A DNA stretch of 64,000 nt from Halichondria panicea (lineage: Eukaryota; Porifera; Demospongiae; Suberitida; Halichondriidae). Both the position numbers and the translations under genes were made by a program. The stretch lies in the NCBI RefSeq assembly GCF_963675165.1, contig NC_087388.1, forward strand, positions 5,861,651 to 5,925,650. The letters are read 5' to 3'. This document shows, piece by piece, positions 1 to 64,000 of the stretch. Position 1 is the stretch's first letter; every line of letters starts with the position of its first letter. The notes beneath the pieces were generated by a model. The model ran no database searches, was not told the DNA's origin, and saw only the letters and a list, made by a program, of their open reading frames with translations.

Positions 1-354
1 GATACACTGTAGACTAGTCAAGTTACTGTTAGATGTACTGTACAGTGTATTGTGTACAAGAGTACAGAGTGTTAGACCAGGTCTAGCAAGGTGGCCACAC
101 TGTAGGGACAATGGATGAGCAAACTGTTAATATATATCCAAGCCTTTGTGAGCTGTAATTGTACAATGTGCCTGGCCTCTTTAGTGGAGTCTGAGGTGAC
201 CTGCTGTAGGGTGACCTCACTAGACACACTGTACTGTACCTTACATGTACTAAAACCACACACACTCCACACATCCCACACACACACACTCGCTCACCCA
301 CCCACACACACTCGCTCACCCACCCACACACCTCATACACACACACACACACAG
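1..354. other. Probable DSTYK intron and 5' flank
   Basis: No convincing exon is visible. A CA-rich run (about 257-353) leads into the acceptor AG at 353-354. Open frames here are produced by the CA/GT repeat and lack other coding character. Confidence 0.5.
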
Positions 355-2526
355 CAAATTGCCGAGTTGAATCTGATTCGTCGGCAGATGTCCGATGTCC
401 CACTACTCTTCTCCATCATATCACAGGACTTCATGAGCACACGCAAACACTCATCAAGCACCGACCCCCTCTCAGGTGAGAACAACCTCTCGTTCTTTAC
501 TACCTCCACTCCAAATACATAATTATAGCTCTACATGTGGTGCTGTTAGATTGCTATGTATATATAGTATGGCTGTTACTAAACTGTGTATTACTGTCAT
601 ACTAGCTACTGTGATATTTTCTGTATAATAATTATGACCGTGATAATATTATTGTCGAATACTACTATGATATCACCGCGATACTACAGGTCCCCAGCAT
701 GGCACTGTCTCCTACATCCACGAGCAGCTCTGCAAGATTGGCTACCTCAATGATATGACCGAGTCCCAGGGAAGTCTATCACTAGGAGCAGCTACAATAT
801 CGCCACACGACGACCCTGACCTCAACACTGATCCGTTCTTCAACTTCATTCCCGTGGATACAATGGTGACCAATTTCCTCGATTTCAATCAAGAGCTTCT
901 CAGTTTCGTACAGTGCAATATGAAACAGCAGATCACGAGTGCAGCCTCGTCACTACATGACGCCCACGCTCGTTGCCTGCAGACGCTTATCTTGTACGCC
1001 CACGATCTTGCCCGGGATAATCTCGTAACGCCGAAACGCATTAAGTACGCCCGTACCAAAGAGGAGGAGTTATACACGCAGCTGATCGATCTAGCCTCGA
1101 GAAAACAGTCGGAAATTAAGGAACTTGTGAACAAAGCTCTCACTGACGTTGCTGACCCAATTATACAAGAGGTTTTAGAGATGGAATTTGATGAAATTGA
1201 TCTAAGCGAAAGCTTGCAATCGAATCAAGTCACGTCTAAAAGTTGTCAGCAGCAGATTCAAGAGGTGGTTTTTCGGGAGCTGAGTAAGCATATTTCCGAG
1301 AAGCTTGTGAATTCGGTGAATTATCTCCGGGAGAGCGTGATTGGTACGCTGCAGCGTTGTTTGGAGCGGCTGGAGGGCGGGTCGGCGTCGGCAACGGGGG
1401 AGTCCTTCGGTGAGGGTGGGTCCGGGTGACATGTGTGGAGTGCCTTGTGTGTGTGTGTGTGTGGTGTATGTGTGGAGTGTGTGTGGTGTGCCCTATGTGT
1501 GTGTGTGTATTATAATTATCGTATAGCGGGTAATTTCGTTGGTGCAAATTTTCGTACAAACTACCCATTTTAAATATTCGTACTGGCGTTCAAACATATT
1601 GTGCCAGATTGCGCAGTTTTAATCTTCGTATGATGCTCTACTGATACGAAAAATACGAAAATTTCCACCATACGAAAATAACCCCGCTATACGGCATTTA
1701 GCTTCTGTAGTGATTGTGTTGTACAATGTACAATGACATTGTTTGCAGTGTACTTTCACTTATTTACCGACAATAATAGACATAGTAAATTGCAATTTAC
1801 GTGTGCTAGTTCTTTATGTTTTGACTTTGTTGTGTCCCTACTCTTGATCAGTTAAACCACAAGTTACCCCACACACACACACCACAGCTGATTTGTCCAT
1901 GAGCTTTGAGGGCGGTGGTGAGACAACCAGAGCACTCAGTCAGATCTTGGACACTGCCTACAACCTTGAGTTCAATGAGCGCACCTCCACCTCTGCTGTC
2001 AGACTGTTAGTGGAGCGACTCAGACAAGCCTTTCAGGTATGTGTGTGGATGGGGAGGAGTGGAGTGTGTGTGTGGAATGTGTAAGGGGTGAGGTTGTGTA
2101 CGTGATTGATACATTTACATATAGAAGAGAAAATGTATTGTTTGGGCTGAAAAGATAGCGGCTCCAGAATTAATAATTTGTTTGCCTGCACTATAATATG
2201 TAGAACTTTTTTGTTTTGAAGAAATGTGTTCTAACCTTCCCCCACTCCCCCTCACACTTCCCCCACCCCCCTCACACACACACACACAGGGTTCCTCCCC
2301 CAAGGGCCAGAAGTTTGACAGTGAATGGCGTACCAAGTACGTCCGCACACTGATTGGTGGGCTGAGTGCGACCCGCCTCTCAAAGAGTATCTGTGCTCAG
2401 TTCAGAGGTAAAGTGACCTCCTCCCACGAGACCTTCCTCACGGCCATCAAGCAGCTGGAGATGAGGCACTCGGGTAGACTCAAGGAGACTCAGGACCAAA
2501 GGAACACCATCAGGAAGGTGTGTGGG

Positions 2527-2561
<35 letters not shown>

Positions 2562-4262
2562 ACTGTGGTATGTGTGTGGTGTGTGTGTGTGTACTGTGGT
2601 GTGGGCCGGTAGCTGTAGGAGCATACCTGATGCCAACCTCATTAGAACCCTATTGTCTGTAATGTAGCTCCTTGTTTATCGTGTGGATGTAGTGTAGGAA
2701 AGGTCTAAACCACCATTAGTTTCAATATGTGTAGCTCCTCTGTATTGTGTGTATGTGGAAGCTTCTATAATTACATGAAGTTGTACATGTAGCTATTATT
2801 TCTCATCTTTTTCTTATGGAAGCCTATACTGGTACATATATATAACTTTACTATCATGTGACTATTATGTGATGCAGGTACTGACCCCTCGTATGGCCAG
2901 ACTCAGTCTCTCCTCGGTGGCTCTCAGGGATGGTATTGTACACGGACTACCAATCACTGGTCAGTCTTACTACAGTCTACAGTACTTGTATTGTTGTGTA
3001 CATACATGTACTTCTGTATTGGCTGCAATGTGATCCTTTCAACGACCATAACTTTTCTTCTGGTGATCCAATTTCTATAATATTGTGATTTTCTGAAAGC
3101 TTAAAATGAGCTCTTTCAGATGGTACATTAAAATTTGTAGCGTACCAAAATTTCTCATTTTCAGTAAAAGACCATGGGCTATAACCCATGGTATTTTGCC
3201 GAAATTGGGTCGAAATATGATTTTTAGTTTGAACACACCATTTGCAAGAGCTCACTTCAGGCTTTCAGAAAATCATTAAATCGTTGAAATCGGACCATCC
3301 AAACCCTAGTTACAGCCTTGCAAAAATAGCTAGCCTACTACTTACATGATTGTATTGTGCATGTATATACTTCATACTTCTGTCCCTTGTTTCCCTCAGG
3401 TCGTGAGTTAGGGCGTGGTCAGTATGGGGTGGTGTTCCAGTGTGCAGAGTGGGCGGGTAAAGGTCCTTTAGCCGTCAAGTCTGTGGTACCTCCTGATGAG
3501 AAACACTGGAACGATCTGGCTCTGGAGTTTCACTACACTTGGTAAATACAGTACTACATAGGGGGGCTATTATATAGGCTGTACTTGTAGGTAGGGTACA
3601 CAGGAGGCACTATTACATACGTGTAGGATATACTTGGTGGCACTATGCATTTTAGTAAGGTTGCATAATTAACATTAACTTTTTGTAATCGGCAAAAATA
3701 TTGATGTTACACAAGTGCATGTACTGTATACATGTACAGTGTAGGTCTTTGCCTTCTTATTTTGCGAGGCCATTACCAGTTCAAAGTTCACATAATTATG
3801 TTGGTCACAAAACATTGCAGATAATACGTATACGATATGTACACGTTTACAAAAGTTTTGAACTTCTAATCCCACTCTGTCCATCCTGTACTAATGGAGT
3901 TCCCCCTAACTTAACCCCCCCTAACTTAACCCCCCCCCCACTCCAGGACCCTCCCTAAGAACGAGCGTGTTGTCAACCTAGTGGGTGCCCTCATCGACGA
4001 TGACTACTCTAACGGGTCCAACGCAGTGGTCTTGCTCATCATGCATCGCTACCCCAGGGACCTCCACGCTGCCCTCAAGGTTAGGGGGTGTGGTTACTGG
4101 ACTGTGTGTGTGCAGTGTGTGATATTGTAGTTACTTGTACAAGCGCGTAAAACTGCTTTGTGAGGAATTATAGGGATTTTGTTGTGATGACCTTTACCCA
4201 CTCATTTTTTTAGCTGGTTTTCGTGTTTCTGTATAGACTTCCTCACATACACCCACACATCT

Positions 4263-4293
<31 letters not shown>

Positions 4294-5155
4294 ACACACA
4301 CCACACACACACACACACACACTCTCAGGTGGGACTGGACTTCGGCACTCGGATGCAGATAGCGGCTGACGTGGTGGATGGGATCAGGTTTCTGCACAGT
4401 CAGGGCCTCCTACACAGGGACATCAAACTCAAGAACGTTCTGGTGAGCTTACCTGCATATAGCCATCCCGTTTTATAAGAATTATTAGTGATAGTGAGCT
4501 TCTCTTTCCCTAGCTAGCTACACATATTGTACACCTGTTCTATATGAACTATACTAGCTGTTTTACAGTCCAAGAATGTTAGGCTTAGTTACACATGTAC
4601 ATAGGCACACAATCCCTCTCACGCTACTACTAACGCCCCCTCCACACACACACACTCACTACTAACGCCCCCTCCACTCCATGCACACTCACACACTCCT
4701 ATACTAACCACTATACTAACGCCCCCTCTCCTCACACACCCACACAGCTGGACAACACCAACAGAGCCTGTCTCACAGACCTTGGGTTCTGCAAACCAGA
4801 AGCCATGATGACCTGTACCATCGTAGGCACACCTATACACATGGCTCCCGAACTCTTCGGCGGTAACTATGACAACTCGGTGGATATCTACGCCTTTGGT
4901 ATCCTTTTCTGGTACATATGTGCTAACGACACTAAGTTACCCGGAGCATTCGATGCTTGCCAGAACAAGGAGCAACTTTGGACGGCAGTTCGGAAAGGGT
5001 TAAGACCAGAACGTCTACCGAGATTTGACACAGATTGCTGGGAGTTAATGACGGCCTGTTGGCATGGCGACCCGATACAAAGACCCTTAGTAGGAGATAT
5101 AACAATGAGACTGCATTTGATAATGAAGAGAATTGGCAGGAAGCCACTCAAGTGA
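355..5155 (+). CDS. DSTYK: Dual serine/threonine and tyrosine protein kinase DSTYK (3' part, 9 exons)
   Basis: Exons 355-475, 690-1409, 1888-2036, 2290-2517, 2878-2959, 3400-3541, 3947-4079, 4329-4442 and 4748-5155 join in phase and give 698 codons before the TGA at 5153. The first half is the helical region typical of the family. The kinase domain starts in exon 6 with the glycine loop GRGQYGVV and the lysine in AVKSV, then [16 protein letters not shown], catalytic HRDIKLKN in exon 8, and DLG (for DFG), [10 protein letters not shown] and FGILFWYIC in exon 9. These match vertebrate DSTYK closely as I recall it. The vertebrate protein is about 930 aa, so roughly 230 N-terminal residues lie upstream of the window. 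DSTYK is a cytoplasmic RIP-like kinase linked to FGF/ERK signalling and cell death in vertebrates; its role here is not shown. All kinase motifs are intact, so it is probably functional. Confidence 0.95.
1432..1887 (+). repeat. GT-rich donor side and CA-rich acceptor side of DSTYK intron 2
   Basis: The intron (1410-1887) has a GT-rich tract at about 1432-1512 just after the donor and a CA-rich tract at 1869-1886 against the acceptor. The tracts are complementary in RNA and could pair the intron ends. A small inverted-repeat element lies between them. Confidence 0.7.
1520..1696. mobile_element. MITE with GTATAGCGGG-type termini in DSTYK intron 2
   Basis: The ends are inverted copies: GTATAGCGGGTAATTTCG on the left, a matching CCCCGCTATAC on the right, with inner CGTA/TACG-rich arms. 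It has no coding capacity. Relatives of the end sequence occur near 18.13 kb, 31.4 kb and 58.6 kb. Confidence 0.6.
2037..2289 (+). repeat. GT donor side and CA acceptor side of DSTYK intron 3
   Basis: The 253 bp intron opens with a GT-rich stretch (2037-2105) and closes with CA and C-rich sequence (2235-2289). This is the same polarity as introns 2 and 7. Confidence 0.7.
2518..2600 (+). repeat. (GT)n tract at the start of DSTYK intron 4
   Basis: About 80 bp of GT-rich repeat begin right at the donor. No CA tract is present at this intron's acceptor, so the pairing seen in introns 2, 3 and 7 is absent here. Confidence 0.7.
3084..3273. repeat. Intronic foldback repeat in DSTYK intron 5
   Basis: Left arm TGATTTTCTGAAAGC with a following GAGCTC is inverted on the right as GAGCTC, then GCTTTCAGAAAATCA. 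The centre holds a perfect ACCATGGG/CCCATGGT palindrome near 3171-3192. Probably a non-autonomous element; no coding capacity. Confidence 0.55.
4080..4328 (+). repeat. GT donor side and CA acceptor side of DSTYK intron 7
   Basis: GT-rich sequence follows the donor (about 4085-4125) and a 65 bp CA repeat (4262-4322) precedes the acceptor. Intron 8 has CA-rich sequence only on the acceptor side (4636-4747). Confidence 0.7.
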
Positions 5156-5214
5156 CAATTTTGTGTGTTTATTATTATTATTATAATTTATAGAGACAGT
5201 TAATATTATTTAGA

Positions 5215-5256
<42 letters not shown>

Positions 5257-5850
5257 TTGTATTTCTTTTGCTCACCAAATTATTTGAGTGTACTGTACAT
5301 ACAGTGACGCCACTTCAATTGTTATTCTGTTATATTCACCAGAAAACTTTAATAGTGCTTTTTTGAACTTATAATATATATCAGTGTATTGTTATTTGAA
5401 CCTTTGGTTGAGTGCATGTCGTATGAATCTTAAAATTATCGTGCAGTACGGTTCACTATATAGCACGTACGTATAGATAAGGCATGAGGTTATCTATGGT
5501 ATATTTATAATTATAATGATGCTATAACTTGCATGTATACATGCAGCTTTATATATAGCCTCGATTCCAAGCCGCTGAGAAAGGCGCCACTATTCAAGCT
5601 AGGGGCTGCATGGAGTCGAGGCTACTTTATATAGAGCATTGAAGTGCTAAATCCTCATGCATCAGTGCAGTGGTTTTACATTTCACAAGTACGTGAAAAT
5701 CATATAAAGCTACACACAAGTGATCAGCTAGTGAACACTGCTTTAAAAACGGCAATATGCATGGTCAGATATGTACGAGGTATAGGACACATGCATACAC
5801 TGATAGACTGTGTTGTTTTTAAGTATATATATATCTGTGTTGACGTTGAG
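5156..5850. other. Intergenic, convergent 3' ends of DSTYK and the sushi gene
   Basis: Holds the DSTYK 3' flank with a (GT)n run at 5218-5250 and one foldback element at 5556-5624. The remainder shows no coding signal. Confidence 0.5.
5556..5624. mobile_element. TAGCCTCGA foldback (Mutator-like MITE), 69 bp
   Basis: Termini TAGCCTCGATTCC and GGAGTCGAGGCTA are inverted. The flanks 5547-5555 and 5625-5633 are both CTTTATATA, a perfect 9 bp target duplication. Same family as the elements at 29662, 44304, 44656 and 55386. Confidence 0.8.
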
Positions 5851-7438
5851 TCAGTAGGTGCATAAGCTGCGCTGGCAGACTGCATGAGGAAGGGGGCGTG
5901 GCTGGTCCACCACCTCATAGGTAGCCTCCTCCTGTACTTTGCCCAACTCCTCGTAATCGTGAGAGGGGAGATGACTCATCACCACTGGAGTCTGAGCATT
6001 TACTCCAATGAGAGCGTAGCCAGTGTCACAGGTGTAGGTAGCAGTCACCATGAAGGTGGTTCCAGAGGATGTGTCCACTGCTCCATTGGAGATGTTGGCA
6101 AGTGCTTCACAGTTGACAACTGTAACATAATTAATCAACCAATGCAAAGGGTTCAGTCATAAGATTGTATGAAATATGCAAGGCCACATGCAGACATTGG
6201 AACATACGTTCACAAACTGGTGCAGTTGGACTCCAAACTCCATCAGTTAGTGTAGTTGCTCCACTTGTTCCACTTGCTCCACAAGTTCTGCTCACACTAC
6301 CAACAATGTTGTATCCAGTGTTACAGGTGTAGGTAGCAGTCATCATGAAGGTGGTTCCAGAGGATGTGTTCACTGCTCCGTTATTAATAGTCAGTGGTCC
6401 ACAGTCAACAGCTGTGGGGAGATCACCATTATTTCTAACCCACCATTGCTAACTCACGTGGACAAGTTGGTGCCTCCCCTGTCCACAGACCAGTAGCTTG
6501 ACATTGTCTAACAGTATCACTATACTATTACCAGTGAGGACGTAGCCAGTATCACAGCTGTATGTAACAGAGGTGAGGTAGTCCCGACTAGTGGTGGACA
6601 AGGCTCCATTGGTAGGGGGGGTTAGGACAGGGCAGGTGACGACTGTGTTTGGGAAAATAAACACACACTAACTACATAGTTCTGGTCTTACTTGTACAAG
6701 TGGGAGGTGGTGGAGACCAGGTACCAGCACTAGTACCATCACTCATACAAGTTATCGGAGTAGCTCCACTGATGGTGTACCCAGTGTCACAGGTATAGGT
6801 GGCCATATTGGTGGCTGAGTCGTATGAGATCATTCCATTAGACACAGGAGGCAGTGGGGGGTGGGGGTTAGTATTGGACACTCGACAATAATATAGTCAA
6901 CACTCACTGAAGGTGACACATCTCCTCACAACCTCCATAACCGGCACAGTGCACCGTCTATAACAATCCTCGCACAGCAGTGTTCTCCATCAGGACTGAA
7001 GTGTGTGGGACCACGATGCAGAACAACAGCAGCAGGATTAACAACACCACTGATGAACAGTTCATCCCCAACTGCATCCCTGTCGGTAACTATGGGCAAT
7101 TCACTCATACCAGGACCCTGCCACACTACACCACCAGGCTCGATGTAGCAATACCAGGGACGCAGTAGATCTGCTAGTCCTGATCCAATATCAGAGAAGG
7201 AGATAATTTCTCCAGTGTGATCAGTGCCATTGGGCTCATTGGATGCTGCCAGTCGCACTGAGTAATGCCATATATATGTGTTTACTTTTGACCTTAGCTA
7301 GACTACAGAATCTCTAGAGTATATAATGTAGCTATTTAGATACAGAACTACACATAAAAACTCACCCATTGCATGCACCCATACAACACACACTGTCAGT
7401 CCTAGTAGTAAGCTCAGAGCAAGTCTTGAGAAGGCCAT
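5851..7438 (-). pseudogene. Sushi (CCP)-domain receptor-like gene, probably disabled
   Basis: Exons on the minus strand: 7366-7438 (signal peptide MAFSRLALSLLLGL...), about 6908-7257 (unnamed domain with GEHCC), sushi exons 6692-6880, 6458-6642 and 6208-6411, and 5851-6119. Clear junctions are phase 1, as usual for sushi exons. The last exon starts a sushi domain (CEALANISNGAV, CDTGYALIGV) but switches to a tail with YEEL and YEVV eight residues apart, resembling an ITAM; no membrane helix is visible. Damage: exon 6458-6642 carries a tandem ACTAT at 6519-6528, making it 185 nt where 180 would keep frame; the exon at 6692 lacks its first Cys in frame; its upstream intron would be only 27 bp; exon 2 runs into a stop at 6926. 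Either a pseudogene or a poorly assembled gene. Confidence 0.7.
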
Positions 7439-8172
7439 AGCTGCACACGTACATATACTCAGGTAGACGATATAGATCTATAGGTTAACGCAGATCTAAG
7501 CATTATAAAGTTGAAGATACAATATAAAGTTTAGACTGTAAACAACGCAGATTTCTTGTAATGATTATATGTCGTGACAATAAAGTGTCTTTCACCCAAA
7601 ATGTATTGTAGACATAAATACCATTAACTTGATAACACTATTACCGTGGGCATGGTTACTTACTATCCTTTTTGTGTGATTCAATAATGACTGACCTTAC
7701 ATTTAGAAAATGCATGCTTCCAATAGATCTACTTGTTCTTGGTGAGATTGTAGATATTTGGTATGAGATCATACTCTGATTGCAACAGCATTCAATAGTT
7801 CACAATTGCAGCAACTGATAAAAATGCTGAAAAATGTAAGCAAAATAGCCATAACCATAGATATTACCATGGATATTCTCTGCCATAATGCATTATTTTG
7901 CAAATTAAAAATCGTTAAAAAGCCTATAATTAAGCAGTGGTATGTTTAAACAATCTACACTTAAGACATAAGACATAGACATACACAAACACACTGTGTA
8001 CCTCGCTTGCGCTTGCACACACCAAGGCAGCATAAAAAATAATATCAGGAGTTCACAAGGTGTACAGTAATATTATGTAGTCATTCTGATGTGTGCAACT
8101 GAGACATACTGTTCACCGCAAAATATTCTACTAGTAATACGGTAGTATAATTAAAATACGCACATAATAAAG
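7439..8172. other. Intergenic, nothing recognised
   Basis: AT-rich, no coding frame of note and no clear repeat. It lies upstream of the sushi gene and downstream of MTIF3, so it may contain the sushi promoter and the MTIF3 3' end. Confidence 0.4.
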
Positions 8173-9006
8173 CTATGCTACTAAATCTTCAGACTGTGGA
8201 TTATTAACTGGTCTAAAGTCACATCTAAGGTTTCTTCCTTCTGGCACACCATCCTTAGTAACTTTTGACCCCATGCCTGTCAGCTTCGTCTCAACACTCT
8301 TAAGCAACTCTACGCGTCGTTTCTTCTCTTGAGCTACTTCAGAATCGCTGAAAAACCGTCTAAACTTGCCCTCAATGGAAACTCGCACTGTGTGACTCTT
8401 TGCTAGAAACTGTTCAATTCGATGCAATTTAATATCCAAATCGTGCTCGCCAATTTTTGTCGATATTTGGACAGTTTTCATGACATTTAGCGGATCTTTT
8501 TTAGTTCTTTGTTTCTGCTCCTTTTTTTCGTCGTACAGTTGTTTCTTTGAGACGAACTTGTAGACAGCATTCGAACCTTCACTTCCTTTCTGCACTTGCG
8601 TAAGTTCCAATCCTCTTCCTCTGGCCATTTGTACGGCCATGGTTGTTGAGAGTATGCCCAAGTTTTCACCCGTTTCGTCTATAACCAGAACTTCTTTCTC
8701 TTTGATGCTCTTGCCTTTTCGGTTCGTCTTTTTGATCAGTCGAGATTTGCCGACATCTCCTTTGTTTGTTACTAGCAGTGAGGTTGAGATGGAGCGTGTG
8801 GGGGCGGGTAGTGTGTGAGCGTGGAGTGGGTTATGGAACAGTGACCGTACAATCCATTGGCTGCTTGAGTGGTATGAAGTTGGTTTGAATTGTCGACAGT
8901 GGATGGGCTGATGGATGGGAGGTGCTGATGAAGGAGAGATGGTGAAGATTGATGAGATAATCACATGTGGCCTTCCTCTGGTCACTAACAATGAGGAGCT
9001 GAACAT
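8173..9006 (-). CDS. MTIF3: Mitochondrial translation initiation factor IF-3
   Basis: A single open frame of 277 aa. The first ~90 residues are Ser/His/Arg-rich without acids, like a mitochondrial targeting sequence. Then comes the IF-3 N-domain (VLVIDETGENLGILS, then LELTQV), a basic linker, and the IF-3 C-domain (VQISTKIGEHDLDIKLHRIE, FLAKSHTVRVSIEGK). IF-3 binds the small mitochondrial ribosomal subunit and proofreads initiation. The ATG at 9004-9006 is chosen because the frame is closed soon above it; the upstream ATG at 9011-9013 is out of frame. Fragments of its 5' end occur at about 23.5-23.7 kb and 60.0-60.2 kb, so this locus has served as a duplication source. Confidence 0.9.
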   Translation of the reverse strand: MFSSSLLVTRGRPHVIISSIFTISPSSAPPIHQPIHCRQFKPTSYHSSSQWIVRSLFHNPLHAHTLPAPTRSISTSLLVTNKGDVGKSRLIKKTNRKGKSIKEKEVLVIDETGENLGILSTTMAVQMARGRGLELTQVQKGSEGSNAVYKFVSKKQLYDEKKEQKQRTKKDPLNVMKTVQISTKIGEHDLDIKLHRIEQFLAKSHTVRVSIEGKFRRFFSDSEVAQEKKRRVELLKSVETKLTGMGSKVTKDGVPEGRNLRCDFRPVNNPQSEDLVA

Positions 9007-9651
9007 CTTTCATGGGCAGGCATTAAACTGGTAAAGATCATCATGTCATGCTGCACACAGGGGGTGGGGCTCATGAAGCAGGCAGCAGGCTTAGATGGAT
9101 GGAGACTGACACATCTCCAATTGTGTAAATAAAACAAAGGAACAGACTCCGGAGAGGCAAAACAACGAATAAGAATTGTGATGAGTCTATCTTAGATGAT
9201 TGAGCACCAGTGTGGCTACTTACCACACCACCAGGTGCAATGCTCCATCTATTACCACTCTATGCAGCTACCATGATGCAGCCACCATGATTGAATGGAG
9301 TGAGTATGAGGCATAAATTAATAATAATATTGATCAAAATGTCTTGTAGATTTTTGAGGGAGCAAACTATTGTGTTCGTGATGAAATGTTTGTGGCATAA
9401 TTACCATCATCATAATTATAGAAATCATGCATGCATACCTAGAACACAGGTATGCTAGAGGAGGTTGGTCATGACTCATGTTTTACGACTCATGTTTTAC
9501 GGAGGAATATGCGTGAATGGAGAAACTTACAGAGAAAAGTAGCTATTCTAACTAAGCTAACATACTGCACATGATTGTAGCTCTCTATACTATGATGCTA
9601 ACAATGTGACACTAGAAAGTGAGTAGCATAGTTGTAGTACAGAGGAGGTAC

Positions 9652-9776
9652 AACACGCGTGCCTCAATTTAGCAATTAGCCTCTGTAATAACGTTGAGCG
9701 TGGGCGGAATTATGCCTCGATTATCCGCCCACGCTCAACGTTATTGCAGAGGCTAATTGCTAAAGGCACGCGTGTT
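9652..9776. mobile_element. Palindromic MITE, copy 1
   Basis: Arms beginning AACACGCGTGCCTC and ending GGCACGCGTGTT fold back across a short centre, including AACGTTGAGCGTGGGCGGA and its complement. The same element sits at 61550-61674, so it predates the segmental duplication. A diverged relative is at 47138-47279. Confidence 0.75.
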
Positions 9777-10180
9777 AAACTACTACGACTCATAAACTAA
9801 CAGGAGATGTTATACAAGAGAGATAAATGTTTGAGAGTAGATAAAAAATGCCCACTCAGCGAAACATAGGCGCACATACATGACTCTTAATTAATTGTGA
9901 CCAACCTCCTCTGCAGATGTGCCTTGTTGTATGAGATATTAGACATAATCGTACCACCGCATTGCCAAAGATCTATAAGGCTTCAGTGTGTAAGGTACAG
10001 CTAATATAACATTAGCCAGTAGCCACATTGTCTGACCACTATTGTGAGAATTATACACCATGCCTTCAATTTATGAGGCACGGTAATTGGTATAGCTAAA
10101 TATAGCAACTAGAGTATTCATAGACTTTATCCATACAAGCGACTTCCTGTGCATGACGGCGGGCTGTGTTTGTTTACTTA

Positions 10181-10187
10181 TATAAAA
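10181..10187 (+). promoter_or_regulatory. TATA-like box of gene A
   Basis: TATAAAA lies 29 bp before the ATG at 10216. The paralogue L keeps it at 62048-62054, 33 bp before its ATG. Spacing would imply a very short 5' leader. Inferred from conservation only. Confidence 0.35.
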
Positions 10188-10215
10188 TTAGTATGTGTTC
10201 TCACTGTCAAGTATA

Positions 10216-13200
10216 ATGTCTGAGTCAGCTGAGTACAAAGCATTCAAGGATTGTCACAGCAGTCTTCTTACTTGTATTAAGCAGTCTCCTAAAGATGTCT
10301 GTGATCATTTACTCCCTTTCGAGATCCTAGCACCGAACGATCGAGATTATCTTAAGAATGACCACCATGATGATGGTGACAAAGCTCGACGAATACTTGA
10401 TGCTGTGCTACTTCAGATAAAAAATGATCCACAGGTTTTCCATTCATTTGTTAGTGCTCTTGAAGCAGCTGGTAGGTTTACGAAGGCTGGTGTACAAGAA
10501 CTCAACCATGAATTACAGAGACGAAATCAAGAACAGTGCGATCAAACTCAAAGAATAGAAGATAATAGTGAGTTGTAATCCACTAAAAACCCAACTCATC
10601 GTCCATTTGATTGCCATTTGATTGCCATTTGATTGTCATGTGAAATAGCCAGTACCTGCATGGATGACATCGTAGATATTGAGTTACATCATGTAGGAGG
10701 ACCAGGAAGTTATGTGGCCAATTATGGCTTCATAATTATGCTTTACTTTATATGCTTTATATGCTTTATGTGGTTGCATAACTTTTACCTGGTTGAAGTT
10801 TAATATCGCCTCTAAAGCATAACTTTTAATAGTACTTAACAACATTATTATAGGCCTAACTCAACTCATGGTTCTAAAATCTGTGCAGGCTATGAGAACA
10901 GTCCAATGAGCCTACTACAACCATTACCCGGGTTAGCTGTGACTGAAGAAGCTGGGTCAGGTATTATAACTATGTCAAACCAAGTGTTAGAGTCCGTTCT
11001 TTTCTTCTTGTGTAGTTTTTGAGTTACCTACCATGGACGATGGAGATGGAGGGACACTACCTGATCCATTAGAGCACCCTCCTGATGACGCTGAAGTGGG
11101 AGCGGACCTCAGAGCAGCTGCAACAAGTCGACAAGTAGCACCCACTGGTATGTGATACATTTAATTATGATTATAACAATTATGACTGACTGATGTATTA
11201 TTATACAGCTGATTCATTTGGAGGACAATTGCTACAAACTTTCCAAAGTGAAGAAATTGAACAAGTCATTGAGCTTCTATCCCAGGCTGAAAGTCAGTCC
11301 ATTGATCTGATAGGTGTGTCTGATGCAGACGGCAAAACTCTCCTTCATCTTGCTTGTCGCAAAAACTGGATGGACTGGCATGGCATTGTGGGTAGCCTTG
11401 TCGAAAATCACCATTGTGATGTTGCAGCAGTGGATGAAGATGGGAACACACCCCTTCATGAGGTATATCAATGCGGCAATCTCCCATCCGTAGAGTACCT
11501 GCTTAGTCTACCTAGTTGTAATCCTGATGCAATCAACAAGCAGGAGTACACTGTACTGAGAATGGCCCTTGAGAAAAATGACAAGAAAACTGTGGCACAA
11601 CTTCTAGCGACAGGACGAGTTGATCCTAGAAAAGGTAGCTCATGCGGTCATACATACTCAGAATTGCTTGCAATGAATCAGCTCCAACCACAACCACAAG
11701 ATTACGATGGCTCAGCTCTTCAAATGGTGATCCAGTTTGCAGAATGCATGGAGGGTAACAATCACGTTCGCCAACCGTTCACTTCTTATTGCTTGCATAA
11801 AATGCTTCACAAGATCTTGAAGAATCGTGATCAAGTTACAATTACTAGAATAGTAGACCGCATTAAAGAGAACATGTTACCTCTTCCAGAAGAACCTGAT
11901 AAGATTCATAATTTGATTATTGATATTCAAAGCCTCTCAGACGAGTTTGACATACGTGGGGAGCCCACTAATGTTGTGGATATTCAAATAAGAAAGAAAG
12001 GTAAGTGAGTAGTAATTACTGTACGTGCAAAGTGTCATTACTCCACAGGAGGTAGAGAAATCTTTCAACGTGATATTCAACAAGAGAGCATAAACACAAC
12101 TCAGAATGTTACTGTTCCAGCTGATGTTGAAGATCAGGAAACATCTGACTACCCTAATGCAAGTGAGGTACTACCAAATGTTCAACATTCATATACTGAA
12201 ATATTTTATATCGTAAGAAAGGTGCATGTACGGTTATTACTTGATGCAGGAGAGTATGGGAAATACCCTAGGGCTTCAGAATTTCGTAATTCTAGCAGAT
12301 AATGAAGAACAGGAAATACCTGACTACTACTCTAATGCAAGCGATGAACTACCGATGTTGCAACCTTCACGTACAGAGGTACACTGTACTGCATGTAATG
12401 CATGATACTTTAGAAAAGGAATTAATGCAAGAATTAATTCATATAGAATTATGCTATAATTATAATAGCTACATTATGTAGTTTTTTTATGACACAATAA
12501 TTATGTTCTTCTTTGATCTTAAACAGGAGCAGAATACAACACAAAATGATGAGTGTTGCCAAATTACATTGAAAGCATGCGTATGCAGTTACTGTTGTTG
12601 TTTTATTGTCTCTTTAATTCTTGGAATATGCGGTGCAGTATTGTACGATGGCTATTCACTTGTTGGTACTACTAATGTGGTACAAATTCATCGGCAATCT
12701 GTGCCACTGATTGGAATACAGGATCCATCGACTAACTTTGTTAGGCTATCCGAAATAATTACTAGTGGAACAGACTTAGTTACCATTATCTTCTATAAGT
12801 TAAGCGATTGCTCTTCTTCAACTGCATTTATAGGCGTCGAGATCAATGAGATAATGACTGTAAACTTTAGCTCTCCAACTATCAAGAGCAAAGCTGTTAC
12901 TGAGTTGTATCTGGCAGGAAACACTACACTTACTGTAAATATCAATGTCATCCCCTCAACAAATTCTTTTACGGCCGTCGTTGTTTTTGACAATCTTAGA
13001 AACTACTTAAACTTCATTTCAAGCTCTTCGTTGGACAATTACTATTTTATGGATTGCATTGCTAACGAAACATCACAAACTAAGATCAATTTAATTTTCA
13101 ACAAAACATCGTACTACTATATTGGTTTGTACACAGACATTCCGACTGAAACTACTACTTTTACTGTACACATGGTTGGGACAATTCTTCAATATGACAT

Positions 13201-13492
13201 TACAAAAGGAAGCACTTTCTGCTTTATAAGCTCTCTTGATGATTTAAGTTGTGATTTTTCTCCGAATTCCAACCAGCAAACTTGTATTGTTGGTTCTGTG
13301 CCGCCTATATACACTGATACACCATTTGGAATAAGAAGAGCAACTGTAGAGTATTACACTGCTCTCAACTCAAATACAGCAACCAACACTTTATTTTTTA
13401 TTCCTTTAATGCTATCTTGTTTATGGGTTTGTTTTGTGGGCTGTTTTCTGGTAGTTATACCACCTCAGCAGCATCAGGCAGCACACAACTAA
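10216..13492 (+). CDS. Gene A: CARD, ankyrin repeats, two-helix membrane protein with novel ectodomain
   Basis: Exons 10216-10567, 10889-10960, 11016-11147, 11209-12000, 12049-12167, 12250-12378 and 12527-13492 join in phase to 853 aa. Residues 1-115 form a CARD-like death fold (DKARRILDAVLLQIKNDP, FHSFVSALEAAG). Two linkers follow (GYENSPMSLLQPLPG; LRAAATSRQ). The 264-codon exon carries three ankyrin repeats (DGKTLLHLACRKNW, DGNTPLHEVYQCGN, EYTVLRMALEKND) and a helical tail. The last exon has a Cys-rich juxtamembrane stretch (ACVCSYCCC, possible palmitoylation), helix 1 (FIVSLILGICGAVL), an ectodomain with N-glycosylation sites (NTT, NET, NKT) and signatures VVFDN, SYYYIG and CIVGSVPP, then helix 2 near the end (FFIPLMLSCLWVCFVGCFLV). 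Both termini should be cytosolic. Function unknown; a CARD-signalling receptor is an inference. Start chosen at the ATG conserved in paralogues B, E and I rather than 10195. Confidence 0.85.
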
Positions 13493-14128
13493 TTACGTCA
13501 TACTTATGATTGCTATTTTTTATCTTTTTACTATAACAATTGATCAAGCCGCAGTGCAAAATGCCCGGGTCGAGCACATGTTGCCTCGCTCACAAAGTAT
13601 TACGTTAGAAAGAGGTTACTATAAAGTTTGAGGTGTAAATTATAATTATAGGGAAAAATTACTTAATTATGCGATCATTAGTTTAAACTAAAACTTTAAC
13701 TCAAGAGTGTTACGGAAGAGAAATGGAAGAGAAGAAGAGAAGGTTAATGGAAACAAAAGTAGCTAGAGATCATGTTGGATAGATTTTAGAGTGTAGCCTA
13801 CATTTCCTGTCATAGCCACGTCCCCAGGCCGATTTTATAAGACTTTTGTTTCCATTAACCTCCTCTTCCATTTCTCTTCCGTAACACTCTTGAGCTAAAG
13901 TTAAAAAAAAAATGGAGAATGTGACGACTACCATGTGTTCAACATGCACTTTGTGAAATAACTATGAGGAGATCCACTGTGGCAAAATATTCTAGAATTC
14001 TACACAAAACATTTAAAAAATTTCGTGGTAACTATATACTAGGTTACACTAGTAATCTAATAGGACAACTCAACACCACACACAGATACTACAATACAGA
14101 TCTTGTTCAAACCATAATTATGTAGATA
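13493..14128. other. Convergent intergenic between genes A and B
   Basis: Contains the inverted-repeat element at 13691-13902; otherwise no coding signal. Confidence 0.5.
13691..13902. mobile_element. Foldback element between genes A and B
   Basis: A 60-70 bp left arm starting AACTTTAACTCAAGAGTG is inverted on the right, ending CACTCTTGAGCTAAAGTT. The arms include GGAAGAGAAATGGAAGAG and its complement. No coding capacity. A stem this long could end or interfere with transcripts of the convergent genes (inference). Confidence 0.75.
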
Positions 14129-17100
14129 CTAAATTTGTGACTCGAATGAATTTGAATTCTGAAAGCTACGATGTCGCTTGGGACTGATTTGAAGTGAGTT
14201 TGTTGTGAACTTGGTGTTGGTTTTTATTTTGTAAAAGACTAGCACTAAAGACCACAGAAGAACGATTATAAAAAAACTTATCCAGAGTAAAATTATCAGT
14301 TCTTCTGTATATAGGAAGTTCGAATACGAATACAGTATTTCCGCTTCCGTTACTTCATTGGTAAAATTGCGTTTTGGAACAATTCCTATGATACACAACT
14401 TCGGTGTTACAGGAATGTATCTATCAAATACGACATTACATACTGTTGTGGATGATATCATAGAGCAAAGGCTTATAAAAGAATTTTTTGAATTTTCCTT
14501 ATTCCAGCCATTAATACGATATGATATGCTGTCGATGACGTTCAAATTGTCTTCTATGTGAACTCCAATAAAATAGTAACTACTCTTTTGGAGCGAGATG
14601 CTTATTGAGAAATTATCGTTCTTGATGCAGTACTCCATATAGGTAAACATCCAGGTTCCATTGTGCAAAAATGATTTATATTCGTCAACATTGTCAAAAA
14701 CTACCAAAACAACTGGGCATTCTGAGCTGTTATAGTTCGCTGATAAGTGAATTTCTAGCCTCAGAGAGACATTATATTGTGTGTAGAGCTCATAAATTGG
14801 AGTATTTTCTTCTGGAGTGAGTATTCCTTCCTCGTATATTGTGGAATTTTCTTTTCTGATATCATCACAATTGCTGATGTTGAAGTGAATTGAGATGTTA
14901 GTATTAGTGATCTCGTTAATTGTTAGTTGCTTTACATTCGGTCCGACTCGTGCTATAGGTAGTACTGATTGCTGGATCAGTTGAGTAATATGTACTGAAC
15001 CACCAAAAGGTTTTGATTCTTGGTCGTTGAGTATCGTGAAGGAGAGTGCACAAGCAAAAATTACCATTGTGAATAACACACCCATAACAAAGCACAAACA
15101 TATAGAAGCTGCTTTCCTCTCAATGATATTCAGAGTATGGCATTGACATATCTGTATAGGTTCAATGAAAAAGAAATGTGATACGTTATAAGTTATACAC
15201 CAGACACTGCATGCAATAGACATTAGCTCTTGTATTCACCTTGAAGCAAACATGACAGAAGTAGCTGGCCATGGCCTTCATGGTATCCCACTGCAATAAC
15301 AGTTATAATTATAGAGATACCACAATAACAGTTTTAAGATACCACTAGAATTAATTAGCTAATACTAGATCAAGCAAGCATAGACTATAGTAAGATTATA
15401 GCTATAGTTAGCAATCACAGCAAGGTGTCTAACAAATCAACGACCAGTGGTATTACAACTACAATACACATAATAAATGCTACTTCTTACCTGATGTTTT
15501 CGTTTTGAATTTATAAGGCCCTCCAAGTCTGAATCGTTGGGTTGTGTGTGGAGATCGGGAATGGAACCTCGCGGTATAGATTGCCATTGAAGAGAAGTCT
15601 TTGCTGGAGAACGAGGTGGATTGTATGTGGGAGGATTTTTTTCAGGAATTGTAGGATTTTTAATGCACTCTGAAGCTTTAGAATCTTTTGTCTGATCAAT
15701 TAAAGTGTACTGTTGATCTGGCTCTGAATCATCACTCTGAAGATTTCTTGATCGTATGGTACGGCCATACCTTTCAGCCCGGCTTTGATCTGTGTATGCA
15801 TGTGCATGCAGTTATTATATCACAGTGTGTATAATGAGCTGTGAGTATGATGTCAACCTACGTGGTAAACTGACACTGACTGCTGGTGAGGTACGTTCCA
15901 CTGTAGATACACCAGTCGTTGAATTGCAACTGTCCTCTTCAGTACTTGTGGATTCATCTGTAAGCACAATATACATGCATGCATGCATGTGCAGTCAAAA
16001 TCATTTTACCTGCACTTAGAGGCATTGGCAATGCATCTGTCAGTGTATTAATGCTTGTCCTGTGAATATCCTCTATCTTATTAAAATTCCCCATTGGAAT
16101 GTTGGCAAGTATTTCATCGCACTCGACCAGCCCTCTCAAAACGTTTTGATGTTGCTTTTGATGTGCAATGTTAAAGGCAGTTAATCCATCGTTATTTCTA
16201 GCATTGACATCACTGAGCTCAAGAAGATATTCGGCAGCTCCTTTGTTGTTGAATCGAGCAGCTGTGTGCAGAGGTGTGTCTCCATCTTCATTCACAACTG
16301 AGACATTATGATGGTGTGTTTTGACCAATTGGGTGACTAAGAGTCCCCATTTTGACCAATCCCAGCGACAGGCAAGATGGAGGAGGGTCATTCCATCACT
16401 GTCCCTGATTGAACTGACATCAACTGTCGGATCAAGCCCTATCAGTAAGGCTAAGGCAGAAGTCAGGTCACCACCATCTTGGCCAAACGCTTTTAGCAGC
16501 TTCTTTGTTGAATTAACTTCTGCCTGTACATACATGCAATGCCATGGTTTAGAAGTATATACAACTAGCTGTACAAGGTACAGAACAATTAAGACATGTA
16601 CACCATAAATGCAACCATGCACTTTAGTATTGTAAACCTAACGTGAATATACTTATCACCTTCAATATTAGATCTACTTGTCGACCGATTTTGACCTCAA
16701 TGAATGCATTTTCTTTCAGGTGCTGCATCTGTTTAGGACTCAATTGGCTGTATAAATGACTAAAACATGCTGGAACTCGAAACACCAGCTCTGTACAGCC
16801 TTCTTGAACATGCTTCAAATTCAGAACTTGATGTGGTAGTAGTTGTTCCCAGCATTCTATAAATACTAACTTCAAATGTTGAATTTGATCGTTGGTGATT
16901 GCATCAAAGTCAACATCGATCTTACATGTTATCTCCACTGATTCAATGTGAGACGGTTGAGGGCCAAAGTCATCAACAAATAAAAAGCATCGTCGATTAA
17001 CATATTGTCGAAAAAAACGTTCATATTTCTGTAATGCTTCATCATCTTCATATGGGAAAAGAACTTCTTCTCGTATTGCAGAAATAAGTGAGTAATTGAA

Positions 17101-18562
17101 CCAAGAGCAGAAATTATTCTGTAAAAACTCAATTAAATCATTAAAGCTGATAGCATCACAGAGTAAAATATGTTCAGAAGGGCTATGATACATTTGGTGA
17201 AAATACAAACCTTGTGGTGTTAACAACTTCTGAACGTGTTGCTTTAGTTGTGTAACATCATATTGTTTTTGTTTTTCCAGATTCATAATCGTGTTTGTAA
17301 GTAAGCTACAAAACTTTGAATGGATTTTTCGAGTTTCTTTATCTAGGGATTTCATGAAGAAGCTTTCAGAAATTTCTGTTGCTGAAACTGTATCGCTACA
17401 AGCAGTATCACGAGTGCATCTTTTAATTTGAGGTGGCTTGGAGCTTAAGCACTTATCTCTGCCAGTGACATGACCCAAGATAGTACACTTTCCACAGTCA
17501 CATTGGAAGCTAAAGAATTTAGAATCAGGTGCCGTGAGTGATGCAGATCCAGATGAGCTTGTACTGACGGACCTTGGTTGTAACTCTTCACCTGCCTGAC
17601 CTTCGTTATCTGCTATAACGAGGTGACAATTTATTGGCTCACTATCATGCATGGTGTGGTACAAACTACTGGATCAGTATAAATTATCTGATATATTTAT
17701 TGGCTCACTATAATTATTACGCATGTTGTATACAAATTATCTTATTCATCAGCCATGACAAGCCCAAACGGCTGGGGAAGGGTTGTAGCAGGTTTATTGG
17801 ATAGCTCTCATATCTTGTTAATCATGCAAAACCAGTGAATGCTTTGCACACACTTAAGTATATGCGACCCTTTTTACTCACGTGAAAATGCAACCTTTAC
17901 AAGCCTTATTAAAGTCAACCACTATATACAGTGTGCACAGTGACATTGCTCTCCTGAATTCTTTCTTCGATACATTTTTGCAGAAATGCCTTTATAGAAA
18001 GGTTTTCGTGGATTTAATTTTCGTGAAATAGCAGCCTTTTGCAGCATGCATGCATGCATGGGATATTAAGTTCGTGGTTATAACTGTTCGTGGTCCAGCT
18101 TAATCCGCAAAAACCACAAACATTTGCACCCTCGAAATATACCTGCTATACGATACATAGTGCAATACATGAGTTGAGTTTTCATAAAGCAATCTAGGAT
18201 TTATATTTATACAACCTACCTCCTATTCTTTGACTTTGATCGGACTGTTGATGTTGTCTCTGTAATGCATCATTGAGTTTTTGCACTGTAGCTTTCGTAA
18301 AACTACCAGCTTCTTCAAGAGCACTAACGAATGAATGAAAAACCAGTGGATTGTTTTTTATCTGGAGCAGCACAGATTCCATTATTCTTCGTGCTTTGTC
18401 ACCAGCATCATGAGTGTCATTCCTAAGATAATCTCGATCGTTTGGTGCTAAGATCTCAAAACGGAGTAAATGATCGCTGACATCTTTAGGAGACTGCTTG
18501 ATGCAAGTAAGAAGGCTGCTGTGACAGTCCTTGATTGCTTTGTACTCTGCTGACTCAGACAT
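14129..18562 (-). CDS. Gene B: CARD, CGKC domain, ankyrin repeats, PPxY linker, two-helix membrane protein
   Basis: Exons 18562-18220, 17609-16660, 16523-16010, 15957-15862, 15789-15491, 15290-15240 and 15151-14129 (minus strand) join in phase to 1091 aa. Order: CARD as in gene A (DKARRIMESVLLQIKNNP); a ~315-residue domain beginning FQCDCGKCTILG that I do not recognise by name, shared with gene C; three ankyrin repeats (DGMTLLHLACRWDW, DGDTPLHTAARFNN, DGLTAFNIAHQKQH); Ser/Thr-rich linker; linker with NPPTYNPP, a PPxY motif; helix 1 (ASICLCFVMGVLFTMVIFACAL); ectodomain with VVFDN, SYYFIG and LCIIGIVP and many NxS/T sites; helix 2 (LIILLWISFFIIVLLWSLVLVF) and a basic cytosolic tail. Convergent with gene A. 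PPxY binds WW domains; recruitment of a ubiquitin ligase is an inference. Confidence 0.85.
17990..18145. repeat. Diverged MITE-like sequence in gene B intron 1
   Basis: TTCGTGG/CCACGAA-rich imperfect inverted arms ending ATACCTGCTATACG, resembling the terminus of the element at 1520-1696. Contains a TGCATGCATGCATG run. Boundaries uncertain. Confidence 0.35.
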
Positions 18563-18660
18563 GATGCTTGACAGTAAATGAAGAATAAGCTTTAAGAATG
18601 AAACTTTAAAGAAGCAGTATCCCATGTCACATGGCACACCTGCCACACTCTACCATACCT

Positions 18661-20150
18661 AGCATTGTGTATCAACCATGCATGGTTGTAGAGTAATACA
18701 AATTAGTCGACAAACAAGTTCCCCAAAACGATAAATATTAGTTTAAGGACTGTTAGAATTGTGAGATGGCTATGTGGTACAACCATATTCTACACTGTAG
18801 TTTTAATCAAACAATATGACTATTCTACTCGTCCGATCACGAGCACTATGATTATAATTATGAACACACTGTCAGCAAAGTAAGCCATTAACCCTACACA
18901 CACTGTATATACATGTAAGTATAGACAGTAAATGTACTCACACACACATCTCCGAGTCACCTGATCATGTTAGCGTAGAGTGTGATGAGTGCTTGTCTCA
19001 GGTACTGTATTGTGGGAGGTGTGAGGAGACCATTCTCCAGGAGTGTGAGGAGGGGGGTGCTCCGATGAGTGTTGTGGGACCTCTGGAACCGTTGGACCGA
19101 GGAGAAGGTGGAGTCAGAGTAGAGTCCGTCCAATCGATGGCTACTGCTCAGATAGTTGAGGTGTTAGAGGAACAGCTATATGTGTGTGTGCATGGATCAC
19201 TTCAATTCCTGTAAACACCACACATACCCGCCCCCCGTACCTCCTAAAAAGTAGTGTCAGCAATGACAGCCAGTTCCAATGGAGTGGGGGAACAGGAGAG
19301 TCTGTTGAGGGAATCCCCCACTTCCCTCAGGGCATCAGTCAGGTACTCAGTGTACAGGATACTCAAGTGGTCCAGAGAAAACAGAAAAGAGTGTCATTAC
19401 AGCTAATGTTGAAGTAGAGGCTAACAGGTTTGGAAGTGTATACAGTGTAACAATTTCACTGAGACAATGTGGTAAAAGAATGTACAAGGTCCTGCATGGC
19501 ATGGTACATTATTTTAAGCTCAGAGTCCCCCCCTATATAAGTAGATACTTCATAGCTGTCACTGAGTTGAACAAAATGTTACTATACTTTTTCCTTCATG
19601 CACTGTTGGGTTGGAGGTGAGTCCACTGGACTGGTGGAAGCCCCCATTGAACGGGGAGTCAATCTACACCAGAGAGAGAACAAGTCAATGCTAGTAGTCA
19701 CCGCCTTGCATATAAAGGTATAGTTGTGCACACACCGAGGCTGAATTGAATGTACATTGTGCTCAATAAGGAAAGTAATAGATACTGGCCTATAGTACAC
19801 ACATACAGGTGCATGCATATCATTGTTATATGTACCCTGTACTGTAAATGTTAGTACCGTTATGACAATGCTAGTAGTACCCAGGACAATGCCTTGCATA
19901 GAGTAATTGTGCACACTGAAGGCTGAGCTTCAAATGTTAGTACCCCTCTTCCCCCCTATGCAATGAGCCCCCATCATTCCTACAAAATGTGACATAATAA
20001 TTATAGACAAAATTAAGACGTATAGACATAAGACGGCAATCTTCTATTGAAGATCCACTATCAATGAAACATTCAATCAATAATTATTATTGTGTTAAGG
20101 TTACAGAAGATTGTTAAATTATTGGGATTGATTGTTCCACTTGTAATAGT
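18661..20150. repeat. Duplicated block, copy 1 (with 21275-22378)
   Basis: Nearly every stretch of 18661-19120 and 19540-20150 recurs at 21275-22378; copy 2 lacks about 400 bp of the middle. The block carries exon-like minus-strand frames. A third partial copy of one of them is at 41590-41690. Confidence 0.75.
18973..19663 (-). pseudogene. Exon-like fragments of an unidentified gene, copy 1
   Basis: On the minus strand, 19588-19663 follows a GGTGTAG acceptor and ends at a gtatag donor. About 19245-19350 reads YLTDALREVGDSLNRLS before a stop. About 18973-19165 reads IDWTDSTLTPPSP... then LITLYANMIR up to a gtgact donor. The compositions look like protein, but frames do not join cleanly and I cannot name the family. 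Probably pieces of a duplicated, decayed gene. Confidence 0.3.
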
Positions 20151-20173
20151 GGATTTCCAATAGAAGATTGATC
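20036..20173. mobile_element. Short MITE with CAATCTTCTATTG termini
   Basis: Left end CAATCTTCTATTGAAGATCC and right end GGATTTCCAATAGAAGATTG are near-perfect inverted repeats about 138 bp apart. Copy 2 (from 22272) is cut off at about 22378 by the element that follows. Confidence 0.65.
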
Positions 20174-21274
20174 TTTACCAAAAATGGACTAATTATTTAT
20201 GCTAAAATTATTACAAGCATAATTTATCAGGGCTTATAGTCCTACTGTTGAGCGTAACGATGTAGCCGAGAAAATCGAAGACAAATATGTGAGGACATGC
20301 ATGTACCGTAACTATGTAGTTGCTATGTATAGTCTATAGCAGATTAACAAATTAAAACAGTTAGAACAGTTAGAACCATTGTGAAGAGTATAAGCATGTA
20401 ACACAAGGTGACATTTCCTTGTATAAATCATTGACTCACATGGCATGAAAATCTCTACATAATATACATAATTTTTTTATGATACTATACCAAAACATTA
20501 TAAAGTTGAATAATTAATTGATAACAATCTGCATGCAGTCTTTGCCAGAATATAAAGTTGCAGATAATCTTCCTGCTTCATGTACATTGACATGTACCAG
20601 ACTCTTTATATTGTATCCCAAAAAGGAGCTATCAGAATGATAGTCATGTGACAATTCAGTGCATTAATTGATACTACTATACACCTGCACATGCATGTTG
20701 CATAAAATCACATTCGATATGAACACACAATACACAATTATTTCTCAAACATGTCTCGTCTTATACAGTGTCTTCTACATAATATACTCCTAGCTGACAG
20801 CGTCCAATCAGATTGTTCAATTCTTGGAACTTCTGCATGTACACACTTCGTGAATAGATCCACATATCTGACGTCAGTTTAGGTGGGATCAAAGTTCACT
20901 CCGAGGTGTTTGTCAAAGCCAAGTCTGTAGAGAAATAAGTATATGAAATAAGGGCACTATCTAGGCCTATCCCCTCCCCCATTATTCTATTCTGCCATGA
21001 TATTCTAATTATCTATAGACAAAATTAACGTATAGACATAAACACAGCACACAACTGACACACGACTTATCAGTGTTATCTTGCTGACTTGAACTGATCC
21101 AGAATATTTACCTTTTTGCACGAGGATGTTGTTATGCAAAGTAATAATTTTTACTTAATGATGTCTATTATCCCCAATTATTCTTTAGACACCTATTATT
21201 ATTCTGAGCTTGATTTAGCAGGGCCGAGCACTATCCCATGTACACAAATGCACACCTGTACCACACATGATGAT
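20174..21274. other. Intergenic, apart from the 20540-20945 repeat nothing recognised
   Basis: AT-rich, no sustained open frame; separates the two copies of the duplicated block. Confidence 0.4.
20540..20945. repeat. Dispersed duplicate of 32880-33325
   Basis: Shared stretches include ATGCAGTCTTTGCCAGA, CCCAAAAAGGAGCT (with one change) and CCTAGCTGACAGCGTCCA. Minus-strand frames read KHLGVNFDPT in one copy and KHLRVNFDPTSTD in the other, so an old exon may be present. A third piece is at 34067-34112. Confidence 0.5.
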
Positions 21275-22378
21275 TAGCATTGTGTATCAACTATGGATGG
21301 TTGTAGTAGTACAGATGAGTCGACAAACAACTGTTCCCTCGGACTATGAATACCAGTTTAGGGACTATAGACTATTGTGAGATGGTGCTATCTTTCAACC
21401 ATTTAAGTACGCGGTACAACCATATTCTACACTGTAGTTTTAACCAAACAATTGACTATTCTACTCATCCGATCACGAGCACTATGATTATAATTATGAA
21501 CACACTGTCAGCAAAGTAAGCCATTAACCTTACACACAGTGACACTGCATATATTTACATGTAAGTGTAGACAGTAAATGTATACACACACACAGCGCTA
21601 TCTGAGTCACCTGATCATGTTAGCGTAGAGTGTGAGGAGTGCTTGTCTCAGGTACTGCATTGTGGGAGGTGTGAGGAGACCATTCTCCGGGAGTGTGAGG
21701 AGGGGGTGCTCCGATGAGTGTTGTGGGACCTCTGGAACCGTTGGACCGAGGAGAGGGTGGAGTCAAAGTAGGAATAGTCAAAATACTTCATAGCTGTCAC
21801 TGAGTTGAACAAAATGTCACTATACTTTTTCCTTCATGCACTGTTGGGTTGGAGGTGAGTCCACTGGACTGGTGGAAGCCCCCATTGAACGGGGAGTCAA
21901 TCTACACCAGAGAGAGAACAAGTCAATGCTAGTAGTCACCGCCTTGCATATAAAGGTATAGTTGTGCACACACCGAGGCTGAATTGAATGTACATTGTGC
22001 TCAATAAGGAAAGTAATAGATACTGGCCTATAGTACACATACAGCATGCATATCATTGTTATATGTACCCTGTACTGTAAATGTTAGTACCGTTATGACA
22101 ATGCTAGTATAGTACCCAGGACAATGCCTTGCATAGAGTAATTGTGCACACCGAAGGCTGAGCTTCAAATGTTAGTACCCCTCTTCCCCCCTATGCAATG
22201 AGCCCCCATCATTCCCACAAAATGTGACATAATAATTATAGACAAAATTAAGACGTATATAGACATAAGACGGCAATCTTCTATTGAAGATCCACTATCA
22301 ATGAAACATTTAATCAATAATAATTATTATTATTATTGTGTTAAGGTTACAGAAAATTGTAATAAATTATTGGGATCG
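21275..22378. repeat. Duplicated block, copy 2
   Basis: Matches 18661-20150 with a deletion of the middle exon-like part and single-base changes, including one fewer G in a G-run near 21705, which shifts the frame relative to copy 1. Ends where the element at 22391 begins. Confidence 0.75.
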
Positions 22379-22390
22379 TAATACGGAAGC

Positions 22391-23384
22391 CCGTAGGGGC
22401 CATTCAATCCCACTCTAAGATTCCACTCTAGAATGCACTTCCACTCTGAAATTCCACTCTGGAATGCACTTCCATTCTAAAATTCCACTCTGAACTTCCA
22501 TTCTGGAGTGCACTTCCATTGTGCCAATCACATGATATCACGCGTCGGCCTCATCTTGTACCGAGATCGTGTCTACTATTAAAACCAGTGACTAAACAGC
22601 TCTGATAAATCGTTTGTGAGTATGGTATATTATTACTGTGTGTGTATAGTATTTATTAGTGGACTCTGCAGTTGAGAATGGTGCATGTTTTTGATAACCT
22701 CCCACATGCAAGTAGTTATAATTATTTAAATTACTATTCTGTAGCAAGGGCTACTGAAATTCTGCTGTTGTATAGCTACACATCTTTGAGATTATAAATC
22801 TGACCCCCCCCACACATAATTATAGTGTCGTATCTGTATTAAAGGAGTGTGCATGGGAGTATAGTGTCCTCATGCAGGATAAAGTCCCGCCCACCAGCTC
22901 TGCCCTCTCTGATGTTCAACCAGAGTGGAGCCTGGAGGTATATGTCAAGACAGCAAAAGTCAAATTGACATCATCTGGTCTGTACGTGTTCAGGCACTTA
23001 GTAACAGAACTGGCAGCTATGAACATTAAAACTGCACTAGAAATTTAGCGTTTATTGATGATTTGTAATAATAATAATAATTATCAATTTGTGCATGTGT
23101 TGGAGACAGCATTCATGTCCCCAATGCTGTCACCGTATAACAGTGGTTGTTTGATTGTGTCCTAACTATATGTTTCATTACAAGCAGTAGATCTAGCTGT
23201 TGGGGATTAACAAGATAAAAAACACAGGCCGGATTAGCCTGTATAAGAATACCCATGCACTCTCAAAATATTAACAAGTTTCTCAACTTCACTATAGCCA
23301 TTTTTTACACTGGATGAAGACAATAACACAATGGAATTTCAGAATGGAAATGCATTCTAGAGTGGAATTGCAGAGTGCCCTACA
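22391..23384. mobile_element. Element with multiple inverted subterminal repeats
   Basis: The left 130 bp holds about five copies of an ATTCCACTCTNGAATGCACT unit (22411-22515). The right end has the unit inverted (CATTCTAGAGTGGAAT near 23351). It interrupts the duplicated block at 22378, so it inserted after that sequence existed. A short plus-strand frame of 57 codons (22874-23047, MQDKVPPTSSALSDVQ...) lies inside. I cannot assign a superfamily. Confidence 0.5.
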
Positions 23385-23459
23385 ATGCCAACAGTATTAT
23401 TAGCAGGGAGTTATACACAATGTGCATGTACATAGAGGTACTCACACATCTCTGTACTA

Positions 23460-23697
23460 GTCGAGTTACATGGTCATGCAAGGCAGAGACAGTTTTAGCA
23501 TTTCTTTCCTTAATGCTTTTACTTATTTGGTTTGTCTTCTTGACCAGTCGAGATTTGCCGACATCTCCTCTGTTTGTTGCTAGCAGTGAAGTTGAGATGG
23601 AGCGTGTGGGGGCGGGTAGTGTGTGGGCATGGAGTGGGTTATGATGGAACAGTGAACAGTGACCGTACAATCCATTGGCTGCTTGAGGAGTATGAAG
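23460..23697 (-). pseudogene. MTIF3 5' fragment, copy 2
   Basis: Reads HAHTLPAPTRSISTSLLATN, then RGDVGKSRLVKKTNQISKSIKE, as in the targeting and linker region of MTIF3 at 8173-9006, then loses similarity within the N-domain. No IF-3 domain follows. A truncated duplicate, not a functional gene. Confidence 0.75.
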
Positions 23698-23709
23698 TTG
23701 TAAAAACAT

Positions 23710-25190
23710 TTTATGAATCTCATTAGTAAGTTTTTCTTTTGAAAATGTACTTTTGAGAGCCCTACTCTTTCATCTGTTATTTTACTCCAAACTTCCATTC
23801 AACCAACTCATCTTTTGAAACACTTGCTAATACAAATCTGCCAAAATTAGTACCCTAAAAACAGAGAAAAATCTGAAAAGTTAACCATGCAGGTAGATCT
23901 ATAATTATTCTTTTTTGCCGCACAAAACTATTCCTACGAATGATTTGAGCTGCTTTAGTGTCGCTGAAAATGGTGTTGACGTCTCTCGTGTCACTGCAGC
24001 TATGTGCAGGAAGGCTATATCTACCTGCTGCATAATTTCGGGTGTGTAAAAACGAAGAGCTAGATCTAGTTGTCAGTTACACACTGCCTTTCCCTGTATG
24101 GATGTTTTTGCGAAGACTAAGCTTAGATAGTAAAAAGATTCGAAACTGCCTTCAACAGCATAAGAAAAATCTGCCCCCGACATGCCACACTAGAATTATT
24201 ACACTGTGTTACTGGAGCTGTCACATGCAGTGGCAGCCTTTTCAATACTAACTTTGTATCTCGCAGTCTTGCATCGGAACGGAACTCTATCATTTCTATG
24301 GGTTTGTTTTTTCGTGCATGGGCTTCCTTCCACCCACGTGTATTCGGCGGTTGGTGCTAATCTGAACTATAGGATGCAGCTTTGCGAAATTGTACAGCAC
24401 TGATGATAAAGTCAGCATGTGCGGAATTTGTCTGCATGCTTTGGTCATGTTATGTTTCAGTCACACCTGAAGTTACCAGCACGATTGTTCATTCTATCTG
24501 CTGTGAGCAATATTTATTGTTAAAACTGATGTGTCTATCTTTTACATACCTACACCTAATAGCTAGCTATATTCTTGCGTGTTCATTAATACAAGAGTTC
24601 GTAGTGATGCGTTTCTAACTGCTTTATTTACTAACTGGTATAACCCTTGATAGGTGTTTCTGGTCACGTGGTTGAGTCCTTATCGTTCTTCCTGTAGATA
24701 TAATTATAGGCTTGTGACAAATTGAGCTTGGTGAGAAGTGAGCCGTTTGCTAGTGTTGCAAATAGGTCTTCAAGTTTATGGGGTATAAAGGGGTATATAC
24801 TGATCAAGCAAGGGGTATACTGATCAAGAGTTGATCTATGACTATAAACAAAAAGTATACATGTATCGTGCAAGAATTGAAAGTTTCATGCTGGGAGGGC
24901 TTTGTAGGGGTTTGTCAAATAAAATTGCCCAGAGGAGAATAATGGAGTAATATGCATGGGTAGTTGCCCGAGTATTATAATTATAGGAAGAAAAATTAAA
25001 TAAGCATGCATGATGGGACAGCCTTATACTTCTGAATAATTAAACTGGCATGCAAGTACATGCGTAGCAGGTATAGGTATTTGCGATTTTATTCTTGCAA
25101 AGTTACGTAAGATAGTAAAATTAATGTTTGATGCTCGCATAATTATTATATTGACTTCCGTTATTTTCAACAATAATAATAATAACAAGA
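23710..25190. other. Intergenic with a reverse transcriptase relic
   Basis: No multi-exon gene recognised. Several unrelated short open frames on the plus strand (24042-24618) have no support. The minus strand at 24664-24873 carries a retrotransposon relic. Confidence 0.4.
24664..24873 (-). pseudogene. Ty3/Gypsy-type reverse transcriptase fragment
   Basis: The frame contains LEDLFATLANGSLLTKLNLS followed by QAY, a diagnostic stretch of Gypsy-type reverse transcriptase around the first catalytic aspartate region (normally TKLDL; here Asn replaces Asp). Both ends are lost. An old, inactive remnant. Confidence 0.65.
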
Positions 25191-28100
25191 CTAAATAAAG
25201 TTTATAGTAAGAATAAAGGTTAAGTAAAAAATAAAAAAGAACATAATAATAATTATATTAATAATAATAAATATTATGAATTTGAGTGAATTTGAGTTAT
25301 GATGTGACTGTCGGCTGTGACGGATTTGAACTGATTTGTTGGTTTTCAGTTTCATGTAATAATTGTAAAAGATTGGCACTAAAAGCCACATGAGAAAGAA
25401 TATAATTAACATTAGCCACATAACAAGTGTTGAGAAGGTTGAATAGGAATACTGGAGTTCTGCTTTCCTTATTACACCACTAGCATTTCGTTTGGGAACA
25501 ACTCCTATGATACACAAATTTGGTGTGTCCAAAAAACTGTTAAAATTGTGATTACAAGCTGTTGTAGCTGTGGATGTTATTGAGCAAAGGCTTGTGAAGG
25601 AGCTAGTTGAGTTTTCCTCATTCTGGCCGTCGATAATATATGTTATGTTTCCCATAATATGTGAGTTGGCTTCAAAGTGAACACCCAAAAAATAATAGCT
25701 ATTTCCGGCAAGTATGATACTGATCGAGAAATTATCATTTTTGATGCAGTACTCCATATAGGTGAACGCCCAAGATCCATTGTGCAAAAAGGATTCGTAT
25801 TCTTTAACATTGTCAAAAACTACCAAAACAAATGGGCATTCTAGATCTGAGCTGTTATAGTTAGCTGATAATTGAATTTGCAACCTCAGAGAGACGTTAT
25901 ATTGTGTGTAGAGCTCATAAATTGGAGTATTTTCTTCTGGAATGAGTATTCCTTCTTCGTATATTGTGGAATTTTCTTTTCTGATATCATCACAATTGCT
26001 AATGTTGAAGTAAATTGGGATAATCTGAGTATTTGGGATCTCAGTGAGTGTTAGTTGTAGTACATTACCTCCGATCAGAGCTATAGGTAGTATAGATGGC
26101 TGGATAAGCTGAGTGATATGTACCGAGCCTTCATACACTCTGGGATTTGTTTCAGCATAGATTAGGGTGAAAAATAATGCTGCAAAGCATATTATCCCCA
26201 AAAAGAAAAAAAATCTGGATAGTCTTAGAGAGCTTCTTTGAGAGCTTTGTTCAGAGAATAATACCTGTAGTAAATGTTAGAACTTAAGGTATAGGCTAGC
26301 TAAGAAATGGACTGCATGCGTGCATCCAATAGCTATTTTACCTTGGAAATTACCTTCCCCCAATGATTGTCAACAATACTGATCAGGCATCCAGCACACA
26401 GGGTTTTTGCTGTTGAGGATACGGTATTCTGCAATGCATGTATGTACATAAATTATAGCTACATGTTATGAATTAGTATACACTGATGTAACTACATGCA
26501 TATATAGGTACTCATGGCATGCACTGATCTGAAAGCATGCACGACATCCTTAAGTGTATTGCACATACTAAACTTGGCACCTGTTTACCTGGTGTTCTTC
26601 ATGGGGTTGAGAATCATTACTTATAAGGGTTGTTTGGGAGTCTGAATCATCAGGTTGTGTGTGGAGATTGTTAATAGCTTCTGAATCTTGTTGTGAGGCG
26701 GGAGGCTGTTGGTTGCAATTGGTGATATATGCGGGAGGACGAATATATGGTAAATTGTATCTGGGAGGACCATTTTCATTTGATTCTAAGTAAGTTGGAA
26801 CAGTCGATAGCCTGGTACTTTCACTGTACTCCGGTGGATTATTAGTCTCATCATCATTATCATCATCAAGCTTGGACTTTAAAACAGGAGGTGGTGTATA
26901 ATGTTGACTTGGCTCTGAATTATCACTCCGAAGATTTCTTGATCTTATGGTAGAGCCATGCCTTTCAACCCGACTTTGATCTGTGTACATAATATAAGCG
27001 AATGCATTACACTCCAAGTGATACATGAATAGTGTGTGTACATTTAACAACCTACGGGATAATGTAGATATTGATGAGAGATCTTCCTTTGTAGAAGATA
27101 CATCCGGTACTAACTTCAAATTGTCCCCTTGGGGGCTGGTAGATTCATCTGTGAGCACAACACACATGCATGTTTAAAATCAAACGGTCTGTATTGTTAT
27201 ATATGCTTTACCTGCGCTGGATGACATATTTGAGTCACTGCTTGTCCTGTATATGGGTTCGTCTGACTGAAAAACTTCGGTGCTGATTATTGGGATGTTG
27301 GCAAATATTTCATCACACTCGACCAACACTCTCAAAACTTCTTGATGTTGCTTTTGATCTGCAATGTTAAAGGCAGTTAATCCAACGTTATTTCTAGCAT
27401 TGACATCACTGAGCTCAAGAAGATATTCCGCAGCTCCTCTGTTGTTGAATCGAGCAGCTGTGTGCAGAGGTGTGTCTCCATCCTCATTCACAACTGAGAC
27501 ATTATGGCGGTGTGTTTCGACCAATTGGGTGACTAAGAGTTCCCACTTTGACCAATCCCAGCGACAAGCAAGATGGAGGAGGGTCATTCCATCACTGTCC
27601 CTGATTGAACTCACATCAACTGTCGGATCAAGCCCTATCAGTGAGGCTAAGGCAGAAGTCGGGTCACCACCATCTTGGCCAAACGCTTTTAGCAGCTTCT
27701 TTGTTGAATCACCTTCTGCCTGTAAAGTTTAAGCGCTAGAATACATATACATTGTTTAGAAGTACAGCTAGCTGCATTAGAATATAAAACAAGGTACTTA
27801 TGTACCACTTCAGTATGTACAAGTCTAGTGAATATAGTTATTACCTTCAATATTACTTGTTGACCAATTTTGACCTCAATGAATGCATTTTCTTTCAGGT
27901 GCTGCATTTGTTCAGGACTCAACTGGCTGTAAACATGCCTAAAATAAGCTGGAACTCTAAACACCAGCTCTGTACAGCCTTCTTGAACATGCTTCAAATT
28001 CAGAACTTGGTGTGGTAGTAGTTGTCCCCAGCAATTCACAAAAACTAACTTCAATTTTTGAATTTGATCGAAGGTGATTGCATCAAAGTCAACATCGATC

Positions 28101-31100
28101 TTACATGTTATCTCCACTGATTCAATGTGAGACGGTTGAGGGCCAAAGTCATCAACAAATAGAAAACATCGTCGATTAATATATTGCTGAAAGAAATGCT
28201 CATATCTCACTAAAGATGGATCATTTTTATTCGAGAAAAGAAATTCTTCTCGTATTGCGGAAATGAGTGAATAATTGAACCAAGAGCAGAAATTATTCTG
28301 TAAGTAGTCAGACAATTCGCTAAAACTGGTAACATCACGGATCAGAATCTCTTCAGAAGGTTTGCGATAAATTTTGTTGAAATACGATCCTTGTGGTGTT
28401 AAAAGTGCCTGGACGTACTGCTTCACTTTAGTAATGTCATATTGTTTTTCCAGATTCGTAATCGTGTTTGTGAGTAAGCTACAAAACTTCGAATGAATGT
28501 TTTGTGTTTCATTATGTAGGGCTGTCTTGAACGTACTATAAGAGATTTCTGTGGATGATACTCTGTTTTCACTACAAGGAGTGTCACGAGTGAATCTTTT
28601 AATTTGAGGTGGCTTGGAGCTTAAACACTTATCCCTGCCAGTGACATGACCCAAGATGGTACACTTTCCACAGCCGCATTGGAAGTTAAAAAATGTCCGA
28701 TCTGTATTAGAATCAGAAGCCGTGAGTGATTCGATTCCAGATGAGCTTGTACTGACAGATCTCGGTGTTAATTCTCCACCTGCTTGATCTTCGTAGTCCA
28801 CTGTGGCAGAATGCATCTTGTCATATTAAGCGAATGGAGGCACATGCAATAAAATCTCACTATAATTGTAAGTGGTACCAAGGGCGTATAAAGAGAAGAG
28901 AGCATGCAACTACAATCTATCATATTATAAATGGACGGAGGCGTATGTCTAAAATACACAAAATTTATTGCATGTGCACTTTATACTCTTCGTCTATTCC
29001 CTAGTGGGCGGTTGGCTAAATACCTGCTGACTCATCAATAATATGACGCATGTATACACAGTATACATTACGAGTTGCATGCGCCCTCTCTCTTCTTATA
29101 TATAGGCCCTTGATGATTAATTTATAGTTGCACTTACTGGTTGCAACAATCCTCTGTGGTTCTACTGGAACTTCAGTTTCTGCATGCAATTGCAATACAA
29201 AAACTCATACACAATTTATAGCGTAAACTGTAGCTATAATAATACTGCATATGAATTACACCATGAGTTCAGTACGCAACTCCAATAGTATATAGAATGC
29301 CAAATAGGTCTAAAATACATCCCACTCATTCGGATGTCCCACATGCTACATCAATCTTTACCCGCGGCCATGCCCAACTAAGAACAGTTTTATATACAGT
29401 ATTATCAAATAGGATTGAGGAGAGGGTAGCCGATAGATGTCAAGTAGCCGATAGATGTCAAGTAGCCGATAGATGTCAAGTAGTGTATACGTGGGTAGTA
29501 GTGTGGGACACCCAAATGAGTGGGATGTGTTTTTTTGGCGTTCCATACAATAGACTGTACACAAAAGGTATTCAGTCTGCCTAAGACCCCCATTATTTGC
29601 AAGACAAGACAACATACCACAAATATTTCATAAGGATGACATCATAAAACAGTGTTTCATATAGCCTTGATTCCAGGCCGCAAAGAGAAAGGCAGCCTGG
29701 TATACCTATGCGCATGCGCGAAATAGTTGACAGCAATTTCATCATAATTATACAAATTCTAAAAAAAACGGACAAAGTTACAAAAAGGAAGAATACGTAT
29801 GACAATGTGACCACAATGGCAGCTTTCAGAGACACTTAATCAAAGTAGAATAATTATGCTGCAGCAGTGTTGCTTCTTTTAGCTCTGTTTATCAAAGAGA
29901 GAGTTCAAGAAGGCCTCCCAAACAGCTAGAGCTGCCAGCTGGGAAGAGTGGTGCATGGACTCTTTAATACATCAGTAGATCTTGAGTGAATAACTTCCTG
30001 AGTGTCAAGCACGTTAAAGCTCATTAAAAGCTTTCAGGAATGATCATTAGCTTCTTTATCTTCAGCAATGACTATCTTGTCGAACATAAAGGCAAGATTT
30101 GGTAGCAGAAGACTTGCCTGGTCCATATTACCACAGCCTCATCAGGGGACCCACAGGAACACATCATGCCTTTCCTATAACATCTGTAGACTTACAGTGT
30201 AGGGTGTCGTTAAGTAGAGACTTGGCTTAATACAATAAAGGGGGTAAGAACTCAGTCGTCTCTTTGCACAATACTTCTAAATAAGTTCTATGTAACGGAC
30301 TGTAACTTCAGAATACAAACAGTATACGGTTTATTTTACTGACAGTATCCACAAATACACGGACTACCCCGGCCCTTTTTGGGGTAATGTACGCGCATGC
30401 GCCAGTGGCGTAGCTAGGATTTTGGGAAGGGCAGGGCTCAAATCCGTTGAGCAGGGCCAGAGCAGGCGCTGAATAGCAGCAGTAAGCATGCGCAGTAGAT
30501 GGCCCTGCCTACATTTACATTTCCATTGAATGACATCATTCTAGTAACTACGCATTTGGAGTTGATGAAGCACAAAAGGGGGGGGCTCTAGCCCCGTCAG
30601 CCCCCCTCTGCCTATGCCACTGTGTGCCTACTAGGTATAACAGGCCGCCTTTTTCTTCGTGGCTGGAATCGAGGCTATGTTTCATAATGATACCCCGAAA
30701 ACTCTACCAGATTGTAGTGAAGGGTGATTTTTTTCTAAATTTCCAAAGCTCATAACACTGAACTCGAACTTGTTTCTAGGAGATGAATTAGGAATGTGTT
30801 GACTCAGCAAGTTTAAGATTAGTGTGAGCAAAAAGTCAAAGTTAAGCTCTTTCTGAATAGTCTTTGTGGTTGGTGGAACTCATGGCTAGCTGCATATCTC
30901 CAGATGTGAAAGGAACCATGCAGTGACTGCCAGTCTCTAACGTATCAACTAGTGCATCTGATGCATGTGATGCTTTGCAGCAAGCTAGAAGGCTTGAAGT
31001 CATTCACGATGTGTTCTATGCTATTGCCAAATTGTGTATTAATGTCAAAGTTTGTGTAACTGCTTTGCAAACACGTTCATTTGTATGGCATTTACCTTAT

Positions 31101-32804
31101 TTAAACCAATTTTTAGCTTGCTACATTGATGGTGAACAGCTTGCTCAAAAAGTCAATGTATTTATTGTATGTTAACCTGCATGTCTTCTTGATACATATT
31201 TCAACTATCAGAAACAAAGAAAAACGGTATATGCAGCTGTTTGCATAGACCTTGCTAAATCAGCTCATTGCATTACCATGCACAAAACCATAAAATCACC
31301 ATACAATGTTGCTATGCAAACAACATGTAGTCCTAAGCAATGATGGCTTCTAGCACTTGTATGGTACTTTTAAGGCTACAAAAATGGCTAATGCGAGACC
31401 CTCGAAAATTACCCGGTATATATATATAAGGTGGTATCAAGTAAATGCTCTATCTACTCTTGGTGGTATGGAAACTCGTGAGGATCTGAAGTGGAGAATG
31501 AGCTGGGACTAGCTTGCATGCATATGCCAGCAGATAATTATGATATACATGTATAGCTACTAATCTGTCCACTGAATGTATGGAAAGCAATGTGAAGGCT
31601 GAAGAAACTGTTAGTACTGCAAAGGACCTCAAACACTGACAGATCACAAAAGATAGTTTAAGCCTGCTGCTTATACGAGAAATGTGAAATATGTTCGGAC
31701 TTGTTGGTCAAAACCGATATACCACAGTGAGCAATCAGCTTCTTTAGCGTAAACATTTTTCGTTCAGCATGCAAGTCTCAGCACAAGGTGTTGATAGACC
31801 ATTCTCTCCACTTCAAATCCTCCCGGTTCTATGAGTTTCCAATAGTCTAGTTCTAGAAGCCACCATTGCTCACTTTTACATGTACATGTCTAGCATAGCA
31901 ACATTGTATGGTTTTGTGGTAATGCAGTGAATGGTTTTGCAAGGTCTGTGCAAACAGCTGTATTCATGAGCAACTTGTAGCACTTCTTCCTGTCTTGGTT
32001 GGGGTCTTAGGGCAGACTGATTGTCTGACCTAGGCACAGATACTCACTATTGTAACTGCAACTAGTATAGGACTATGTTATTCCAGGAGCCCATGCAGAA
32101 GGAGCAGCTGACTACGGGGATCACGTTTTGTAAGTGGCTATATACGGCTGCATTTCCATATAATTATGTGCAGAGTCACTAAGTGGTTGAATCCCTACAC
32201 GTGTTATACCGCAATACAGGGCTGTGGTTTGTAAGCACTTAGTCGCTTGCATAAAATTACGAAACATGATCCCCGAGGTGTAAAAATTACGAAACATAAT
32301 CCCTGAGTGTACGTTGAAGTTTAAACTTCAATGCAACGTACACTCAGGGATCATGTTAGCCGCTCCTTCTCATAATTTATTTATGGGCTCCTGGGCCTTT
32401 CCTACTGGCAGTTGTAAATGAATAACATTAGTGATAATTATGAATAAACTCTAGATTACACACATACCTGCTGAGTTTGTTTGATCCACAGCTTCTAACT
32501 CCTTGTACTTATCTGTAAGCGCTGAGATGAGGTCGTCATCATGTCGCTCATTCCTTTCCCGAAGTATTGTAATGAATTTATCATAAGTTCCCGGAAAACT
32601 TTTGACTTTTGCCTGCAATTCTAGTACTAGCATCCTGGCTTTTGCCGTGTTTGTCTTGTCAAGCTGGATTTCCTGATTTGTTTCTTCTGATATCAGATGG
32701 TTTTGAAACAAAACTCCAGCGTATCCTCTAGGATCTGAAGCGAAGTGAGTAACTAGCTGCTCGTTGCAGCTCACCAATACAACGTTACCAATATTTGTTG
32801 TCAT
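25191..32804 (-). CDS. Gene C: type-2 CARD, CGKC domain, ankyrin repeats, triple PPxY, two-helix membrane protein
   Basis: Exons 32804-32468, 29179-29138, 28800-27845, 27719-27212, 27148-27056, 26980-26589, 26428-26354 and 26264-25191 join in phase to about 1158 aa. The CARD-like first exon (NEQLVTHFASDP, TAKARMLVLELQAKVK) is of the type in gene D, not A/B. Then a 14-codon linker exon, the CGKC domain (FQCGCGKCTILG), three ankyrin repeats, a linker with three PPxY motifs (NPPEYS, GPPRYN, RPPAYI), a short exon (donor at 26353, or alternatively 26341), helix 1 (FFFFLGIICFAALFFTLIYA), ectodomain (VVFDN, SYYFLG, LCIIGVVP) and helix 2 (LVMWLMLIIFFLMWLLVPIF). The frame continues past the position where B stops into an Ile/Phe-rich extension. 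Intron 1 is 3.3 kb and full of transposons. Confidence 0.82.
29291..29547. mobile_element. Inverted-repeat MITE in gene C intron 1
   Basis: Left end TATAGAATGCC with ACATCCCACTCATTCGG; right end is the inverse (CCAAATGAGTGGGATGTG, then GGCGTTCCATA). A three-unit 18 bp tandem repeat lies within it. Confidence 0.65.
29427..29480. repeat. 18 bp tandem repeat, three perfect units
   Basis: Unit TAGCCGATAGATGTCAAG repeated at 29427, 29445 and 29463. Contiguous units without spacers, so not a CRISPR. Confidence 0.9.
29662..30677. mobile_element. TAGCCTTGA/TCGAGGCTA element, 1016 bp, Mutator-like
   Basis: Termini TAGCCTTGATTCCAGGCCGC and the inverse ending GGAATCGAGGCTA. Flanks 29653-29661 and 30678-30686 are both TGTTTCATA, a perfect 9 bp target duplication. 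No transposase frame is visible, so it is non-autonomous. It contains a second element at 30403-30622. Confidence 0.8.
30403..30622. mobile_element. Nested CAGTGGCGTAG element, 220 bp
   Basis: Ends CAGTGGCGTAGCTAGG and CTATGCCACTG are inverted, a terminus type common in animal hAT-like MITEs. No clear target duplication. Lies inside the 1016 bp element, so it is younger. Confidence 0.55.
31234..31960. mobile_element. Long inverted-repeat element (relative of 58230-58773)
   Basis: Left arm CAGCTGTTTGCATAGACC and right arm GGTCTGTGCAAACAGCTG, with further inverted similarity inward (CATACAATGTTGCTA and its complement). Non-coding; located in gene C intron 1. Confidence 0.6.
32084..32396. mobile_element. 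MITE with CCAGGAGCCCAT termini and internal hairpin
   Basis: Termini CCAGGAGCCCATG and ATGGGCTCCTGG are inverted. A strong inner hairpin at about 32294-32357 (ATCCCTGAGTGTACGTTG and complement) lies within. In gene C intron 1, close to the first exon. Confidence 0.6.
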
Positions 32805-35265
32805 TTTGCACCTCTCACAGACCTGCCATGCAAATGAAGCATTCTTATACCAATGTTGTCTTAATATTAATAACTTACTTATACATGCAGTCTTTGCCAG
32901 AGTGTAGATCGATATATAGAGATTCTAAGTTGCAGCAGCTAATCTCTCTAATGCTTCATGCACACTGGCACCAAATTCTTACTAGTATATCCCCAAAAAG
33001 AGCTGTATTATAGTTTCTCATTACACTTCACAGGGTAGAAGATCTATGTAAGTTAAGGTCACATGCATGTCAGTTTTATGTATGCAGCCATGCATGAGAT
33101 TGAGTGACCACTGTCCCACACACATGCATGCACTGCACATACCTGTTGCATAAAAAGGCTCCATAATTATGGCACAATTCAATTAAGACATATAAGCCTA
33201 GCTGACAACGTCCATTCCAATCGGATTGTTCGATTCTTAGAAATTTTTGGAACTTCTGTACATGCTCTTTGAATAGAGACATCAGTTGAGGTGGGGTCAA
33301 AGTTTACTCTGAGGTGCTTGTAAAAACCGAAACATGATGTATGCATGACTGTGCAGATATAGTTGCTACACTACAGCAACATACCAAATGCCAAATGCCC
33401 ACCTGGGCTGATTTAATTAAAAATTTAATTAATAAATTAAAAATTAATAACAAAAACGACATTTATTAGCTAAACATGCACAAACACAACTCCCTCATAT
33501 AGCCGCTATGAATATTATTCTCAGACCTAGTCTACAACGCCAACAGCTAGTATTTCAGGGAGTTATAGCAGCACAATCAATGTGTGTACATACAGGTACT
33601 CACACATCTCTGTATGCTGGCTGAGTTACCTGCATGGAGGCTTGAGTGGTACAAAAGTTGTTTGATTGGACAGATAAATGTTAGGACAGGAGGGTTGTGT
33701 ATGGTATTATAAGAGCTATAGTTACTTAATGATCATGAGATCATGAATAATTTTGGTCCAATAGTCAGATTATTACACTACTTCAGGCCCTCTGCTATAA
33801 GATTGGGAGTGGGGCTCATTCTCATGCACAAAGCTTAGTATTGTTCACTTTTTGTCAAGCATCATGTCTGAGTCAGCAGAGTACAAAGCATTCAAGGACT
33901 GTCACAGCAACCTTGTTACTTGCACCACACAGTCTCCTAAAGATGTCAGCACTTCCTTTTGAGATCCTAGCACCGAACGATCTGCCTTGATCGCACTGTT
34001 CTTGATTTCGTCTCTGTAATGCATCATTGAGTTTTTGTACAACAGCCTTCGTAAAACTATGGAGTCCAATCAGATTGTTCAATTTCTGTACACACTTTTT
34101 GAATACAGTATAGACTCTCGCTATTCTGGCTCTCTAAAGTATGGCCACTTCGATATACCGGTCATTTGGTTTGGCACGGATTGCTATAGCTCCTAATTGT
34201 ATGCAGTTGCTAGGATATGCCCATGCAGTGGTACCACTGTGATAATTCCCTCTGATATTTCTCCAGACATAATTATTTGGTAACAATAAAGACAGCATTG
34301 CTGTTTATACGAATAAAGATCAAATAGTTTGATACCATCAGGCATGCATGTACAGCACAAATAACTCCATATCGAAATAACAATAGAACATAAAATGAGT
34401 GGGCATATTTGTAGAGTGGGATGTCATTTTCAAATTCAATGGACATCAAAGGAAGGCGAATATTTCCTGCCATATATATGTAAACTACTTTGTTGCTTTG
34501 AAAACGTATATATAGAAACCAGCATAGAAACCCTTGTTGCATATAGACCTATACATTAGTTTTGTTTGCAGTTGGTGAACGATACAGTATTGTGTATATA
34601 TTTTGTGGGTATTAATGTTCGCGGTTCGCTGATTAAGCATATACCGTGAACATTTATGCCCACAAATTTAATATTGCATGCATGCTGCAGAAAGGCTGCT
34701 ATTCTGTGAAAATCTTTCTAACGGTTAATCTGCGAAAATTGATATATACCCGAAATATACCCGCTAACGGTATGTAATACTGCATGGAACCATCCATGCA
34801 TGTATGCTGCATAGCAAACTTCCCACAGGAACCATAAATATCTTAGAAAGAGTCCCTATATAAAAGCAATCTTTTGCAGTTTTGGGTGGAGGTCTCAAAG
34901 GTCAGCATATTGCAGTCTGGACAAGTGACCTTTTTGATATATGAAGCAAATGAGTTTCAAGGCAACAAAGTAGAAGTTACATAATTTCATGTACAACTAA
35001 TAGCTACATAATAATATTATTATTGTAAAAATTAAACAAAAATGTATACAAATCACTGAAACTAATTATTGATGTTCGAACATACAATGCGCATGAAATA
35101 ATTATTATGGCATGGGTATTGGCCAATCCTGTACTGTAAGGTAGGGTCATTGATTTTCCTTAAAAGCAACTCCTACCAGTGCCTGCATGAGCGCATGTAA
35201 AACTGGATGTTGAATTCAAAATAACAGAGTTCACAATTTACTGAAACTGCAACTTTGGAATCAGT
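32805..35265. other. Intergenic upstream of gene C
   Basis: Contains the dispersed duplicate 32880-33325, an AT-only run near 33415-33465 and the rearranged CARD relic at 33864-34065. A diverged foldback near 34610-34770 (GGGTATTAATGTTCGCGG and related) is probable. No other gene recognised. Confidence 0.45.
33864..34065. pseudogene. Rearranged CARD relic with internal inversion
   Basis: 33864-33981 reads on the plus strand as the start of the gene A-type CARD (MSESAEYKAFKDCHSN, QSPKDVS) and then loses frame. From 33982 to 34065 the sequence is the reverse complement of the CARD exon's end (FTKAVVQKLNDALQRRNQ on the minus strand). The middle of the exon, including the DKARR helix, is missing. 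A dead fragment. Confidence 0.8.
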
Positions 35266-36532
35266 ATGGCTGCTGTGAATGTGGTGAGCAAATAGCTATA
35301 TACGTTTGTGTAAAATGTATTTCTACATAATTATATCTACGCAGATCAAGCTGACACTGGTTCTTCTTGCTGGTGTATGTCTTGTACAACAATTAGCCAA
35401 TGGTGCCAGAGATCAGGAAAGCTTTAAATGTCTGGCTGAAAAAATATCAAGCTTTAGTGAGGCGGCATTCAAGGAAAGCACATTAATTTATTGCTTATTA
35501 ATTTTGTTTTACTTTATGCTTATAATATTTATAGGTTCGAAATCAAACATGCTGCTACGAAGATGAAACTCTAATATCAAACTTTACTGAGACAATCGAG
35601 GAATGCAGGAATGTCACATTAGTATGTTAATAATTCATCGTATAGAATTTACTGATCATGCATGCATATAGCCTCATTCCCAGGCCGATTTATCTCGCTA
35701 AGTCAACAACTAGATCTAGTACTTTAGAGACAAATCGGCCAAGCTGGGAACGCATATATTGAATGTTTATATTATATAGGAGACAAATGAAACTTCATTT
35801 ATCAACGGTACCAAACTAGACGGCCTTTCCTGTCTGGCTGAAAGGATACCAAGCAATAACAAAACATTCCAGGATTGCAGGACTCTCGGAATAGTATGTG
35901 AATTATATTTCGAATTTGTCATGTATATAATTATAATGCTTTATTGCATCAAGAGGGACCAAACACAATTCTGCAATAATGCCACATGTCTAACGTATTT
36001 CTCATCAGCCTACGAATACTGTGACCTATGCAATCCATTTAAGTTAGGTAAGCCCATGCATGCATCATAAAATAATTTTCATTATATCAATTTGTACAGC
36101 ATGCACTGAAACAAACCGAAACTGTTACAATTGGAGGTATGATAACTTGACATGCTTGTTTAAGGAAGCTGCTAGGGATGGCTTGAAAGAGTGCCAAAGA
36201 AAAAGATTAGTGAGTTACTAGCTATGTTTAAATATCAGTAACATACCTTCAATAGGAGGAAGGTATCGGAGCGTACTGTCTGGATAAGAGCTGCTATTTT
36301 GTTGAGGAAGCCTACAACAAGTGCGGGTTTGCTTGGTATGGGTGTAATCCTGTTCGAGAAAGTAAGTGGAAAATTAAATGAAACATGTAATTAACTATAA
36401 TTTTAAACAGCTTGCAATAAGCATTTCAAATCTAGTTCTGTGCTGCGTCAACAATGCAGCAGTGGAGGAAAACCAGTCACTACAATAACAGCTGTTATGA
36501 TTCTGGTCATTTGCTCCGTGCTCATGATTTAA
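35266..36532 (+). CDS. Secreted Cys-rich repeat protein, probably GPI-anchored
   Basis: Exons 35266-35283, 35345 to about 35500, 35535-35621, 35780-35893, 35954-36047, 36100-36209, 36256-36361 and 36411-36532. The first two encode a signal peptide (IKLTLVLLAGVCLVQQLANG). The body is a series of small modules with a C-x(4-8)-C ... F-x-[ED]-C pattern (FKCLAEKISSF; LSCLAERIPSN; LTCLFKEAARDGLKEC). The C-terminus is SGG followed by a hydrophobic stretch with no basic end (TAVMILVICSVLMI), typical of a GPI signal. Oddity: the second exon has no GT donor where its sister exons have gtatgt (ACATTA then atttat), so unspliced reading stops at 35566. I do not recognise the family. Either the donor has decayed or a non-canonical site is used. 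Confidence 0.6.
35669..35752. mobile_element. Diverged TAGCCTCATTCCCAGG foldback
   Basis: TAGCCTCATTCCCAGGCCGAT on the left is matched by ATCGGCCAAGCTGGGAACG on the right. Same family as 5556 but degraded, and no clear target duplication. In an intron of the Cys-rich gene. Confidence 0.6.
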
Positions 36533-37518
36533 GGATATGCATGCCCAAAATTTGGAAGAACAGTTCAAAATTACTGTAACAATAAAATATCTTAGCATTG
36601 TGCATGCATAAAGAACTATAGTATAGACAATTTAGTCGTTGGCATACATATTTTAATTACATATTTGTACTTTGCTGAACGGGGAGCATTAATTTCATAG
36701 TTGAATGCCTATATATACAAGTTTCCAGGAAGTGCACCAAGTCTTTATAATAGTTAGTAAGAAGTTTCTATGATTTAGAAGCCCAAAGGGCTGTTTGTAG
36801 TATCCCAGACATAGTGAGGGTTCTAGCAATAAAATAGTTGATCTCAGATCCGGAGATACTATAGAGCAACAACACACAGTTCCTGAGTCGTATACATAGT
36901 GATAGTGAAATAGTCAGCAACAACTGGAAGTTTCTGGCTCATTGCTTCGAGTGACTATGCTACTCACTTTCTAGTGTCACTGAGATTGTTAGCATCATTT
37001 CCTACTATAGGCTATGATAAAACAGTAACTTATGCTACCCTCAAAAGCAGTACAAATTAGTCATACAAGATCACTAATTATAGTATCAGCAAACTAAACC
37101 CTTAATTAAGCTATATATAGCTATATATAGAAGTTGCATCATCAGTGTTTCCGGACATGACAAGTAATGAAGGGTATATATACTATCATTGATATCCTAG
37201 ACACACTACTACCTCTGGCTAACAATAACTGGTGCATCACTGCCTTGTTGCTATGTATATAATTATTACTCAGCACATGGCCTAGTGCATATGGGTTATA
37301 TGTAAGCAGGTAATAAGACTAAATCTACATGAAATGTGGAGTTGATTTCCACATGCACACACAGTGACACAAGCCCAATAATATTATTACGCTTACTTGC
37401 AGACCATAATTGCATGCAATTAGGGGGGATTATTAAGAGGGCAGCTTTGTTTGTATAAGAGTAATTGATTCACATTGTACAAGCAATCACAATCATCATG
37501 CATATATACAATAATTAT
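36533..37518. other. Intergenic, nothing recognised
   Basis: AT-rich, no sustained coding frame. The last ~130 bp match 51284-51670. Confidence 0.4.
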
Positions 37519-37764
37519 ATGATAAACTACACGACTGTTTATCCTGAAACTGAAAATAATAATGTTATTGCACATAACAAAATAAAGAAATTAGAAGTGC
37601 ACTGTTTGCCATGGTTATCAGTAGTAGTAGCAATAGTAGTAGTAGCACTAGTAGTTGGTCTCGGAGGTACTATGGCAACAACACACAGTTCATCTTTTTC
37701 ATCAGTCATACTAGTAGATATAGTGAAATGGTACAGCGGACGATGTTATCGCCATAAAAAATGA
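37519..37764 (+). CDS. Small single-pass membrane protein, hypothetical
   Basis: An 81-codon frame from ATG 37519: a polar N-terminus, a strong hydrophobic helix (WLSVVVAIVVVALVVGLGG), a Ser/Thr stretch and a basic tail. It could be an exon of a gene such as an ectodomain family member, since it has no homologue I know. A damaged duplicate lies at 51671-51800 with a 5 bp insertion that breaks the frame. Coding status uncertain. Confidence 0.35.
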   Translation: MINYTTVYPETENNNVIAHNKIKKLEVHCLPWLSVVVAIVVVALVVGLGGTMATTHSSSFSSVILVDIVKWYSGRCYRHKK

Positions 37765-37869
37765 CAGTGCACGTACTCAAAGATTTCTCCGCAATCTCAT
37801 GAATATTATATTGGTGAGAAATTCCAGAGATGCGTAGATTGATGGTAGTAGGTACAATAGTAGTACAGA

Positions 37870-39215
37870 TCACCAGACCAGCATATAAATATAGGAGTTT
37901 TTATTGAGCACTATCTTCGCAGACAACCGACTTCGGTTTAAGCAAAATTTGAACAGAAAACCAGTTTGTACATCAGTCTTCTCATTCAGAAACTTGATGT
38001 ATTCTTCCTGGTTATCATATACCACTAGAATAACTGGGCAATCACATGAGCTGGACACAATACCTTGAGATGGGGTAATTGAATATGTTAGACTGGACCC
38101 ATTCAAATAATAACCTTTGTCAACGTGTTGTATTGGTCTAGTTACGCTGAAGGAGATCGGTTTATTCACAGCAACACGGTCAACATCCAATTCTTGACAA
38201 TCGTTGACTGTGAAGTCAATGAGAAATCCTCGAGAAATCCGGTTCTTTTCAATTACACTGAAACTTATCGAGTCATGGGTACTCTTGATAAACGAGCTAA
38301 CAAAGATTGCTGACATTTCAGGAAGTTGATATATGCTGTTTACATTGATGTTTAGGGGTGATGCAGAAAGAACAGTATATTCATGTCTGTTACAGCAAGA
38401 GTTGTAGGAAATGTAGGCTCTTCAAAACCAGTAGTACCAGTAGTTGGCAGAGTTGACGTATCAGAATGAGATAGTTCTAGTGTGAGAACAGGCAGTAAGA
38501 CTGCTAAGACCACCACTGTTAGTACCACAATGACAACCAGTAAGATTATTATCGTCAACAGCCACGACCATTTGCATCGCCTTGAATGCTGATGAAAAAA
38601 GTTGAATTAATAATACATTCAATGTAATGCTAGTTTAGGCTTACCGTTGTTACTAGAGACTGATCGCCAGTGCTGGATATTTCTCCATGATTGGTGTCAG
38701 CTTTGCTTGTGTGATCTGCATTCAGTGCATTCATGTTGTGAATAATTATATAGAAGTGTCTAGAGTTAATATACCTTTGATGAGATCAATGGAACTTCTT
38801 CGCTTCACTGAATTGATGTTGGTCATTTCTATTATGCCGCTATCAGACGCTTAATAAAAATGATTGTAATTCCGAGCAGGTATGTACTATAGCACTAACC
38901 ATTAGTTGCCAGTGAAGAGGAACTCAGTCTGTATTCAGTATTTCCGGTAGCTTTAGTGAGACGTCTTTCGACCACCTTAGCGAGATCATTGTGCCCAACA
39001 CTAGAGCGTGAGAGAGCCTCAAACATGTCTGTTCAGCTTCTCTCACCACCTTTTAACCACTCTGATAGACCCTCAAGATAGCAGTTATCAGGATCTTCAC
39101 GACATCTTATATTGATAGTTTCAAATAGTAGCATTGGAGCTAAGAACATCTGCTTCCATTTGGCTCTAGCTTGAAATATTACTTCATAGACTGCACTAAG
39201 ATTATTGGAATCCAT
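37870..39215 (-). pseudogene. Gene H: DEATH domain, TM, family ectodomain, disabled
   Basis: Exons 39215-38900, 38849-38775, 38715-38645 and 38588-37870. The first encodes a DEATH domain (AVYEVIFQARAKWKQ, CYLEGLSEWLKGG, DLAKVVERRL), but a TGA at 39033-39035 replaces the Trp codon expected before TDMFEAL. Splice phases on both sides are intact, so this is an in-frame nonsense. The last exon has a membrane helix (LLTIIILLVVIVVLTVVVLAV), a Thr/Pro-rich stalk, then a frameshift near 38378 before the family ectodomain (AIFVSSF, VILVVYDNQEEY, NKNSY). The ectodomain is cut in half and the second helix is missing. A recent pseudogene of a DEATH-headed member of the cluster family. Confidence 0.8.
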
Positions 39216-39318
39216 TTATTATTTATATCTATAGCTACAAACTGATCCTTTGCATGTGAATGCATGTGTTGCAATTGACCCAGTATAAACAGAGCCCTAA
39301 TTGCAGTCCACGCGCGCG

Positions 39319-39364
39319 TAGCCTCGAATCCAGGCTGATTATTTTAAGCTTGGATTCGAGGCTA
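39319..39364. mobile_element. TAGCCTCGAATCC foldback, 46 bp
   Basis: TAGCCTCGAATCCAGGCT and its inverse, ending GGATTCGAGGCTA, around a short AT-rich centre. No matching target duplication. Lies between divergent genes H and D. Confidence 0.65.
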
Positions 39365-39497
39365 GCGCAACACATCTTTTTATTTGACACGCCCACTTTC
39401 TAAGGTCCTCTGGCCCCCCCCTTCTCTACTGCAGCGAGCCCCACCCCCAAAAGTTAAATGTTTGTTTGTTTATCTAAGTTGTCTAATACCACAATTT

Positions 39498-41440
39498 ATG
39501 GCCCAATTGAACATAGGTTATGAAGCTCTTGTGAGCTGTCATGAAAAGCTGGTCTCTGAAATTGCTCAAGACCCAAAGCAGATGGCTGTCTCATTATTCC
39601 AGCATCGCTTTATATTCGAAGATACGAAAGCTAAAATCAATGAGCTAGACCGAACCAAAAGAGATAAGGCAATATTGCTAGTGGACAACATTGAAAGCAA
39701 AGTCAAGTGTTATCCAGAGTTCTATGAAAAATTTCTGTTAATTCTCGGTAAAAATGAATTGCTGTATTGCGACCTTGTGAAGTCGCTCCGGGAGGAATAT
39801 GAAAAGATTGAAGCTGAGTCTAAATACGGTGATTTGAATGCCTACCATCACATGCCTGTATACTATGCGTCTACTTCATATAGCTATAGACTACAGTGTG
39901 TATAGCTACTACTGAGCTCACTAGATTAGATTTTATGGATGCTATATAAAAACTTTATAATTATACATGCAATCACTAATCAAGTTTAGCCCCAGTGTAT
40001 ATCACACATTTATGCAGGATACGAAAGCTATCCATTGAGCCTGCTACAACCATTACCTGGGTTTGTCATGGCTGAGGGAACTGGCACAGGTATTTTCGCT
40101 ATTATTATTATGATAAAAGTCATAAATGCAGAACTCAGCATTATTTCTTGTAGGCTTTCCTGAGTTACCCTCCAGGGACGATGATGATGGAAATAAACTA
40201 ATCAGAGCAGCTGCAACAAGTCGGCAAGGAGCCCCTACTTGTATGATGTACAGTATATCTGCTATTGATGACCCTGGTAATGATATAGATGAGGGAGGAC
40301 CTGACCACAATACCGATGCAAGTTATTCAGACCCTCATCTGCATAGGTATGGCAATTCAGTGTAACTGATGATAATCCAGTATCTAATTAATCTCCAGCA
40401 TTAACAGGGAGTTCAACATCCAAGTAAACGTGAACATAAGAAGCCAAACAAAACCTCAACAAAAGCGTGAAATTACAAAGCCAAAAGAAAAGCTAGCCCA
40501 TAAAAACAAATGTTACAATTGTTTCTTAAGCTTATTTGTTGGATTCTTGTTCTTGTTTGTACTAGGCTTTTTAGGTTCACTATTGTACGATGGCTATTCA
40601 CTCGTTGGTACTACCAATGTGGCACAAATTCACCGGAAATCTGTGCCACTGATTGGAATACTCGACAATCCATCAACTTTTGATAGTCTTAGATTCTCAG
40701 TACCAACCAACCGAACAGACTTTGTCCCCATTAGCTTCTATACATTGAGGAATTGCTCTTCTTCAGCTGCGTTCATAGATGTTGATATCAATGAGATTGT
40801 GACTGCAAGCTTTGACTCTCTGACTGAAAAGAGCAAGGCTGTTACTGAGTTGTATCTGGCAAGTAATACTACACTTACTGTAGATATCACCACTGAAGTC
40901 CTCTCAAACTATTCAGTCGGTCATTGTAATGCATTTCTCCTCGTTTTTGATGATTTTAACAATTTCTTAAACTTCATTTCAAGCTCTTCTTTAGTCGAAA
41001 ATTTCTATTACAAAGGATGTATTGAGAACAACAAATCACAAGCTATGATCATGACATTCGACAAACCATCATACTACTATATCGGTGTGTACACAGACAT
41101 TCCGATTGAAGCTACTACTTTCTCTTTACACTTTCTCGGAACATATCTTCAATACAACATTTCAAACGAGAATGCTGGTTGCTCTATAGACTCTCGTGAC
41201 GATTTAAGTTGTGAAATAAAATTATATCCGAATACCAACCAGCAAACCTGTATTGTTGGTTCTATACCACCTAGTGCTACATTACTTGGAATAAAAGTAA
41301 CAGCTGTAGACTTTTACGCCGCTGTTAACTCAGACACCAGCATTAATTTTTATTTTTATCTTCCTCTAATATTCCTTACGATTGTTATTTGTATTGTGTT
41401 TTTTGTTTACTGCTATCCAAAGTTTAGGCTTTTGCACTAA
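39498..41440 (+). CDS. Gene D: type-2 CARD, two-helix membrane protein without ankyrin repeats
   Basis: Exons 39498-39828, 40018-40089, 40154-40346 and 40399-41440 join in phase to about 545 aa. The CARD-like domain (YEALVSCHEKLVSEIAQDP, RDKAILLVDNIESKVK) matches gene C. Linker exon 2 (GYESYPLSLLQPLPG) and the LIRAAATSRQ linker match gene A, but the ankyrin exon is absent. An alternative donor exists at 40241, but reading through keeps frame. The last exon has a Lys-rich stretch, helix 1 (FVGFLFLFVLGFLGSLLY), ectodomain (LLVFDDFNNF, SYYYIGVYTDIP, CIVGSIPP) and helix 2 (FYFYLPLIFLTIVICIVFFVY). No lesion is seen, so probably functional; the shortest complete family architecture here. Confidence 0.82.
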
Positions 41441-42137
41441 CTGTTCATTATCATGCACTTTATGTTAATTGGTTTAAATTGGTTCATATTGAGAAAAATA
41501 TACATTTGCATCTATAGTGAATTAAGTCATAGTTGCAGCTAATTTAGCTACTATATATATACGGCTGTACTGTCACTAAGTTAAACGAAAATTAATTTCT
41601 CCTTCATGCACTGTTGGGGTTGGAGGTGAGTCCACTGGACTAATGAAAGCCCCCATTGCACGGGTAGTCAATCTACAGCAGAGAGATAATAATTATACTT
41701 ATATCCCGTTGCTACGTTGTTGCCAAGTGCAATATGAAGCATATTGCACTGCTGAAAGTCATATTGCACTGACCGCAAAACGCCCCTCTGGCAATTAGAC
41801 AGACAATTAAATTAAAATTAAATTAATACACATGAGAAATAACAAGTATCAAAGTATGTCCAGCCATGCAGGAATGAATGTTCAGCACTGCTGGAGTTTC
41901 TTCTTGCAACCGTGCAGGTTTTAAAATTGTCCAAGATTTATTTTGTGGAAGATTCTGTGTTCCTAGATCGACCTAGTCCTCGACATCGTGATGCATGTCA
42001 ATTCTGCTTCACCGTAGCACTCATAAGAAGTGGCTCTTTTTGCTGGGGGCATGAGCTGTTTTGCAGCAGTGTAGAAGCGAGCTTTCTTGGCTTGGTTATG
42101 AGGCCGAGCGTAGACCAGCAGCTAGTATTCACTGAGT

Positions 42138-42226
42138 AGTGGGGTGGGGCTGTTTCTTTGCAGCAGTAAGTGGGGCGGGGCTGTTTTGCAGCACCAGAAG
42201 TGGGGTGGGGCTGTTTTGCAGATTTC
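42138..42226 (+). repeat. G-rich tandem repeat
   Basis: Three units of about 30 bp built on GTGGGGTGGGGCTGTTTTGCAG, with variable spacer lengths; a weaker unit precedes at about 42040. Confidence 0.7.
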
Positions 42227-42399
42227 AGTTAAAACTCCAACAATTTTATGTCAAGCCATTCGTCGGTCATGCCAATCTTATACGCTGCAGATACTGGCGT
42301 CTAGAAGAGAGAAGAGATGGAGCTGTGTCTAGAGTTGTCTCTGTCTTATATTGTGTTACTAGGACAGTGTTATGTTGCTATGCCCTCGGGATATAAACT

Positions 42400-42515
42400 A
42401 GTTATAACACGTTCACTCGGGCTGCATGGCATATATTGCACTCAGCCCTCGGGGCTGGCGCCCTTGTGCTTCAGTGCAATATATTCCATACATCCCTTGT
42501 GCCCGTGTTATAACT
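42400..42515. mobile_element. Palindromic MITE
   Basis: AGTTATAACACG and CGTGTTATAACT terminate an imperfect palindrome whose inner arms include GCATATATTGCACT and AGTGCAATATAT. Non-coding. Confidence 0.6.
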
Positions 42516-42692
42516 ATAACTTACAAGCCACAAACAGAATTGTTATGTAACCACAAGGAAATTTACTCACTATGATGCAAAACCACAATTACATCATTTG
42601 AAGCCAAATTTGTAGTCTTATAGACGTAGACTGAGTACCTAAGATTGGGGGTGGGGTTCACTCACCTAAAAGCTCACTTACTGTCAAGCGTC

Positions 42693-44232
42693 ATGTCTGA
42701 GTCAGCGGAGTACAAAGCAATCAAGGACTGTAACAGCAGTCTTCTTACTTGTATTAAGCAGTCTCCCAAAGATGTCAGCGATCATTTAGAGATCCTTGCA
42801 CCAGACGATCGAGAGTATCTCAAGAATGACACTCATGATGCTGGTGACAAAGCACGAAGAATACTTGATGCTGTGCTGCTCCAGATAGAAAACAATCCAA
42901 AGGTTTTCAATTCATTCATTAGTGCTCTCAAAGCAGCTGGTAGTTTTACGAAGGCTGCAGTGCAAAAACTTAACGGTGCATTACAGAGACGAAAGAGCGA
43001 TCAAACTCAAAGAATGGAAGATGATGGTGAGTTGTAACAGCTTAGAAAACCCAACTCATGGTCAATCCGCCATGTATATCTGGATGACCTTGTATAGACC
43101 TCTTTTATGTCATCAAAGGTTGTATAAAAATATTTCAAGAAGGGATCTCTTTAGTGCACGCGATTCATACATTTACTTACAAGTCATCCAATAATCTTTG
43201 CAGGATATGAGAACGATCCAATGATTCTACTACAACCATTACTCAGGCCAGTGATGACTGAAGAAACTGGGTCAGGTATAATTATAATCAATGTCTATAT
43301 CAGTAGTCATAATAATAATATAATTATATAGTCATATACTTGCTTTTCTTGTATATAGTTCTTGAGTTACCTACCATGGACAATGGAGGGACACTACCTG
43401 ATCCATTAGAGCACCCTCTTGATGACACTGAAGTGGGAGCGGACCTCAGAGCAGCTGCAACAAGTCGACAGGAAGCCCCCACTGGTATATAAATTATGTC
43501 ATATTATTATACCATAATATAAAGCAATATCACAATTGCAGTTGATACATTCAAAGGACGATTGCTACAAACCTTCCAAAATGGAGAATTGGAAACAACT
43601 GTTAAGCTTCTATCCCAAGCTGAAAGTCAGTCCATTGATCTGAGAGGTGTGTCTGATGCAGACGGCAAAATTCTGCTTCATCTTGCATGTCGCAAAAACT
43701 GGGTGGAATGGTATCATAATATTTTTATTGTGTATAGCCTCATTGATAATCACCATTGCGATGTTGCAGCAGTGGATGAAGATGGGAACACGCCCCTTAT
43801 AAAGCATATCAATGCGGCAATATCCCAATAGTAAAGTACCTGCTTAGCTTACCGACTTGTAATCCTGATGCCCTTAACAAGCACGAGTACACTGTACTGG
43901 GATTGGCCCTTGAGTTAAATGACAAACCAACTGTGATAGATCTTCTATATATAGTGTCAGGGCGAGTCGATCCTAGAAAAGGTAGCTCACACGGTCATAT
44001 ACTTACTCAGAATTGCTTGCAATGAATCAACTCCAACCACAACTACAAAATTACGATGGCTCATCAGCTATTCAAATGGTGACCCAGTTTGCAGAGTGCA
44101 TGGAGAGTAGCAATCATGTTTGGCCGCCGTTTACTTTTTATTACTCGTTAAAAGCAGTTCACAACATCTTAAAGAAATTTCAATCGCTGGAATAGTAGGT
44201 CACATTAAAGAGAACATGTTGCCTCTTCTTGT
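42693..44232 (+). pseudogene. Gene E: CARD-ankyrin paralogue of gene A, disabled
   Basis: Exons 42693-43026 (CARD, with a 9 bp in-frame deletion shortening HLLPFEILAP to HLEILAP), 43204-43275, 43359-43484 and 43542 onward (ankyrin). The ankyrin exon loses one base at about 43797 relative to gene A (CCCCTTATAAAG for CCCCTTCATGAGG), stopping at 43831; a further 2 bp insertion occurs near 43999. Similarity ends at about 44232, and a foldback element lies just downstream at 44304. Linkers and helix-ectodomain exons are absent. The CARD and linkers could still be expressed as a truncated protein. Confidence 0.8.
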
Positions 44233-44303
44233 TGGCAGGGGATCTAATGCCTCGGTAGACTGGAAACCACTCCCCTTCTCTCGGGAGAAAGGGACTGGCA
44301 AGC

Positions 44304-44528
44304 TAGCCTCGAGACCAGCCATTCGTTATCTGAAAGAACGCATGGTCAAGTTCCAATGTACAACTCGCCTAGCTGAGTCAGCGGTTTACAGCATCATAAT
44401 GATATATTCATGGGTAATACACCTTAATTGTGCGGGCAATTATTGGTCCAAGAAATTCCTGGACCAGTTGTACATTGGAACTTGACCAGGCGTTCTTTCA
44501 GACAACGAACGGCCTGGTCTCGAGGCTA
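44304..44528. mobile_element. TAGCCTCGA foldback, 225 bp, just past the end of gene E
   Basis: Arms of about 70 bp: TAGCCTCGAGACCAG on the left, CTGGTCTCGAGGCTA on the right, with TTCCAATGTACAACT and its complement inside. Flanks CTGGCAAGC (44295-44303) and CTGCCAAGC (44529-44537) match at 8 of 9 positions, as for a 9 bp target duplication. Confidence 0.75.
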
Positions 44529-44655
44529 CTGCCAAGCTGCTGTGTTGACCAGTGCATGAAGAATGTCACGCTGCCACAAGAATGTAAATGTCACAAATAC
44601 TCATGTGCCACCGCCCACACTCTAACTACATGCGCTATGCATGACCGTATTTATA

Positions 44656-44699
44656 TAGCCTCGAATCCAGGCCGATTAATTGGCCTGGTCTAGAGGCTA
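44656..44699. mobile_element. TAGCCTCGA foldback, 44 bp
   Basis: Almost nothing but two inverted termini (TAGCCTCGAATCCAGGCC / GGCCTGGTCTAGAGGCTA). Flanks are both GTATTTATA (44647-44655, 44700-44708), a perfect 9 bp target duplication. Confidence 0.8.
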
Positions 44700-44708
44700 G
44701 TATTTATA

Positions 44709-45612
44709 CTGCACAAAATATTATCGGCCTCGAGTACAAGTACATCACTGGCGGTCTGTTATCGAGGCTGAAATAATATCACCCACTCATTACGCATTTT
44801 GTGGTTTGTTCTAATTGCATTCCAACGGGACAACTCTCAACACAGCAACTTTCCAGTCCCAGAGCCCAGAGCGAAGGGAGTAGTTTTCAGTCTAATGCCT
44901 CTATTAGATTAGCTAGGTCAGACGGACAGAGGTTCAGATAACAACAAATCGGAATCAGTAAACACACAGAGACACACAATGCTATTTATACAAAACGGAA
45001 AACCAGAAGAAATTTCTAATACAGAACTTACTAAATAAGGTCATGCAACTAAAGCTACCACTAGAACTAACAAGAATATAGTGACAGTGCAAAAAGGCCT
45101 GCACTTAAGGGCCACAGCATCCTTTTTTCTTCTTGTGAGTCTCATGTCTGACAATTCCACATCTGTGGTAATCTTTTCCTGTTTTCCTTTCATTCCGTGA
45201 CCTGGGGGTTTGTACCCAAGCATATAGTATCGCATTCCTCAGTATACTCAGAAAAAGCATATATGACACAGTTTACTCTTTAAAGCGTTTACTGATGTAA
45301 AAACTTCCTTCATGTTGATATCATTGACCAGTACTTCACCTCCTTTGTTCTTTGGATTAATGATTCAATACGTATATGTAGCAAAACCACCACTATAGCA
45401 CTGTCATCAGCTGATGAAATCTGCACACAAACAAGACAATCACGCAACTTTAGAGTATTTAATTGTTGGGAGGGGTGGTGTGGAGTATGGTATATAGCAT
45501 TGATATTAACCTTATCAATAGCTAATGAGGAGTATAGACCATAATAGATCCTCTACTGTCTATGAATAAATCAGTAAAGCGTAAAAACTATCATTTTTAA
45601 CTAGGCGTCTAG
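44709..45612. other. Intergenic, one possible small membrane-protein frame
   Basis: No family exon recognised. The only frame with character is on the minus strand at 45041-45235. Confidence 0.35.
45041..45235 (-). CDS. Possible small tail-anchored protein
   Basis: 64 codons: a Gly/Lys-rich polar part (GYKPPGHGMKGKQEKITT), a basic cluster (RLTRRKKD), then a C-terminal hydrophobic helix (TVTIFLLVLVVALVA). This could be a tail-anchored peptide, an exon, or chance. No homologue is recognised. Confidence 0.25.
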   Translation of the reverse strand: MRYYMLGYKPPGHGMKGKQEKITTDVELSDMRLTRRKKDAVALKCRPFCTVTIFLLVLVVALVA

Positions 45613-46236
45613 TAGTCTCGCGAGCAGCTGTCAAAGGGGGAAGGACGTCTGGTTGAACCCACCGCTTTTCCGTGATACTCAGGAATGTGACATGTGTATA
45701 AATATCATTATTATTGTTGTCATACCACGTCACTATAATTGATTAATGTTAAGTATTGTCAGAGCACGTCATAATAAATATTGAACAAAGAAAAACACAG
45801 TATTTTAATAGTCTGCAAAGAGTATTATTCTCTAAAAGAATGGCTACAGAACACATATTTCCCTCAAGAGCTGTTCCCAGACAAACAAGTTTCTAGGTAC
45901 CATTCCACAACATTCTTCACAAAATCTTTTATCAACACTTTTACAGCAAGCTTTTGATTGGGTTTGAGCTCCTTATAACCTAGCTTTATGGCAGCAACAC
46001 TGTCACGAATAGCAGCAGCTGACTCTTTTGTGCAGAGTAATCTAGCTTCTAGGCTTCTGATCTAGCTGCTTATCTTTATAGCACACACTTCCTTTCTACA
46101 GGTTACGTAAAACCACACCCTTAATTATTAGAAATCTGGCAATCTGATTGGTGCGACAGCATTCCGAAACAGGGCCATGGAAAGCGGCGGGTTCGACCAG
46201 GCGTCCTTCCCCCTTCGACGGCTGCTCGCGAGACTA
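45613..46236. mobile_element. 624 bp element with 9 bp target duplication, carrying helicase-like relic
   Basis: Termini TAGTCTCGCGAGCAGC and GCTGCTCGCGAGACTA are perfect inverse copies, with further inverted similarity (AAGGGGGAAGGACG). Flanks 45604-45612 and 46237-46245 are both GGCGTCTAG, as for Mutator-like elements. The minus strand at about 45870-46030 reads AAIKLGYKELKPNQKLAVKV, like the start of RecQ-like helicase domains common in sponges. No transposase is visible. Confidence 0.75.
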
Positions 46237-46639
46237 GGCGTCTAGCTAATAATTAGAACACAATAGCTTTAGTCACCTTGATTTCCTCATTTTCAAAAGA
46301 GACTTCAGTATTTTCACTTTGCTGCACAGAAACACTTGCTGAGTTAACAGAACACGCTACACGGCCAGACGTTAAGACTGAGAAATAACAAGTCTATACA
46401 AGCAGAACTGAAGATTGGCTTTCCTCAGCGAAGAATTCAGCTATTGATGACAATAGCAAGAAAAGGTAAGGCCTGGGAACGAGGCTAGTGACTATCAACG
46501 TTGCGCCCAAAATGTTGCGAAAGTGATTCAGGAAAAAGGGTATGATCACCAGTGTTGCGGATAATTATCACACAACTAGCTCAGCCACCTACGCAAACTT
46601 AATTTCAATCACAACTGCTGCAAAACTTAAAGATGTCCG

Positions 46640-46900
46640 AGTCTGGAGCTAGCTGTCACCTGGATGTACCGAGTTCTTGTCTTGCCTGTGGCAATGATAC
46701 CACTGTAAATAGAATCCCATCAAATATTGCTGGAAATAGGGCAAAGCAAAGGGACTTGCCATAACCAGTTGGCAGAGAGACAAATATACATCTTTGTCAC
46801 TAACAAAGTTCACAAAAGCTTCTGTCTGTTCTTTTTGCAGTGCCTTGTAGCCAGCCAAGTTAGCTGCTTGCAGAGTAACTCAGTTTAGCAATTGATTCTT
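46640..46900 (-). pseudogene. RecQ-like helicase fragment, frameshifted
   Basis: The minus strand reads LAGYKALQKEQTEAFVNFVS, then, after a shift caused by an extra CT at about 46772, SLPTGYGKSLCFALFPAIF, which includes the Walker A motif of RecQ/DEAD helicases. No other helicase motifs follow. A relic, possibly spread by the neighbouring element. Confidence 0.6.
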
Positions 46901-47137
46901 GAAAGTACTGGTAGACAACTTATCCAACTAGACTTATCCAAACAGCTTCTTGTATATATCTTATGGTAGTAGCCATATAATTTATACTGGCAGTGCTGTA
47001 CAGCTATTAGCCTACATGTACTCGAAAAAAATCAAATTTATGTTTAGTGTGCAATAATTGTGGTTTAAATTTCTCCCACGCATTCATGCCACACTACATT
47101 CCAAACATTCCTTTGGGACGAGTCGTTGGTAGTCACC

Positions 47138-47279
47138 CAGAGGAGGTACGACAGGCGCGGTGCAGCTCAAGCAATAGCTTTTGATTGAGCAATAATTATC
47201 CGCCCACGTCGTATGTTTTTGCTGAGAGTAATCAGAGGCTAATTACTTGAGCTGCACCGCGCCTGTTGGACCTCCTCTG
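47138..47279. mobile_element. Palindromic MITE, relative of 9652-9776
   Basis: CAGAGGAGGT at the left and ACCTCCTCTG at the right, with CAGGCGCGGTGCAGCTCAAG and its complement as arms. It shares ATTATCCGCCCACG and CAGAGGCTAATT with the other copies. Confidence 0.7.
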
Positions 47280-47865
47280 TAGTCTCGCGCAGCCAGCCCC
47301 GGATGTTTTCTATTTGAACGCTAGGTCGATAACATGGGTCTGGTGAACTTCCTATGTACAAGTTGTGTCGACACGCCGAAGATTTCTTGGCGTGTTAACT
47401 GCTGCGGTCAATTGGAGGCAAAAAGAAGGAAAAGAAGTTATGCAAAGCAGCCTCTTGTTGCCCAACTTGCTACAGTTTCCAGCTACAATAATGGCTTATT
47501 TATGTTATAAGACTATCCCAGAAGATCACAGAAAGAGAGAGAAGTGTCATGGGTAGTTGGTTTTCACATTATTGTAACCACTTAGGGCTGGTGCGAGACT
47601 ACCTCCTCTAGTAGTCACCTGGCCAGTCTCTTTCCCTAAAGAAAGGGGCGTGATTTCCAGTCTAAGCACGAGATTGGGAAATTAACAGTACACAGCTTCA
47701 CTCGTGCGTGTGCGCACATTGGATATTATTGGCTCAGTATAGTCCAGGGCGTAGCCAGGGGGTGCTCGAGCACCCCTAACCAGCCTGAGTCCAGTATACA
47801 AATCACAGAGAAATGTATCTGATTATCCAGCTGAGCACCCCTTCTCTTCCAGATTTTCTCCCTTT

Positions 47866-48892
47866 TCTCTGATTGGACGGGGGCGGGAGAAAAGGGACTT
47901 GGGCTACAGCTTATGTAAATCAGGAATGAATAATGTCACGTGCAAATTATATTCTGATGCGTCAAAGTAGAGTCAAAGTTAAAGACAAGTACACAGATCT
48001 ATCTAGCCAGCCTTTTGATATTATAGATCCTTGTACCACAGTATCTGTTGTGCCACAACTTGTGGATTAGCATGGAACAGCTGATGAACGTAGAAATCTT
48101 GACAGTCCTTTTTTGTAGTCTCATAGACCAGCCAATATGTTTAATATTGTCTGGCAAATTACACATTAGCTACTTGTGCAGCGGTCTAAGTGGCTGTTTG
48201 CATTGATAAGTGGTTAGTGGGTGGAGGACAGATGTGTGAAACCAGATTTGCCAAATCTATTTTAGCTAGCGGTGCAGCTGTGCGGTTTCATAACTTACTA
48301 CAAACACTTATCAGCCACTTAGAGCGCCACAATATTTGTGGTGCGGTCAACACAACTCTGTACGGTGAAATTCACCTGACCCTTCCTTATTCAGGGTCTG
48401 GATCCGCGAGACTACCTTTTTTGAACCGAGGAGTGGCAGCCTGACAACTACTCCATGGCTGTCTCAATTTAACTGCTGCCCTCTGCCATTATCTGTATTG
48501 TATTAATTGTACAGGTTATTAAAAGCCTTGGGCAACCAATGTAACACACTGACTTTCGGGTGCCAGTTCACATCATATAGAACTGAAACACAGCTAATCT
48601 CTGCTGGTCTCTTATGACTATATCCTAGCTGAATGCCTGATGTCGTTGTTACTCTTTAATCTTCTCTTTTCTAGCACTAACATCCATTCTCAAACTGTAG
48701 CTAAGAGGCCCGCGAGCATTTTTGCAGGCTACACAATTCTATTTAACCTCACGCAATTTTTGAATCACGTGGAAAAACCAATGAATAATCTCTACCCAAA
48801 TTCTGGTAGAGACAGAAGGCTCAAGCTGTAGCCCAGAGTCACTAGTCCCGTTTCTCTCGCCCCCGTCCAATAGAGAAAAGGGAGTGGCTTGC
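47866..48892. mobile_element. About 1 kb inverted-repeat element
   Basis: TCCCTTTTCTCTGATTGGAC and GGGGGCGGGAGAAAAGGGAC near the left are inverted at 48822-48892. Outside it, GGGCGTAGCCAGG (about 47757) and CCTGACTACGCCC (about 49182) form a second inverted pair, suggesting nested insertion. An internal frame (48190-48444) is not convincing. Confidence 0.5.
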
Positions 48893-49441
48893 GAGTCTAA
48901 TTTTGCTGCAGTTAGGCTGTTATAGCAAGGAAAACGATTCAGTCTCTAAACTGTGAGCTATTCTGGCTTAAATCGTTCCTCTTTTGTGATCGTGGCCAGC
49001 TTCTCTTAGGCAAATAAAGGTTCAGCCAGCCCAATTTGACAGATAAGTTAATTATAACGTCATTATAAGAGGTGTGGCTTCTGGTTAACCAAGTTTCAAA
49101 AGTCAAATTTCGGCGCTGTGCGGCTAAAAATTGGGTGCTTCGCGTCCTCTTTCATCTATACATGCACCCCTTTCTCCAAAATCCTGACTACGCCCCTTAG
49201 TGCCTTTGCCCTTGGGGCCGGGCCTAAGTCACTTACTGAGTCAATATATCCCATGTGGCATTCGTGTGTGTCACAACTATTACACAAAGCAAAATAATTA
49301 CCTCTTCTAATACTTTTAAGCGAAAGCGAAACATGGTGAGAGACATTAGCACAGCGCAGCTTGCAGCACTCGTAGTGTAAGAGTGTCCGTAATTTTATAA
49401 TTATAGTGACATTTTATTGTTTTTGTATCATACCCATGCAG

Positions 49442-51024
49442 GCCAAGAACTAAATGAGTCACCCCGGTGTTGTAACTGTTGTACTCGTATTAGTGTAACT
49501 TTCAGTGTTACATTGATTGGCTTAATTGCCCTTGCTGTCTACTCTTTCACTCCACAAAAAGGTGAGTGTGCATGGATGGTACAATGTACATGTACGTACA
49601 GCGATTTTCAGAGTTCTTGCATCTCAATGTCTAGAGCGGAAGTACCTGTCACGTGATATTTTTGTAACATTACATCACACTAACATTAATATTGCTGAGT
49701 CAGGCAAGTGTTTTTACTCTGACTTGTAAATTTTCGATCTATTTAGTACTAACTAGAGACTACTGAAAATAGGAGTGTAGCTTCCCAGTATTAAAGAACT
49801 GTTTGAAGTGGCTTTACCCGGCCTGTCCGCTCATTTTGTTTTGCTGCAAGCTATTAAATGAGAGTCATATGGACATCAAAATCTGTCTTAGCTCCAGACG
49901 TCCAGTCCTGTGTGTCTAGTAGTAGTAGCTCACAAAACTATTGGAACTGCTCAAAGATATAACTTTCAGCTTCAGCTAGCTAGAGCTAGCTGTGGTGCAA
50001 AGATTTGCAAAGCCTTCCTAGATCGATTTTCTCCCAGCTTAACGCAAATCGAGAAAACTTGGTTTTGAATGGCTAGTGTATTACGTAACCATTCACGTGA
50101 CAGGTACTTCTGCTCTAGACACTGAAATGCAAGAACTCTGAAAACCGCTGTATGTCCTGATATAAATTATAATTGGGGGTGGGGGCAATAGTATCTATTG
50201 TAGAGCATGCAGTGTTTACCAGAGGAGGAAGGACTCATTTTACCTTATAGGCACTAATTTATTGTAACAGTTTAATGAACTTCTTTGAGCGTTTCATCTT
50301 TTTTCTTTATAAATCCACATGTTGGACACATATTTCCATCTTATTTCGATTATGGATGTTTCTTTAGCCTTTGCAGATCCTCCACCTCTTGAAATGGCCA
50401 CAATCCCTCCCAGATATTTTACCACTGCAGACCCGCCTAAAACCGCACCCTCTGTAATACCAGCCTACACTGGCAAGCTAACTGGCACTATCATTACTAG
50501 AGGTATGCAATTGCAGTACCATTCAACTTAATAGCATCTTGATATTTATGAGCGTAATGATAGCCCATAGTATACATCACCTTCATCAGATCTCCCATGC
50601 ACTCCTTAGCTCTTTCACTGGGAGTACTCTATTTTTCACAACTGCTATAATTATAGTATTAATTTTTGCACTGTGTTCTATTATACATGTAGGTGATCGT
50701 CCTAAAATGACACAGCTTCGTAGCTTCAAACTGAGGACTGGAAAAACAATCGATTTCGCCTCCAATATTGTCCTTGACTACAGAAAAGTGGGCCAACTTT
50801 TGCTTGAAGGATCCAATGACGTTGATATTCTAGAAACGAGTCATCATCATGAAACCAAGGATATTGCTGATAGAATTCTAAGGGACTGGCTGAGTGGGAA
50901 AGGCAAACTCCCTGTTACATGGGGAACATTGATTGACGTTATAGAAGAGTCTGGTTTGAGTAGTTTAGTATATGATATTGAAGGTCAGCTGTCAGATCTA
51001 CATAGAGATCATGATGAATTGTAG
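49442..51024 (+). CDS. Gene G: single-pass TM protein with C-terminal DEATH domain
   Basis: Exons 49442-49561, 50377-50502 and 50693-51024 join in phase 1. The first encodes a Cys cluster (RCCNCCTR) and a membrane helix (ISVTFSVTLIGLIALAVYSF). The second is a Pro-rich linker with a PPRY motif. The third is a DEATH domain (IVLDYRKVGQLLLEG, IADRILRDWLSG, LPVTWGTLIDVIEESGL). The 5' exon with the start codon was not found; no in-frame ATG lies before the acceptor at 49441. It lacks the family ectodomain, but lies within the cluster and shares the Cys-rich juxtamembrane and PPxY themes. DEATH domains recruit partners by homotypic contact; the pathway here is unknown. Confidence 0.7.
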
Positions 51025-51283
51025 GCATTTGTAAACGTATATATATAGAACAATGTTTGTGTGCAAATTATAATTATGGCCAAATACCTATCTACGTAGG
51101 TATATCTTAATAATTAGTGAGTCGGGGCCATGCAGTGACAGACGCGCAGTTGGAGTCAAAGAGATCAGCCATAGTTTCTAAAATTCAATCTGTGAAAAAT
51201 TAATTACTACATCAGCTACTCATGATAAGCTGATGTGTGTGAAGGCAAGTTTAAATTTGCAAATATAGAAACTATAATTGCAG

Positions 51284-51800
51284 ACCATAATCACATTTAG
51301 GGGGGAGAGGATTATTAAGAGGGCAGCGTATAGGGAATGTTTTGAAGCCTGCAAAGGTAGTCATGCCTTGAGGCTTAAATGCAATTATGTGACCAAGAGG
51401 CATTAATAACCATCCCTGCCGGTAGATGAATACAGCATGTAGCCACCAAGATATAGCGTGGGAGTCATGCAATAGATGCAGGGATTCATTTACTATTCAT
51501 GTGTGTATACGTATAGATATAGATCTAAGCAAAACGATTCAAGTATAGTGACATCATGCATGTACTCAGTTTTGTTTGTATATAATTATAAGAGTAATTG
51601 ATTCACATTGTATATAGGCAATCACTAAAATTAATAATGCATAATTATATAACATAGTGCAATATAATTATGATAAACTACACGACTGTTTATCCTGAAA
51701 CTGAAAATAATAATGTTATTATATTGCACATAACAAAACAAAGAAATTAGAAGTGCACTGTTTGCCATGGTTACCAGTAGTAGATTTAGCTACAGTGCAT
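51284..51800. repeat. Duplicate of 37390-37640
   Basis: Matches the region leading into the small membrane-protein frame at 37519, including ATGATAAACTACACGACTG and AGAAGTGCACTGTTTGCC. A 5 bp insertion (ATATT) shifts the frame and the helix codons are lost. Confidence 0.7.
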
Positions 51801-52024
51801 CCAGCTTAGAGAGTAGATTACCACAAATTTGTGAGTAGCTGTACTTAAATGTAAATATCTTTCGATTGGAACATTTCTAAGAAATGGTGTTGATACCAAT
51901 GTGTAGGTGAATGACCAAGCTACAACATACTCAAAATGTTTCCATGGAAACATAAGGTGGTGGGTTTGTGGTGATTAATAGAACAACAGCAAATTGTTAT
52001 AGTGGGTAATCGGTTAGAGTAATA

Positions 52025-53723
52025 AAACAGTAATCTTGTACAGATAGTGACCCAGTTTGCAGAATGTATGGAGGGTAGCAATCATGTTCGCCAACCGTTC
52101 ACTTCTTATTGCTTGCATAAAATGCTTCACAAGATCCTGAAGAATCGTAATCAAGTTACAATTCCTAGAATAGTAGACCGTATTAAAGAGAACATGTTAC
52201 CTCTTCCAGAAGAACCTGATGAGATTCATGATTTGCTTACTGGTATTCAAAGCCTGTCAGACCAGTTTGAGTTTGTATGTGGGGAGCATACTAATGTTGC
52301 AGATATTCAAATAAGAAGGAAAGGTAAGTGAGTAGCTATACTGTATGTGCAAAATGTCGCATTACTCTACAGGAGAGACAGAAGTCTTTCAACAACAAGA
52401 GAGTATAAACATCCCTTAGAATGTTACAGTTCCAGCTGATACTGAAGATCAGGAAACATCCGATTACTCTAATGCAAGTGAGGTACTACCAAATTTGTTT
52501 TATATTGTAAGAAAAGTGTACAGTAAAGTACTATTACTAAACACCCCTCAGAATTTCGTGATTCCAGCAGATAATGAAATACCTGGCCACCACTCTAATT
52601 AATGCAAGCAGCAATAAACTACCGTTTTTGCAAACATCACATACAGAGGTATACTGCATGTAATGCATGATGCATGTGCACATTAGTATAGGCAAGAATG
52701 TAGTTTTTTTATAATACGATAATTATGTGCATTTTATGTTCTTCTTTGATCTTAAACAGGTGCAGAATACAACACAAAACTATGAGACAAATGAATGTTA
52801 CCAAATTACATTGGGAGCATGCTTTTGCAGTTGCTGTTGTTGTTTTATTGTCTCCTTAATCCTCGGAATATGTGGTGCAGTATTGTACGATAGATATTTA
52901 CTCGTTGGTACTACTGATGTGGTACAAATTCACCGGCAATCTGTACCACTAATCGCAATACAGGATCCATCGACTAACTTTGTTAGGCTATCCGAAATTA
53001 GTGGAACAGACTTAGTTACCATTATCTTCTATAAGTTAAGCGATTGCTCTTCTTCAGCTGCATTCATGGACGTTGAGTTCAATGAGATGGTGAATGTAAG
53101 CTTTAGCTCTCCAACTATCAAGAGCAAGGCTGTTACTGAGTTGTATCTGGCAGAAAACACTACACTTACTGTAAATATCACCACCAATGTGCCCTCAACA
53201 AATTCTTGTTTTATAGCTCTCGTTGTTTTTGACGATTTTACCAATTACTTAAACTTCATTTCAAGCTCTTCGTTGGACAATTACTATTTTATGGATTGCA
53301 TTGCTAACGAAAAATCACGAACAAAGATTTTAATGTTCAACAGACCATCGTACTACTATATTGGTGTTTATACAGATTTTCCAACTGAAGCTACTACTTT
53401 CTCTTTACACTTGGTTGGTTGGGACATATCTTCAATATGACACTTCAGAAGGGACCCCTGTCTGCTTTATAAGCTCTCTTGAGGATTTAAGTTGTGAGTT
53501 TTCTCCGAGTACCAACCAGGAATTTTGTATTGTTGGCTTTGTGCCACCTGCTAATCAGCAATTTGGAATAAGAGGAACAACTGTAGAATATTACACTGCT
53601 GATAACTCAGATACAGCAATAAACACATTTTTTTTTATTCCTCTAATTTGCTCTGTTTTTGGGTGTTGTCTTCTGCTATGTTTTATTAGTTGTACAATGT
53701 ATAGACCAGACCAACGCCAGTGA
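52025..53723 (+). pseudogene. Gene F: 5'-truncated family member, disabled
   Basis: Starts mid-ankyrin exon (TQFAECMEGSNHVRQPF, as gene A from 11728), then 52373 onward (linker), then the helix-ectodomain exon from about 52759. Lesions against gene A: TAG at 52417-52419 where A has CAG; a tandem TTGG at 53411-53418 shifting the frame in the ectodomain. Otherwise well preserved (CCCCFIVSLILGICGAVLY, SYYYIGVYTDFP, FCIVGFVPP, helix 2 at the end). No CARD or first ankyrin part is upstream. With gene E it could be the two halves of one broken locus. Confidence 0.8.
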
Positions 53724-54207
53724 AGCTCAATGTTTAATTATTGTTTGATCTTGTTAATTACAGTACACTCTCGTCACCCTTGGGTATGAGGCAGCAGCTT
53801 GGCCGCAATATATTTTAGAAAATAGCCATGGCTAAATAGCTGGTCCTACCTATAGTCTCAATTCAAGGCCGATTAAAATACGGCCTGGGGGTGATAGTGC
53901 GCATGCGCTTCAAATTACCTAAGTAATAAATCAGTTGTTGACTGGTTGCCTAGTAAATTATAGTCAACCAGTCAATAATAACATGCATGTACATCAGTAA
54001 AAGGAATTATTGGTACAAACGGCGCCCCATAGTTGCCAGCCCCTGCATGGCAATAATTATGATAAACAAATTCATTTCTATATAAACAGAAAGAGAGCAT
54101 GCAACTGTATAGCTACAGAAATTCTATATAGGCATGCATGCACAAAACAATTCATCTGCAACACAAAACTGACTACATACATATAACCATGCACTTTTAC
54201 ATAATAA
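53724..54207. other. Intergenic, convergent F and I
   Basis: Contains a degraded TAGCCTCGA-type sequence near 53853-53888 (AATTCAAGGCCGATTAAAAT). Nothing else recognised. Confidence 0.4.
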
Positions 54208-55884
54208 TTATAACAAAATAAATACTGATATCAAACTTAAAAATATTAGAAGTGTAGTGCAAGCCATCGATCTTAAAGCAGCTGCTTCAACTACAGCAAG
54301 AAGACAAAATTCAGTTGAAGTTGAAGCCTCCAAAATCTCTAGTTGAATTGTACAATTGTCCACAGAGTTATAGGTTTCACATTTACCATACAAATTATTC
54401 CTAAGTTTCTTGATATCATATTTATACACAGTTCCAGAAATCTTAATATTAAAGGTGAATTCGTTTGTAGATGTATAAACGTACAGACCAGTAGAGTAGT
54501 ACGAATTCTTCTTAAATATTACTGTTTTGGATGTTTTATAGTCATTAATGCAGATCACACTGAGCGAGTTATTATGTACTCCAGCGTCAAAAAACTCCAA
54601 ATAAAGTTCTTGATCATCGAATATTACTAGAACAGCTAGACAGTCTGAAGAATTTTTAGGGATACTAAATGATGTATGAAACACAGTAATACTGTACGAC
54701 AGAGTAGTCCCACTCAAATAATATGCTTGATCTATATGTTTGCTTGAGGTTAGTTCTGAATATGTTGTCTTCACTTTAACCATGTTGATGTCATCACCTT
54801 GACAGCCAGTAAGAAAGAATACCATGATAAATCCGTAGTAAATAATCACATTTGGATGATTATCCCAACTTTCCGATAAAATAACTCGTATGTCTAACGA
54901 GTCATATGCACCACTTAGGGTTAATTTTTGAACAAAGATCACAGATATAGGGCTGGCAGTGGATATACACCAGTATATCTTATAGTATATCTATCTGGCA
55001 TGCCCTTGGTATTCAAAGCACATAGTTCTGTTCGAATAATCCCTTTTATCATCTGCTGATACTCAGTACTCGGTTCTATTAGAATAATCCTCGGCTGATA
55101 CTCGGTACTCAAAGTACTCGGTTCTGTTTGAATAATCTTCTGCTGATACTCAGAGGGTTTTAATGTTGTACCCTGTGTGATAGCCAAAAAAAAAGCCCAA
55201 CTAGGATCAAGATGAAAAATAGTAAACAAATATTGTTATCGACCTCCAGCTTAATAATAGGTTGATTGATTCCTGCTTTGATTCCTGCTACGTTGACCTA
55301 TATATATATACATTATGTTGAAATGCAGTTAATTTATAGTATAATTATACTGAAACATAAAACAAGTCTGTCTACATGTCATCCCTAGCCTCGATCCCAG
55401 GCCGAGTTTTCGCTTTTATAACGGTTAGGCGAACCAGTTGTTCGCCTAACCATTATAAAAGCGAAAACTCGGCCTGGGATCGAGGCTAATGTCATCCCAT
55501 AATTATAACTACTATCATTGACAATCTACAAGTTAGATTCTGGGATTGATTATACAACTCACATTGTTCTAATTAATTTTGTCTCTGTATAAATGCATCA
55601 TCGAGTTTTTGCACTGTAAACTCCGTAAAATCACCAGCTGTTTTAAGAGTACTAACGAATGAATGGAATACCTGTGGATTATTTTCTATCTGACTTGCCA
55701 CAGCATCAATTATTAATCGTGCTTTGTCACCAACATCATGAGTGTCATTCCTAACATATTCTTGATTGGCTGGTGCTAGGAACTCTAATATCTTATCACT
55801 GACATCTTTAGGAGACTGCTTGATGCAAATAAGAAGACTACTGCGACAGTCATTGAATGCTTTGCACTCTGCTGACTTAGACAT
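54208..55884 (-). pseudogene. Gene I: CARD, TM, family ectodomain, disabled
   Basis: CARD exon 55884-55563 (CIKQSPKDVSDKILEF, FHSFVSTLKTAGDF) and helix-ectodomain exon 55272-54208 join in phase 1. Lesions: TAA in the CARD exon after RQN (about 55573-55575); a frame break at a nine-base A-run (55186-55194, plus strand) inside helix 1 (ICLLFFILILVGLFF); another near 54945 before the ectodomain. The stalk carries three imperfect repeats (EYQQKIIQTEPST). The ectodomain keeps VLVIFDDQELYLEFF and SYYSTG, with a terminal helix (CTTLLIFLSLISVFILL). The intron contains the foldback at 55386. A CARD-only product of about 103 aa could still be made. Confidence 0.75.
55386..55488. mobile_element. Perfect foldback of the TAGCCTCGA family, 103 bp
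   Basis: TAGCCTCGATCCCAGGCC and its exact inverse, continuing inward with almost no unpaired centre. Flanked by ATGTCATCCC on both sides (55376-55385 and 55489-55498). Inserted in the intron of gene I. The near-perfect arms indicate a young insertion. Confidence 0.85.
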
Positions 55885-56149
55885 AATGCTTCTTGATAGT
55901 AAGGCCACACAAAGTCAATTTGTACTTTTAAAATAATAATAATATTCATATAATTTTTAATTGAAACACACCCCCAACTTCCTCAATAAGCGGAAGTGCA
56001 TAATTATTTTTCTGTGATCTCTCATTATCTACTTGATAGAGCAAAACAATCTCTTCTTTTATCTATGCTTCAGTGTATTTCTGAAATTTGAAAGCCATGG
56101 TATACATGGCGACTTAATTGCTGAAGTGGTTTCAGGCCTTTCTAATGAA

Positions 56150-56570
56150 TAATAGGGCATGCATAAATCACTGCTACTCACAATGGTCCAGCGTCACATC
56201 TGGGGTTCCCCAGGACTCAATCGTAGGCCTACTAACTAGTATACATTAATGATACGTAACATCCAAGGCCAGGCTGTTTGCAGACGATTATGAGAAGTCA
56301 GAACACTGGCCATGCAGTGACTCCAAATTACTTCAAAGTGACCTCAACAAATTGGTCTAACAGATGGCAACTCACCAAAATTACAGTACGTGTGTATTTC
56401 CAATAACAAACCACCACTTATCAATACCTCAACAATGCCAACCTTGAATGGCTTCAAGCATTCCTTTGCCTTCACCGCCCTTGTACTCCCACACCTGGAG
56501 TTCTCAGCCCCAGTCTGCATGCATGGTCGCCACACTTGAAAAAACATTCGAGCACAAGCATGAAACGGTG
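56150..56570 (+). pseudogene. LINE-type reverse transcriptase relic
   Basis: Plus-strand pieces in shifting frames read SVTSGVPQDSIVGLL, KARLFADDY (the catalytic FADD box) and ALVLPHLEFSAPVC, in the order found in Jockey/CR1-like LINEs. Frames are broken repeatedly; inactive. Confidence 0.6.
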
Positions 56571-56607
56571 CCCAAAGCTATCGCTCTATAGTGTAGACTA
56601 GAGCTAG

Positions 56608-56638
<31 letters not shown>

Positions 56639-57480
56639 CACTATTGTAAGTAGAATAGCAACCTCCTACTGACAAACAGCTATTATTGATTTTGGAGAGA
56701 ATCTGAGACTGCAATAGCGTTCATTGTACTATAGTAGTCTTTGCTCGAGAAAAAGCTTTTGTTTGCAAGATAGCATTGCTAAAATCACTTAGCTATACAA
56801 TAGACTCTCGCTAATCCGGCTCTAGGTTTTAAGTTAAGTGCCTGCAGCTGATCAAATCATGATCTAACCGTGTACCCAGCCTTCTCAAATAGTACAATGC
56901 ATATTACTCATACTGACCTATAACTGAATTCAATGCAATATAGGGGGGAGGTTGAACTAGGGGGATATCCCCCTTCTCTCTCCCTGTATGAAGGGGCGTT
57001 TCTAGAAATTGAAACAGAGGGTGCTCAGGGGCAGATCGGGTTCTAAAAGCGTTACTGAGAATTTGCTAAAAGTCGTCAACTGCCTATAATTATAGCTACA
57101 GGCTTGTGACAGTCAAGATTGTTCTTTTGGATGACTAATTAGACGACAGAAGGAAGTCACTGCACTATACATGTACATGTACATAATAACATTGCCAATG
57201 CTGATTGTGCATACTCAATTAGGCGTAGTCATGGACTTATAACACGAGCCAATGCAGTTTGATGTGCATCAGTCTAGAATTCGAGAGACAACTGCTAGAC
57301 CAGTACTACTGATAGCTATAGATTAGTCACATGGTTGTCTGGGAGGCCATGGGGTGCTCAAGCCCCGTTAGATCGATTGACACGCCACTGCTGTAATACT
57401 GTACTTTCGTGCCATGTACACCCTGATTGCAATTACAGACAGCGCATGCAACTGTTTGCAATTTGCAAGCAGTTGCTTGC

Positions 57481-58893
57481 GCTGTCTGTAATCAGTGGAC
57501 TGGACTACTGGACTGAACTTTGACCTGACATAACAAGACCACAATGACAAAATGGTTGTAAACATAAAACACATACTTTTACCACATAGATATCTAGCTA
57601 TACATACCCAATAACACAATGATAAGCAGCATTCTTGCTTGCATGGACAATTGTTTATAGGCTCAAAGTAGGGGAAATTACACAAACACAGGAAACGTTA
57701 CAGGTAGATCTACAGTGAGTAAACATTTCCCAAGTGTGCCTTTTTCAAACCCCTTCTGAAACAGCACCCCCTTTTTCAAGTGATTTTCCTTGTACAGGAA
57801 CATCCTTTGTATCTACTACGACCGGATCTGATACAAATAGTGAGGGGGATGCTCATCCATCTTGTTTGTGATTTATAGTTTACTAGAAAAGATAAGTGTG
57901 TATGTGCAACGGCTTCATGGAAAGTACGACAGCAGTATGCACACAGGTAGAGCATGCACATAGACTCGATCTTCGTACACTATGAAAAATGGCTAATATT
58001 CACTCTCCACGGCTCAACAGAGAAGCAACCTACGTTTGAGCCTAAAAGCAACAGTTCTATACAATTGTGGTTCAATTAAAGCAAGAATGCATCATGGCAG
58101 CTAAGCCCCAGTTACCTGTCCTCCTATACAGAAAACTAAACATGCTCTTCCATCATCATGCAAACCTAAAGACAAGCATTACTTTTTGTTCTTGCTACAG
58201 TAGGTGTTTTGTAATGTAGCTAGATGTACTGTTTGCACAGACCTTGCAAAATACTAAATCATTCACTGCATTTACCACAAACCACCATACAATGTTGCTA
58301 AGTATAAATACATGTACATGCATGCATGTAAAAATAAAAGAGCAATGATGGCTTCTAGACTAGACTATGGGAACTCATAGAACAGTAGGGATCTACCAAT
58401 TAACGTTTTATGCTGAGACTTGCATGTTGTTCAGTCTTCACACTGCTTTCCATACATGCAGTGGACGGTATAATTATCTGCTGGTATATGCAAGCTAGTC
58501 CCAGCCCATTCTCCGCTTTAAATCCTCACCATAATTTATATGTGAGTTTCCATACCACCAAGAGTAGATAAGAGCATCTACCATTGATACTACCTTATAT
58601 ATAGCGGGTAATTTTTGAGGGTCTAATTTTATCTCGCAGATCAGCCATTTTTGTTATTAGCCCTCAAAGATTCTATAGAAGCCATCATTGCTCAGGACTA
58701 CATGTTGTTTGCATATTGTATGGTGATTTTGTGTAATCAGTGAGCTGATTTAGCAAGGTCTATGCAAACAGCTGTACATGTGTCCAATCATTTGTCATTG
58801 TGGTCTTGTTATATATGAGGAAAAGGAATGTAATTGGTGTTGCAATAGTCAGGTCAAAGTCCAGTCCAGTCCAGTCCACTGATTACAGACAGC
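57481..58893. mobile_element. 1.4 kb inverted-repeat element with a nested element
   Basis: Ends GCTGTCTGTAATCAGTGGAC and GTCCACTGATTACAGACAGC are inverse copies, with ACCACAATGACAAA and its complement further in. The left end overlaps a palindrome (57432-57492). Inside, 58230-58773 is a relative of the element at 31234-31960. Confidence 0.6.
58230..58773. mobile_element. Inverted-repeat element nested in the 1.4 kb element
   Basis: Left TGTTTGCACAGACCTTGC and right GCAAGGTCTATGCAAACA with inner inverted GCAATGATGGCTTCTAG. Matches 31234-31960 in parts. Confidence 0.55.
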
Positions 58894-58982
58894 CTGCTAG
58901 TTGCATGCCCTCTTCTCCTTTATGGTGATACATTAATTTATTCATGAGTTGGGTTTTCACTAACGGACTATTAGTCTGTAGT

Positions 58983-59308
58983 CTACAACTCATGACATAT
59001 TTTACACTTTCCTCTCAGCAATGCATTGTTGAGTATTTGCGCGGCAGCCTTCGGAAATCCATCAGTTGCTTCAAGTGCACTAACGAATGAATGAAAAACC
59101 AGTGGATCATATTCTATCTGAAGCAGCACAACATCAAGTATTCGTCGTGCTTTGTCACCGTCATCATGAGTGTCATTCCTATGATCTCGATCGGCTCGTG
59201 CTAAGATCTTAAAAGGGAGTAAATGATCACTGACATCTTTAGGAGACTGCTTAATACAAGTAAAAAGACTGCTGTGACAGTCGTTGAATGCTTTGTACTC
59301 CGCTGACT
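58983..59308 (-). pseudogene. Gene J: solitary CARD, start codon lost
   Basis: A full CARD frame (SAEYKAFNDCHSSLFT, DKARRILDVVLLQIEYDP, FHSFVSALEATDG). The conserved ATG-TCT-GAG start of its paralogues is replaced by TTG-TCT-ATA and no upstream in-frame ATG is seen. One residue of the ILAPNDRDYL helix is lost (ILARADRDHR). It stops after LRGKCKICHEL; no linker or membrane exon follows. Divergent from K, 172 bp apart. Confidence 0.7.
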
Positions 59309-59480
59309 TTATAGACAATCTATGTTTTAGATCTAGATCTATCTACATGCAGTCATGCATGCAGGAAGTGAAATAATTAATATGTGTAATTGAGAGGTGT
59401 GTGCTTAGCCTTTGTCTTTGGTCAGATATATGAAAGGGAGTGGTTTCCAGTCTATAGATCTATTTACTGGCATATGCATC

Positions 59481-59807
59481 ATGTCTGAGACAGCCCAGTA
59501 CAAAGCCTTCAAGGACTGTCACAGCAGCCTTCTTACTTGTGTTAAGCAGTCTCCCAAAGATGTCAGCGATCATTTACTCCCATTTGAGATCCTAGCACCA
59601 AACGATCGAGATTATCTCAAGAATGACACTCATGATGATGGTGACAAAGCACGAAGAATACTTGATGCTGTGCTGCTCCAGATAGAAAACGATCCACGGG
59701 TTTTCCAATCATTCATTAGTGCTCTCAAAGCAGCTGGTAGTTTTACGAAGGCTGCAGTACAAAAACTCGACTCTGCACTACAGAGACGAAGTCGGTGTGG
59801 TGGATAG
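59481..59807 (+). CDS. Gene K: CARD-only protein
   Basis: 108 aa from ATG 59481 (MSETAQYKAFKDCHSS), intact CARD (DKARRILDAVLLQIENDP, FQSFISALKAAGSF), ending LQRRSRCGG at TAG 59805. The gtgagt donor of its paralogues is gone, and the exon now ends in a stop. CARD-only proteins in other animals act as decoys that block CARD assemblies; such a role here is inference. Alternatively an untranslated duplicate fragment. An earlier in-frame start at 59412 is less likely because the 59481 ATG matches the family. Confidence 0.55.
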   Translation: MSETAQYKAFKDCHSSLLTCVKQSPKDVSDHLLPFEILAPNDRDYLKNDTHDDGDKARRILDAVLLQIENDPRVFQSFISALKAAGSFTKAAVQKLDSALQRRSRCGG

Positions 59808-59968
59808 TGCACAGCCACTTAACTTGTACTTAACTTTGATTGCATGTGTAGAATATTATTATAGCTGCCTGTTAATTAATGACACTTGTTTAGTGTTAAT
59901 TGGAGTTTATTAGCTATTTTTGTGTTTTGTAGATTTGGCCCTATATATAATTATATAGACATAATTAT

Positions 59969-60054
59969 ATGGATTGTACGGTCACTGTTCCATCATAACC
60001 TAAAGTGTGTGAGCGTGGAGTAGGTTATGATGGAACAGTGACCGTACAATCCAT
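59969..60054. repeat. Perfect 33 bp inverted repeat at the duplication breakpoint
   Basis: 59969-60001 (ATGGATTGTACGGTCACTG...) is the exact reverse complement of 60022-60054, with a 20 bp spacer. The right arm belongs to the MTIF3-derived segment matching 8812 onward. The left arm is an extra inverted copy exactly at its edge. Confidence 0.85.
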
Positions 60055-60203
60055 TGGCTGCTTGAGTGGTATGAAGTTGGGTTGAATTGTCGACAGTGGA
60101 TGGGCTGATGGAGGGGAGGTGCTGATGAAGGAGAGATGGTGAAGATTGATGAGATAATCACATGTGGCCTTCCTCTGATCACTAACAATGAGGAGCTGAA
60201 CAT
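60006..60203 (-). pseudogene. MTIF3 5' fragment, copy 3
   Basis: Reads MFSSSLLVIRGRPHVIISSI at the start and LLHAHTL at the cut edge, nearly identical to the first ~67 codons of MTIF3 at 9006, then ends at the inverted repeat. Part of the segment duplicated with gene A/L. Confidence 0.85.
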
Positions 60204-60456
60204 CTTTCATGGGCAGGTTCTAATGGTAAAGATCGTCATGCTAGGCTGCACTTTGGGGGTGGGGCTCATGAAGCAGAGACTGACACACATCTCCAACTTG
60301 TGTAAAAGTAAAACAAAAGGAACAGACTCCGGAGAGGCAAAACAACAATTTGAGAATAATATTATGATGAGTCTATCTTAGATGATTGAGCACCAGTGTG
60401 GCTACTTACCACACCACCAGGTGCAATGCTCCATCTATTACCACTCTATGCAGCTA

Positions 60457-61119
60457 CAGTGGTTTTCCATACCCTTTGCAGGCTATACTCCAAGAGCACA
60501 GCAACCACAATGTAGTGATTACCTGTCTGTGTTATTTTAGTCCACCCACACATCACAAAAATCAATGATGGGTAAAATACTGGCTATTGCAGACTTTTCA
60601 CACAACTCAAGGGGTTACTACTCTACTTTCACAGCACTCCTTCTATAATTATAATGCTTGAGGTCAACAAGCTGCTTTCGGAAATATTCAATTTTGAGCC
60701 TAGTAAATATAGTCCCTCCTCCGCTGCTATACATACAAGTTTTAGCTCATATCATTTTGCCACAATGAACCGAGCAACAAGTTAGCTGAGCTACCATTAG
60801 AGCTACCATCACTTCAGTCAGACAAAATATGAGACACCCGGAACATTTAGCGGCTATTATAATTATTTGGTGAGTGAGCTATTAGACTTTGGCGATTTTT
60901 AATTTGACTCTTAGGCTACTACAGCAATTAGGTCCACTAATTTGGCAGTTTTGAAATTGCCAAATTAAAACCAGATACAGTTTGCATTTTGCAGGCCATA
61001 CATGTAGCAAATAATTTTGTTGGCTTGTTACTAACAATCATAACAGAAGCCAACCAAAATACTACATTGTGGTTGCAGTGCTCTTGCAGTATAGCCTGCA
61101 AAGGTAAGGAAAACCACTG
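60457..61119. mobile_element. Mariner-type non-autonomous insertion, 663 bp
   Basis: Termini CAGTGGTTTTCC and GGAAAACCACTG, further inverted TATAGCCTGCAAAG and GCTCTTGCAGTATAG-type arms, flanked by TA on both sides (60455-60456, 61120-61121). The paralogous position near 9270 has no insertion, so the element entered after the segmental duplication. No transposase frame. Confidence 0.8.
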
Positions 61120-61549
61120 TACCACCATGATCGCACTGGTGAGTATGAGGCATGAACAATAATATTATATAGATTGGGTGATCAAAATGTCTTGCAGTAA
61201 TTTGAGGGAGCAAACTATTGTGTTCATGATGACATAATTTTATAACTGAATCATGTTTGTGGCGTAATTACCATCATCATAATCATAGAAATCATGCATG
61301 CATACCTAGGACACAGGTGTGCCAGAGGCCAGGAGATTGGTCATGACTCATGTTTTACAACTCATGTTTTACGGAGAAATGTGCGTAAATGGAGAATATA
61401 AAAAATTAATTAATATACAGAAACTTACAGAGAAAGGTAGCTATTCTAGCTAAGCTAACATACTGCAAATGATTGTAGCCCTCTATACTATGATGCTAAC
61501 AATGTGACACTAGAAAGTGAGTAGCATAGTTGTACTACAGAGGAAGTAC

Positions 61550-61674
61550 AACACGCGTGCCTCGATTTAGCAATTATCCTCTGCAATACCGTTGAGCGTG
61601 GGCGGAATTATGCCTCGATTATCCGCCCACGCTCAACGTTATTGCAGAGGCTAATTGCTAAAGGCACGCGTGTT
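61550..61674. mobile_element. Palindromic MITE, copy 2
   Basis: Same element as 9652-9776 at the collinear place in the duplicated segment, with a few substitutions. Confidence 0.75.
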
Positions 61675-62047
61675 AAACTACTACGACTCATAAACTAACA
61701 GGAATGTTTGAGAGTAGATAAAAAATGCCCACTCAGCGAAACATAGGCGCACATACATGACTCTTAATCGTGACAACCTCCTCTGCAGGTGTGCCTTGTT
61801 GTATGAGATATTAGACATAATCGTACCACCGCATTGCCAAAGATCTATAAGGCTTCAGTGTGTAAGGTACAACTAATATAACATTAGCCAGTAACCACAT
61901 TGTCTGACCACTATTGTGAGAATTATACACCATGCCTTCAATTTATGAGGCACGGTAATTGATATAGCTAAATATAGCAACTAGAGTATTCATAGACTTA
62001 TCCATACAAGCGACTTCCTGTGCATGACGGCTGTGTTTGTTTAGTTA

Positions 62048-62054
62048 TATAAAA
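62048..62054 (+). promoter_or_regulatory. TATA-like box of gene L
   Basis: TATAAAA 33 bp before the ATG at 62087, conserved with gene A. Inference only. Confidence 0.3.
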
Positions 62055-62086
62055 TTAGTAAATATGTGTTCTCACTGTAAAGTATA

Positions 62087-63974
62087 ATGTGTGAGTCAGC
62101 TGAGTACAAAGCATTCAAGGACTGTCATAACAGTCTTCTTACTTGTATTAAGCAGTCTCCTAAAGATGTCTGTGATCATTTACTCCCTTTCGAGATCCTA
62201 GCACCGAACGATCGAGATTATCTTAAGAATGACCACCATGATGATGGTGACAAAACTCGACGAATACTTGATGCTGTGCTACTCCAGATAAAAAATGATC
62301 CACAGGTTTTCCATTCATTCGTTAGTGCTCTTGAAGCAGCTGGTGGCTTTACGAAGGCTGGTGTACAAGAACTCAAGGATGCATTACAGAGACAACATCA
62401 GCAGTGCGATCAAAGTCAAAGAATGGAAGAGAACCGTGAGTTGTAATGCCCCCCAAAAAACCCAACTCATGGTCCATTTGATTGCCATTTGATTGCCATG
62501 TGATATAGCCAGTACCTGCATGGATGACATCGTAGATATTGAGTTACATCATGTAGGAGGACCAGCTGCAGGAAGTTATGTGGCCAATTATGGCTTCATA
62601 TGCTTTATGTGGTTGCATAACTTTTACCTGGTTGAAGTTTAATATCGCCTCTAAAGCATAACTTTTAATAGTACTTAACAACATTATTATGGAGGCCTAA
62701 CTCAACTCATGGTTCGAAAATCTTTGCAGGCTATGAGAACAGTCCAATGAGCCTACTACAACCATTACCCGGGTTAGCTGTGACTGAAGAAGCTGGGTCA
62801 GGTATTATAACTATCTCAAACCAAGTGTTAGAGTCCGTTCTTTTCTTCTTGTGTAGTTTTTGAGTTACCTACCATGGACGATGGAGATGGAGGGACACTA
62901 CTTGATCCATTAGAGCACCCTCCTGATGACACTGAAGTGGGAGCGGACCTCAGAGCAGCTGCAACAAGTCGACAAGTAGCACCTACTGGTATGTGATACT
63001 ATATAACAATTATGACTGATGTATTATTTACAGTTGATTCATTTGGAGGACGATTGCTACAAACTTTCCAAAGTGAAGAAATTGAACTAGTCATTAAGCT
63101 TCTATCCCAGGCTGAAAGTCAGTCCATTGATCTGATAGGTGTGTCTGATGCAGACGGCAAAACTCTCCTTCATCTTGCTTGTCGCAAAAACTGGATGGAC
63201 TGGCATGGCATTGTGGGTAGCCTTGTCGAAAATCACCATTGTGATGTTGCAGCAGTGGATGAAGATGGGAACACACCCCTTCATGAGGCATATCAATGTG
63301 GCAATCTCCCATCCGTAGAGTACCTGCTTAGCTTACCGACTTGTAATCCTGATGCAGTCAACAAGCACGAGTACACTGTACTGAGAATGGCCCTTGAAAA
63401 GAATGACAGAAAGTCTGTAAGAAATCTTTTAGCGACAGGACGAGTCAATCCTAGGAAAGGTAGCTCATGTGGTCATACATATCCAGAACTACTTGCAATA
63501 AATCAGCTTCAACCACAACCACAAAATTACGATGGCTCAGCTCTTCAAATGGTGACTCAGTTTGCAAAATGTATGGAGAGTAGCAAATGCAGTATTTGCC
63601 CGCCTTTCACTTCTTATTGCTTGCGAGATACCCTCCATAAAATCTTGAAGAATCGTAATCAAGTTTCAATCCCTAAAATAGTAGATTGTATTAAAGAGAA
63701 CATGTTGCCTCTTCCAGCAAACCCAGACGAGATTCATGATTTGCTTGTGGATATTCAAAGCTTGTCAGACGACTTTAACATACGTACTAATGAATTAGGG
63801 GAACTTCAAGTTCAAAGAAGAGACACAGCTTTAAGTATGTTACAGTAGCTCTATTGCATTATAACTATAACTGTGTCATAATTATGTATACAGGATATGA
63901 GAGCTATCCAGTGAGCCTGCTACAACCATTTCCTATGATGTCTGGATTTGTCATAGCTAATGAAACTATATCAG
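62087..63974 (+). CDS. Gene L: CARD-ankyrin paralogue of gene A, continues past the window
   Basis: Exons 62087-62435 (CARD; DKTRRILDAVLLQIKNDP), 62730-62801 (GYENSPMSLLQPLPG), 62857-62988 (DLRAAATSRQ), 63034-63834 (three ankyrin repeats: DGKTLLHLACRKNW, DGNTPLHEAYQCGN, EYTVLRMALEKND) and 63894-63974. All junctions are phase 1 and open. The fifth exon is a second GYESYPVSLLQPF linker placed after the ankyrin exon, unlike gene A, so exons have been shuffled or duplicated. The conserved ATG-TCT is ATG-TGT here. The membrane part should lie beyond 64000; which type follows cannot be seen. Confidence 0.8.
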
Positions 63975-64000
63975 GTACTTATGTTATACAGAAGGCTATG

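Follow-up and report, generated by a model that had tools for sequence, protein, structure and literature searches.

A sponge gene cluster suggests an undescribed receptor family with CARD heads and a largely uncharacterised sensor-like domain between membrane helices

The stretch of DNA analysed here (the window) spans 64,000 nt of the sponge Halichondria panicea and holds seven units with an ectodomain, along with further CARD and ankyrin heads (Table 1). The initial annotation had counted ten or so copies of a tandem family: the repeated units are present, but only these seven carry an ectodomain, two of them (F and the unit at 37.5–38.4 kb) are broken, and the CARD–ankyrin heads at 42.7–44.1 and 62.1–63.8 kb precede other heads rather than an ectodomain. 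The cluster extends far past the window, with 39 ectodomain units in 264 kb and at least nine further on. An intact frame is kept in 25 of the 39; the other 14 are broken or partial, which counts against a receptor role. A single paralogue on another chromosome (C6) has a death-like head and keeps the order middle domain, ankyrin, ectodomain, at about 30% identity to the cluster.

Table 1. Genes, units and fragments of the cluster in the window (window positions).
Feature	Position	Strand	Exons or parts	Order or remarks
Gene A	10216..13492	+	7 exons: 10216-10567, 10889-10960, 11016-11147, 11209-12000, 12049-12167, 12250-12378, 12527-13492	853 aa; spliced GT-AG, one stop; CARD type a, linker, ankyrin, helix 1, ectodomain group I, helix 2
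Gene B	14129..18562	-	6 exons: 18562-18220, 17609-16660, 16523-16010, 15957-15862, 15789-15491, 15151-14129	1074 aa; CARD a, middle domain, ankyrin, helix 1, ectodomain group II, helix 2
Gene C	25191..32804	-	7 exons: 32804-32468, 29179-29138, 28800-27845, 27719-27212, 27148-27056, 26980-26589, 26264-25191	1133 aa; CARD b, middle domain, ankyrin, helix 1, ectodomain group II, helix 2
CARD fragments	33801..34133			
Broken ectodomain	37542..38421	-		group III, in three frames
Gene D	39498..41440	+	4 exons: 39498-39828, 40018-40089, 40154-40346, 40408-41440	542 aa; CARD b, linker, helix 1, ectodomain group I, helix 2; without ankyrin
CARD a and broken ankyrin head	42684..44141	+		followed on this strand by the head of F (death-like)
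Unit F	50482..53720	+	death-like head 50482-51021, ankyrin-exon remnant ~52026-52328, ectodomain 52826-53687	ectodomain group I
Unit H	54211..55914	-	CARD a 55576-55893, hydrophobic stretch ~55172-55260, ectodomain 54211-54990	ectodomain group III
Two lone CARD a exons	59010..59789	- and +	59010-59315 (minus), 59475-59789 (plus)	back to back
CARD a and ankyrin head	62081..63845	+		followed on this strand by a further ankyrin and a further CARD, not directly by an ectodomain

As had been proposed, A, B, C and D read through as complete genes: their exons join in phase, with GT-AG at every junction. Each places a death-fold head before an ectodomain flanked by two membrane helices, an architecture that also held up: helix 1, ectodomain and helix 2 form one exon in all four genes, the loop between the helices measures 243–258 residues, and the tails after helix 2 have 11, 37, 59 and 10 residues in A, B, C and D, respectively. 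Gene C has a third hydrophobic stretch at its C-terminus. B and C contain an extra middle domain of about 300 residues, left unnamed in the initial annotation, which matched nothing in the PDB at E up to 1 and nothing credible in Pfam, and whose relatives are scattered across the genome. Among the other units, the frame break in the F ectodomain (at ~53420) is a 4-bp TGGT duplication, and in H the frame stops directly after the CARD and the C-terminus of the ectodomain is hydrophobic. Gene models, RefSeq models, CARD profile matches and helix calls support a tandem family in which each gene encodes a single protein with a death-fold head and two helices.

The heads had been described as CARD or DEATH, and the first assignment is the firmer. 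At E < 0.1, the Pfam CARD profile (PF00619) matched 21 of 27 distinct copies (29 near-complete copies among 48 CARD stretches, minus two identical ones), with a best value of 1.3e-5. In a genome profile scan, seven cluster loci passed the curated cut-off; two did so only together with neighbours in frame, one of the two being the CARD of gene C (32529-32771). The CARD of gene A falls just under the cut-off (23.1 vs 23.9), which counts against the receptor reading. A profile search of the PDB yielded 25 matches, among them ICEBERG, caspase-1 and NOD1; Sin3 PAH domains were also included, one of them ranked first, and this too counts against. The DEATH head at 50482 is weaker, with no Pfam match, to the Death domain (PF00531) or otherwise; it matches TRADD in the PDB (E 0.021), and a relative on C11, at 48%, exceeds the Death cut-off. 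The C6 head reached only E 0.087–0.1 for this profile, below the cut-off.

Three motifs had been reported for the ectodomains of A, B, C, D, F, I and, in part, H. All three are present in A–D and in F, there across the frame break, but H has only SYYxxG in strict form. Of the 10 ectodomain frames in the window, 6 contain V-[FY]-D-[ND]-x3-[YF]-x2-F, 6 SYY-x2-G and 5 C-[IL]-[VIL]-G-x-[VI]-P, whereas its 872 other frames of at least 35 aa contain none of them. Of six cysteine columns, five are conserved in at least 13 of the 14 ectodomains and one in 9. Sequons are concentrated in the loops of A–D (27 in 1006 residues vs 17 in 2444 outside; Fisher p 1.2e-5); 19 of 2000 loop shuffles reached 27, and the sequence outside is not depleted (17 or fewer in 507 of 2000 shuffles).

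Ectodomain and head are under purifying selection, with no pair above a dN/dS of 1, and the ectodomain is conserved. Among 8, 7 and 8 near-complete copies of groups I, II and III (dS 0.03–1), dN/dS exceeded 1 in 0 of 24, 0 of 21 and 0 of 26 ectodomain pairs; diversifying selection over whole domains was not found. Median values were 0.42–0.60, and two overlapping group I segments near helix 2 gave 1.15 and 1.04. Medians in this range, with only two segments just above 1, are unlike those of a hypervariable recognition surface, a point against the receptor reading.

The ectodomain had been called unrecognised, which is nearly right: a sequence search of the PDB at E up to 1 found nothing, and among 38 members scanned no Pfam match rises above its cut-off, but the modelled fold resembles GOLD-like sandwiches and the sequence shows a likeness to APD1-4_M, below cut-off. 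The best Pfam match is APD1-4_M (E 1.5e-4) and the next E 0.0044, with scores given for the first member; DUF6980, DUF4751, DUF5643 and viral families (E 0.004–1) were set aside as chance. Structure prediction with AlphaFold2, as the initial annotation had suggested, gave a beta sandwich (pLDDT 84.9 and 80.5) that resembles GOLD, SIDT1 and PPC domains. For the group II model, the highest Z (10.1) was to a p24 GOLD domain, over 96 of 99 residues at 3.0 Å, and SIDT1 and SEC14-like GOLD regions matched as well. These structural matches have 2–14% identity and barely cover the flanking strands, and no ectodomain matched Pfam GOLD or PPC. Birnavirus VP2 was the top Foldseek match (E 1.1e-5 and 8.6e-5); a viral capsid likeness, for which a viral library was also compared, was rejected because query TM-scores of 0.19–0.27 and rmsd of 13.5–16.6 Å indicate a common jelly roll.

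In group I ectodomains, APD1-4_M aligns with the C-terminal half as far as helix 2, and it matches P0028 best (22.4 bits vs a cut-off of 25, E 1.5e-4, profile positions 7–107 of 108). At E up to 1 it matched 8 of 15 group I copies (a set without L002, L003, L017 (stop), L007 and P0023); three had been preselected as matching, leaving 5 of 12 unselected copies. The group II, group III and C6 proteins scanned gave no match. Halichondria panicea has separate genes with APD1-4_N and APD1-4_M matches on C8 and C17. A pairwise search of the genome with P0028 (E up to 10) returned 43 places, none on C8 or C17, which counts against an APD reading. Beside the C8 and C17 genes, no RING was listed among the 150 of 474 candidates scored, no Death domain among the 150 of 503 scored, and no CARD among all 57 candidates scored.

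These observations suggest that the cluster encodes an apparent, undescribed receptor family. Our leading explanation, which we hold with as much doubt as belief, is a greatly expanded cluster of two-pass membrane proteins in one sponge that signal through CARDs when their ectodomains cluster. As the sequences show, the proteins begin with a CARD or death-like domain, often followed by ankyrin and, in one subfamily, by a further domain; this head joins a single-exon cassette of helix 1, a cysteine- and sequon-bearing ectodomain modelled as a beta sandwich, and helix 2. Both ends would be cytosolic, with the ectodomain outside the cell or in an organelle lumen. Binding of a ligand or a neighbour may then cluster the proteins, allowing the CARDs to nucleate a filament that could recruit a CARD or death-domain partner, such as a caspase or an NF-kB type adaptor; ankyrin and middle domain may be docking parts. 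Ligand sensing, already proposed in the initial annotation, remains an inference. If the family signals, it would provide a membrane-to-CARD route without TIR, NACHT or TNFR parts in an early-branching animal phylum.

Known CARD proteins are cytosolic or, like MAVS, have one C-terminal membrane anchor, and we know of none with an ectodomain between two helices. The sponge heads match the CARD family profile and its PDB members, but the proteins differ from MAVS in their two helices and long loop. TNFR death receptors, TLRs and NLRs share with them death-fold signalling at the membrane or in large sponge repertoires; in the sponge proteins, however, the head is N-terminal and there are two helices, and TNFR, TIR, LRR and NACHT had no Pfam match in the CARD, ankyrin, middle-domain and ectodomain pieces scanned or in P0038. 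APD ligases have a two-helix layout. They belong to a group described as having one or more transmembrane domains, according to a table in the accessible part of PMC6118397. The likeness to APD1-4 ligases (PF16040/PF16041) is confined to APD1-4_M on group I, whereas the sponge tails are only 10–59 residues, the N-terminal head is CARD/ankyrin, and Pfam scans of the ectodomain exons gave no RING after helix 2. Group III resembles BST2/tetherin in layout: an N-terminal helix, a Thr/Ser/Pro-rich stalk, an ectodomain and a hydrophobic C-terminal end, which could be a GPI signal. To our knowledge, the ectodomain family occurs in no described immune receptor. No description of such a family was found in the accessible parts of the open-licence PMC literature, including PMC12909245, PMC2575513 and PMC6321704. 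An earlier receptor screen of Halichondria panicea, in its accessible part, covered TIR, Ig, NACHT, LRR, C-type lectin, SRCR and GPS/7TM domains (PMC8242945), which this family would escape since its ectodomain has no good Pfam match. Named matches in protein searches came from Halichondria panicea only, save one Fusarium ankyrin-type protein from a search that scored only the 7988 candidates sharing most words. We rate the family, so far seen only in Halichondria panicea, as a variant of the death-fold membrane receptor.

GOLD-like folds occur in cargo and trafficking proteins too, which counts against a receptor. The ectodomain could instead be a lumenal sorting or membrane-stress domain of an endomembrane adaptor whose head reports the state of an organelle, not an external ligand. 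The p24, SIDT1 and SEC14-like GOLD matches, the APD1-4_M matches below cut-off and the conserved, non-hypervariable ectodomain favour this alternative, which we consider possible although somewhat unlikely. More doubtful is that the cluster consists of dominant-negative or decoy regulators and mainly tunes other CARD signalling, such as that of NLRs. The heads at 42.7, 59.0–59.8 and 62.1–63.8 kb without an ectodomain directly behind, the early stop after the H CARD and the RefSeq model P0040 (CARD, middle domain and ankyrin, ending without an ectodomain) are consistent with decoys. However, the 25 intact ectodomain frames argue against them, as does purifying selection on the 23 near-complete copies tested, because head-only decoys would have no need of ectodomain constraint.

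In our leading explanation, heads and cassettes have also been swapped between units, giving one output with many inputs. Genes A–D show every pairing of the two CARD types with the two ectodomain groups, and the four pairings recur across the 264 kb when each ectodomain is paired with the nearest upstream head. Should the family signal, this exchange would make the evolution of receptor wiring directly testable. A combinatorial locus, in which cassettes and CARD/ankyrin heads are mixed both in evolution and by cross-unit splicing to yield many sensor–output pairs, seems a poor prospect to us. That the exons for CARD, ankyrin and ectodomain come from separate transcripts and are joined in appearance only is highly improbable: transcript evidence is at model level and one RefSeq model crosses two units, but junctions are GT-AG and in phase throughout the four genes, the C6 paralogue keeps the order, and P0023, P0038 and P0039 link ankyrin-exon sequence to the ectodomain, the last two starting with a CARD. 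These two are the RefSeq models that join CARD to ectodomain; the ectodomain of P0038 is truncated ahead of helix 2, which counts against the receptor reading. The isoform that crosses units, P0039, combines a C-type head with the tail exons of gene B and adds one exon (15293-15240). The head exons of gene C are identical to those of P0039 and P0040, and to a duplicate at 204–209 kb of the joined map.

When the ectodomains of A, of C and of the C6 paralogue were used to query the 131-Mb genome (E up to 0.001), matches were confined to C12:5.87-6.18 Mb and one place on C6; a fourth ectodomain query, protein P0028, reached no other place in the whole genome at E up to 10. The window (C12:5861651-5925650) and its adjoining loci form a contiguous joined map of 264 kb holding 39 ectodomain units (12 of group I, 8 of group II and 19 of group III), 25 with an intact frame and 14 broken or partial, and genome searches placed at least nine more past these 264 kb. 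Seven lie in the window: the complete genes A-D, unit H with its ectodomain frame intact, unit F, in which a 4-bp duplication breaks the ectodomain frame, and one broken copy. Eleven pairs of 2.5-13.5 kb align within the joined map at 94-99% identity; a window segment and its counterpart (see table) share 99.2%, and another pair 98.2% over 13.5 kb. At the sequence level, segmental duplication of recent date is evident in the cluster.

Read by splice sites, genes A-D have GT-AG introns only, one stop each and no frame conflict. In all four, a single last exon codes for helix 1, ectodomain and helix 2. The joins between head and ectodomain are backed by RefSeq models. Protein searches matched Halichondria panicea entries named 'uncharacterized protein' (LOC135345411, LOC135345382, LOC135345381 and LOC135345405). 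RefSeq model P0038 (1080 aa), just right of the window, runs from CARD through middle domain, ankyrin and helix 1 to an ectodomain that ends at two thirds, without helix 2. Protein P0023 begins within an ankyrin exon and terminates in an ectodomain, and RefSeq model P0040 has CARD, middle domain and ankyrin but no ectodomain. P0039 (1105 aa; LOC135345381 X4) joins a C-type head to the ankyrin and ectodomain exons of B, leaving out B's own CARD and middle exons, and is identical letter for letter to the window exons except at intron-split codons. Because its head is identical in C and in a duplicate, C is the likely, not the sole possible, source. Such putative cross-unit splicing is an observation at the level of RefSeq models.

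Positions of genes, models and neighbouring features (joined map, window plus adjoining loci)
Feature	Position	Strand	Detail
Gene A			853 aa, 7 exons, spliced reading
Gene B			1074 aa, 6 exons, spliced reading
Gene C			1133 aa, 7 exons, spliced reading
Gene D			542 aa, 4 exons, spliced reading
Broken copy	window 37.5-38.4 kb		group III
Middle domain of B and C	window 16636-17643 and 27824-28816	-	about 300 residues
Middle domain adjoining CARD	C17:637657-638745; C1:5908723-5909694		
P0038	joined map 67357-72412		
P0039, region with units B and C	window 14.1-32.8 kb	-	
P0039, exons of B	window 16523-14132	-	ankyrin and ectodomain
P0039 head in C	window 32804-27845		
P0039 head, duplicate	joined map 208897-203971		
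P0040, rear exons	joined map 202-204 kb		
Duplicated segment	window 27295-37441; joined map 203421-213536		
Group III examples (L029-L043)	joined map 113358-114413, 124011-125201, 196317-197522	-	
C6 paralogue (L044/L045)	G000:C6:5875500-5886500		
IF-3 gene	window 8176-9009	-	IF3_N, E 3.2e-13
Apparent partial IF-3 copy	window 23383-23769	-	5' end
Protein kinase domain	window 4634-5152	+	E 1.1e-10

The cluster CARDs match profiles in Pfam and PDB, and exceed the Pfam cut-off at seven cluster loci, two of these only with neighbours in frame. The PDB list also includes Sin3 PAH domains, which were set aside as helical-bundle noise because only 30-45 residues were matched. Among A-D, CARD types a and b share 16-21% identity. 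The head of unit F, at 50482, is death-like in sequence: it matched TRADD in PDB (E 0.021) and is 48% identical to a C11 locus with a Death domain over the cut-off. The ankyrin repeats reached E 2.4e-20 in Pfam. For the middle domain of B and C, which carries the motifs FxCxCGxCT and CSWFNY, Pfam and PDB searches returned no named family. It has 54 genome matches on many chromosomes and at least twice adjoins a CARD match in an equal-length open frame. CARD relatives are likewise spread widely over the genome, and the ectodomain alone is therefore peculiar to this family.

By hydropathy, A-D each have two helices, separated by a loop that is 256 residues long in A, 249 in B, 243 in C and 258 in D; the end of C holds a third hydrophobic stretch. 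Across A-D, the loop has 3.9 times the sequon density of the remainder (27 in 1006 residues versus 17 in 2444 outside, p 1.2e-5), an excess partly due to composition, as composition-preserving loop shuffles gave a mean of 17.4 and reached 27 in 19 of 2000. Among 14 aligned ectodomains, three cysteine columns are filled in all 14, two in 13 and one in 9. A predicted location of the loop in the lumen or extracellular space is supported. In group III, the ectodomain comes after a helix and a stalk rich in Thr, Ser and Pro, and its hydrophobic C-terminus, with a short or absent tail, is possibly a GPI signal.

The most frequent Pfam match of the ectodomain was APD1-4_M, a domain of plant APD1-4 E3 ligases, in 5 of 38 members. 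It was also hit by 8 of 15 group I copies, three of the fifteen being picked because they matched (5 of 12 unselected). The best match (E 1.5e-4) scores 22.4 bits, below the cut-off of 25, and extends up to helix 2, covering profile positions 7-107 of 108. Counting against an APD origin, P0028 shows no pairwise similarity at E up to 10 to the sponge's own APD1-4_M loci, and no APD1-4_M match came from the proteins tested of groups II and III and of C6. Those loci, 12 over the cut-off, are clustered at C8:5.48-5.61 Mb and C17:1.90-1.92 Mb, all with an APD1-4_N match directly upstream (9 over the cut-off, 3 below). APD proteins are two-helix ligases with a RING, whereas A-D all lack one. We give a distant relationship of the ectodomain to APD1-4_M about an even chance.

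Parts of the four genes differ in their relationships. A and B share 82% identity in the CARD and 28% in the ectodomain; for A and D the values are 21% and 60%, and for C and D 44% and 26%. B and C share 16% in the CARD, 78% in the middle domain, 85% in ankyrin and 69% in the ectodomain. A-D thus cover every pairing of a CARD type (a or b) with an ectodomain group (I or II), a pattern hard to explain by descent unless parts were exchanged; the same four pairings recur in the 264 kb when ectodomains are assigned to the nearest upstream head. The C6 paralogue combines a death-like head (E 0.087 against Pfam Death, under the cut-off) with a middle domain, ankyrin, a helix and an ectodomain about 30% identical to the cluster. 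Its parts, with splicing read by eye, stand in the same order, so the architecture seems to predate the cluster.

For pairs with dS 0.03-1, median dN/dS was 0.51, 0.42 and 0.60 for ectodomain groups I, II and III, 0.43 and 0.22 for CARD a and b, 0.40 for ankyrin and 0.48 for the middle domain; no such pair exceeded 1 in any part. Judged by these ratios, the cluster parts are coding sequence under constraint, which speaks against a hypervariable allorecognition surface. In dN/dS windows, constraint is most relaxed in stretches at and adjoining the helices.

For CARD proteins that are already known, bringing the CARDs together suffices to start filament formation and to draw in caspases or adaptors. 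Here, ectodomains clustered by a ligand or by one another would bring the cytosolic CARDs together, and these may seed filaments that recruit caspases or adaptors. The ankyrin and middle domains might bind partners, and units without ectodomain, like the ectodomain-less RefSeq isoform, could act as dampers.

A receptor survey of Halichondria panicea screened TIR, Ig, NACHT, LRR, C-type lectin, SRCR and GPS/7TM domains (PMC8242945), and a Dysidea survey covers NLRs with CARD or DEATH (PMC12909245); the CARD-ectodomain family is absent from the portions of both surveys considered here, and no description of it came up among the open-licence PMC papers listed in literature searches. An IF-3 gene adjoins the cluster, and an apparent partial copy of its 5' end, alike by eye and without a Pfam match, lies inside it. 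A protein kinase domain lies left of the cluster.
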